64,000 nt of DNA, from NCBI GenBank assembly GCA_002189035.1, contig CM007990.1, forward strand, positions 5,456,001 to 5,520,000. Direction: 5' to 3'. Source of the DNA: Utricularia gibba. Lineage: Eukaryota; Streptophyta; Magnoliopsida; Lamiales; Lentibulariaceae. The notes beneath the pieces are model-generated. The model was not told the origin of the DNA. It did no database searches and saw only the letters and a list, made by a program, of their open reading frames with translations. Both the position numbers and the translations under genes were made by a program. Every line of letters starts with the position of its first letter. Within the stretch, counting starts at the first letter, position 1. Positions 1 to 64,000 of this stretch are shown here, in pieces.

Positions 1-3000
1 GCAGGATCCAACCTTGACTGGCGGCTAATGCGATAATCAATTTTATTGTATCCAGACGAGCTACCGGTGCGAAAGTCTCCCAGTAGTCTATACCTTCCTT
101 TTGAAGATATCCTTTTGCAACCAGCCTAGACTTTAACTTATTTACTGAGCCGTCTGGATTTAGCTTTGTGCGATAAATCCATTTTAATCCCAACGGTTTA
201 ATATTGAGAGGTTTATCCACCGCTGTCCACACTTGATGCTCTGCTATGGCCTGTAACTCATTATCCATTGAGGTTTTCCATGCAGGATCATTGAGAGCTT
301 CGAAGGGAGAGGTAGGTTCACAAATCATAAGCGATCTGTCATAGACTTCAGTAAGAGGACAGTAACCTCTAGCAGGCTCTTCATCTATGAGATGATCGGC
401 TGACTGCAGCATAAAGTGATGTGTATAGGAATTGTAGTTGTTTGCTGAATCTTCTGAGATATTTTCTGTGTTATCATGTCTTTCAGATATAATTTGCTCA
501 GAGTTTTGGAAGTGAGATGTATTTTCCTCCTGTTCTTGTAATGAAGAGAATTGATATTCTGATTCTCTGCTTTCTCCATGTTGAGGCTGTTGCGACGAAG
601 TAGGATATGGCATATGATCATTACTTTGCATGTCTTGATTCCTTTCTGAGTGATGTCTGAAATAATTGTTGTCCTCTGTTTCTGCACCAACAAGATTGGA
701 ATTATTCGTAATAGTGGTATTAGTTTCAGGAAGTTCATTGACAAGATTCTCTTCGTGCATTTCAGTAAGATTTTCAGATGCATTGATAGGAAATAGGAGT
801 TGCATGTCTCTGGAATATTCAGCTTCGTTTTCAGGAGTAGAAGAGATATTATGCCAGTCATAGGTCAGACTTTCTTCAACCACAACATCAGCACATCTTT
901 GAACTTCTATACATTGTTTGGATGGAATAAATATTCTGTAAATTTGAGAGGAGTCCGAATATCCCATAAAGACCCCCATTTGAGCATGATTCTCTAACTT
1001 TCTGCGTTTTTCTTTAGATATATGGACATAGCAGAGGGATCCGAAGATTTTCAGATTCTGTAGATCTGGGACTTTTCCATACCACAGTTCATGTGGAGTT
1101 TTTCCTTCAGGTATTCCTTTGGTGGGAAGTCGATTTAATAGGAATACCGCTGTGTTAACAGCTTCTCCCCAAAAGCGCAATGGTAAGTTGTGTTCCAATA
1201 ACAAGCAACGAGCCATATTCATAATCGTTTGATTTTTCCTTTCACAAACACCATTTTGTTGAGGGGTATATGGAACGGTAAACCGATGAACTATACCACT
1301 TGCATTGCAGATGTCTCGGAGTTCGGATGATTTGTATTCCCCGCCATTGTCTGAATGCAAAGTAAGTATTCTACAATTGCTTTGTAATTCTGCCATCATC
1401 TTGAACTGCTTGAAGTATTTAGTCACTTCAGACTTTTGCTTAAGAAAATATACCCACATATGCTTGGTGTAGTCATCAATAAATAGGACATAGAATTTCT
1501 TTCCACCAGGTGTCTCAACATGCATAGGTCCGCATACGTCAGAGACTACTAGCTGTAGTTTAGAGTCGGATACTTCAGTACGATTCTTGAATGGCTTCTT
1601 GTGCATTTTCCCAAATAGACAGGTGCTGCACGGGAAATTCCAGTCCTTTAATTGAGGTACGCCATGTATAACTCCTTGGGTTTGCGCTGTTCTGAGTTGG
1701 CTTGCATGATAGTGACCTAATCTTTTGTGCCATAGGAAAGAGGTATTTACAGCTGCAAGACAGAAATTACTATTAGTTGTCATGCAGTTAACTGGAAAGA
1801 GGCGATTTACCATGGGCACTTTTAGTACAATATTGTGAGCATAATCCTTCAACAAGCACATATTGTTCTCTATATTCAACTCATATCCACATTCTGCTAG
1901 TTGTCCTGCACTCAGTAAGTTGTGAGAAGCCTTTGGTACATAGAATACATTAGTAATCTTGATGAGTTTTTGTTCAGTTTCCAGACAGATTGATCCAACA
2001 CCTTCAACTGCAATGAGCGTTCCATCAGCAATGGTGAGAGTTTTTCCTGATATTGGGGTATATGTTGTGAATATAGACTTGTTGTTGGTCAAGTGATTAC
2101 TGCAGGCGCAATCAATGAACCAGATTGTGTTGTGTCGTAGATCAGTGAAATCAGAGAGAGTAGTCTTGCTGCACAAGATATAAACTGAAGACTTCACTTT
2201 CATATTTGAATCATCAGGAGATACATGAATTGATTTGTTTTTTGAATGTTCAGAAGATGCAGCAACAACATAAGTAGAGGCATATGATTTCTTGGTGGGA
2301 CACACACGCTCCACATGGCCTTTGGTTGAACAGATTGCGCAATGAGCCTCAGGATGCCAAAAACAGTTCGTTGGAATGTGGTTTTTCTGTGCGCAATATG
2401 GGCAAGGAGGATGTGGCCCCTTTTTCTCTTTCTTGACAGGTAGGAAACTTGGTGCAGAATATTGTTGTGTCCCATTTTCTCCTTTAGGACCTGCTATAGT
2501 AAGTGATGCTTTGAAGGCAGCTTCTAATAGATTTTCTTCATTGCGAGATTTACGTCTGCTGTCCACATTTTTGAAGTGTTGGAGCAGTTGCTGCAGACTC
2601 AGAGTTTCTAGAAATCCGGTTGCTTCCAAGGATTCAACGACAGCATCATAATCTGCCGGAGCACTATGAATGATCCTGGCCTTAAGCTTGCGCTCTTCAC
2701 GGGAGTCAACTTCTTCTCCAAGGCGCTTTAGTTTTTCCAGGTTTTTGAGAAGTTGTTCTGCATTGGTGGCTACCTCGCCATCTCTAATTTTGAAGTTGTA
2801 AACTTCATTCCATAGTTTCTGTATCTCCCTGTGCTTGTCTTCCTTTGTTTCTTCAAAGGTTTTCTCGGGCATAAGCCACGCCTCTCTTGGAGACCTTCGA
2901 GTTATACACCTGTAAGCATCTCCAACCACTGCTGTGGCTAGCACAGCTGCAGCCTGAATTTCTTTGTCTCTATAAGCTTTTTCAGCTGCAGTTTTTTCTT

Positions 3001-3139
3001 CAGGTGTTCCTTCAAAAACTGGATCAGTGGCTATTATTTTCCAGAGCCCATGAAGTTGGAGATATATCTCCATTTTTGGCGCCCAAATATCGTATTCCTT
3101 TCCGTCAAAAATGGGAGGTAATATGTTTGTTACAGACAT
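1..3139 (-). CDS. Copia gag-pol polyprotein (partial, no stop seen)
   Basis: I scanned the frame from the ATG at 3139 to base 1 and found no stop in 1046 codons. In order: a gag domain beginning MSVTNILPPIFDGKEYDIW; two CCHC zinc knuckles (CPYCAQKNHIPTNC, then CAICSTKGHVERVC, about 2311-2412); the aspartic protease motif around residue 343, where D is followed by C-A (FIDCACSNH) rather than the usual S/T-G or S/T-A; the integrase HHCC finger (WHKRLGH...CSTC) and a DD35E triad at about D534, D597 and E633 (LHSDNGGEY, NGVCERKNQ); then the start of reverse transcriptase (WTAVDKPLNIKPLGLKWIYR). The YADD box lies beyond the edge. The polyprotein would be cut by its own protease to make virus-like-particle, integrase and RT proteins. 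Confidence 0.93.
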   Translation of the reverse strand, partial: MSVTNILPPIFDGKEYDIWAPKMEIYLQLHGLWKIIATDPVFEGTPEEKTAAEKAYRDKEIQAAAVLATAVVGDAYRCITRRSPREAWLMPEKTFEETKEDKHREIQKLWNEVYNFKIRDGEVATNAEQLLKNLEKLKRLGEEVDSREERKLKARIIHSAPADYDAVVESLEATGFLETLSLQQLLQHFKNVDSRRKSRNEENLLEAAFKASLTIAGPKGENGTQQYSAPSFLPVKKEKKGPHPPCPYCAQKNHIPTNCFWHPEAHCAICSTKGHVERVCPTKKSYASTYVVAASSEHSKNKSIHVSPDDSNMKVKSSVYILCSKTTLSDFTDLRHNTIWFIDCACSNHLTNNKSIFTTYTPISGKTLTIADGTLIAVEGVGSICLETEQKLIKITNVFYVPKASHNLLSAGQLAECGYELNIENNMCLLKDYAHNIVLKVPMVNRLFPVNCMTTNSNFCLAAVNTSFLWHKRLGHYHASQLRTAQTQGVIHGVPQLKDWNFPCSTCLFGKMHKKPFKNRTEVSDSKLQLVVSDVCGPMHVETPGGKKFYVLFIDDYTKHMWVYFLKQKSEVTKYFKQFKMMAELQSNCRILTLHSDNGGEYKSSELRDICNASGIVHRFTVPYTPQQNGVCERKNQTIMNMARCLLLEHNLPLRFWGEAVNTAVFLLNRLPTKGIPEGKTPHELWYGKVPDLQNLKIFGSLCYVHISKEKRRKLENHAQMGVFMGYSDSSQIYRIFIPSKQCIEVQRCADVVVEESLTYDWHNISSTPENEAEYSRDMQLLFPINASENLTEMHEENLVNELPETNTTITNNSNLVGAETEDNNYFRHHSERNQDMQSNDHMPYPTSSQQPQHGESRESEYQFSSLQEQEENTSHFQNSEQIISERHDNTENISEDSANNYNSYTHHFMLQSADHLIDEEPARGYCPLTEVYDRSLMICEPTSPFEALNDPAWKTSMDNELQAIAEHQVWTAVDKPLNIKPLGLKWIYRTKLNPDGSVNKLKSRLVAKGYLQKEGIDYWETFAPVARLDTIKLIIALAASQGWIL

Positions 3140-3255
3140 GATGACACTCTTTTGAGAACCTGCGATAGAATATAGAGTAAGGTAAGAAGCCTTTAGATGT
3201 AGTGTTTGAGTGGCAAACCGTGTTTGGAAGGATAGCAATGTTGAGCTGCTTGTTT

Positions 3256-3271
3256 CACGTCGGGTTCACCA
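3256..3271 (-). other. Candidate primer-binding site
   Basis: On the element strand, directly after the LTR, the sequence is TGGTGAACCCGACGTG. It starts with TGG, the complement of a tRNA CCA end, and adjoins the CA that closes the LTR. I could not assign the tRNA; it is not the usual initiator-methionine form (TGGTATCAGAGC). Confidence 0.5.
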
Positions 3272-3412
3272 TGATAGCAGTTTATATCGATGTGTGAGGG
3301 TTGTAGAACAGATATTTTTATTAATGTTATGCAAGAGTACACATATTTATAGTTCTTTAGCAACGGTCGCCTACTTCTAGGGATTAGCCGTTGCTCACTA
3401 CGACTTCCAACA
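3272..3412 (-). repeat. Putative 5' LTR of the copia element (about 141 bp)
   Basis: Read on the element strand it starts TGTTGGAAGTCG at 3412 and ends CTGCTATCA at 3272, giving the TG...CA ends of an LTR. A TATA-like CTATAAATA lies at 3344-3352, placed as expected for an LTR promoter. The end next to the leader is supported by the adjoining candidate primer-binding site. The outer end is inferred from the TGTTGGAA form common in plant copia LTRs; without the second LTR it is provisional by some tens of bases. Confidence 0.6.
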
Positions 3413-3442
3413 ATATTGACTTCAGCACGTTGGGCCATATCA

Positions 3443-6400
3443 TCATGTTGGGCCATTTTCTTGAAGTGGATGAGTAGCAAGATCTTTGTTGGTGGCCCAT
3501 CTTCTGATCTTGCTGTCCAGTATAATCAGTCCGAGTTGCTGACAGACCTTCTTCTTCTTCCTCCCGTTATCTCTCAACACATTCGTATTTTCCTGTTCTG
3601 GGTCCTCCACATTTCTCACAGTTTGCTGCTGGTTTATCTCATATTCGTCCTCACTCGACATCACCGTTGTGGATCGTCGTGGAGCGGGAATGGGTGCGAG
3701 CCTGGAAGCAGCTGCCTCCGGATCATATTTCACTAGTCCCAGCTCCCTGGAAGCTTGATGACCGTTGCCGTTGCTGCTCCCGTCGTCCCACTGCTGAGCG
3801 CGGAAGCGTCCCGGCGTCCCTGGAGAGCCATTGGCGTTCGCGTCGCTGCGGTGTTGGTCTCGGAGGAGGTGGACGGGGGACATCTGTCCGTGCAGCGGCG
3901 TCCCTGGCCGGCTCGACATGGGTGTCGCCGGGCCGGAGCCCTTGGTGTGCTTGATGTTCTTCTTGGCGGTATGGTGCCAGTTCCTCAACGCGGTGGCGAC
4001 TCTCTCGTTGAATATCGTGGGCTTCATATTCGACCCCATCTGCAACCACAGGCACAACCTTAATCTCTGCATCCTCCCCCACAACCACAAACAACGAAGA
4101 AAACATCAGGTAATCAATCACTCGTACCTGAGTAACCAGGGCGTAGAGCGGGAGAGTGACGTAGCTGCAGAGTATCTGGATAAGAACCCTAATGCAGACA
4201 ACTCCCATGTTAAGCTAAGCTAGCTATAGATATAGGAAGAAGAATGACTCTCTCTGCGTGAAACAACGCTTCTTAGTTCTTACCCCATGGTGATTCTGAT
4301 CACAATATCTTCAACATGTCGATGGAAACATGACTTCAGCCCGAATTCATACTGCGAAAAACCGGAGAATATTCGGATCAAGAATATCGAAATCGCATAG
4401 GCATTGTCTCATTTTGATCAAGGCTTACCCAACTCCAAGCGAAGAACGCAAGTTGAAAGGCGTTCTGCCAAAAGAAAGGGGAAATTTTTATGGTTGTAAT
4501 AATATATTTGAATATTTTGGTTATTATTATTTGGGAAAATTAATACCTGGAAAAGAACGAAGTTTATGAGATAGAGAATGAGCCGGGGGCGGTTGAACCA
4601 GAAAAGGTCGTCTCCCGGTTCAACAACGGGTGCGCCTTTTACCACTTCGCCCCTCTCCTGAATCCGGAGCCCCATTTTCGTAATTATCACTTGCAGCTTC
4701 GTCCCGATTAATAAGATTATCTGAATAAAATAAATGTATCATATATTTTCCCTCTTTTTTTAAAAAAAAAAAGAAGAATAATTACCATCAATGGAATGAA
4801 CGGCAACCATAGATAGGAGTACCACCCTGAAAACCAAAAACTCAATAAGAATGTAACGGAAAAGTCCATTATACCCTTGGAGGAGTGGAGGACGTACCGT
4901 GTGTGTTAAATAGTAAAAAGAGCACCGCAAATAGCCAAATTGGAGGACTGAAATTAAAAAAAAAAAAAAATTGATTAAATTATTTATTGATAATATATTT
5001 TATTTTATTTTAAAAAAAATCTGAAAAAGAAACCTAACCTTATCCCAACAACCACTTTGAAATCTTCTTCAAGTGATCGGTTTATGTACTTCTGGAAATC
5101 AAAGCTTGCGTGGCTATGTGGGGCCAGATGTGCCTAGTAACAAAAAAAACAGATATTTTTCCTGAAATCATTTTTTAAAAAAAAAAAGAAAAAGGAAAAT
5201 GAATACTATATAATATTTTTTTACCGTAATAAATCCATGTCTCAATGTCAAGTAGTCAACCCTCGGTACGGATCTCACAAATTGCCTAAAAAAACAAACC
5301 TACCACATAAAAAAGGATGGTCACATAATGCTTAGTAACTAATTTCTAAAATAAATAAATTTTATAGATGGTAAAATAAAAATTTGACGACAAATTAAAA
5401 TATAATATACGTAAATCTATCTATCCAACACATTTTAAATATAGAAATTAACTTCAATTTTAAACGAGCGAACAAACGTGCGCTTAGGGTTATTAGGGGG
5501 GTAGAAAAAGATTAACTGGGGATGTGAATGTAATTAAGGAGATACGGTGAAGATAATGAAGAGTAGGGTAAAAAAAGAATTGGTTTCGTGAGTAGGGAGG
5601 TCCAGAGTTCAAAAGTCAGCAATGACTGCATTAATATACCTTAATTCAACTAAAGATCGGGTCTTGATCTCTATAATTTAGACATATAAAATAATGATAC
5701 TAAAATCATTATCAATATTGCCACTCACACTAAGTACACCTGCGCACTGGATTTAATTGTGTGTTGTAGAAAAAGGATGTGTTTGTGAAATAAAGTAATG
5801 GGTGTTGTTGTGGAGTTGAAGTGGAAGCTTACGATCCAGAGGAGAGCCGGGTTTGTGCTCCAGAAGCTCAGGTGCCTTCGCCCGAATGAGGTGTCCCTTG
5901 CGAACCGGAATCTCTCGGGATCTGCATCACAGGGGGGGTTCATTTGATGAGTTTGGTGGGGTGTGGGGATTGATGAGAAGGGTTTCGGGTTACCATGTGA
6001 GAACTGGTACTCGGCGGTTCTGGTTTCCTCTTCCCAAATCTTCCAGCTTCTCATCTGCAGGCAGTGGATGAATTAGGGTTTTTGGGTGATTAGGGGGAGT
6101 GGGAGGAGTATGGGATTCTTACCTTTAACCGGCCCAATGCGAGGGTGAGAATACAGTAGAGAATATGGAAAACGGCTAAAACGAAGATGAAGATGTGGAG
6201 CTGGTGAATCCCATCTGATGACACGAAGGGAACCAGACCCTGCAGTTTTCACTTTCTTTTAACAAAAAAAAATGTACATGTGTGATAATTTGAGGTTTAT
6301 TAGGGTAGGGTGTTCTTGCCTTGCTTGCGCATTTGTCTTCTCCGGCGGGAGCGAGCATCCGTCGGAAAACGGTGTCTTCCGCAGTGAAGAGGAGCCTCCG

Positions 6401-6873
6401 GTGGTGGTCCGATGGATACTTGGCCGTCTCCTGGCTCTTGGTGCATGGATGCCAAGTTGATGCCAGGGATTTGGGTATGCAGATTTCGGCGATTATTCCT
6501 TGGCCCACAGTCAGCATAAGGGATATGAACCCCAGCAACATCAGCTCTGCGGAAACCACAATTTTCCACCTCATGAAGTATATACAGAAAACAATTAAAT
6601 CTCGCACTTACCGGATTTCACCTTTTCGAGAGACTCATACAGAGCCTTCTTGTTCTTTTTCTTCAGCCACTGTACTGACGCCGACAGACAACTTGAGCGC
6701 AAAACCAAAAAAAAAAAGGGAGGAACAAACCAAAGGAGATCGGTACGGACCTTTCCGATCAAGTGGATGATGTGTTCGATGAAAATCGATATCGCAACCA
6801 AAACGAAGCACACAACCGCAACGGCCCATGTGGGAGTTTCCTCCAGCGACCGACCTCCGCCGCCTCCAGCCAT
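3443..6873 (-). CDS. MLO: MLO family seven-helix membrane protein, long-tailed copy
   Basis: MLO proteins are plant seven-transmembrane, calmodulin-binding proteins of the plasma membrane; some are powdery mildew susceptibility factors, others act in roots or pollen tubes. I built 15 exons: 6873-6751, 6669-6612, 6546-6320, 6239-6123, 6054-5994, 5921-5833, 5299-5225, 5133-5039, 4947-4898, 4826-4786, 4720-4547, 4464-4429, 4351-4284, 4188-4128, 4039-3443. They sum to 1872 bases, 623 residues, with every phase closing. Family landmarks: [13 protein letters not shown] at the start, [54 protein letters not shown]. The C-tail has a calmodulin-binding site ([11 protein letters not shown]) and [13 protein letters not shown], as in the MLO1-type clade. 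Intron 3 has a GC donor (6319-6318). The stop is 30 bp from the copia LTR, so the last tail residues may not be original. Confidence 0.95.
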
Positions 6874-9125
6874 TGATCAACTCTTCCGGCGGCTGTGAAC
6901 GCCTCTCCCAGGTCCAGTCGAAACCGAAGGAAAACTTGTCCAGGGGGAGGAAGGGGGTGATCGATTTTAGGGGAAACAAGTAGCTGAGCCTGAGAAGACA
7001 GAGGCTAAAATGGGCATTTAAATAAAATCCGTGGAAGACTTTGACCCCATGACGCGTGTTGAAGAACATTTTTGTTTTTTTGTTTTTATTATATAATTCG
7101 AATAAATGAATGCCTTTTATTTCATATTTTCATTGACTTGATCCACACAAAAGTCCTCCGTTCAAAAATTCGAGCTCACCAAGTCCTGGTCTAAGTGTGA
7201 AGTTGCTGTCCCATGTTCAGACCGTTTGGTCGAACGACGGCTACTCAAAATTAAATTCAATTAAATTTTAATTTCTTGGGGAAAAAATGCAGTTAAAAGA
7301 GCAAGAAAGAGTCAGTAAAAGAAGAGGAGAAAAAGTCCAGAGGCGGATCAGGAAAGCGACCCGCAATTGATTTTATTGCATGACTCCATGTTGGAAAAGG
7401 GAAAATGGGGTCATTAGTAAAAGGTTAATGGTATTAAAGGTGTGAGACGGTTTCATTTGACTGCTGCTCACTTGGTAATATAATATAATAATTATTATAT
7501 TTAAATTCAATTTTTAATAATAGATTGAATAAGATTCATTAATTTTTTTATTATGGACTATGAATATTATAAAAAATAAAATTAAGTATTTACATATAAT
7601 GTTTTCAATTTCTATTTTTAAAATTTTTTATTAAATTTATGGAATCCAATTCAAATTTCTAGTCACCATTTAAAATTTCTATTTGAATTTTTATATTTAT
7701 GTATTTCATTTGTATAGATGAAATTATGTTTTACAAATATATATTCAAAATGTTATTATATTTAATATATTTGATTCATTAAGAAAAATTATGTTGTAAA
7801 ATAATTTTAATAACCATACGTTAAAGAATTTACGTAATTATTTTAAAATCATGTATATATTTGATAACATCTACCATATATAATGATTGGATCTCCATTT
7901 TTTTAATATACGATTAGAAATACTACTTAAATTATACAAGTAATTTAAAAATAATAATCAAATTTTGGAAGATTTATAATATTTTTTATACTAATGGAAA
8001 GCGATTTTGTTGTTTTTTTTCTCTACCCACCACTTAATTGCGCCCTAATCCACACGCAAGTTCTTTCTAAAGATTGGTTAAAGAAGAAGAAAAGAAGAAG
8101 AGTACTTTTGGAATTCATTATTATATTTTAAAAAATGATCAACTTTAGTAATTAATTTTTTGAGCAAATTGGGTTGCCAAATTTTTTCCATATAATACAA
8201 AAAGGGTATTTCTAATGGCTATTTAGCCGTGGTCGGAGAGTTTCAATCTACTTAGGGTTTGAATCGTTTTGTATCATGAATCATTAGTATTAATGATTTG
8301 ATTAAATTTAAATTATTTTAAAATATACAAATTAAATTATAGTATAATGATAATTTAATGGTGATTGAAGTATTCAAATTTTATTTTTTTTAAAAAAATA
8401 ATTTAATCACGATTGGAAGTACCATTAAGTCTTAAACCGCACATGATCAATTCAAAGTTTTTTTTATATAATTTAAAACATAGGGGTAAGCCAACATCCA
8501 GGTGGTTTCATTGAAAGAAGGTAATTACTATTTTAACCGTACGGGTTTGTTATAAAAAGTTGTTTTTATCTATGATGTGTTAGAAGAGTAGGGTGAACCC
8601 GCCCCAGCCCCCTTATTACACACATTAAAGCCCACCAGGGGGCGACTAGGAACCGGGGCTACGTCTTTCTCGGACCGGGTTGCCGTTTATGTGGAATGAT
8701 TGATCAGGGAGGCCGTTGCCTCCCCCTGTCTCCACCCCCACCCCCATCTAATTATCTTATGAAATTTAAATAATTTATATTATAAATTTCATTTATTCTT
8801 TAATTTATGGCGAAAGACAAATCTATTTATTAGGTATTTCACCATTTATGGTACATAATTCCTCTTCTAACCTCAATATAAATTAATGTTAATTATCAAT
8901 TATATTCCTTGTCTTTTAGGTTGTTTATATTTAAAAATTATTTTTTTACATTCTTTTTTTCAACAAGGGGAGAAAAAAAAAGAGGAGTGTGAAGCCGAGA
9001 GAAGCTTAGTTTCCCATGTCAAGGTGTCTCCATTATCATGTAAGAGCCCCTTTGACTCCCAAACATGATGGAATTTGGATGCCGAATTTATTTGATTCTA
9101 CTTCTTGAAAATCATCTAATACATA
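6874..9125. other. AT-rich spacer between the two MLO genes
   Basis: No coding signal found. It must hold the promoter of the minus-strand MLO gene (right of 6873). Most is AT-rich with scattered short repeats. A GC-richer patch at about 8590-8750 stands out and is not explained. Confidence 0.6.
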
Positions 9126-9804
9126 GGGCACGTTTGGTTACTGGGTTTAGATGGGTTGCGACGTGGGTTTAGACATAAACCTACGTTTGGTTCGTGGGTT
9201 TCAGGTGGGTAAAAATAAACCCACCTGTTGACCATAAACCGGGCGGGAACCCTTGGAACTAGGTTTTCATTTTTTGTGAAAATAAAGAAAATAAAGATGA
9301 AGACAAAGAAAAAAATAAAGATGAAAGTAATAATAATATGTCTAATATTGTGGGTTTTCATTTTTGGTGCTGAATGTGAGTTTTCGTTTTGAAGACGAGC
9401 ACTGCGTATATTATTATCCGGTGATTGCTATAAAATATGAATTTTCGTTTTAAAGACGAGCACCGCGTCTATTATTACTCAGTACTTATTATAAAATAAA
9501 GTTTCAACTAAGCACCGTAATTTATGTTATACGGTGCTTGATTGAACTTATAAAATGATATAGAAAAATAAAATATATGATAATTTATTTTAATTAACTA
9601 AAGGGTATGTTGGTAATTTTATATGAAAATTATCACAAACCTAATTTTAAACCCACTTACCAAACGTGTATTCATCTTAAACCCAAATAATTTAAACCTA
9701 TCAACCAAACACAGATTACACCCTTTAAACTCATATAATCGGGTTATCTAAAACCAAATAAACTAAACCTGGGTTTAGATCAAATCTACCAACCAAACGC
9801 GCCC
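9126..9804. mobile_element. Tourist/PIF-Harbinger-like MITE
   Basis: The ends are imperfect inverted repeats: GGGCACGTTTGGTT at 9126-9139 and AACCAAACGCGCCC at 9791-9804 (one mismatch). Both sides are flanked by ATA (9123-9125 and 9805-9807), a 3-bp duplication as made by PIF/Harbinger transposases. Inside the ends are inverted copies of a 'GGGTTTAGA' theme. There is no transposase frame, so it would move only with help from an autonomous relative. A hAT origin is less likely because the flanking duplication is 3 bp, not 8. Confidence 0.65.
9378..9499. repeat. Two tandem copies of a 61-bp unit inside the MITE
   Basis: Units 9378-9438 and 9439-9499 both start GA(G/A)TTTTCGTTTT, then AAGACGAGCAC(T/C)GCGT, and end in TATAAAATA. 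They differ at several bases, so the duplication is old or the copies have drifted. Confidence 0.7.
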
Positions 9805-10327
9805 ATAGTATTTCAATCAATAGAGATTGAAGTTTTCGTAATTATAATGTGAGATAATTGATTTTCTGTTTTTTTTTAAAAAAAAATTATAAATAATTTT
9901 TTATTTAATACATATGATTTATATTTTAAAAAATATATATATATTTAAGTAGACCTGGTCTCATCTCAATTCCCATCTTTGGCCTGGTGGTTTAGATAGG
10001 ATATAATTTTTAGAATTTTTAAATATATATAATTTTATGTGTAAAGAAATTGCAAATTATGTCAAATAAAAAACAAATGTCTGTTGTCCGAATTAGTCAA
10101 AGACCCGCACACCAAAGTCCAAGGGGGTGAGTTGCAGTCAAATTCGATAATGAATGCTCATTGGACCGATTCGCATAGCCTATTCGTCAATTGGAGATTT
10201 GGCGGGAGTAGGTCCCACTCCGATCTCCTCTCCTTATTCACCCCGTCCCTTCATCCAACAGCCTCTGTCATCCGGCATTGTGATTCTCAGACTCAGAACC
10301 CAATTTCTTTCCCTCCAAGGCGGCATC

Positions 10328-12941
10328 ATGGCTGCCGGAAGCCACGGGGGCGGTCGTTCCTTGGAAATCACTCCCACGTGGGCTCTCGCTGCGGTCTTGT
10401 TCGTTTTCATTTCGATTGGGCTTTTCATCGAACACTTGATCCACCTCGCGTCGCATGTAAGATTTAATGGTTCGTCTTCTACTGTGGGTTTATGTGACGA
10501 TTCCACGGAGTAAACTTTGTTTCTGGGGCGGTGTAGTGGTTGAAGAAGCACAAGAAAGCGTCACTCTGCGGAGCTCTGGAAAAGCTGGAGTCCTGTACGT
10601 TGAGTGCTGCTGCTGTTACCTTGGTTTCTTCATTTCTTTTCTTTTCTGGGTTTGGTTAATTTTGGCGCTGGTGCAGTGCTGATGCAGCTCGGATTCATGT
10701 CCTTGATTCTAACTGTCACACAACCCGAAGTTTCAAAGATCTGTATACCATATAAAGCTGCAAACTTCATGCTCCCCTGCCAACAGACTTCCACTGATCA
10801 TCTACCGGCTTCTGCTGCGCTTGATCACTGTTCGTTGAAGGTATGCAGGCTGCTCTGTTTTTGAGTGCTCTGTTTTCATCTGAAGTTGTACGAAGACAAT
10901 GCCTTCAATTCATTGACAGGGAATGGTTCCAGTGATCTCAGCAGACGGAGTCAATCAGCTAAACATTTTTATATTTGTGCTTGCCGCTATGCAGGTTGTG
11001 TATAGCTTAACCACACTGGCTTTGGCAAGAGCTAAGGTTCATTAATGGCCTTAATGATTACATTAGTAACTTCTAACAATACTTAACATAATCTGTAATT
11101 TCTGTGAAGATTAAGACATGGAAAGCCTGGGAAGAGGAGACGCAGACTGTGGAGTACATGGTGGCAAATGGTGAGTCACTTCTCTTGAATGGTTTTTTTT
11201 TTTTCCAGAAGGTTTCATCAATGACTTGGTGAAAGACTAATAATGGAATGACTAACGTACTATTTACTCATCACTCTTCTATGTGAAAACAAAAGATCCT
11301 GAAAGATTTCGAGTCACCAGAACGACGACATTCTCGCAACGCCATGCTGCGACCTGTGCCTCGACTCCGGCTCTACTTTGGGCGGTATGAGCATCTTGTT
11401 GGTGGGGTAACGTCATTCAGTTATTGCTTACATAATTTCATTCTACGTGCAGAAGTGCTTTTTCCGGCAGTTTTTCCGATCCGTGGCCAAAGTCGACTAC
11501 CTCACGCTCCGCCACGGCTTCATTTCGGTTCGTTGGTTCGTGTACGGACTTGTTATTCCGCGACCAGACTAACGAAATCTTTGTACGGTGCAGGCTCACT
11601 TACAAGGCAACAACACGTACAATTTTCAGAGGTACATAACCCGGTCCTTGGAAGACGATTTCAAATCCCTGATCGGGATAAGGTAATCTTTTTTATACAG
11701 AGAATCCATGATACATTTGCAGATGCTGAATGGGCCTTTTCTCCGTTGTGGGCAGGCCGGTAATGTGGCTGATGGTAGTTATATTCATGCTGGTTGATGT
11801 TCACGGTAAACAAATAGTAACAAGTATTGCTGAGACTCAAATTATTGACCTCATTGGGAGAATTAATTTGATTTTTCTTTGTTGTTTGCATGATGATAGG
11901 ATGGAATGTGTACCTCTGGGTGTCATTTGTACCCTTAATCGTAAGTCGATCTGCTGATCACTTCTTTGCAAGTATGCATATGCAAGTTGGGTTGTATTTG
12001 CGATTGATTATCAGGATTCATCCTTTTGAGAAGCGATCAAGAATCGATTTTGAGAATCAGGGCCTTTGATGCAGATCGCGTTGGTTGTTGGGACGAAGCT
12101 GGAAGCGATAATGGGGAGAATGGCAATGACACTGACGGATGAAAAGAGTGTGATCAAAGGAGCCATCGTGGTGCACCCCGACGACCACCTGTTCTGGTTC
12201 GATAGTCCCCGCCTGGTCTTGACACTGCTCCACTTCATTCTCATCATGGTACTCCTCTTCCCACTCGTGCACGCAGTGTCATCCTACTATCACGCAGCAC
12301 TCATCCCAACTCCGTTTCTGTCTTTCTACACGCAGAATTCGTTCGAGTTCTCGTTCTTTATCTGGGTCTCGGTAAGCAGCTCCCGCATTCCCAATTTTAA
12401 GGATCTGCCGTTCTCAAACATTCATTCTGATGGTTTGCAGTGGCAATTTGGGATAAATTCGTGCTACCAACAAAACGTTGGCACAATTGTTACAAGGCTG
12501 GTGCTGGTGTAAGTCGCATGGTTTATTCATCTACCAATCCATTTTGTATACATATGATTTGGTTTTAATACTCAACTCGATCCACCCAAAGTGTGGTGGT
12601 TCAAGTCCTTTGCAGTTACATAACACTGCCTCTGTACGCTCTCGTCACTCAGGTACATGCATGCACTACCCAAATTAGAACCAGGAGTGTTCGATTAGCT
12701 TGCTAATGTATCTTCGCAGATGGGGTCTGAGTATAAGATGTCATTACTGGAAGAGGACATCAAGGAGACGATAAAACACTGGCACCAGGGCGTGAAACAC
12801 AAGAGGAAAAGAGGATTAGGCGAAGAAGGAGAAGAAGAAGAGGGGTCTTCCCATTCATGGAGAGGCGCATTGCCTGCAAGATCTCCTCCCTTTACAGCCA
12901 CCACAAACGTGGCATCTTCTTCCCATCCAGGGGAACCCTAA
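10328..12941 (+). CDS. MLO: MLO family seven-helix membrane protein, short-tailed copy
   Basis: Second MLO gene, divergent from the first. Exons: 10328-10456, 10537-10594, 10677-10840, 10920-11036, 11110-11170, 11296-11384, 11453-11527, 11594-11682, 11756-11805, 11900-11940, 12075-12248, 12336-12371, 12441-12508, 12592-12652, 12720-12941. They sum to 1434 bases, 477 residues, all in phase; intron positions and phases match the other copy one for one. Landmarks: [64 protein letters not shown]. It differs in a shorter first loop (exon 3 is 164 bases against 227) and a tail of only 73 residues, which still has a calmodulin-binding-like [15 protein letters not shown]. The two copies are clearly from different MLO subgroups rather than a recent duplication. 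Confidence 0.95.
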
Positions 12942-15826
12942 TCCACACACTCAACACCGAAGGTGTCTTCACGACAAACAAGTCATTAGGTTCCTTACTG
13001 TAAGATATAATCTTTTTCCGAGTAGCTATAAAACCCACAAACCACAGCTTAAAATCCAACAAATCGATCTACTTTTTTTATGGGTTTTTTTAGTAGAAGG
13101 TTTCGCAGAACCAAGCGGTAAAAGGGTGCCATTTGGCGTATTGAATCTGGTGTAGGGAGATAGGGACACGAGCGGGATGAGTAGTTCATGGGGGAAGGGA
13201 AAGCGAGGTCTCAGCAGAAGAATAATCAAATCAGCGAGCACGGGGGACAGCTCTGCAAATAATATAAAAAACGGGGGGGCCGAGGCCCCGAATCACAGCG
13301 ACACTTCAGTAGCGGGGCCCACATTAAAAATGAACATGTCGGCCCCCATTGGTGGATGCAAATATCATCCATTAAATTCAGCCACCCTAAACGCAATATT
13401 TTACTCATTATTTTAAAAATAAATAAATAAAATAATCGGATTATTAAATTCATTATAATGTCTAATGAGATTTGTGTCGCCTGTGGGCCGATCCATATAA
13501 CCACTAAAAAAGCGACGTATCGTTTCATGTATAAAGGTGATACGTGTGTCTGAGATTCCAATATTGCCCTTTGCCCACCCAGGTTGTCCACGAGGCTGCT
13601 GGGGTATATCCGACTTTGATTTACCAAGATCGAATCCGGGAGCATGAAGGGTAAGAAATGGACAAGTGTGATGGGTTATGACATATCATGTCGTGGATCA
13701 ACACACTGCCATTGCACATGCAAGAAGACGACCCCAACCCCATCTTCTTTCCCTTTCCCCAGTCGACGAGAATATTTAGGGTTTAGGGTTTGGTCGACAA
13801 ATACTTGAGATAAGTTTGATAGTTTGTTTAATATGAGAATATTTAGGGTTTAGGGTTTTGTTGATGAATATTTAGGGGGATTTGATAGTTTGTTTCAAAT
13901 TTTAATTATAGAGTTTAAGATAAAACATGATTTATAAATTGGAAATATATTTTAGTAAACGAATTTAAATGTATTCGATAAACACATGTAGGATATTTAG
14001 CATAAAAAATATCATTTTAATGAACACGTGTAGAATATTTAAATTTATCTAAAATGGTTTAATTTAAATGTTATTACAAGACACTCATACTAAATAAAAT
14101 ACTTTCTGAAAACCAACACGAAGCCATCCCTCTTAAAGAGTTTAGGTTTTAGGGTTTTGTTGATGAATATTTAGGGTTTAGATAACTAATTTATCTCTAA
14201 TTCCCCCTTTTACCACTCGGTGAAATTAGCACCAAATAAAGGTTTTTAAAATGGGAAGAAACAGCATTTATTTATTTTAGAATGTGTTTAACGGATATTA
14301 AAAGCCTACACCGACAATGTTATCTCCCATTATAAATAAATTAATCGATTTTAATTTTATTTTCAAAAACAATGTGCCTATTGTCCAACTTTGAGAAGCA
14401 ACTCCCATCTACGATCTCATTTCATGATGATTGTTTCAATACAGAATAATTTTTTTTAATTGTTATTTTTCAAAGGGAAAATCCTGAGGCGATGAAAAGG
14501 ATCATTTATGTGACAATGAATTCGGAGAATCAAAGGAAAGACAAGGAGGTTAAGGAGCACGTCTCCTGATTAAGAATATTAATTAGCTAGTGGGGCAGCT
14601 AAGCATGGAGATAATGAAAGCTGCATTGAATGAAGAGGGAATCTTTTTTCCCGATCCCATTGAATTTTGTTAACCCCACTACCAAGTTGTTATGCTTCTT
14701 TTGGCACCAACAAATGCAACAACTGTTGTTTATTTGTCGTTGTCGCGTCCATTGCACATGAGGTATGAAGAATGGTTTGGCTGAATGAATGAAAGATCTA
14801 CATGGGATTCGATTTCTTTCTTGGAGTGGGGTTCCATTCATTGTTAATTTGAAAGAACTTAAAAGCGGAGTACCATGAAAGTGGGTTTGAAAATCTTGTC
14901 CTGAAAAGTGCTCGACTTTGGGATCAAACTGCAAGGGAAATGTTGTCGTGTTTGTTGGAGTTTGGGAGCATGGAGTTGAGGATAACAAGTTGTGAGAATA
15001 AAAACTAAAAAGTGTTGGATCTCTCTCTTTTTTTTTTTGATTCGATGGATAATCAATCATCCAGTTTGTTGGCATTCGAGAAAGAGGTCTGGTTTCGGTA
15101 GTGGTGGTTGAGACTTGAGAGGGGTTGCTTCTACTTGAACTAAAAGAATGGTGGGAAATGGAGATGGGAAGGCGAAAAGGTTGTTTAATTTCCCAAATTT
15201 GTTATTGCTTTGAAGAAGTGTAACCTCAGATATCATCACTAAGCCGAAGTGCAAAGCAAGCGGGGTGTGCGGGCGGGCCACTGCATTCATTTGTCCTCCA
15301 CCGCCACTAAAGGCACTACTCTCGCCCCTCTCTCTCTTTAATCTGGAAGCGTAGACACATAAAAAACAGAGGTGAGTCCAAAAGGGGTTTCCTTTGCCTT
15401 TTGCTCACCAAGCAATTGTCTATATCTTCTGCTGTTGCTGCTGCTTCCTTTTAAACAACTGCCTATGGGCGAGAAATCATACTTTGAATTTCTGGTTATT
15501 ATTTGACACCCTCATTTCTGACTTATACTCCACCTCTTGTTGGCAATCTTTCCCCAGAAATGGCATGTTTTCTTGCTGTTTCATCATTTGAAAACTGAAA
15601 ATCCTATTCCTTCGAGGTGCTTGCTTTAAAGTCGGCATCTTTATCTGTACCCAGTTCATAATTTGGGATCTTTTTCAGTGATAACTCGATTGTTTCAGAC
15701 CCATTTTCCATCTCTTTTTTGACCCGTTACCTGGTGGTTTTGGTCACTATTTCTATTTGGGTTGTTGTGATGCTACACTAAAGTGACTGAATTGTTGGGA
15801 AAATCTCAGAAGAAGGATAGGGCCTC
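12942..15826. other. Spacer and probable ARF4 promoter/leader
   Basis: No gene recognised. It holds the 3' end of the MLO gene, a cluster of telomere-like repeats (13768-14190) and, nearer 15300-15826, pyrimidine-rich sequence that looks like an ARF4 leader. A 158-codon minus-strand ORF at 14599-15075 has no family features and is probably chance. Confidence 0.55.
13768..14190. repeat. Interstitial telomere-like repeat cluster
   Basis: Three blocks contain the plant telomere unit TTTAGGG in short runs: AATATTTAGGGTTTAGGG at 13771-13788, the same at 13838-13855, and broken versions around 14138-14180. The first two blocks continue with similar flanks (GATAGTTTGTTT in both), so a unit of roughly 65 bp was duplicated, not just the telomere motif. 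TTTAGGG-type teloboxes also occur in plant promoters. Confidence 0.65.
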
Positions 15827-18800
15827 ATGGAAATTGATCTGAATCATGCTGTGAATGACGCGGACAAGAAGAAATGTATCTCTGGAAACTGTGTTTGTGG
15901 GTGCTGTTCATCAACTTCCACTACATCTTGCTCTTCAAATGCATCTTCTTCCTGTTCAGTTTCCGCTCCTCTGATTTGTAAGGAGCTGTGGCATGCTTGT
16001 GCCGGGCCTCTCACCAGTTTGCCAAAGAAAGGAAATGTTGTGGTTTATTTGCCTCAAGGCCATTTGGAACATATCTTCTCAGCTTCATCACTTCCTCCCA
16101 TGGAGATAAACACCTTTGGGGTTCCTCCTCACGTCTTTTGCAGAATTGTTGATGTTCAGCTACTTGTAAGTACCTACTCTTTCGTTTGTAGATGCAAAGC
16201 ACTGACAGATAGAAGGAATAGCTTGAGCAGTTTTTGAAAAAACATAGATATGAAAACAGACCTGTAGACTACACTGCACCAGCTCATTCGATGGGAATGA
16301 TGAATTTTCCGCTTTTTGCTCCTTTAGCGTTACCATGTTTGAGTATGTCCATGTTCTGAAACAGGCCAACAAAGAAAATGACGAGGTTTTCACTAAGCTA
16401 ACCTTGCTTCCTCAGCAGGAGGTAATTATTTGTTAGTGGGGTGGCTATCTGTGATGCTCTATCTATCATTGAGATCATCCACATTGAAGTATAACTCTGC
16501 TATGAAGGTGATAACAATCGATTGTGGAAGTGATGGCGGTGATGAGGAAGGGAATCCTGTTTTGCCATCAAAGTCAACTTCTCACATGTTCTGCAAGACG
16601 CTGACTGCATCGGACACCAGCACTCATGGTGGATTCTCTGTTCCTCGTAGAGCTGCTGAAGATTGCTTCCCACCTCTGGTGTTTATTCTGCTCGAGTGGC
16701 AATTAATGATTATCATGTTATTACTCTTTCTTAAAAGTTGCTTTTTTGTATAGGATTATAATGAACCGAGACCTTCTCAAGAACTCATTGCTAAAGATCT
16801 GCACGGTGTGGAGTGGAAGTTCAGGCACATTTACAGAGGTACAAGATTGATCACTTCTTTGCTTCTCATATGGAAAATCTGACTTCCAAATCATACGTTA
16901 CAGGCCAACCTCGACGACACTTGCTCACTACGGGGTGGAGTGTTTTTGTGGGTCAAAAGAATATCATGTCAGGCGATGCTGTTCTCTTTCTGAGGTTCAT
17001 CTCATCTGATATTCTCACAATCTGCGCTGAACCCACATAATGTGTAAAAATATTTGAACTTGGCTCTATGTTATGTTCCACACTAGTCTAGATTGCTGAC
17101 TTTAGCTTACAACAGGGGAGCTTCAGCAGAGTGTTATACTAAATGGAAAAATACAATATGTGCTTAAGTGAAGTTCAATATCTTGTAATGTCTGAACTCC
17201 CAAGTGTTGCTGAATTTGCAGGGGAGAAGATGGAGAGCTACGTCTGGGAATTCGGAGGGCAGTTCGCCCAAGAAACAGCCTGCCTGATTCAATCACTAAA
17301 AGTCATAGCTCTTGTGCAAGCGTGCTTTCACCAGTTGCTGATGCACTTTCGAAAAAGAAAAGCTTTTCTGTCTTCTATAGTCCAAGGTAACATGATCTGG
17401 TACTCTTAGGTCTCCCAACAAAAATTTTAGCCGGCACCAGTACTTTTGCAACATAATAGTCAACTTGTGCTGCAGGGGAAACTATCCTGACTTTGTCATT
17501 CCTTATGAGAAATATTTGAAGTCTACAGCATCTCCAATACCTATTGGAACAGCATTCAAACTGAGATTCGACCTTGATGACTCTCCCATAGAAGGTTTTT
17601 TTTTTTTTCCTTCTGCATGTCCATAGCTATTCTCTTCCCTCTTGCCTGCTAAATGAAATGCATTGCTTCTCACACATCTTCAGTGGAGTGGTTACTGGCA
17701 TCAGTGATGTGGACCCCTATAGATGGCCTAACTCAAAATGGAATTGTCTTGTGGTATAGACATCTCCTGTAAATGGCTTATGTTTTCCTGATGCTGCTTC
17801 ACCTGGCATCAAATGACAATGCTTCTGGACTGCAGGTTCGTTGGGACGATGATCTCTCAGGCAACCCCCATGACCGTGTTTCGCCATGGGACATCAGTTT
17901 TTCTGCTAACTGCCCACCATTGGGCATTGAGTACTCTCCTAGCTCCAGACACAAGAAACTGAGATCGAACATGGGCTGCTCCATCTCAGGTGCACATCTT
18001 TGCTTCTTGGATTTCTCTAGTTTTTCTTTGTGCCATCTGTTCTCATTGTGCTGGGGTGTGTTTCTTCTGTTCCCTTGAACTAGGAGGGCATGGGATTCTG
18101 GACTTTAACGAGTCGATTCGACCCTCCGAGGTCTTGCAAGGTCAAGAAAATGGTGGTTTAGTACCACCTCCATATTCAAGCGACCCACGAAGATTTGAGC
18201 TGCAAAAGACAGTTATCAATCACATGGCGAACATGATGGAGCGGACAAGCTACAATGAGTTTTTGCCAAACCAGGCTCCTCCCACAACTTTCACAGGCTT
18301 TCTGGAATCCAACTGGTTTCCAGGGGTCTTGCAAGGTCAAGAAATTTGCTCATTGAGATCTGTAACTGGGAACAGGGATCTGAAACATGGCGGTTGGTCC
18401 AAGCCTGAACTTGGTTATGGTGCATACGGCTCGAACCACCGGCCGGAGATGAGCTTCTACCCTTTAGCTTCAGAAGGCGTGAGAAATGTTACCATTTCCA
18501 AAAAGGGTGTTTATGGGATGGAACACAGGCCTATAACTCCATCAACCATTTTCAATGCCCACCCCGTGAGCCACAGTTTGGCTGATCCCTCCCTGCGCAG
18601 CAGATGCATTTCTGAAATCAGTGGCGCTGTTCGTATTCCAGATGAAAACAAGGCAGTGAAGAAACCATCTTCTCCAGCAGCATCAGGTATGCCTAGCAGC
18701 AGAAGCGGCCATGACCGAGATAAGGAGAGCTCTTCAGGACGCAAGATATTTGGTTTCTCATTGCCTGATGATCTCGAAACTCGTGGTCTACATGGCTCTA

Positions 18801-19343
18801 GCAGGAGGAGATGCATAAAGGTGAGGCTCTATTCAACTTAATGCACATCTGCTGCTGTTGTTGAGGAACCACAGCTCATTGTCTTCTATGATAAGGTTCA
18901 CAAACAAGGCAGCCTGGTGGGGCGAGCCATTGACCTCTCAAAGCTCACCACTTACGATGGTCTGCTGATAGAACTGGAGGGGCTGTTCAGCATGAACGGC
19001 CTGCTGCGTGATCCAAGAGAGGGATGGTGCGTGTTGTACACAGACAATGATAATGACATGATGGTCGTTGGGGACGACCCCTGGCCGTAAGTCCCTCTCT
19101 GAAACAAATCCTTTTCATCAAGCAGTAGAAACTGATGACTGTTTCTCCAAACGCAGGGAGTTTGTTGAAGTAGCTACAATGCTCCATATATACACACAGG
19201 AGGAAGTGGAGAAACTTATGATCATTACAAACAGCGATGATACCAAAAGCTGCTTAGAAGAAGCACACCCACCCAAGGCATCCAAGCCACCACCTTCAGC
19301 CAGGGAAATGGATGGATCTTCTGCAGCACTTGTGAGTACATGA
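15827..19343 (+). CDS. ARF4: Auxin response factor 4
   Basis: ARF4 is a nuclear B3-domain repressor of auxin-response genes, acting with ETTIN/ARF3 in abaxial identity. Exons: 15827-16165, 16365-16421, 16508-16678, 16754-16838, 16904-16994, 17222-17386, 17476-17594, 17684-17753, 17836-17989, 18084-18820, 18896-19086, 19157-19343. Domains: serine-rich leader then [20 protein letters not shown]3 domain ([32 protein letters not shown]); ARF domain (VSPWDI); a middle region with two VLQGQE motifs; and a C-terminal PB1 domain ([21 protein letters not shown]), which ARF3 lacks. Exon 7 is one base short: with canonical splice sites the frame breaks at 17585-17588, where one more C would restore it and give 788 residues. 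Otherwise a downstream acceptor at 17688 would rescue it. The tail is a TasiR-ARF target. Confidence 0.93.
18128..18148 (+). promoter_or_regulatory. tasiR-ARF target site 1 in ARF4 mRNA
   Basis: The 21 bases beginning GAGGTCTTGCAAGG and ending TCAAGAA encode VLQGQE. They are complementary to the TAS3-derived tasiR-ARF except near the 5' end of the target (second base). Such sites let the small RNA cut ARF3/ARF4 transcripts. Confidence 0.9.
18323..18343 (+). promoter_or_regulatory. tasiR-ARF target site 2 in ARF4 mRNA
   Basis: The 21 bases beginning GGGGTCTTGCAAGG and ending TCAAGAA appear fully complementary to the conserved tasiR-ARF sequence. It again encodes VLQGQE and lies 195 bases after site 1, the paired layout known from ARF3 and ARF4. 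Confidence 0.92.
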
Positions 19344-19565
19344 GCAGCCAGAGGGAGCTGTTTGCCTTCCTCTTGAACACCATGTATGTTCCTCCTTGAA
19401 ACTTATGAGTAATGTTGACAGTTCGGATGGAAATTTTCATTTATTAGGTAAGTGCTCTTCATGGAGCTTCGCGCGTGCTACAAGCTACAACTCGATCAAG
19501 TGAACGACAATTATTCATCTTGTCCCTTTCTTCAGGAACAAGAGCGTCAAATCATGTATCTTCCT

Positions 19566-20319
19566 TTACTTTAGCTCCAAAGAGAATGATTCCAAGTTGT
19601 CGAATCCGCACCCCACGTCGTAGGGGAAGTTCATAAGGTAAAAATCGTCAAATGTGTTAACGCCGATCATCTGCGATGTGGTCTCCTTGTAAATCCGGGC
19701 CATGAGAGCATCATTCTCCCATTGCAAGTTAACAAGCTGGGCCTGTGCTTTCGCTAGCTGCATCTGGAGTTCCTTGACTTGCTTCTGCAGTTGGAATATC
19801 GCCCCCGCACTCCCGTACACCGGATCTCTGATCCTCGCGTTTGCCTCGTAGACGATACTGGACACCGCGTCGGCTCTTTCTGACTCGGGAAGTTCCTGAA
19901 ACATCCAAAGATCTCTCCACATTATCTAGAAAATCCAAACGCCTCGTGTGAATAACACTTTTTTAATCTTTGACATTACACACCATGAACGTTGACTTCT
20001 CAATCCCATTTTGTTCAGATTCAGCACACCATTTTACCCAATCAGAAAGACAAGATCGTTCCTTTTCGTGACAAAACAAAGTTGAATAGACAAAGAACAA
20101 ATAACTGACGACTACCTGCAGGAGTTTGATAATGTTGCTAGCCCCGAAGACACGGTGAGCAATGGTGAACTTCTGAGGGTCGGTGGGCGGGAAGTAAGGC
20201 GCCAGAACGCATTTTTCAGCGCATCGGCGGCGGAGGATTCTGCAGGCGGCGCAAGGGTAAACGACGGTGGGAGTCCGGTCAGTCGACGAGGAGGAGATGG
20301 GTGAGCACGAGACGCTCAT
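19566..20319 (-). CDS. LOB-domain transcription factor, LBD1/LBD11 type
   Basis: Plant-specific DNA-binding protein of class I. Two exons, 20319-20116 and 19895-19566, give 177 residues, with the intron after FGASNIIKLLQ, its usual place in this family. The LOB domain has the zinc-finger-like CX2CX6CX3C block (CAACRILRRRCAEKC), the GAS block (APYFPPTDPQKF, HRVFGASN) and a leucine-zipper-like coil (FQLQKQVKELQMQLAKAQ). LBD1 and LBD11 act in secondary growth and meristem work in other plants; the same role here is inference. Its 3' end faces ARF4 with only about 220 bp between the stops. Confidence 0.93.
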
Positions 20320-21210
20320 TTCACTAACGAACTCTTTTCGAGCTGATCACATGACACCTCCTCCAGGGTATTTATTCTATCTTCACGCGCAGACTTTTCC
20401 AACAAAAAAAAAAAGCTGTTTCCAATTTTTAATATTTTTACTTAAAAAATACTTTTAAAAACAACATATAAAATTAAATTAAATGTATTTCTGATAAATA
20501 TATGAAAAATATAAGATAAAAATAAAAAATAAAATAAAGCATTAATTGATTTATGATTTATTTTGATGAAGAAGAACTAATTTTCCACCGTGAGGAGGAA
20601 TTAGTGTTCGACAATTGACTTTTTTTCTTCCCATTTTCACAATTTCACGATAAGACAACTTTTTCTGGTTAAGTCGCGGCCAAACCGAAGAGGAGAAATC
20701 CATCCCCTCCGGTTGTCTGCACACTGGAGGCACGATCATCAAAATCAAAGCAAAAGCCGACATTTTTATTATTCCCTTTTTAGACCCTCATGACATCATA
20801 CCATATGTCACGCTGACGTTTTTATTCTTTTTTTATAATATAATTCTATTTCGAATACTTGAATTCATGTATAAAGGACGCGTAGTGATAATTTCAATTT
20901 ATTATTTATTAAATTGAAAATTTACAATATATCAAAATCTAATAAATGTTCATATAATTACATATCAATCTCACTCAATTCATTGGACATATCAACAGCA
21001 TCATTATCAACAAATAACCTATTTTTTTGTCACTAGTTTACCATATGATAAATTCAAAATGAATTGATTTACATGATCGTATAATTAGATATTCGAATGA
21101 CAAGATACTTATACTTGTGAGAACTCAATAGAAATAAAAGACAATGTAGCCTTGTGTTGGAATAAGTATTTTAAAATCAGGTTGAATTTTGATTGAATCG
21201 GGTTAAATGT
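20320..21210. other. AT-rich spacer, LBD promoter side
   Basis: No gene seen. It should hold the LBD promoter next to 20320. The rest is low-complexity AT-rich sequence. A 70-codon ORF at 20551-20763 (minus) has no recognisable features. Confidence 0.5.
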
Positions 21211-21486
21211 ATTATAAATATATTATGAAAATAAAATAATTATTTAATTTTTTTAATATTATTAAAATCGAATCCAAAAAATCATTAATTTAGATCAAAC
21301 AACATGGAATCTCAAATTCAGTTCTAATATTTATCTAATAAAATCAAAACAATTTTATTAATTTCAATGTAGAATTGAATTATATCGCTCAATCCCCATA
21401 GCATAATATATTATAATGGAAATAATCAATATTTTTATATATATTATAATATTAAACAACGTACTCTAAATATTTTTTTCTTATAG

Positions 21487-21518
<32 letters not shown>

Positions 21519-22690
21519 TTTTATAAAATTTGTTTAATAGAAATGTATTTGTATGTTTTAAGTATAATATAATTATATATATATATTCAATTATATGTAG
21601 CGTTTGAATTTTAATATATGAAAATAAAAATTTAAATATATGATTGATATAAATATAATTAACTCTATTCTTCATTTATATACATATCACTTAGGGGTAG
21701 TTTGATATGAAAGTATTAGTATATTAAAGTATAGTATAATTAAGTGTGTATATATATTCACTTGTAAATTACGTTTGATATGAAAAATAAAAGTTTGAGT
21801 ATATAACTAAACCCCTCCTCCATTTTTATATATCATCCATATATTCAAAAAATGAGTATATCAATAATATAACTATATAAAATTAGTATATGTATATTAA
21901 TCAATCAAAAAATGATATATATATATATATAAACTTAGATATAAATCTTCTATACTCTCTTATCAAACAATACTTATATATTCAAAAAATAAGTATATAA
22001 ATAATATAATCATATAAAATTAATATACACATATTGGCTTATTAAATAATAATTTATATGTAAATTTTGATATAAATTTTTTATATTATAATATCAAACA
22101 TATTATAATAATATTCGAACTAGAAGAACCACCTTATATCACCATGTATTCACTTGTCTAGCTTCATTTTCATCAACTTATCCACGATGGCATCGTTCCT
22201 CTGAGTTGTGCGCGTGGCCGCAACTTCCTCGCACTCCTTGTCATGCAAACGTACCCTGGAAGTCCTCACCGGCTCCTTGCTCGACTCCACATCGACTTGC
22301 TGACGAGCATCACTCGGCTCCGCATTGACCTGCTGATGAGCGTTGCTCGACTCCGCATCATCCTGTTGACGAGCATTGCAGATGAATTTTAGAAGGCTGT
22401 AGAACTTTTCTAGTTCGTCTTGAGCGACACGCTCCTTCTCCATGAAATCTCTCATTGCACAGGATGGATAATAATATGCAATTATTCTTCAATGTGCTCG
22501 ATATTTATAGTTGAAATCATCTTTGTGACATGATGTATTCACTCAATGCTATGTTGATATATTAATATAATATTATTGATTTTTTCCATCAATATTAATG
22601 TAATATAATTTCAATCAATTATAATAATATGATTTCATTATTCGTAAAATATGATTTTAAATTATAAGTATGATCAAATTGTGACAAAAG
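21211..22690. repeat. Direct duplication, copy A (about 1.48 kb)
   Basis: Homology with copy B starts at TTATAAATATATTATG and ends near TCAAATTGTGACAAAA. Each copy has, in the same order, an AT-rich left arm, a TA microsatellite (here about 21488-21514), several 'GTATATTTAAGTATAG'-like stretches, and a small minus-strand ORF with its own TATA box. The copies have many substitutions and small indels, so the event is not recent. Confidence 0.8.
22150..22455 (-). CDS. Small charged protein, unrecognised
   Basis: The 101-residue frame starts MRDFMEKERVAQDELEKF and ends KLMKMKLDK. It has no signal peptide or membrane helix and is rich in E, K and Q, so probably helical in part. The middle holds three copies of an 11-residue unit: ARQQDDAESSN, AHQQVNAEPSD, ARQQVDVESSK. 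A TATAAATA box lies at 22502-22509, about 50 bp before the ATG, so it could be transcribed. The same frame occurs in copy B (24245-24472) with one unit instead of three and a premature stop. I do not recognise the family and assign no function. Conservation of the frame at both ends of the two copies argues that it was once a real gene. Confidence 0.5.
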   Translation of the reverse strand: MRDFMEKERVAQDELEKFYSLLKFICNARQQDDAESSNAHQQVNAEPSDARQQVDVESSKEPVRTSRVRLHDKECEEVAATRTTQRNDAIVDKLMKMKLDK

Positions 22691-23279
22691 GACTATGAGC
22701 GAAGGATTTTTGCTTCTGAGGAAACTGAGTGTGGATTATTGAATCGGAGTCTGAAATCAAGTACCTATATGGATAAAAGAAATAAAATAAGACCATGATT
22801 TTTATGTGAAAACCATCGTAACAAAAAAACCACAGAGTTGAGGTAGCTTATCGAAGAAATGAGTTTCATTAAAGAAAAGGGAGAAGAGTTACAAGTGATC
22901 TGTAAAAAGTTTAATCCCTTTTTCTTTGAACATCTCCATTTAGAGGAGAAGTCATCTCGATCGAATACTACTAATGTCAAATGCTTTCTACGCTTGACGT
23001 CTATATATGTGATCCTGGTTACAAATAATAGTCGACTGCACTGAGGACTTTGCAATTAAGTTACTTTTCATGTTCTTTTGGAACAATCATCACCATTCTA
23101 CTCTAATCCTTGACATTCCACCCATGTGTTACACACTGTCATAAACCATTTTCCTCTTCCCCAATTGATATCATCTAAAAAGTGTTGATTTTGGTATCCC
23201 ATCGCTTACCTATTTGTAAGTATCTCCTATGATCAATTCTACTTGACACTTACTGATTTAACGTCCCCATCAAATTTAT
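22691..23279. other. Spacer between the duplicated copies
   Basis: About 590 bp absent from the outer flanks of both copies as far as I can see. Parts (22780-23090) have the texture of a retroelement leader or LTR, but no ends, primer site or coding frame could be defined. Confidence 0.4.
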
Positions 23280-23558
23280 TATAAATATATTATGAAAATA
23301 AAAATAATTATATAATTTTTTAAATATTACTAAAATCACATCCAAAAAATCATGAATTTAGGTCAAACAACATGAAATCTAAAATTCAATTCTATCTTTA
23401 TCCAATAAAACGAAAACAGTTGTATTAATTTGAATATGAAATTGAATTATATTGCTCAATCCGCATAACATAGCATATTATAGAGGAAATAATCAACATT
23501 TTTATCTATATTGTAAGATTAAAAAAATGTTATCTAAATATTTCCTTGTTATGGTATA

Positions 23559-23596
<38 letters not shown>

Positions 23597-24716
23597 GTGC
23601 ATTTTTATAAAATATTATTTGACATAAGTGTATTTATGTGTTTTAAATATAATGTAATTAGATATGAATATATTCAATTATATATATAACATTTGAATTT
23701 TGATATATGAGATCATAAATTTAAGTGTATAAGTGATATAAATATAATTAACTTCATCTTCAATTTGTGTATATCACTTAGAAGTCGTTTGATAGCAAGA
23801 TATTAGTATATTTAAGTATAGTGTAATTAAATAGATATATATTCAATTATAGATAACGTCTAATATACGAAAATAGAAATTTAAATATATAAACGATATA
23901 CATAAAAGTAATTACTTCCTTCATTTATATATATCACCCATATACTCAAAAAATGAGTATGTTAATGATATAGCTATATTAAGTTAGTATATGTATATTA
24001 ATCAATGAAACAATGATATATGTGTAAACTTAGGTATAGAACTTCTATATTCTCTTATTAAACAATTCTTTACATATTCAAAAAATAAGTATATAAATGA
24101 TATAATTATAAAAGATTAATATGCATATATTAGTTTATTAAAAAAATAATTATTATGTAAATTTGAATATAATTTTTTTATATTATAATCAAACATATTA
24201 TAATAATACTCGAACTAGAATAACCACATTGTGTCATACTATATTTACTTGTCTAGCTTCATTTTCATTAATTGATCCATGACGGCACCATTCCTCTAGG
24301 TGGTGAGCGTGGCGGCCACCTTCTCGCACTCCTTCGCGAGCGAACGGATCCTGGAAGTCCTCGCCGGGTCCTTGCTTGGCTCCGCATCAACCTGCTGGCG
24401 AGCATTGCGGAAAAACTGCAGAAGGCCGTCAAACTTTTCTAGTTCATCTTGAGCAGCACGCACCTCCTCCATGAAATCTCCGATTGCAAAGTATGAATGA
24501 TGACAAGTAGTTTTCTTTAATGTGCTGTATATTTATAGCTAAAATCATCTTTATGGCATGTTGTGTTCACCCAATATTATGTGGATATTAATGTAATATT
24601 ATTGACTTTTTTTCATCAATAATAATGTAATATATTTAAATAAATTATAATAATATGATTTCATGATTTTAAAATTATATTTTAAAATACAAATATTATC
24701 AAATTGTGACAAAACG
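23280..24716. repeat. Direct duplication, copy B (about 1.44 kb)
   Basis: Same order of parts as copy A: left arm, TA microsatellite (about 23560-23596), AT-rich middle, small minus-strand ORF, and TATA box at 24530-24537. The right end of homology is near TCAAATTGTGACAAAA. Beyond it the sequences diverge. Confidence 0.8.
24245..24472 (-). pseudogene. Broken copy of the small charged protein gene
   Basis: The frame starts at an internal ATG (MEEVRAAQDELEKF); the first ATG of copy A is ATC here. It reads to ARQQVDAEPSK and TLTT, where TAG at 24296-24298 stands where copy A has CAG, a C-to-T change. The frame then continues, as in copy A, to QLMKMKLDK and TAA. Only one 11-residue unit is present. 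So copy B has probably lost function, unless the shorter product of about 58 residues is used. Confidence 0.6.
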
Positions 24717-25356
24717 TCTACCAATGAAGGTCATGTCATTTGTTTGTGGGAAACTATGTTTTATTAGGCTGGGGCCCGAAATCAGTTTAGCTCAGGCCCA
24801 TTAGTTGCCGAGATATTTTTGGCCCAAAGTAGAAGATATAAATATTTTTGGACAGAGGCGCGGAAAGAAGGCAGTTCAATTTTACCTCGAAGCGACGGTT
24901 GTTGCGCGAAGAGAAATTGGACTGGGAGCAGTGTTGATCGGACATAGTTCTATAGTCCTTTCATTTGGTGTTTCCGTTCTGGTGTGGAGACGCGGAGGTA
25001 AATCTGCGCTATTTTTGAAGGATCAGGATTCGAGACTCTGTTGTTTTTCTGTTGTAAGCATGATGTTTCTCTGCTCGTTACGAGTTTTTCTTGCTTTTTT
25101 TTGTTAGTCCGCAGGTGGTTCGTGAAGCTGTAGTATGCATTCTCGTTACGAGTTTTTTTTCTTGCTTCTTAAATTCTCGGTTTCTTCTTTTGATCTTGTT
25201 TCTGTTGTAATCGTTGTTGCTCAATGAGTTTCTGTAGACTGTGAAAATTCTTGTGATAATAGAACGTTCGGATTCCTAATATTATGAACTGTCGATTGAA
25301 TTTGGCGTTGAATCTCATCTTTCTACCTAGTTTTTGAGCATAGAAACATCCGAAGG
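24717..25356. other. Upstream region of the GMPP-like gene
   Basis: Likely promoter and leader. A repeated phrase TTCTCGTTACGAGTTTTT appears in part at about 25072-25090 and in full at 25140-25158. A leader intron is possible but not proven. Confidence 0.45.
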
Positions 25357-26790
25357 ATGAAGGCATTGATAATTCATGCTGGCGCCCACGGGGTGGACTT
25401 GTGCCTTCGACATTACTTTCTTCATTGCCGATGATCGAGTTTGCTAACAAGCCTCTGGTTTCACATCAGGTAATGCGTTTTCTAGGTTTTCATTTCATGT
25501 TTATCTCAGCTCAAATTTGATCGCACAACTAGATTGAAGCGCTGGAAGCCGTTGGAGTAACTGAGGTCATCATGTTGACGGATTCTCCAACAGATGTAAA
25601 TTATGTTAACGTTATCTCTCAAAATTTACATTATGTAGGATTAAGGAATAAGAGCTCTTCAATGTTTTTCCTTGCAGGAGATGTTGAAATACTTGGCAGG
25701 TATTGCGTCCGAGTATGGCATAAGGATCAAACCCATCCGTGCTAGCGAGCCTCTTGGAACTACTAAGCCCATTCTTTTAGCAAGAGACAAATTGATTGAC
25801 AGCACCGGTGATCCATTCTTTGTCCTATTTAGTGATACTCTCTGTGAATTCTCGATGCTAGAGATGATTGCTTTCCATAGGTCGCGTGGAGGAGAGAGCT
25901 CTGTAATGGTAACCACGGTGAGTGCCGACTCTACAAACCAAAGGATGATTCTCATAATATTAAGAAAGTAAAACCATTCTGTTGATACAGGTTGATACTC
26001 CAACACATGGGGTGCTATTGATCGAAGAGGGCACTGGACGTGTAATCAAGCAGGTGGATAACCCAAAGTCTAAGGATGGAAACACTGTCTCTGCAGGAAT
26101 TTACCTTCACAATCAATCGATTCTTAACCCTCGTCCTACATCCACCGGGAATGCTGCATCCCCTAGAACTGAAACAGAGAGTCACATGTATGCAATGGCG
26201 CTGCAAGGTTTCTGGGTAGACATCAATCGGCCAGTGAGCTACATCAGTGGACTGAAGAAGTATCTTGCTTCTTTGAAGTTAAAATCACCTTCTAAGTTGG
26301 CATCTGGAAGTCATATACGAGGAAATGTATTGGTGGATGAAAGTGCTGTGATTGGGGAGGGATGCGTGATCGGGCCCGATGTTGCAATCGGACCGAAATG
26401 TATCATAGCGCCCCGTACAGTCTTAGCTCGTTGTGCAGTCTTGGTTGGGAGTCGTATCAATTCCAACACACTGGTGAATGAGAGCATCATCGGGTACCGT
26501 TCTACAGTTGGCTGTTTTACTCGTATTTGGGGCTGGACAATTCTTGGAGCGAATAGTCATGTGGGTGACGGATTGCTCATTTGTGGAGCTGCAGTGTGGG
26601 CTGGCGGGAAGATCGACCATAATCAGGTGCTGTCTGCTTGAATTTGAGTCCACTTGCTATAGCTGCATTTGGGATCTGAGTTGAAGGATAATAACGTCTA
26701 CTTCTGATACGAGTCTATCTCATGTTGGATTTCGATTACGAATTTTACTTTCGTTTTGACTCCCAGGTTTTACCCTGTCGGAAGAAATAA
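25357..26790 (+). CDS. GDP-mannose pyrophosphorylase-like protein, divergent
   Basis: The family makes GDP-mannose from mannose-1-phosphate and GTP for cell walls, glycoproteins and ascorbate. Exons: 25357-25469, 25533-25595, 25678-25917, 25991-26626, 26767-26790, at the family's usual intron places, so it is not a retrocopy. The N-terminal part reads MKALIIHAGA, then EFANKPL, IEALEAVGVTEV, FVLFSDTL; the C-terminal half keeps the hexapeptide beta-helix (GNVLVDESAVIGEGCVIGPD). Key differences: the nucleotide loop GGFGTRLRP is replaced, and the EKP signature reads DNP. The start exon is one base short; one more G in the run at 25390-25393 would put it in frame (AHGGGLVPST). Otherwise an in-frame ATG at about 25431 is available. 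Even when corrected it may not be an active enzyme. The last exon (VLPCRKK) is tentative. Confidence 0.75.
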
Positions 26791-27333
26791 GAAAGCTTGT
26801 TAATTCGCATGCAAATATAGCTTGGTTGATATTCATTCTATCTTGAATATGAACGCAAGTTCATCTTAACTTTACATTTCGTGTCAGAAATGAGAAGAAT
26901 AACCGAGATGTTCATGTTAGAAACGAGAAGAACCAAAAGGATGGGAGTTTTTACACACGACGACACAGGATAGCTGCAACCATGGAAGAATTTTACTTGG
27001 CCGTGAACGCACAAATTGCACGTTTGCCCGTCTTATCAGCATTGGCGAGTGAGTTTCACCATCCAATGCTAGTTTGCATATTACGATATCGATCATGATG
27101 ACATCCATGAAAACGCACTAATGTCTTATTATTATTAGGAGAGGCAAGCAAACAGGAAAGAGGATCCATCAAAAGGCAGAAATTCAAAAGTGTTGCCAAT
27201 CACAAAGACACATTACAATCTGGAGCTCCACATCCTGATTGATGCCTGCAGATTATGCTTCAGCAAAGCTGCAGTTTTGGTAGCAGGGATATGTGAGCGA
27301 AGGCTTCCAAAACAAAGGAAATTAAGCTTAAAC
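26791..27333. other. Convergent spacer, GMPP-like and APX 3' ends
   Basis: Holds the 3' regions of both flanking genes. Nothing else recognised. Confidence 0.5.
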
Positions 27334-28892
27334 TTACCCTAGCTCAGACAGCTTTAGGTGAGCCTCAGCATAGTCTTCAAAGAAAGCATTCTCATCCTAC
27401 CACAAAACAGACTCGTTAGAATGCCATTAGCAAATACAAAGTTCTCGGATTCATTGATAAGATCTTCAAACCTCAGCATATTTCTTAACAATTGGAGAGA
27501 AGATTGGGTCACTGAGAAGGGCCTTATCTGAGGGCAACTGCAAAAGGCCGTCTTTCTCACCATTCACCAGCTCCCTAATTCAATAACATCAAAGGTAAAC
27601 ATTTCCCACCATAACATTCTAAGCTAAAATGGAAACGAGTTTCAGCAAGCCGTACTTGAAGTAAGAGTTGTCAAAGATGAGAGGGTTCTCAGTCCACGGC
27701 CCCTCAAATCCAGACCGTTCCTTGTGGCATCTTCCCTAGAATGCAAATCCCCACTTGATGAAAGCATCCCAAGTACACCAGAAACCAGTGCGATGTAAGA
27801 ATACATACCAGAGTATGACCACCGGAGAGAGCGACAATGTCCTTGTCAGACAGGCCCATTTGAGAGATAAAAACATTTCTCAGGTGATCAGAGCCTGACA
27901 ATAGAAGAAAAGCGTTTTTAGAGTGATTAAATGGTATTCCCATTAAAGTCATCTCCTTCATTCTAGTTTCTAATCCAATGTGCACAATGACGCTTACCCT
28001 GGGTAGCATCAGGAAGGCGACCTTCGACAGGTGGCTCGGTCTTGTCCTGAGATTTAAAATATGTCTTACTGAATGCTCAAACCAATAAAACCATCACAGA
28101 ATAAAACTTGAATTTTCAACAAGTATAACGATTCATCACAAGAAACAATAGGTTATGCATATACGGAAAAATATTCAACTTACCTCTCTGCCGGGGTGAA
28201 ATGGGACTTCTGGTCCTCCGGTGACTTCAACAGCAACGACTCCAGCCAACTAAATCGAAACAAATCAGTAAACAGGGAGGATTTGCAAATAACACGCATA
28301 CTGGAATAGCTCATGAATTACCTGATAGAAATCAGCAAAAGAGAGGATGGAGTACTGATCCTTGATAGGCTGCAACAGTCTGACAGCAATATCAAGACCA
28401 TTGTTGGCAGCATGGCTTAGCTCAGCCGGGTACCGGATTGTCCCAAAAGGACCTCCAGTCTTGGAGGAATGGTCAAATGTGCCAGCGGAATGCCACCTAC
28501 ATTCAAGACAAGTAGGCATCGCTTATCATTTGCCTACGAGATTAAGCACTTCCAAATCCCTACTATTTCAACCTATCAAGACAAGTTTAATCCAAGAAAT
28601 AAGCAAGAAAAACGGGTCCGAATCTTCTCTGATGTATCATGAAAACTACAGTCAACTATTTCCTCTATACTGATAAGCATAAACCTTTCATTGCGAATAC
28701 GTGCGTGGAATGCTATTCACTAAAACGTCACACATTCACCTCAACCCGAAAAAAAACACACACACACACTTACGCAAGACGGAGGATAAGCGGAGCGCAG
28801 TTCTTCGCCGATATGAGTCCCCTCAGCTTCCTTTTGGATCCCTGGACAGCCAGGAGGTACTCCTCACTCACAGCCGGGTAGCTTTTCACCAT
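27334..28892 (-). CDS. APX: Cytosolic L-ascorbate peroxidase
   Basis: A class I haem peroxidase that reduces hydrogen peroxide with ascorbate. Eight coding exons: 28892-28774, 28496-28322, 28249-28184, 28046-27998, 27894-27809, 27735-27656, 27574-27472, 27396-27334, summing to 246 residues, all in phase. Visible residues: KNCAP (Lys and Cys of the ascorbate site), RLAWHSAGTF (distal Arg, Trp, His), LSGGHTLGRCHK (proximal His and the ascorbate-binding Arg), FEGPWT (proximal Trp). No transit peptide and no C-terminal membrane tail, so it is the cytosolic type. It ends at KLSELG, four residues earlier than many cytosolic APX proteins. The sequence before the ATG (to about 29040) probably contains a leader intron. 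Confidence 0.95.
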
Positions 28893-30004
28893 TTTCGCCG
28901 ATTCTTATCTACCACAACACAGAAAACGCTTCAAAACTCAAGATCTACAAACTAAGAAAAAAAAGAAAACCCTCGGAATCCAGACCTGAAGCTCCAGCAG
29001 AGAAGCGCGTGGTGAAAGAACTCCCCCACTGCATAAATACAGAAGAGGCTCATTGGAGAAAGAGAACCTTCGAGACGCCGACTTCTGACCGTCAGATCTC
29101 GATGATCCTAGAGCATCCAACGGCTGAGGCGTTCTGGTAGGTGAGAAAGCAGAATGCGCGCTCATTGACGCACATGCATTGACTATAATACCCTCGACCC
29201 CCCAAGCGAAACCGATTTGCCGCGTATGGGCTTTATGGGAAATGCAAAAAACATAGTGTGAACGCGCTGAATGGTCCGGAGATTCCTTCCCATTTCAGCC
29301 AATGGGCTCTCGAGCCATCATCACCTCTTTAATTAATTTAAATAAAATTCAATTATTGGAAAATTTAGAATAAAAATCTCCCATCACTCTCCATAATGTG
29401 CGTTACATTACAAACATAATAATTTGCGCTCAAGTCCCTAGCCACTGGACATATTTCACTATCGACCCATTTTCATCTTCAAAATGGTATAAAATGGCAC
29501 CATTCAACCAACTTTGCCTTATGATCATAAAATTGGTTTTTTAAAAAAAATTGAAATTTTGATAAATGGTATTTGAATAAAATAAATTGTTCCAAATAGA
29601 TTCTATGTATGTCAATAGGTTATGGGGCATGATTACAAAAGCGTAAAGATGGGAATAAATGTAATTACGAATGTTTATGATCATAAAAAAAGATATAATT
29701 TATGAGTTATCAATATTTACGAACGAGGGAGTAACTGTATAAATATATGTTATTTCAATTTGGTAATTAAATATAGATATTTATTTTTATAAATATTTAT
29801 TGATAAACAATTAAATGGATAATCGGATGGGCCCAATGATGGAAATGGGCCTTTGATAAGAAATGGGTTCTTATTGGGTATGAGTTGATGGGCCCTTTGG
29901 TATTTCGGGTTTTACTATTTTAAAATCATGTGTCAAATGTAAAGGCTTCTGCTGCTACATCCATCCGCCTGAATATCTCTGATCCACGTATCCATCTCTG
30001 CAAG
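28893..30004. other. Shared divergent region between APX and P5CS
   Basis: About 1.1 kb between two start codons pointing outward. It must contain both promoters and leaders. The right two thirds is AT-rich. No further gene seen. Confidence 0.6.
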
Positions 30005-35479
<5,475 letters not shown>

Positions 35480-35949
35480 GAGGCCAGCCCTTCCTGTTGT
35501 GCCCATTTGCTACTGCTGCAAGTTTTGGTGCTGAGTGGCGTTTTTCTGTTTGTTTGAACTAAAACAGAGCTGGCTTAAGCTTCTGATTGTGTCAGTCCTT
35601 AACGATAGATTTGTCGCAAGATGATCCTCTGCATGTTTATATGAGTTTATACAATGCGAATTCAAACTACAGCAGTTCAATGTAGTAAATCCCAATGTTG
35701 TACTTCAATAGTGACATTTCAAATTCGCAGCTTCAGTCTCATCATGGACTCTCAAATCATATAGCAGTGGAAAGTGAAGTTGTTGAAAACAACTTTTCAA
35801 GTCCTTCATGTAGAAACACTACCAAAGTTGTAGCTACTACCTGAAATTTAGATGCACCAAATGATCAAAACATTCTCATGCTGGAACTCGAAAAGACAAA
35901 GAATCTTGACTCGAATCAAGATCGAGGAGTTTGCATTGACGCTTGGGGA
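35480..35949. other. Convergent spacer, P5CS and MAM33-like 3' ends
   Basis: Contains 3' untranslated sequence of both genes. Nothing else seen. Confidence 0.5.
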
Positions 35950-37081
35950 TCAAGCCTGAACAAACTTCTGAAGATTCTTCAGCCACGTTAGATACTCTCT
36001 ATCTTCCTTTTCTAGCATGTATTCATACAAGAAGTTGGTAGTGTTGGTCGTGATCCCTCTGGTTTCCAGATATTTTTGAAATGCCTTCTGTAAGTTCTCA
36101 TCGAGATCCCTGTGAAAGAAAGAAAGAAAGAGTGATATCATGGTAGCTGAGTGGCCATTTCCAGAATCACAAATGTTCTGTAAAGCTTACCCAAACTCAG
36201 GTCCTTCGTATGCGATTTGATCTTCAGCGTTTTCAGGATCCTTAAAAGATAGGCTTTCGATTGCTATATCATCTGCATATGCGGTACACCCAAATTCTAG
36301 AACAGGTTTCTTGCCCTTGGCAACCCTGACCACTAAAGGTAAGCTAGAAGAATTTGATGTTTCTGTTTCATCATCATCTTCCTCTTCATCCTCGCGCTTG
36401 TCATCCTCTTCACCAGTAACCAAGTCAGGCATGTGAACTTCAACAGTTATGTCTTCTCCTTGATAATGTCTCTGAAGTGTTACTATTCGTTGCCCTGGTT
36501 GGTCTTCAATTTTGAAGGGAAAGTCTGGTGGCGTATCCCCAGCCTGCAGCAAAATCACAAAAGAGTAAATTTTAGCGTAATAGATGCTTCCTGAACCACA
36601 TCACTTGATTTATTGAGCCAGATATGCAGCATTAGCACTAACACACAAACTAAGCAACTTGTTCAAATCAGTCACAGCATTAAAGCACAATTCAAACTCC
36701 GACGCATTCACCAAGCAGCTTCTATCATCTCATCCAAACCCAACAATTGCTGAACACAACAAACGAGAAAGAACTCCTTTTTTCACGAAAACAAATAAAT
36801 CGATGAAAAACCTCTTCCTCTCGGGACTCCAGAGCACATTTGATCTCGGACTCGACCACTTTTAAGAGCGCTTCATCCGACTTCGCTTTGGTCGAGTACC
36901 TGAACAGAGATCCTGGCAATGGCCTCCCCAACACAATCCCCAACGATCTTCCAACGGCAGGCATCGGCGATGAGCATACATGTCTATAGTAGTGAAGGCA
37001 CCTTTGACTCCCGGCGGCAGTCCGAATGGCGACAGGTAAAACTCTCGAAGCTGCCCTGCGGAGTACGCTGCTGAAAGCCAT
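35950..37081 (-). CDS. Mitochondrial glycoprotein family (MAM33/p32) protein
   Basis: An acidic doughnut-shaped trimer of the mitochondrial matrix, linked to OXPHOS assembly in plants and fungi. Three exons, 37081-36812, 36543-36191, 36109-35950, give 260 residues in phase. The first 60 or so residues are rich in R, S and A and lack acids, as in a mitochondrial presequence (MAFSSVLRRAASRVLP). The mature part has the family's TLQRHYQGEDITVEV, a very acidic stretch (about residues 140-160, EEDDKREDEEEDDDE), and the C-terminal FLYEYMLEKEDREYLTWLK helix. An in-frame ATG eight codons upstream is possible, but the chosen start gives the typical presequence. Confidence 0.92.
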
Positions 37082-37754
37082 CGTTGGGAGGAGCGAACAG
37101 AGCAAGGGTTCAAGGTAGGGTTTTACTGAACACGTCCAATGGGCTCCCTCATACCATTTAATACATAATATATATATATATATATATAGGGTTTATAAAC
37201 GATAACGATTTTCATTCAAATTATTATTATTATTATTATTATTATTAATTGTATAAATAGGGATTTTTAATTTATGGTCTAAATATATTCGTTTTAATTT
37301 CCGATTTTTCAAAATAATGTAATAAAAAGCAAATAATGGACAAACCGAGCCCCTAGTTGCCACTAGGCAAAGTTGATTCAGAGAGTTCTTGGAACCAATA
37401 ACAAGATGCCACATGGATGCACCTGAAGACAGTTCCCGACATGGCAAAGCAACCAGACACTGGTCTTTGAGCGCACGGCGCGTTCCCGACACGCGCCGCC
37501 TACATCGGAGCTGCTGCTGCTGCTGCTGCATGCCGGAAACCTGCGGGATGCATCACTGGAGGAGAAGAACGGTGCGGAATGTACAAATACAAAGCAACAG
37601 GAGGGCTGTTGAGCGTTATTCTATATCAGCAGCAATCTTGGCTACCAAGGTGAAGCTCAGAAGCCAAGAGAAGGGTCTCAGAAGATGGAGCGAGCGTATC
37701 ATGGAAAAGGTTGGGCCAACCTTCGTGTATATTACAGAGTAGTGATCAGCAGTG
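37082..37754. other. Spacer with microsatellites
   Basis: Holds the MAM33-like promoter and the PP1 3' end. Simple repeats: TA at about 37170-37189, ATT at about 37218-37247, GCT at about 37509-37528. No gene recognised. Confidence 0.55.
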
Positions 37755-39566
37755 TCACATTTTGGTGGACATCAAGACCTTTGTTTTCCGCTCCGCCGGC
37801 TTCAGGATCTGAAACGAGCACATCAAGTTTTCGTCTACGCTCATCATGGCGCCGGCATTGTCGAATTCGCCGCAGTAGTTCGGGGCTGAAAAGATCGTCA
37901 CCAGCTGCCTATCCGCGAAGAATTCATACCCATCTTCCACAACCTGACAAGGGAGGGAGGGAGGGAGCTCAGAAGCATGGAACCAAACAGGATTGATTTG
38001 TTTAAACAGAAGACAGGTGAATGTAGTAACCTGATGAGCTCTGCAAACAAGATCCAAATCATGCTTCGCCAAGAACTCCGACACCTTATCAGCACCGAAG
38101 GTGAAGGACACTCCCCTGTCATTCATTCCCCATCCTTTAACATCCTTACCAGGATCTGACCAGAGTAAATCACAGAGCAAACCGGTGTCGGGGATCGCCG
38201 TGGGGCGGGGCAAGTTTCTGATCTGATCCAGGTTGTTCAGCTCGGGAGAAAGGCCACCGTGCATGCATAATATCTTGTCATCTATAAGTGCAGCAACAGG
38301 GAGGCAGTTAAAGCAATCGGTGAAGGATTTCCATAGTTTCACATTGAAGCGACGCTTGCATTCATCGTAGAAGCCATATATCCTGTTAATGGAGGCGCAT
38401 TCATGGTTGCCCCTGAGAAGGAAGAAGTTCTCTGGATACTTGATTTTATAAGCAAGTAAAAGGCATATTGTCTCCAAGCTCTGTTTCCCACGATCAACAT
38501 AATCCCCTAAGAATAGGTAATTCGACTTGGGAGGGAATCCCCATACTCAAAAAGCCTCAAGAGGTCACTGTACTGTCCATGAATGTCACCTGCAACAATT
38601 TTGAACACCGCAAGTCCATAATCTGTGTAGCGTGGAAGAGAGCAAGAAAAACAAAAATCTGGGCCAATGATCCTTCCCATTATCAGGACAAGGAGGCAAT
38701 GCGGCCTCTGGTTCTGAATCAGATCAAGCCGAACAAGCAAGCAGTAACAATTTCACGAGATTGCTACAAAATAGATACGCATTCACTTTTCCAAGCCGTA
38801 TGATAGATACACCTCTATGAAGCTTAATGCAAAGCCAGGTTTTGATAAAACCAACGTGGATATTCGGTAATATAAATGAAGCAAGAACATGAAGAGTTCA
38901 CAGAGAGTGATACAAAGCACACAAAAAGGCAGAAGTAGAAGCATTCAACATAAGAACAGAGTTTTCATGATCACATTGTCATTTCTTATCTCCATATTCG
39001 ACATAATCAGGCTACAGAAACTGAGAATTGTGAAACACAAGTCATGGAAACCGCAGTTACGTGGAAACCGCAGTTACGTTTCCCTAACACGAACAAGTGT
39101 ATGGGGAAAAGAAGCCCCGAAAAACAAAGATACGTACAGCGAAACAAGAGAAATGGAAACACAACTAACATGGGAAACCCTCAGACTGCTTTCTGACCAA
39201 GAAAGGGAAGAACAAGCCATAAAGAGAGTCCCCGATGAACCGAACATACGAAACCCGAAAAAGAGAAAGGATCTTTCAGAATCAAATCCCATGAATGAAA
39301 ACTCGTCGATATTCTTTCTCAGAAGGAAAAGATAGGAACTTTATGCACATAAACACAAACCTACAGATTGGACGAAAAAAAAACTTACCACAAATCTTGA
39401 TGGGAGCTTGGAGCTCGAGGAGATTTGGCTGACTCGCAAAAATCTCACGCGATGCAACACACAGTTGTTTTATCTCAGATTCGGCAAGCGGTACCAATTT
39501 CCCCGGCTTAGAGGATCGGACTTCCACAAGTTTCTCAATAATTCTATCCAGCAACGCAGAGTCCAT
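37755..39566 (-). CDS. Serine/threonine phosphatase PP1 catalytic subunit (TOPP type), frame broken once
   Basis: A metal-dependent protein phosphatase used with many regulators in cytosol and nucleus. Three exons: 39566-39389, 38589-38031, 37943-37755. Metal and catalytic motifs: [40 protein letters not shown]. The core of this protein is nearly invariant in eukaryotes, which makes the break easy to see: after LFEYG the frame shifts because the C run at 38539-38542 (G on the coding strand) is one short, giving a stop soon after. With one more base it reads [18 protein letters not shown] and continues intact to the end (308 residues). So it is either a very young pseudogene or, more likely, an intact gene with a consensus error. 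Confidence 0.93.
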
Positions 39567-41582
39567 AATTTGCCCGCTGCCCTCAAAATCCTTCCCCTTT
39601 TCTCCTCTCCCTACAACAACAAATCAGTGCATCGAAGTAAATTTTTGTTTATGGGGGTGGGGGTCTTCAAGACTGAATTTTTTCTAGGGTAATTACTTCG
39701 CCACTTCCCCTAAATCGAGTTACTGAGATGGGATCTGTTTATTTTGGCCCTTTTATAATATTTTACCAGTAAAATCACAGTCTTTGGATAGTGGGAGAAG
39801 ACTGCGCTCCCAAATCATTGACTTAAAACCTAGATTAGGCTTCCGAATATGATGTAATGGCTGTTTTTACTCCTCCGTCGCTATGCGGAGGCATTTGCTG
39901 TCAGGAGCATCAGCTTCATGTCGTTGCCTCTGCATACCTTTGGTCCACCACTGACCTTCATCGATTATTAGTTACAGGTTTGCTTATCTTTGCGCCTGCA
40001 ATCTTTTCGACACAAGAATACAGACGAACAGAACCTGCAAATCCATTTCATGATAGGGTTCATATGTCGAATCGCTTAGGATTATTTACACACACACTAT
40101 TCTTCATGCAAATATTCTGACGTCTGTAAGGCATTTACGCAGATTATCCTCGTGCGAATATGAATCTAAGCGTTTCTTAATTCTGGACCGGAAAAAAATG
40201 TGCTTAGCATTTCGGTGCTGCGGTGTTCATCACAACTGTAAATAGAGCCGGCAACTGGTGATGGAGAAGCTCAACTTTTGTTATGGCAGGTTTTTTTGTT
40301 TTGTAAATTGGATACTCTTCACAGATTTGAATTCGTTATGTTCATTACTATGGTGTTTGAAGACATGAAGGGAAGCGTGTTTGATGAGAGGCTTGTGGAT
40401 GAAAGATTTCAGAAGACAGGCAGAGATTTAATACCAGAATTTTTGATGGCTAAAATTTAATGGGCCATGGAGAGTATCAACTTTGGCTGGCTCCAGATGA
40501 AAAGGTGTCGTCTTGTGGCTATTCTCATTCATTGAGTAGATGAAAGAATCTTGAACAAGTTCTCAAATTCAAAACCAAGTTCCTTTCCTGTACCCCACGT
40601 GGGAGTGAGAAGCTCCTTTAACCCTTTTTTGAATGGGAAATCTTTTGAATTTTATTTCGAAAATGCCAGAGTAATATCACACACCACGCCCATGCATGAT
40701 GTCTCTTTCGGAATCCCGCAAGGAGAATTTGAAATGTCCTTGCACATATATACTAAGGATTATGCTGTCTTGTTTGAGGGTGGAACTTGGAATTTGCTTC
40801 TCATTCGAGTTTTGGGTAGCCGTTGAAACCGAAGACTCGTCTTTCTATCTACCTTCCTTTTTTCCTTCTCTTCTTGTTTTCCACCTCAATCTTTGTCACT
40901 AGATTCTATTCCATACGCTTTCCTCATTTCTTTCCCCAAGCTAAGAATCTCATATTCCTTCTTTCTTTCTCACCCCCTCTTCTTTCTCTTGGAAACATGG
41001 CTTTATCAAGGATGCTATTCCCCTTTTGTGACCTCCCTCCATTTTCATTTCTTCTAGTCCTTTTCAGTTTTCACGGTTTCAGACTTTTCCTTTTCGCTTC
41101 ACGACACCCTTCGCCTGTATTTAAGTTCGTGTCCCTCTCGGCCTTATGTCTTCTTCTTCAAATATCAGTCATTTCTCACAGGCCTGCATTCACGGTATGC
41201 TTATCTTGTAGCCTTGTGTTCATCTCAAAATCTGTGTTTCTTAGTTTTGGAGGTACCCAATTCGTAGTTTTGGTTGTATCTGCATTAGACTGGGTAAAGA
41301 TTTTCTCTTTTAGAAGATTTTTCCCAGTAATCTTCCTGGTTCTTCTATCTGTGCAAAAATATCTTCTTTCCCTTTTTGAAGCCCGTGCGGTTGATGGGCC
41401 ATAGAATCTGTACTGCTTTCTTCATTTGTTAGTTATGCATAAAGCTCGTTTATGTTCTAAACTTGTACATCCCTTTATTGCTTCAGTCGATACACTTAAT
41501 CGACTACACCTCCAACAAGTGCTTGAATGATGCATTAGCAGGTTATGCTCTTTCTTCTCAATCAAAGAAGAAAGCTAGATTC
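39567..41582. other. Divergent region between PP1 and the DA1-type gene
   Basis: Carries both promoters. The right half is T-rich, and a leader exon or leader intron of the DA1-type gene probably lies there. A 193-codon ORF at 40823-41404 is just T-rich low-complexity translation (many F, L, S). Confidence 0.5.
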
Positions 41583-43849
41583 ATGAAATGGTTAAGCTTG
41601 CTTTTCAAAGGTGGAGCTGGCAAAAAGGAAACCCAAACAGGTAGCCAGCATCCTCTATCCTTCGGTGATGGGAATAGAGTACGGCATGCACCCATTAGAT
41701 CCTTGGTAATGTCCTTTAACATCTACATGTTTGATTGCTTACTGCTGCATCTGTTTAAGCAATGTCTTTTGAGTTCTGATCACGCTTATGGAAATCTTCG
41801 GCTTATGGTTCAACCAGAAGCTGCATCAAATATGTTCTCATCTCTGAATTGATTGCTCAATGTAATCAGGATGATAGGTCTCTGGCCAGTAAAGAAAAAG
41901 AAGAACTGGATCGTGCGATTGCACTGTCTCTGGCTGAGGGATCTAACAACCCAAATGGTACATTTTCTTTCTGCTTCGTTATTAGAAGAAATCCGCTTCA
42001 TTTCAAATCTGTTTCAGGATACAAATGGAGGAGACCAGATATCGATGAAGACTCGGCAAGGAAACTTCATGATGTGTTGAACTCCGCGCCATTTCTCCCA
42101 CCATGCCCACCTAGAGATCATTATTCTAGAAGCCAGAGGTACTTCCATTCCGTACGTGCTGCCACTTCAAAGTATAGAGCCCATCTTCTGAAATATTTAT
42201 GCAGAGTATGTGCCGGCTGTAAGCTAGGAATCGGGCATGGGAACTATTTGGGGTGTATGGGAATGTTCTTCCACCCACAGTGCTTCTGTTGTCATGCCTG
42301 TGGCTACCCCATCACAGAAGGAGAGGTCAGCCAGCCCTTGTGCTGATAACTACAATTTCACTGCTTGCTCAGCTTTGTTTCCTGGTTTTTTTTTTTTTTT
42401 TCAGTTCTCTTTGTTAAACCAAAAGACTTACCACAAATCTTGCTTCAAGGAGCTTACGCATCCCAAATGTGAAGTCTGCAATCAGTTCGTATGTGATCTT
42501 GACTCGAGTTTCGAATTCCAGGAGCCTTCTTAATGCTCATCTTTTTCACCCTTCTGCTAACAATACACAGATCCCTACCAACAGAGCCGGTTTGATCGAG
42601 TACCGGTGTCACCCATTTTGGTCACAGAGGTACTGCCCTTGTCATGAACATGACAACACTGCCAGATGCTGTAGCTGTGAGCGGTTAGAGGTACACATTT
42701 GCAGCATCCTGTGCAGCTATGCACTTCCATCTTCATGTTACTGAAGTCCTGTTTTAGTCATGGAATGCGAGGTATATCTCATTGGGAGATGGAAGAAGCA
42801 TATGTCTGGAGTGCATGGAGTCCGCCATCATGGATACCGGCGACTGTCAGCCGCTGTACCACGCGATCCGGGACTACTACGAAGGACTGAACATGCGAAT
42901 CGATCAGCAGATCCCGATGCTCCTTGTGGAAAGACCGGCCCTCAACGAGGCCATCGAAGGCGAGAAACATGTAAGACTCATCCCTGATCAACACTGAAAA
43001 TGCTTGTTATCTTGTCTTCAACTCTGGAGATTGTTGCAATCACAGGGGTTCCATCACATGCCGGAGACCAGAGGCCTCTGTCTCTCAGAAGAGCAGACGG
43101 TTACCACTGTAAGAGCTCTTTCCTCCTCCTTTTCCTTTCCTTGCTTTTTGTTGAAGATGCAATACATTTGGACATGGGTCTGTCCAGGTACTCAGAAGAC
43201 CGAGGATAGAACGCCGGGGGCTCGTCGGACTCCGAACACAACCTTACAAACTGATCAGGAGGTGTGAAGTTACAGCCATTCTGGTGCTATACGGCCTCCC
43301 AAGGTAACCACCTGTAACTACAGTCTTTCCCCTGTACTGAAGTGTAATTTTCACATGGGATCAAGTGAAGTAAAGCATGGCATCTGCAGATTGCTAACGG
43401 GTGCCATCCTTGCACACGAGTTGATGCATGGGTGGCTGCGCCTCAACGGTAATCACCATGCCCCCTTCCTCCATTTTCTTTCTTCCCCTTTTACCGCAAT
43501 GCCGATGCGTGCAGGGTTCAGGAACCTGCGGCCGGAGGTGGAAGAAGGCATATGCCAAGTTCTGTCACACATGTGGCTCGAATCGGAGGTCATCTCGGAA
43601 GCCCAACCGTCCCCGCACCAAGCATCGTCTTCCACATCTCGGCCGCAATCCTCGAAGAAAGGCGGGAAATCCCTGGCGGAGAATAAGCTAGGAAAATTCT
43701 TCATCCATCAGATAGCTCACGACGCCTCCCCGGCTTACGGAGGAGGGTACCGTTCCGCCATGGCCGCCGTCAACGTGTACGGCCTTCGCCGAACTTTGGA
43801 CCACATCCGTTTAACCGGAAGTTTTCCGGTGATCAACTCGTCGGAGTGA
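41583..43849 (+). CDS. DA1-type ubiquitin-activated LIM peptidase (DA1/DAR family)
   Basis: DA1 proteins limit organ and seed size by cutting growth regulators after ubiquitin activation. Eleven exons: 41583-41705, 41870-41957, 42018-42138, 42205-42325, 42405-42488, 42571-42690, 42758-42970, 43046-43108, 43188-43303, 43390-43448, 43515-43849, giving 480 residues in phase. Order of parts: [11 protein letters not shown] start (as in DAR1-like proteins); one ubiquitin-interacting motif ([13 protein letters not shown]); LIM domain ([35 protein letters not shown]); LIM-like domain ([21 protein letters not shown]); and the peptidase with zinc motif HELMH followed by VEEGICQ, likely the third ligand. 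The usual family zinc motif is HEMMH, so Leu for Met is a mild change. Whether it is DA1, DAR1 or DAR2 needs a tree. Confidence 0.93.
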
Positions 43850-45307
43850 CCAGCCGTCCTCCTCTTACACACCCCTAGAACACCGCAGTAGTCCATAAGA
43901 TACCAAAAGAAGCTGCCGCTACTGCTCGGCTCTCACTCCAACTCCATCAGAAGAATATTTCATTATTTTTAATTACCATATTTCATTTACTTGGACATTT
44001 TCTCTTCTTTTTTCCCCGATTATTTATTTCATAATATTCTTGATGCCAACTCAAATGTCACTACTGCCCTCCAGCCATATCACAAAAAATCTAAAGTCGC
44101 GCTCCTTTTTGTTTTCCACGTGGCACATCTTAATCCATTTTTAAAGTTTTTGAATAAAAAAATGTCAGTGGGCCCCGGCCAGACCTCCCAGTCAAATTCA
44201 GTCCATTTCAAGTTTTTGACGTAATCGGTCCCTTTTTTAAATTCATAAAAATTGTCTCGATTTTACCATTGTAGATTAATTTTATCTAAATATTAAATAT
44301 TAATATTTTGTAATGTATTTTGGAATGTAATTTATTTCGGTGGGCTCCAGCAATGATTAGACCCGATTCCGTTGCAAAAGAATGAGTCGGAGCTCCAATC
44401 CCTTTCCCGAAGTGCAGTCATGGGCCATCCTGCTTAGAACACCGCCGCGGCTGCTGCAGAAACCAGTGGGCGGCGTTGCATCGGAGGAGGAGGACGGCGG
44501 CCGGCTCAGTGGACAACAAACTTCCCACGCTTCTGCTGCTCCGGCGAAATGAAATGAAACCCAGGTGGAGGAATGGGCGTGCTTCCAACACAGATGACAC
44601 CAAACCCCATGTTCGCTCGCTGGACAGCACCAGAGCAGAGCAGAGCAGACCCCATGCACGACACAGGATTTGGAGAATGCTACACGAATCCCTCCAGAAG
44701 GAGGTCGTGGGCTCCTCTGGTATGGCTTCCAAACTACTGCACTGCACAGTGTGGTGCTGAAACAACACAGAGATGGCATTTTTTAAAGCGCAACACAACT
44801 CCTTTGTGTCTGGAAAGGAGCACTTGCTCCCTCTTCTAGTGGACTCGCAGCAACAAAAAGTCTCCATCTTTATAGCTCGATGCAATTGGGTTTAGTGGCC
44901 TATTAAATAATCTTCTAGTCATTATGATGATAATCATTTTTTATTATTACCATCCCATCCCAATCTCCTTAAAGTTGTTCTGTCCAAATAATTTAAATTT
45001 CTAATTTTAATAATATTTTTAGATAATGTCATTTGACACCACTAATAATTGAGAGGCATGCTCTAACTTTTTGTAATACACAAATAATTGTGAAAATACA
45101 TATTTTTATTTAAGGGAATCTGTCTCGTTCTTTATTTTTTATTTAAATTCAAAAGAAGTTTTTTTTTTATAAAAAATATGATTTTCTAAAAGAAGAAAGA
45201 AATAATTGCATCATGCACATAGCTAAATGGCTATTTATATAGAACCTGGTGGCAGGCTTCAGGCTGCACTTCACTCAGCTCTGGTGGCTCGGAGGAAAGC
45301 GAAGGGA
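43850..45307. other. Spacer with an unexplained GC-rich island
   Basis: The DA1-type 3' end lies at the left. At 44370-44880 base composition jumps, with overlapping ORFs on both strands (155 codons minus at 44418-44885, 94 plus at 44476-44760), none with a family I recognise. It could be a lineage gene, a noncoding RNA or a promoter island. The rest is AT-rich. Confidence 0.45.
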
Positions 45308-46203
45308 ATGGAGAAACAACAGCAAGGATCGGGAGCATCGCCATCGCCCGCCGTAGATCTGTTTGGAGCCAAGCCTGCGTCTTCTGCTACGAGCTTCTTT
45401 GGGTCAATCTTCGATCCTCCATCGGTACCTACACCTCCTGCTTTCTCCATCCTCCATCACTCGTTTTGTTTCTACTTAAGCGAGCTCATGGTTCCATCCG
45501 AACTTGATCGCCTCGTCGCTTGTTTTGATGGAAACACTGGTTTTCTGGTTTTCTGCATTTGAGGAACAACACCATGCACTATGATTTCATTATCATTAGG
45601 TCCAGCTGTCCGCTTTTAGATACCATGATGTGTGTCTAAATCTACGTATATGTCTTTTTTGTTTATCGGTATTATTATTTTATTTTTGGAAATGGGGTAT
45701 TTCAGGTGACGGGGAGAGGCACAGCATCAGGTACTTGGGCAAAGTTGCTTTAAGACACACTTCACTTGGTAGCTTCGGAACCTAATAAAAATTAGGATTT
45801 ATTAATCATTATTATCGTGGTAGATTGCTTTAGAATGTGGAAGAAGGGGAATGAGGTAAAGAATGGTGATTGTGAGAAGGAAAAAGTTGGCCATTGTTGG
45901 TACTTCCACAGCTCATCCATCTTCTATGGTGGCAGAGAAGTTTATCCCGTCTCAAATCCCAACATTGCGCTCCCACACCACACAGTAACCTCTCTGTTTC
46001 TCATTCTACTCCATTTATATCCCTTGGTAAGTAACTATCAAACTTCGCAGGTGCCCCAAGATGAGAGTGATTCTGAGTATGCCTCTAGAGGCAATTGGTG
46101 GAAGGGTATGGCTCTTTGTGGTTTAGTTCAGTTTCGAATCCGTTTCATGTGTTTTTGAGATCTTGTACAACTGAAAACTTGGGCAGGATCACTCTACTAC
46201 TAA
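45308..46203 (+). CDS. Small plant protein of unknown function ending NWWKGSLYY
   Basis: Five small exons, 45308-45424, 45706-45730, 45824-45984, 46051-46105, 46187-46203, give 124 residues in phase. The layout matches an uncharacterised land-plant family: a short Ser/Ala-rich start, LFG then SFFGSIFDPPS, a middle SSSIFYGGREVY block, and an acidic SDSEYASRGNWWKGSLYY end. The start at 45308 was chosen because family members begin near this point; an in-frame ATG at 45227 would add 27 residues. No signal peptide, membrane helix or catalytic motif is visible. The short exons, including one of 17 bases holding the stop, are typical of the family. Function unknown. Confidence 0.8.
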
Positions 46204-46670
46204 GGCTCTCTGTGTGTCTTCTCTCAAGTAGTACTCAAGGGTAATGTAGATTTCATCATATCTGTACATATGAGTCCACAACTGCTCATTTTGTTGCTCG
46301 TTTTCTTCAGGGGTTCCAAGAAATGCCAACTACTAGTGTTGTGTGTGCGCGCTTTTGCTTGTTGTAACAGAACAATACGAAGACAAGAAGTTCCCACCTT
46401 GTTGTGATCTGTCAAACCACTTAATGAGAACTTGAGTTTCAATCCAATCGGCCTGTTTGATCAGATTTTCGATATCTAGATATAAAAAAAGCAAGAAGTG
46501 GGGTAAGTAGAAACGTATGAAGATGAGAGCTAGTAGTAATTAAGGAATGTGTCTGTCAGGAGTATGAGTAAAGGCGCCTACTGTGCTACTTGGCAAGTAT
46601 TGAAACCACCAACTACATAAAAAAGAAACTACATAGGGTGCTTTTGTTAGAAAGTGGCAGTTTCCCTTGT
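46204..46670. other. Convergent spacer
   Basis: 3' regions of the NWWKGSLYY gene and the RopGEF gene. Nothing else recognised. Confidence 0.5.
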
Positions 46671-48820
46671 TCAGCTGATAATCTTGGCCTTTGTATCGTG
46701 GCTAAGGTAGCTTGTGAGCGCCTTCTTGACTCCAAAGCCAGGGCGAGGAGGCTTGCTACTGAAACTTTTTGTTGGGGTGCCTGAGCCAGGCACTGTATCT
46801 GAGCTGCTATTCTTCTTGTTCACTTGGGTTACAGATAATAAGACCTTCTCTGGTTTCCGGCTTATGTCGTCCACATACAAAACATCCTCAATGCGAGCCA
46901 CAATGCTGAATGCCAAGCTCTCCAACACTCTTGAGTAGCTTTCAAGAATGGCCTTCCCCACATCCTGTGTCAATGAAACAAGAACTTCTGAGTGAGAATA
47001 GTGTGATGATGTACAGAGTAATGTGGATGGATGGATATCAACAACCTTGTTGCACTGTATTTTGATAATATCCAAGTTACTTTGTGACAGGTTTGGAAAT
47101 CTCTGCTTCAAGCAATGAAGCAGGCCTTCTGCTCTTTCAGCTAGAGCTTTGCCTTTGACCCCATTCATCATGAAATCCTGCAAAAGACCCCAAGATGAAG
47201 ACGACCTGTTCTGTTGCATCTCGGGTGCAGCTTCTGGGTGTTGTCTTCTCCATAACACGTATATAGCTGCCTCGAGGCGGTTAGCTATCTCAAGAGCAGC
47301 GTGCTCAGAGGCGGGATCAAGGCAATCAAGCAAGCATTCCGGGGAAAAGCCTTCAGATGTGAAGTATCGATAGATAACTTCACCAAGACATGCTCTCCCA
47401 GTCTGATTCCAGCCAATGAAAACAAGTTATGCAAAGGGAAGAGTTTTAGATAAAACCAGATTCACTCAAACCTTGGGAAGAGTTTCGAGGTAGGATGCAG
47501 GAACTTCCATTTCAGACAAAACAGCGCTGTTTATGGAAGAAGCAGCCTTGAGAATCTGGCTTGTGGACTCACGCTTATGACACAACTTCTTTCTTGTTGA
47601 CTCAGAAAGGCCATCAGGGGGACTCGAGGTAAAGGTAGCCACCACTTTTCTTTTTCACGTGGAGTTGATTTACCCGATCCATCTGTTTCTGGTGTAGCAG
47701 CTACAATCCCTTGATCAACATACCAAAATTCTGTATCGGCAAATCCATCAAGCACTTCCTGTGAAAGAAATGCCATAAGAACCAATGAGCAACAAGGTGC
47801 ATTAGAACAAAATGTGCATCTGTCATTGATTTCTTACAAGTAGCATGTTGTCAAGTTTGCAAAGAGCCGGCAGATTAATGGCCAGATCTGATCTGGGGCG
47901 GCATGTCATTACCTGCAAAGCGCATTTCAAGTTCAAGTGGGGAGGAACAGTGGCAAATTGAAGCCTGAAGAAACTGAAACAAACTTGCCTCAAGTGTACC
48001 ACCATCAGGAAAAGTTTGCAATGTGGGTACAAACTCAATGATAAAATCACTGACTGAAAGAAGCCATTTCATCTCTCTTTGCCACATTGCCTTCTTTCCA
48101 GAAGCCAGCGGTTCCAATCTCCACAATTGACCAAACACAGTAGCTACACGTAAGGGTCATACAGATCCATCAACACACCATACAGCACAGAGAACAAAAA
48201 GAAAAGAAAAAAAAATTGAAAAAAGCACTTTCGTCTTAATTCACAAGATTCCAGCAGTTATTAATCAGAAGAAATACATGAGTATGGATAGAGAGCCTTC
48301 TAACCGCACAGATTAGTTACGGCGTTTGAAATCGTCAGTGCTGAACAAACCCCTTCCCCACCTCCAGACATATCTTCACCAAGCAAAAGCTTTGCAAATC
48401 GCTCTTTCATCATCTCCAACTCTGTGAGATATCATCCTCAGTTGTCATCATTATCTCTAAAGAAAGAAATTGCGGAAAATAAAGGAACGAAACTCTGACT
48501 AGTTCAATTTTTAGGCTGAAAAACTGAAGCTGGGAGGTTGTAAAAACAGTTAAACATCATTAAGTACCTGAAGCTTTGTCAGTCTGCTTTAACAAGGAGT
48601 CATCCTCTGAGCTCAAACAAGATCCACCTTTTCCACTCCCCACAGAGACACAACTTGGAGCATCCCCTCTAACCCAAACGGACCGACCAAAACAAGAATG
48701 GTCAGAGCTCGATCTACTCATGCTCCCGCTTCCCTGAACCGAATCCATCATAGATTCACCGCTAATCGACTCGCACCCATCTTTCTCAACGCTCTTCTCA
48801 GCAAGATTCTCACTTTCCAT
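46671..48820 (-). CDS. ROPGEF: Rop guanine nucleotide exchange factor (PRONE domain), frame broken once
   Basis: RopGEFs switch on plant Rho GTPases at the plasma membrane to steer polar growth and receptor-kinase signalling. Seven exons: 48820-48568, 48421-48305, 48143-47989, 47912-47838, 47758-47472, 47402-47046, 46964-46671. The PRONE domain starts at about [20 protein letters not shown] and shows [54 protein letters not shown] and [14 protein letters not shown] Ser-rich N-terminal arm and a C-terminal tail lie outside it, as expected for autoinhibitory and receptor-contact parts. Exon 5 is 287 bases: the G run at 47617-47621 (C on the coding strand) is one short, breaking the frame between PRVP and DGLSES. 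With one more base the protein is 512 residues. Intron 3 has a GC donor (47988-47987). Confidence 0.93.
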
Positions 48821-50458
48821 ACGAACACAAGCCAAAATAATGAAATGCTCAGACACGGGGACCTAATTCGAAAATGGGTTGCCTCATAAAACAAAATTGC
48901 ACTGAAATATCAAATCCCAATAAGCTCAAAAGGTGCATAGAGAGGGAAAAGATAAACACAACGAACACAAAACCAGCTCTTTCCCAAACGAGCTACTGGA
49001 ACCAGAGTGAAGTGGGTTTATGCATTGTGGTTCGTGTTCTGTGCAGCAAGAATTCAGGCAGCAAATGTTCAACCAACGTCCATTTATTTACACGTGAATG
49101 CCCCCACCCCCATTCAAAAAATCCATGGCGGCCATATCGTGAGGGCAACTAAAATGGGGCATGCTTTTGTTGAATATTACAGTTCTGCCATTCCTGGTCC
49201 TGTGTACCGTTGAAGTGGAGGCAACTTTCCAAATTTGAATTTCTTTTTTTTTTCCATTTCCGATATATTATTATTTTTTTAACTGAATGGATTCCTTAGA
49301 TGGAATTCTCGTATTATTAATTCAATGATTTTCTATATTTGTGTTATTTTAACGAAATTAAAAACAAAAAAAAAAACGTTTTAGTGGGCTGGACCGAGAA
49401 GAAATTGGACAGGTGGCTCCGAAGCCCAAAGCCCAATAATAGCTACTTTTAGGCTAATTAAATGAGCAATTAAAACGGGTAGCCCGAAAAGGTTGTTGGG
49501 CTGGCCCATGGGGAAGAAAACGGCGATTTTTTTTTTCTTTTTCCGGCGGTCAACAGTGTGTCCGGCTGCGATCGGGAAGGCTGTTTGGATTGGAAGATGG
49601 GAGTTTTTTACTGCTAAATTGACATGATTTAGATTTCAAAAATGCCAGATTCAACGTTTTCATGAAGTATCTGCAGCTTTTTTGCTATGAAGACACGTTG
49701 TGCGTGGTGGAGGGAAGCCGGGCCCGCCTGGATTGGGGCATGATTGTCCACAAGCCACCCAATTAGCGTGAGTGATACGAAAGCAGAGGAAAACTTCAGT
49801 AGTGTATCTATATATTCACAGCAAAGTTATGATCTTATCTTCTGCCGCTTATTGCGTCTCCCCAGCTCAATTCTCAGGGAATCGTCAGTCAAAAGTTTGA
49901 GTTTCTTGAAAAGGAGCGGAATCAAACATCTGGTTTATGGGCCTCAAGTAAATGATCGATCTTTTCCCTTTTCAGCCTCTTCATGACCTTGTATCATGGT
50001 TGTGCTTCTTGATCCGCTTGATTGGGATGTTGGTTCATTATTTCACGCTTGTTTTTTGAGTCAGAATTACTTTTGTCCCACATTTAATGTCCTGATGATA
50101 TGTTATGAGGTAGCATACATGAGGTACTGTAGCTAAAAAGGTTATAGTTTTTCTTTGTCTAGTGTGATCCTCTGTTCATGATTTATTTCTTAAAATTTGG
50201 TTTTCTTGTGATCTTTTTCTGTTTTGATCTATCTGAGAAGAGCTCTGTTTCATACATCTGCAATCTTAACTGAATTCCACATAAAGCTTTGATCCACTTG
50301 AAGTTCCAGCTTCTACATTGTTACTGATCTTGTGGTCTTCACTGCTCAGATGACTTAGTGGGATACAATTCGAGTTTAAGAAACACACCTTTCAGAGTTT
50401 AGGGAGAAGAGAAAGGTTATCCAGAGTAGAGCCCCCGTGTCAGGTTGCATTCACAAGT
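48821..50458. other. Divergent region between RopGEF and GC1
   Basis: Promoters and leaders of both genes. A GC1 leader exon around 49740-50450 is possible. Nothing else recognised. Confidence 0.5.
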
Positions 50459-52032
50459 ATGTGGTCTATACATATGGTCCTGAACAGGCTTTTGAAAGCG
50501 GATGAAGAAAAATTCGATGTGGCAACTGAAAACCACTTGGAATTTGTTGATACCTGCAATAGCCAGCAATCGTCAGACCAAGACAACTGCACAGGCCCTT
50601 TTCGCTCGAACTTTGTCGAAGTAAGGCTTGCAATATTTTTTTGTTGCGGTTCTAGTTTCTTTCTCTGTAGTTTCAGATAACACCAACGTTTATTCATTGC
50701 GTTAGGTTCCTCATGTAAGCCAGCAATATTCGTGGGACTGTGGTCTTGCTTGTGTTTTAATGGTTTTGAGAACACTAGGCTTTTATGGATGCAACATTGG
50801 GGACCTCATAGAGCTCTGCTGTACAAAAAGGTGATTCTTTTGCTGAACACTAAACCTTTTTGACTGACGAGTTGTATAAGAAAGTATTCTCTTGTAATTT
50901 CTATCCACTAATCTTCTTTCCGTACATTTTTTTCCAGTATTTGGACGGTTGATTTAGCATATCTGCTGCAAAAATTTTCTGTAAACTTTACATACTGCAC
51001 AGTTACTTTTGGAGCGAACCCAAATTTTTCAATGGAGAGATTTTACAAGGTATATTTATCATCTTCTCTCAGAACATTTAATGTCTTGAATGTCCTAACA
51101 ACCTCCTTCAATGGTTTTCAGAGAACACATTTTGTTATTCGTCTATCTTCATTTTTCTTAGTGATCATTAGAGCTGAGCAGGAGCACTCTGAAGTGTTCT
51201 TGTGTGAATTTTTGTGATCTCCTCTTTTGTACTTTCAAAGGATCAGCTGCCTAATGATCTAGTGCGAGTGAATATGCTGTTCCAAGAAGCCCGTGAAGCA
51301 GGGATAAACATTGAGGTACATTTTCCCTTGTGCCTCACTGCTGACATCAGTTGTGCTGCCTGTATGTCTGTCACTGAAGTACTCGTCTAACAGTGCAGAT
51401 CAGTGAGTGCGAAGGAAATCTCCAACTCAGTTCTGTCTGGAAAATACATCGCCATTGCTCTTGTTGATCAATATAAACTAAGGTAAGCTGTGCCACCATC
51501 TCCATTCACAGATGCTGCGATTCCCTCAGCATAAGCTCCTTTAATTTCTTACCACATTTGCAGCAACTCCCAGCTAGAGAACCTCTATATGATGGACTTC
51601 ATCACCGGGAGCAGTGGCTACACCGGTAGGGGTGATGGCCGATGACATCTAGTGAATCTTCTTTTACTCCCCTGCAGCATTCTCATTGCTTTTGCAGGGC
51701 ATTACATTGTGATTTGTGGGTATGATGCTGCTACCGACGAATTCGAGATTCGAGACCCCGCGAGCTCCAGGTTCTCTCAATGCCTCCTCCCCCTTCCCAG
51801 AAAACCACTCCCTCCCTCACACTCATCACCTGTCACAACCCACCCTCAGGGCACATGAGAGAGTTACCTCACTGCGTTTAGATCAGGCGCGCAGATCCTT
51901 CGGTACAGATGAAGATCTCCTCCTGGTAAGCACACAAATCTTGATGGGGTGTTATAGAATTCACTGGCCAGGCTTCGTTTACATGAAGATCCCATGTTTC
52001 TGTGGGAGCAGATCTCTCTGGGTGATGACTAG
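50459..52032 (+). CDS. GC1: Guanylyl cyclase 1-like protein
   Basis: Homologue of Arabidopsis GC1, a small soluble protein reported to make cGMP; the family's fold instead recalls C39-like peptidases (YSWDCGLACVLMVL), so the true activity is uncertain. Nine exons: 50459-50620, 50706-50830, 50938-51049, 51241-51315, 51394-51482, 51564-51625, 51698-51770, 51850-51925, 52012-52032, for 264 residues in phase. Conserved stretches: YSWDCGLACVLMVLR, IWTVDLAYLL, DQLPNDLVRV, SGKYIAIALVDQYKL, SSGYTGHYIVICGYD, FEIRDPASS, RSFGTDEDLLL. The end (ISLGDD) is a little shorter than the usual ISL-basic tail. Confidence 0.93.
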
Positions 52033-52964
52033 GCAGGCGGCGTGAGCCCCCGCTGAACTCCATGGCGATGATGAAGCTCCCACCTTCACAGCAACATGAA
52101 AAGCTAACTTTCCATGTTGTTGGCAGTATATATGATATATTGACAACCCAATACCTTGATCGATCAAGATTTTAACATTTAAGAATCAAAAACAGAATCC
52201 TCGGAAATGTAATAATCATCCAACCCCACATGTCCTTACAAAGGCCCTTCAAGGTTTGAACATATAAGTGTGTTTTAACTATGTGATAAGAAGCATTTGA
52301 AATAAAGCGCATCAGAGGTTACAATTGCAATCATGGATATCATAAGACCGCCTAGGGATAGGGATCGCGGAACCAGACAGACACGTGCTGCCGCAGCATT
52401 GCTTCGTTCCATGCCATGTGGTACACGTGCGCCTTAGAGGGAGGGAGGGAGGGGCCGATGCCGACCGCATCTAAAACGCGACCGACCTCGGCCCGTCTTC
52501 TCGCCATGGATAAGCACGCCTAGGAATTGAGCATGTCGGCCCAAATTAAATATTTCAATAATTAATCACACGCTTTTCCACGTCATCACACACCCCCGCC
52601 CTAAATTCCATTCTAAAAAGCCCACTATTTTATTTATTTATTTATAATAAATAATACTGTTACAAACCCATGCGCTCCCTTCAGAGGAGGGTGGAAGTTA
52701 CCACCCATTTATAGATGGGATGCGCCTACAATGGCTCAGCCGCCCCTAGACGTGCATTTAGCATGTTTTTCCGGAAAAATTAATATACATTATCTGAATT
52801 ATCGAATATATGTTAGTACAAATAAAAAAAATAAAAAAAAATTCATGATGATACACGACTCTATCAAACGGTTACGTCCTGCTTTTGCCCGCTTTTTTTA
52901 TTCACTTATTTATAGGCCTCGCTCCGTGGCCTTGGAAGGAAGTCGGGGGGTTGTCGTCGAGGGG
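52033..52964. other. Spacer and UGT promoter
   Basis: 3' end of GC1 at the left, UGT promoter at the right. AT-rich in part, no gene seen. Confidence 0.5.
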
Positions 52965-54542
52965 ATGAAACGGCGACGTTTGGTTGTGTTCCCAGTGCCT
53001 TTCCAAGGCCACGTAAACCCGATGATTCAGCTCGCGAGAATCCTCCACTCCGCCGGGGATTCGCCGTTTCGGTGATACACACCGCACATAATTTCCAAAA
53101 TCCGGCAGACTACCCCTCCGATTTCACCTTCCACCGCATCGACGACGGCGCCACGGGTTCAGCCCCCGCCCTAGATACTTCAGATCTCATGGTGCTCCTC
53201 AAAGGCCTGATGCGAAGTTGCGAGGAGCCGTTCCGCCGCTGCCTGAGGGAGCTACTGTCCGCCGCCGAGGCAGATGGAGAGACGGTGGTCTGTGTAATTA
53301 CCGACTCCGTTTGGTCGTTCGCGCAGTCCGTTACGGCGGAGCTTCGGGTCCCCAGGCTGGTGCTTCGGACGAGCAGCGCCGCCTCATTGGTCGCCTTTCA
53401 CGCTGTGAGACAGCTAAGGGATCAGGGATACTACCACCACATGGGTACGTGCAGTACGACACAAGCTTTGTTTTTTAATTCTTATTTTCATTTATTAAAA
53501 GTATATTCCCCCTGATTCTACCATTCGTTTGTCACGTACGGCGATAAATACTAAAATATATTTTCCTTTTTCTTTTTTTTTATCAGAATCCAAAATGGAG
53601 GACACGATCCAGGGGCTAGAGCCTCTGAGAGTAAAAGACATTCCTACCCTCCAGAACGTAAACCCAGACGACCTAGTGGAGGCGGTGTCCAACATCATGG
53701 CGGCCACCAGCGACGCCGCCGCCCTCATTCTCAACACCTTCCAAGAGCTGGAACCCTTCGACCTTCCCAGGCTCCACGCCCGCTTCCATCTCCCCGTCTT
53801 CCTCATCGGCCCCTTCCACAAACGCTTCTCGGCGGCCGCCAGCACCTTGCTCGCCCACGACCCGACCTCCATCTCCTGGCTCGACCAACAACCCCTAGAT
53901 CCGTCCTCTACGTCAGCTTCGGTAGCATCGCGGCGATGGAACCCAGCGACGTCACCATTATCGCATCCGCGCTGGCCCAATCCAACCACAAGTTCCTGTG
54001 GGCGATCAGACCCGGATCGGTACACCGACCCATTTTCATCCTCAGATTGAACTGGTATTTGAAGACTAAAATAATACGTTTTTGGATGCTTTTAGGTGCG
54101 AGGATCGGAGTGGCTTGAGGCGCTGGAGGAGCAAATTCTTAGTGGGTGCAGAGAAAGGAGCCACATCGTGAAATGGGCGCCTCAGCAACAAGTGCTATCG
54201 CATCCTGCAGTGGGAGGTTTCTGGACACACGGGGGGTGGAACTCCACTCTGGAGAGCATTTGCGAAGGAGTTCCGATGATCTGTTCGCCGTTCTTCGGAG
54301 ACCAAATGGGGAACTCGAGATACGTGAGCGATGTCTGGAAGGTGGGGATCCGACTGGAGAATGGGTTCGTGAAGGAGGACATCGTGAGTGCGATCACAAG
54401 GCTGATGGGTGAGGAAGAAGGTGAAGAGATGAGAAGAAGAGCCGTCCGTCTGAAGGAGAAAACGGACATTTGCTTCATCCCCGGTGGGTCCTCCCACCAA
54501 GCTCTTGATCGCCTGCTCAAATTCATGTCGTCGCTCAATTAA
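52965..54542 (+). CDS. UDP-glycosyltransferase, UGT76-like, frame broken twice
   Basis: Family 1 UGTs move a sugar from UDP-sugar to hormones and secondary metabolites in the cytosol. Three exons: 52965-53444, 53587-54019, 54096-54542. N-terminal acceptor domain: RRRLVVFPVPFQGHVNPMI with the catalytic His in QGH, then HTAHNFQNPADYPSDFTFH. C-terminal donor domain: the PSPG box from WAPQQQVLSHPAVGGF to FFGDQ, with HGGWNSTLES and a final Gln that favours UDP-glucose. The frame breaks at 53055-53058 (GGGG) and again at 53892-53895 (CCCC); one more base in each run gives a clean 453-residue protein, the normal length. UGT76 placement rests on the N-terminal motif and the spacing. The extra intron (53445-53586) is unusual for many UGTs. 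Confidence 0.9.
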
Positions 54543-54681
54543 TTAATTAATTGATGCTTTTAAATTGCAAATAAATGTTTTTTTAATTTATTAAAAAAAA
54601 AAAAAAAAAACCTCCATTTCCAGAAGGCTCCGTTGCTTTCCCGAATGTCTCCCCGAAGCTCTATACATGCTTGCGGTTCGC

Positions 54682-54699
54682 TTCTGGAGACTTCAAGAA
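54682..54699 (+). promoter_or_regulatory. Heat-shock element
   Basis: TTCTGGAGACTTCAAGAA fits alternating TTC/GAA units at 5-base steps (TTCnnGAnnnTTCnnGAA), the binding site for trimeric heat-shock factors. A second partial element, TTCCAGAA, lies at 54618-54625. Both are upstream of the sHSP TATA box. Confidence 0.85.
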
Positions 54700-54724
54700 G
54701 AACCGGGTTTTCTCAAAACGCTCC

Positions 54725-54731
54725 TATAAAT
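54725..54731 (+). promoter_or_regulatory. TATA box of the small HSP gene
   Basis: TATAAAT, 26 bases after the heat-shock element and 79 before the start codon, leaving a normal short leader. Confidence 0.8.
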
Positions 54732-54809
54732 GCCTCTGCAACTTGGAGTGCTAATCGTTGCATCGAGCAATTTCTAGGGTTTTTCAAGTGACTGAAGCAT
54801 TTGAAGGTG

Positions 54810-55271
54810 ATGTCTCTGATTCCGAGCTTCTTCGGTAGCCGCCGCAGCAACATCTTCGACCCGTTCTCGCTCGACGTCTGGGACCCCTGGGAAGGTTTCC
54901 GTGAGATCGCGAATGTTCCGTCGGAGACAACCGCTATCGCCAACGCGCGAATTGACTGGAGGGAGACGGCGGATGCCCACGTCTTCAAGGTGGATGTGCC
55001 GGGGCTGAAGAAGGAGGAGGTTAAGGTGGAGGTGGAGGACGGGACGATTCTGCAGATCAGTGGTGAGAGGAGCAAGGAGCAGGAGGAGAAGAACGATAGG
55101 TGGCACCGTGTGGAGAGGAGCAGCGGAAAATTCCTCCGCCGTTTCAGGCTGCCGGAGAACGCGAAGCTGGATCACGTGAAAGCGGCGATGGAGAACGGGG
55201 TGCTCACTGTTACGGTGCCCAAGGAGGACGTCAGGAAGACGGAGGTTAAAGCTATCGACATCTCCGGCTAG
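54810..55271 (+). CDS. Class I cytosolic small heat-shock protein (about 17.5 kDa)
   Basis: An ATP-independent chaperone that binds unfolding proteins as large oligomers. Single exon, 153 residues, no intron as usual for the class. The N-terminal arm [20 protein letters not shown] is the class I cytosolic signature. The alpha-crystallin domain runs from about residue 46 ([20 protein letters not shown]) with [17 protein letters not shown] and the GVLTVTVPK strand. The C-terminal I-x-I anchor is IDI in VKAIDISG. The heat-shock elements and TATA box upstream point to heat induction. Confidence 0.97.
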
Positions 55272-55618
55272 GACGACCAGAAGCAGAGTATGGTGCACAT
55301 AGGGTGTTGTGAGTTTGTCTGCGTGAGGAATAAGCAGCCACTCCTTATGGCTCTGTGTTTCGTGTGTTCACTGGATGAGTGTCTAGGTTCACTCCAGTTT
55401 CCAAATATCCACAAATCATCACCATCCTCAAAAAGATCAACAGAAATGTATCCAGATCATCAACTCACCTGGGTTTTGGGTATCCGATCCATAGACCCGC
55501 ATCCGAAGAGAGTCGAAATCCATTCGTCTAACCTCTCCTCTTTTTCGCAGCTAGGGCACGGGGATGATGGATGTGTATGACAAATCTGAAAATTGCTTTT
55601 GCATTCCTGTTTAGGATT
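55272..55618. other. Spacer between sHSP and ankyrin gene
   Basis: 3' region of the sHSP gene and short promoter or leader of the ankyrin gene. No gene recognised. Confidence 0.5.
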
Positions 55619-57483
55619 ATGGATTTGTCGTTGAATCGAAGGTTATCTCATCGCATTCTGCCTTTCTGTCGGGAGGTTCGTATTCCAATGCAAGATGGAT
55701 TCTTCTTGATTTTCTCTGTTTGCTGGTTACGATTCTTCTTCTGGTGTCTCAGGGGAAGGAGATCATGGAGCAGGTGAACGGAAAACGGGGCGATTCTGCG
55801 TTGCACAATGCCGCTAGAACAGCGGATGTGGTTGCGGTAAGGAATGTGATCGCTGTAAGAAGTGCAGATGAATTGAGGGAGCTATTGCGTGAACAGAACT
55901 CAGCAGGGGAGACACCTCTGTACGTCGCTGTTGAGTATGGCAACCTTGAGATCGCCCAAGAGATTGTCGGGTATTATGATCTGTTAGATGCAGGGATCAA
56001 AGCTTGGAATGGATTGGATCCTCTTCACGTTGCTGTCAAACAGGGAGACTTAGGTATATGCATACACATCAAAGACAGTTACTTCAATCAGGATTGACTT
56101 CAGCAGGTCTGTAATGTTGGACAGAAATGGTGAAGCTGCTGCTCAACGAGCATCCGGAGCTTGCGATGACGGTGGATTCGAGAAACAGCACTGCACTACA
56201 GACAGCTGCGAATCAGGGATATGTCGAGATCGTGAAGTACTTCTTGGAGTTGGAGGGTAGTTTAGTGAACATAGCTAAAAGCAATGGGAAAACAGCCCTT
56301 CATTCTGCTGCAAGAAACGGGCATTCTGCTGTTGTTAGAGAGCTTCTTGACAAGGAGCCTCTTCTTATAATGAGAGCTGACAACAAGGGCCAAACACCTC
56401 TTCACATGGCTGCAAAGGGAAACAATCTTGAGGTTGTTCAAGCTCTCATTAGAGCTGATCCGTGTACCATAAATGTAGTCGATTCTAAAGGGAACACTGC
56501 ATTGCATATTGCAGCAAGGAAGGGCAGAAGACAGGTACTGTGAGAATGTATGTAATGATGATTTTTGCATGAAAGCAGCAATGATTCGAGTTGCATGAGT
56601 GATGCAGATAGTGCAGATGCTGCTTGGGAGAAAGGAAACAGACACCAAAATAGTGAACAAGTCCAAGGAGACTGCTTTGGACACAGCTGAGAAACTTGGA
56701 CATCCTGGTATAGCATCTCTGCTTCGCGATCAAGGGGTGGTGAGCGCTTCAGCGATTCCACCGGTTGCCGGGAATGTGGCTCGGGAGCTGAAAAGAACCG
56801 TAAGCGAGATAAAGCATGAAGTGCACCACCAGATGCAGCACGCTCGGCAGACAAGGAGACGAGTCCAAGGAATAGCAAAGCGTCTGGACAAAATGCACAT
56901 GGAGGGGTTGAACAATGCTGTGAACTCGACAACCGTGGTCGCAGTGCTCATAGCCACGGTGGCGTTCGCAGCCATTTTCACCGTTCCGGGTCAATACGCG
57001 GACGATCCGAGCAACATCCCACCAGGGCTGTCCCTTGGGGAAGCAAACATAGCTCCAGGGACACCGTTCTTGGTCTTTTTCATCTTTGATTCAGTGGCCC
57101 TGTTCATCTCTCTGGCGGTGGTTGTGGTACAAACTTCTGTGGTAGTTATAGAGAGTGCAGCAAAGAAGCAGATGATGGCAGTGATCAACAAGCTGATGTG
57201 GGTGGCTTGCGTATTGGTATCAGCTGCGTTCCTGTCTCTGTCATTTGTTGTGGTTGGAGAACGTGAGAAGCCTCTTGCAGTGGCCGTAACCATCATCGGA
57301 ACAGTGATAATGGTGGCGACGATAGGGACAATGTGTTATTGGGTGATCATACACCGAATCGAGAGGAAGAACTGTAAGAGCAGGCGGAAGACACTACGGC
57401 GCAGCCGGCCGAGATCGGCATCGGTGTCTGCTTCGAATTCTGAGGCCCTTGCTCCTGATTTCAAGAGGATGTACGCAATATGA
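55619..57483 (+). CDS. Ankyrin-repeat membrane protein with PGG domain (ITN1-like)
   Basis: Four exons, 55619-55675, 55753-56053, 56125-56534, 56608-57483, give 547 residues in phase. The N-terminal half holds about seven ankyrin repeats (TPLYVAVEYGNLEIAQEI, TALHSAARNGHSAVVRELL, TPLHMAAKGNNLEVVQALI, TALHIAARKGRRQ). A linker rich in charged helix (VSEIKHEVHHQMQHARQTR) leads to the PGG domain (FAAIFTVPGQYADD, IPPGLSLGEANIAPGTPF) and four membrane helices near the C terminus. In Arabidopsis the closest kinds, such as ITN1, act at the plasma membrane in salt and ABA responses. The first exon is chosen because it joins in frame; an ATG at 55765 in exon 2 is an alternative start. Confidence 0.93.
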
Positions 57484-57655
57484 TTGATACAGGGACATGT
57501 AAATCTCTGGCCCTTTTACAATCAAGATAAATCATACAGCCCAGAAACAGGGGGCAGACAGACAGAGGAAACAATAGTCAATCAAGGGCTTGTTGATACA
57601 GCACAAACAACATGCTTCTTCTTCTTCATCATCATCCTTTCTTCTGGCTGCTGAT

Positions 57656-59359
57656 TCAGCCTTGGAAGAAAGTTCCTCTCTCAATCGCATCCTTATTGGC
57701 GTCACCAAGAGCAGCATCTTTGAGATAAGTCTCAGCCAACTGCACTCTTTTGACATTCTCCTGCTCCTGCACCAGCAAGTTTCCATACTCGAGCAGCTTC
57801 GCAAGGGTCATCTTCGGTTGCTCGAATGTTGGAGGCCCATCCCGTGAATTCACTAGCTTTTTCCCCACATTCTCCACCCCGATGCTGGTGACCCACTTCC
57901 GAACCTCGTCGTCGTAAACCCTAGCCCTCAAAGCCCCGAAGAAATCTGCATCGGGTTGCCAGTTAGGAGATTAATCTTGACTGAGATCAATTCTCAGAAG
58001 TTGGAAAATGGTTTTTGAAGTCGTACCGATGGACTGGCCTGGGAAGTTGTCGACGAGGGTGACGATGGCGGACTCAGGGACATCGTCTTTCTTGAAGATA
58101 CCTTTACAGACGCCAATGCGATCCTCCCGAGTAGGAGCCCAGTAGAATTTCTCCATGCGACCATCGCGAATGAGCGGTGCGTACAGCGTGGAGAAGTCGT
58201 TTCCGGTGACGATGATGGGGACGCGGGGGTTCTCCTCCTTGTTGTACATACCCGGGAGTTGCACGTTGGTGGGGTTATCGGCGATGTTCATCAAAGTGGC
58301 ATTCACCATCTGGTTGTTGACGGTGTACTGCGTGGTGCCCCCAAGACGTCCGGCGCCGGCGTCCAGATCGTTGATGAAGAGGCAGCACATTTTACCCTTC
58401 TTCTTTATGATATCCGCCGCCTCACGATACCGCTGCCGGATCAGCTTCGCTGGTTCTCCGGCATTCCCACTTTCCAACTCACCGGCGCTCATCATAATCG
58501 GCCTGAAATCGAATCACCACAGTTGCAACTCCATGAGACCAAGTTTCAGAAAACATAAAACTCTTCTTTGTTGCTTACGTGATTCCCATCTTAGCAAAAA
58601 CCAGCTCGCATTGGAATGATTTCCCCTGTCCTTTTCCTCCCCAGAGTCCCAAAATCAAGGGCACCTGCAACCACCATTCCACCATGAAATGATTTCTACT
58701 GGTAAGTTCAAGGAGCAAATAAGCAGCACCCACCTTGATGTTAGGCAAGGTCATGAAGTTTTTGGCAATGTGAATAACAAGCTTGTCCAAAAACGCCGGC
58801 GCAATGTAATAGTCCCCCACCATATTGTCAATATATCTGCAAAATTCAACTAGAATCACACTCTCCATCCCTTCCCAGAAACCAAAATCAGCAGAGAAAT
58901 CGAAGGGGTTAGGTTTGCTTACACCCTGAGACCCTGGCTGATGTAGTCGTAGGAACTGAGAACGGCATCGTGGGTACCCATTCCGTCAGGCGCCTGAAAC
59001 AGGGTATCCACCATTCCCTTACCCCTGGTAATATCCTGCTGATCGTCGGACACATCCTTAACCAATCCGCCCCATCTGTCCTTGTCCGTCTGAGTATCCT
59101 CATCGATTTCCTTAGCAGCAACAATTTTGAAGCACCTGGTAGCGGCTTTCGACGTACTCGAGGAGGAGCACACTTTCTTCAACCCAGCCCCGAGAAACGA
59201 CGAACTCGGAAGCGCCGCTGATCCATTCAATCTCACCTGCAAAATGCCAGCAATCGTGAAAAATCATATGCCAAAAAATGAAGTAACGAATTCGCACAGG
59301 AAAGAAACGGTTACCGGCAAGCGGTTGACGGCGCCGAGGCTAGAAACTGCGGTGGCCAT
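57656..59359 (-). CDS. RCA: Rubisco activase, short (beta-type) form
   Basis: A chloroplast AAA+ ATPase that frees Rubisco from inhibitory sugar phosphates. Six exons: 59359-59315, 59236-58923, 58836-58734, 58664-58579, 58502-58027, 57945-57656, for 437 residues in phase. The first 55 or so residues form a Ser/Ala-rich transit peptide. Then: [20 protein letters not shown], Walker A GGKGQGKS, Walker [35 protein letters not shown] (sensor and Arg finger region), and [16 protein letters not shown]. It stops at RGTFFQG, so it lacks the redox-regulated tail with two cysteines of the alpha form. Tail to tail with the ankyrin gene, 172 bp apart. Confidence 0.97.
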
Positions 59360-60442
59360 CAATTTTTCAGCTCGAGTGAGTGAAGAAGAAAAGAGCAAGG
59401 AGATGAGATATATAAGCAGCAGGGGAAGCAAGCGATATCCCCTGGAATAGCGGCCACAAGATTGGAGATTAGATGACGACACGTGGCGAAAAGGTAATGA
59501 ATAGGGAAACGGGTGCAGGGGAGCGCGCGTGAGGCTATCATCTCCCCTCACTTCCTCTCCACTTAAAAAGAAAAATCAATTAAATCGTCCACACGAAAAA
59601 TGGGTAAATTGAGGACCCTACGATCATACACAAATCATGGTCGGCTGCGATTCCTTCCGGCAAAACAGGGACCCCTGACCCTAACCAGGAATTCATTTTG
59701 TCCGAAAATTAGGAGGGATAATGATTTCATTCCAAATAAGAAATGTTTCTCGTGAATTCTAAAACACAATTAATTAATTAATTATTATTTTTTTATCGAA
59801 TCTCAAAAAAGAAAAAAGAAAAAGGAGATGTCTTGCATATAGTTGGTGGGATATTTACAAAACTATCTAATTATAATAATATTAAATATGATCGATTTTT
59901 TCACATGATCATTTTTCTAGATCAAAATATTTTAATATTTTAATATACACGAAAGAAAATAAGAATGACTATTAATTTTGGATTTCAGAATTTTTTTTCC
60001 AAATTTTCTGAAAATTATGAGCATTAGTTATAGAGGGGGACAAGCAACTTGAACATATAGGATCTTTTATAATTACAATAACTATATTTATAAACATTAT
60101 TCTCTTTGGTGTTTTTTTTAATAATTTATTATTATTATTTTGATATATATATATATATTACTTATTAAATATGTATTTTATGTTAAATATATCATTAATT
60201 AAAATATATTAATTAACAAATGCACAGTACCAGTTCTCCTATTATCTAATCTGCGCAGAGGGTGTTTTTTTTGACATTGCAGTTCGTGAGCCGGCTGGCC
60301 GGAGCTATGGGAACCGCCGCCGTCCGGCACATGTCATGGCGGTGATCAGATAAAAAGAGGATCATACAAATGAATTGAATGGTGTATTCACCCTACAAAC
60401 TAAAGAGGCCGGCTCATGTGGTAAGAAAAACCAAATCTAATC
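59360..60442. other. Spacer between RCA and zinc-finger gene
   Basis: RCA promoter and leader at the left, AT-rich middle, 3' end of the zinc-finger gene at the right. Nothing else recognised. Confidence 0.5.
59480..59485. promoter_or_regulatory. G-box in the Rubisco activase promoter
   Basis: CACGTG, about 120 bp before the RCA start codon. A TATA-like TTATATAT on the minus strand is at 59408-59415. G-boxes are bound by bZIP and bHLH factors in light-regulated genes, which suits RCA. Confidence 0.7.
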
Positions 60443-60904
60443 TCAGTCAACGGCCTTGCCACAGTGAAGGAACATGTTTTCTGAAGGAGTTAGGTTCAGA
60501 TCCATACACACCACTCTCCTCCCATTCCCATTAACCTTCTTCACCATCGGGATCGTCTCCGCCGCCACTGTTAAAGCCAGCGGCAGCGGTATCGATTTCC
60601 CGTCGGGAACGCTGTCTCTGTGTCGTCGCATATGCCCACCTAACGCCTGCCCCAAAGCGAACTCCAATCCGCAGACCGAACACTCATGAGTCTTCGGTTT
60701 CGGCGGCGAAGGGGGCTGCTCCGCCGACAATCTTGCCTTCTTGTGGCTCGCCCGGTGACCCCCGAGTGCCTGGAAAGATGAAAACTCCCGGTTACACGTC
60801 TTGCAGGTGAATACCCGCCCAGAGTCATCACACTGACGCGATAGCAGCATCAGGTAGCCAGCCATAAGGGCGACGTCATCTTCTGCACTTCTCTTGGCAG
60901 CCAT
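60443..60904 (-). CDS. C2H2 zinc-finger repressor, ZAT11/ZAT12-like
   Basis: A single-exon, 153-residue nuclear factor of the plant QALGGH class. It has an N-terminal leucine-rich stretch (LMAGYLMLLSR), two fingers (CKTCNREFSSFQALGGHRAS at about residue 34 and CSVCGLEFALGQALGGHMRR at about 74), a basic-Pro linker, and a C-terminal EAR repression motif (MDLNL). Two-finger C1-2i proteins of this size are stress-induced repressors in other plants; the exact subgroup needs a tree. Confidence 0.95.
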   Translation of the reverse strand: MAAKRSAEDDVALMAGYLMLLSRQCDDSGRVFTCKTCNREFSSFQALGGHRASHKKARLSAEQPPSPPKPKTHECSVCGLEFALGQALGGHMRRHRDSVPDGKSIPLPLALTVAAETIPMVKKVNGNGRRVVCMDLNLTPSENMFLHCGKAVD

Positions 60905-61714
60905 GAAAAAGGAAACAAAGAAACAGATGCAGAGATATATGCATGTACAGATACATCAGCATATATTGTACTTGGTTCATATAGGGAGAGGAAGTCAGAA
61001 AGTAGCTGCACATATTTTATTGCAAGCTGGAGATATTGACTGAATCCAAGTCCACGGAATTTGGCGATAAGAATGAAGGTTCAATTCAACATAAACATGC
61101 TTTCCCTTTTTACACTTGGGATGTAGCTCAAGCTACACTTCTACAACTGCTACTAGCACACAATTCAAACCAACCGCCATTGATGAAGATGACTTAGCTT
61201 ACTCGGTTACCACAAACTAAAAAGTCAAACCTTTCTTCTACTGCAATCCAATGAATACGAAGTAAAGGCAACACCTTTTTCAAGTCAAACATTACAAAAC
61301 TATATTATACTTGCAGCAGTGATGCAAGTGATGAGGGGAGCATGACGGGGGACGGGGGGAGGTAAAAAAAATTCTATCTTTAAGTAAAAGCTCCTCCTTC
61401 AATGCACCAGTTGAAAGGTTTCAGGTCAAACTAGAAAGCGTGTGTTTGTTTTACTCGGTGACTAGAAGAAAAAACAAAGGGCTTCTAGAACCCCAGAACC
61501 AGAGCTGACGCGGCGCTCACATTTCACACAGCCATGGTCAGTGAACTTGAATTTCTTGAAGGGAATTTTATTCATTACTTTTCAGGATCTTCAAACATGG
61601 AGAAAAGTAAATTACAAGCGGACTACAGAGTCTGAATGCTCAACCAGTGGGAGAAAACCACGAACAAGGCTAAATTTATTGAATAGGAGGAGACAAGACT
61701 AAAACCTCATCGGA
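60905..61714. other. Spacer, zinc-finger promoter side
   Basis: Promoter of the zinc-finger gene at the left and the 3' region of the small gene at the right. A pyrimidine/purine-rich patch lies at about 61330-61380. No gene recognised. Confidence 0.5.
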
Positions 61715-62036
61715 TTACTGATTTGTAGGCTCATGAGAAGATTCCTCGGAACTGGGTTTCTGGAATTTCTGTTTGAATGAATCTTGCTTCTGCATCCAAG
61801 TCATATGCCCCTGCGCATTTAGAAGCGAAAACGATTACGAAAAAATACAGCAGGCAGAGACAGGGAATCGGAGAGGGGGTATGATTTCATGAACCTGAAG
61901 TGCTGCTGCCCAGGCGATGAGGAACGAGGCGAACCATAATCTCTTGTCCTTGAGAAGCTGCCGGATTTCTGGTTTTCCGGCTTCCATTTTCGCCGGCGTA
62001 ACGTAAACCCCGTCCTTCGACTTTTCTATCACCCAT
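61715..62036 (-). CDS. Small one-helix protein, conserved in plants, function not known to me
   Basis: Two exons, the first ending at 61895, the second 61810-61715. The body reads KSKDGVYVTPAKMEAGKPEI, then LLKDKRLWFASFLIAWAAAL (one hydrophobic helix), and after the intron GHMTWMQKQDSFKQKF and a Ser/Glu-rich end. I believe this matches a widespread short plant protein, possibly a mitochondrial inner-membrane subunit, but cannot name it. The start is unclear: the ATG at 62036 is separated from the frame by one extra base (ATG-G-GTGATAGAA), so either the G run there is one too long, or translation starts at the internal ATG at 61987. About 70-77 residues. Confidence 0.6.
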
Positions 62037-62478
62037 TAGCGGGCCGCGATGAGGCCCATATAAATGGGCCTTCAATTCGACCCCACCCAAAATCATATTC
62101 AGGCCCTTTGAACAAGAGATTTTCAAAATTATTATTATATGCAATTAATTATACTTATTGTTATATTAATTAATAGTTAAAAGTGTTATATCAATCATCT
62201 TTATTTATATTTAATTTATGAATTTTTATTAAATTATTAAACTATCTATAAATTAGAAATACGATTTTTATGTTATAATTACATATTTCTATTTTTTTCC
62301 GCCAAAAATAAAAAATATTTATAAATAAAAAAGAAATATATGACGAATTAAAAATTTTTGATTTAATAAAAATCACAACCACTAATCGAACAAAAGCTAC
62401 TTGTCAGTACAAAGGTTAAGACGTAATTAACGAGGCGAGGCTCCCACGAGTTCCATTTGAGCGCCTGCCGCCTCTTCA
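62037..62478. other. AT-rich spacer
   Basis: Promoter side of the small gene and 3' end of the glucanase. AT-rich, nothing else seen. Confidence 0.5.
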
Positions 62479-64000
62479 TCAGAGGTACTTGCAGCGACCG
62501 GCACCTGAATCCAGCAAGAGAAACCGGTGAGGAAACAGTGAGCACTACGGAGAAAAGGGAGCTGTTAAGAGGGAGGTACTTGGATCGGTGACGGTGAGCA
62601 GCCCGGTGCCTGAGAAGTAACAGTTGAAATCCTGCCGACCATGTGTTTGATAAAATGAGTTCATCACGAAGGAGGCGTGCGCCCTGAGGTTGTTTGGATT
62701 GAAACAAGCCCCGCCTGCCTGGATCGGGGAGCAGTCGGTGCCCTGGCTGCATACGTAGTCAATGTTGGCCTGCAGCGCGGCGGCGCTCGTCTGGGGCTTA
62801 GGTACGCACCATTTCTTTTTGGCGCCCACCGGAGCGGCTGCCACCGGAGGCTTGTTTCCGTTTCCCTGCTGAGCAGGCCACAGACAATAAGCACTAGATA
62901 CAGAAAAAAATAGCGATAAATTCGGACAAGACGCAGATCACACGGGGTCCCGACAGCAGGCACAAGGAGGAGCATCTTTCCCTTTTTCTGGACTTCACGG
63001 GGGAAGGGTAGGAATCAATCACGTGCATAGGCTTCTTTTACAGTAAAATATTAACTTTTCACTTTATTATTATTATTATTATATTTTCAAAATCCAAATT
63101 CAATTTTGCAGGTTTTACCTGGGGAGGTGCAGAAGTTGCAGAAAGTCCGGTTGGCAAGACGCCGGCGTCGTAAACGGGGCTGAAATCGGGTCTAAACAGC
63201 CCGAAGTTTTTCTCCGACAACGGCCCCGGCTTTAGATTCTCGTTAAACAACGAAAACAGATAAGTCTCAAATCTCTTCCTGGGCATCAATGGCGTCCCTC
63301 GGCCCAATTTGTGCTTTTTCACCAAACCCCCAATGTATGCCTGTGCGTTCTCAACTGAGCAACGCGGCACTTCGAAACTATCGCCGGCGGCCGCCCACCC
63401 AGTTTCTCCCACCGCAATGTCAACGTCCCCGTAGCCGAGTCTCTTCATCGAAACGAAAACAGCATCCATCAACATATCGAACATGTTCCCGTAAGTTCTC
63501 TTGCTGTAGCGATCGAAGATTCCCTTGTTGGGGAGGAATAGAGAGAAATTGGCGTTTTCCGGGCTGTAGCCGAAGAATGGGTACGGGTTCACCATAAAGG
63601 GGGATTTGGTTTCGCGGTGAAATTGCAGAACAGGGGCGAGGTTTCCGACATCCCATCCGGGTCGGAACTTCGCGAGGCTCGGGGCTCCGATGATTCGAGA
63701 ATACCCAACGAGTGCGCCGTCGTCACGTTGATATCTCGGATCCCGGAGGCAGTAAGGGCTTGGTGGAGGCTTCTCATGGCGGCGACGAGGTTGTCGCGGA
63801 GATTCTGAGGTCCCCAGTGTAGGATTTCGTTTCCGACGAGGATGTAATTGATTCTGGTTTGGGGGTGAAACGGCTGGATGTTGGCGACGACCCAATTCCT
63901 GGCAACGTCGGGGTTGGTCAGAGAAGGGATGTCGCCGTTGGGGATGGTAACGGCGACGAGGATTCCAGTGTTGGCGAAGGCGCGCAGGATGTCGGGGTTA
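62479..64000 (-). CDS. Glucan endo-1,3-beta-glucosidase, GH17 with X8/CBM43 domain (partial, frame broken once)
   Basis: Cleaves beta-1,3-glucan (callose) in the wall; many GH17-X8 proteins sit at plasmodesmata. The N terminus, signal peptide included, is beyond the right edge. Exons: about 64000-63119, 62865-62580, 62504-62479. GH17 landmarks: FANTGILVAVTIPNGDI, INYILVGNEIL (acid/base Glu), VNPYPFFGY, VDIAVGETGW (nucleophile Glu). The X8 domain has WCVPKP, ALQANIDYVCSQGTDCSPIQ, CFNPNN, HASFVMN and QDFNC, with the family's cysteines. The protein ends GRCKYL with no long hydrophobic GPI tail. The G run at 63681-63684 (C on the coding strand) is one short, breaking the frame between ESSEP and SLAKFRPGWD; one more base restores it. 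Confidence 0.9.

What the first reader, a model, noticed from the sequence alone, without database searches (positions are those of the whole stretch)
17585..63684. Seven one-base losses, all in short G or C runs, in six otherwise intact genes
Seen: ARF4 (17585-17587), GMPP-like (25390-25393), PP1 (38539-38542), RopGEF (47617-47621), UGT76-like twice (53055-53058, 53892-53895) and GH17-X8 (63681-63684) each lose exactly one base inside a run of 3-5 G or C. Adding one base back gives, in each case, the conserved family sequence and a normal length with canonical splice sites. Known: homopolymer deletions are the typical error of several long-read and pyrosequencing methods. Inference: these are consensus errors, not pseudogenes; automatic annotation would wrongly split or drop these genes. 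ARF4 and GMPP-like are the weakest two cases. Genes with longer runs (P5CS has a run of six G) are intact, so the error is not universal.
Basis: partly seen in the sequence, partly recalled or inferred. Interest (0 to 1): 0.7.

Follow-up and report, generated by a model that had tools for sequence, protein, structure and literature searches.

The report
Genome-wide G/C-run base-loss assembly errors
Several plant genes here look broken only because the genome assembly dropped one letter from short runs of G or C; the same fault recurs across this whole assembly, so it is a sequencing artefact, not gene decay, though two of the seven reported cases do not fit well.

Summary
The window lies on a 6.2-Mb contig of a 100.1-Mb plant assembly, most likely the PacBio/HGAP assembly of Utricularia gibba.

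Five of the seven sites are as described: PP1, RopGEF, UGT (two) and GH17 each lose one base in a G/C run. A duplicated block elsewhere in the assembly keeps the longer PP1 run. ARF4 does lose a base, but its duplicate places the loss at a lone C outside the run. The GMPP-like gene shows a plausible frame loss, but its catalytic signature is gone in any reading, so it is a degraded copy.

The pattern is genome-wide. In 55 UGT and GH17 genes (69 kb of coding sequence) I found 20 one-base losses, about one per 3.5 kb. Of 27 events placed, 25 lie within 3 bases of a G/C run, against 24% of simulated random deletions. The rate rises with run length (3%, 10%, 25% for 4, 5, 6); none was seen in 475 A/T runs. 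One locus assembled twice differs only by three such losses in 3,824 bases, with no substitutions. Broken genes show purifying selection.

Verdict: consensus errors of a known kind. Raw reads were not available.

The parts
38539..38542 (-). PP1: GGGG (gene strand) in codons for LFEYGGFPP; frame loses one base
   Evidence: duplicate L002 on C451 has GGGGG
37758..39559 (-). PP1 catalytic subunit gene, otherwise complete apart from this one shift
   Evidence: dN/dS 0.09 against the C451 copy
47617..47621 (-). RopGEF: CCCCC (gene strand) in [16 protein letters not shown]; frame loses one base
   Evidence: duplicate L052 reads CCCTCC
46674..48862 (-). RopGEF gene (PRONE domain)
   Evidence: dN/dS 0.15-0.31 against the C451 copy
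53055..53058 (+). UGT first site, GGGG; frame loses one base
53892..53895 (+). UGT second site, CCCC; frame loses one base
52965..54542 (+). UGT76-like gene; one GT-AG intron at 54020-54095
63681..63684 (-). GH17: CCCC (gene strand); frame loses one base
62548..63999 (-). GH17-X8 gene, running off the window; X8 motif at 62689-62817
17585..17592 (+). ARF4: one base missing near CCCATAGA, best placed at a lone C outside the run; real mutation or error not decided
   Evidence: L079, C451
25390..25393 (+). GMPP-like: GGGG with plausible frame loss inside a degraded catalytic signature

Best explanation
The losses at PP1, RopGEF, UGT (two) and GH17 are residual consensus errors of the long-read assembly: the length of short G/C homopolymers was undercounted by one base and not polished out. 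The same process acted across the assembly, with a probability that rises with run length. The genes themselves are most likely intact in the plant. Shown: the base losses, their confinement to G/C runs, the run-length dependence, and a doubly assembled locus that differs only in this way. Inferred: that the reads come from PacBio CLR with HGAP/Quiver, that the species is Utricularia gibba, and that raw or short reads would show the longer runs.
For: 1) Same locus assembled twice: C338 (39 kb) against C328 (2.6 Mb) over 3,824 columns has no substitution and three one-base losses, all in G/C runs and all in the small contig. 2) 20 one-base losses in 69.3 kb of coding sequence in 55 UGT/GH17 genes on many contigs. 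3) 25 of 27 events lie within 3 nt of a G/C run of 3 or more, against 24% of simulated random deletions (p about 7e-14); A/T runs 4 of 27 against 32%. 4) Loss rate 3%, 10%, 25% for true run lengths 4, 5, 6; 0 of 475 A/T runs of 4 or more. 5) Purifying selection: dN/dS 0.09 for PP1, 0.09-0.10 for the broken GH17 genes L073, L076, L078. 6) The PP1 duplicate keeps GGGGG. 7) Precedent: an HGAP v3 plus Quiver assembly had 205 residual indels, nearly all in G or C homopolymers (PMC4832174). U. gibba was assembled with HGAP at 88x (PMC5793159).
Against: No raw reads, transcripts or independent assembly of the window could be consulted. No second contig covers window 44-64 kb, so the replicate evidence comes from another locus. 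Another duplicated stretch (C376 against C413) is identical over 2,451 columns, so the error is not uniform. ARF4 and GMPP-like do not fit well. The published assembly methods paper is not held, so the polishing history is unknown.
Confidence: 0.95

Rival explanations
1. True pseudogenes: gene copies left over from whole-genome duplications are decaying by small deletions.
For: Duplicated blocks exist (C451), and the GMPP-like copy really is degraded.
Against: All 27 scored events are one-base losses and they sit in G/C runs. Decay would also hit A/T runs, give gains and stops, and relax selection; dN/dS is 0.09-0.31 in PP1 and RopGEF. Two copies of one locus differ only by run losses.
Confidence: 0.03
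2. A real mutation process in this plant that shortens G/C runs, for example a mismatch-repair bias, with frameshifts truly present in the genome.
For: Dependence on run length also fits replication slippage.
Against: Slippage should hit A/T runs too: 0 of 475 were hit. Both gains and losses would be expected. It would break about a quarter of the genes in two families while leaving them under purifying selection.
Confidence: 0.02
3. Mixed case: five sites are errors, while ARF4 and/or GMPP-like carry true disabling changes. This is compatible with the best explanation for the other five sites.
For: The ARF4 loss is best placed at a lone C. GMPP-like has lost its catalytic signature, with dN/dS 0.36-0.39 against about 0.09 between the intact GMPP copies.
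Against: ARF4 is otherwise open by eye; GMPP-like stays open over the rest of the gene.
Confidence: 0.5

Closest known systems
Residual homopolymer indels in PacBio HGAP/Quiver assemblies (Streptomyces albus SM254, PMC4832174)
   Same: Small indels left after Quiver, nearly all in G or C homopolymers
   Different: There 205 in 7.2 Mb at 262x; here about one per 3.5 kb of coding sequence in the sampled genes, far denser
[quoted passage not shown]
   Same: Otherwise intact genes look pseudogenised
   Different: In the Nanopore genome analysed in PMC12007338 A/T runs were hit about twice as often as G/C runs; here only G/C runs are affected
Fractionated duplicate genes (pseudogenes) after whole-genome duplication
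   Same: The window has a duplicated partner block on C451
   Different: Loss spectrum and selection do not fit decay, except perhaps GMPP-like

Membership tests
Long-read consensus homopolymer error | Loss sits in a homopolymer run | tested here: met
   25 of 27 within 3 nt of a G/C run of 3 or more, 24% expected; five of seven window sites
Long-read consensus homopolymer error | Rate rises with run length | tested here: met
   3%, 10%, 25% for true lengths 4, 5, 6; small counts
Long-read consensus homopolymer error | Two assemblies of one locus differ by indels without substitutions | tested here: met
   C338 against C328: 3 losses, 0 substitutions; a second pair was identical
Long-read consensus homopolymer error | Raw or short reads support the longer run | not testable with these tools
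   No reads available
Long-read consensus homopolymer error | Assembly made from error-prone long reads | tested here: inconclusive
   Species inferred as U. gibba from contig sizes and a truncated DCL3; methods paper not held
Pseudogene | Relaxed selection (dN/dS near 1) | tested here: not met
   PP1 0.09, RopGEF 0.15-0.31; GMPP-like 0.36-0.39
Pseudogene | Mixed disabling changes (stops, gains, larger indels) | tested here: not met
   None in PP1; the genome sample shows almost only one-base losses

The most novel reading that the evidence does not exclude
The plant truly carries thousands of one-base losses in G/C runs, through a biased replication or repair process, and tolerates or bypasses them.
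Probability: 0.02. Interest if true: 0.8.

Novelty: not a real feature. Interest (0 to 1): 0.3.

Why it matters
If the sampled rate holds, about a quarter of genes in such families carry a false frame break in this assembly. Gene-loss, pseudogene and gene-family counts drawn from it without read support would be biased, above all for GC-rich coding sequence. It also warns that apparent gene loss in this plant should be checked against transcripts first. The published DCL3 truncation is not of this kind: no helicase remnant was seen upstream, and the authors confirmed it by 5' RACE (PMC8333044).

Tried and rejected
- A placement test that let any base be inserted anywhere overfits the reference and was dropped as a criterion (only 10 of 27 G/C-compatible within one score unit, none A/T-compatible); location distance with a simulated control replaced it.
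- C98 sequences taken first as GMPP relatives turned out to be ADP-glucose pyrophosphorylase; true GMPP copies are on C142 and C321.
- Explaining the published DCL3 truncation by run errors: rejected, another gene sits upstream and no helicase reading was seen by eye.

Full report
What was examined. The window is G000:C2:5456001-5520000 in a 100.1-Mb, 516-contig plant assembly. Contig sizes (C1 8.5 Mb, C451 6.82 Mb) agree with the U. gibba PacBio assembly, for which Unitig_8 is 6.8 Mb (PMC8333044) and HGAP at 88x was used (PMC5793159). The genome also has a DCL-type RNase III gene on C213 without a Dicer dimerisation domain and without a helicase reading upstream, matching the published truncated U. 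gibba DCL3. The species is thus inferred, not proven.

The seven sites. All runs are at the stated coordinates, and the three frames on both strands were read. PP1 shows a single -1 shift at 38541 in a complete enzyme, and the duplicate on C451 has five G where the window has four. RopGEF changes frame between two PRONE parts that adjoin; the duplicate reads CCCTCC against CCCCC. The UGT gene has two shifts and one canonical intron. GH17 passes from profile position 150 to 153 across the shift.

Two weak sites. In ARF4 a base is missing relative to its duplicate, but the best alignment puts it at a lone C (ATA-GA against AAACGA), not in CCC. The GMPP-like gene does not regain its family signature when a base is added; the motif GGFGTRLRPLT is replaced, while intact copies exist on C142 and C321. 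Its dN/dS of 0.36-0.39 exceeds that between the intact copies (0.09). It is best seen as a degraded or diverged copy.

Genome-wide survey. UGT, PRONE, GH17 and ARF families were searched in the whole assembly. A frameshift-aware protein-to-DNA aligner was written and run on 30 UGT and 25 GH17 loci. Twenty one-base losses appear in 69.3 kb of coding sequence, nearly all at runs such as GGG, GGGG, CCCCC. Six further loci picked only because the match table showed a frame jump also gave one-base losses, five at G/C runs of 3 or more and one at GG.

Statistics. Of 27 events, 25 lie within 3 nt of a G/C run of 3 or more; 108 simulated random deletions in intact genes do so in 24% (p about 7e-14). 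Without the three window events it is 22 of 24. A/T runs are avoided (4 of 27 against 32%). By inferred true length the loss rate is 3%, 10% and 25% for 4, 5 and 6, and 0 of 475 for A/T runs of 4 or more. Run lengths were assigned by eye, and loci were the best-scoring matches, which favours intact genes, so the rate is probably a lower bound. Two GH17 loci (L067, L075) gave +1-type shifts, which could equally be two-base losses from C runs; they were not counted. The intact six-G run in P5CS is expected at these rates.

Replicate evidence. The 39-kb contig C338 and a stretch of C328 are the same sequence: 3,824 aligned columns, no substitution, three one-base losses in G/C runs, all in the small contig. 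Real alleles or duplicates would also be expected to differ by substitutions. A second pair, C376 and C413, is identical over 2,451 columns, so errors are uneven. No such second contig covers window 44-64 kb.

Selection. PP1 has dN/dS 0.09 after the site against its duplicate, RopGEF 0.15-0.31, and broken GH17 genes 0.09-0.10, like intact pairs. This does not fit old pseudogenes.

Literature. An HGAP v3 plus Quiver genome had 205 indels left, nearly all in G or C homopolymers (PMC4832174). [quoted passage not shown] PMC12007338). No held paper that I found reports this for U. gibba, and the assembly paper itself is not held.

Conclusion. Five sites are consensus errors with high confidence; ARF4 is undecided; GMPP-like is probably a truly degraded copy. 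Reads would settle all seven.

Noticed in passing
window 15.8-62.4 kb against C451 about 1.148-1.180 Mb: A duplicated block with conserved order (ARF4, PP1, RopGEF, genes downstream of UGT), 72-85% identical: a likely whole-genome-duplication partner.
   Followed up: partly
L077 (C338) and L091 (C376): Small contigs that repeat parts of large contigs (C328, C413): redundant assembly, useful as an internal error gauge.
   Followed up: partly
L090 (C213:2757000-2762000): DCL3-like PAZ region with no helicase reading upstream and a zinc-knuckle RS protein gene on the other strand: fits the published truncated U. gibba DCL3, not a run error.
   Followed up: partly
window 25357-26638 +: GMPP-like copy with the catalytic signature replaced, while the rest stays open.
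   Followed up: partly
window 3446-7129 - and 10154-12512 +: Two neighbouring MLO-like genes in opposite orientation (read by eye).
   Followed up: no
window 2-3265 -: Long open copia-type retrotransposon reading at the window edge (read by eye).
   Followed up: no
window 22277-22379: 33-base tandem repeat inside a reading frame whose relative recurs at 24299-24532.
   Followed up: no
L067 and L075: Two +1-type shifts in GH17 genes that could equally be two-base losses from C runs.
   Followed up: partly
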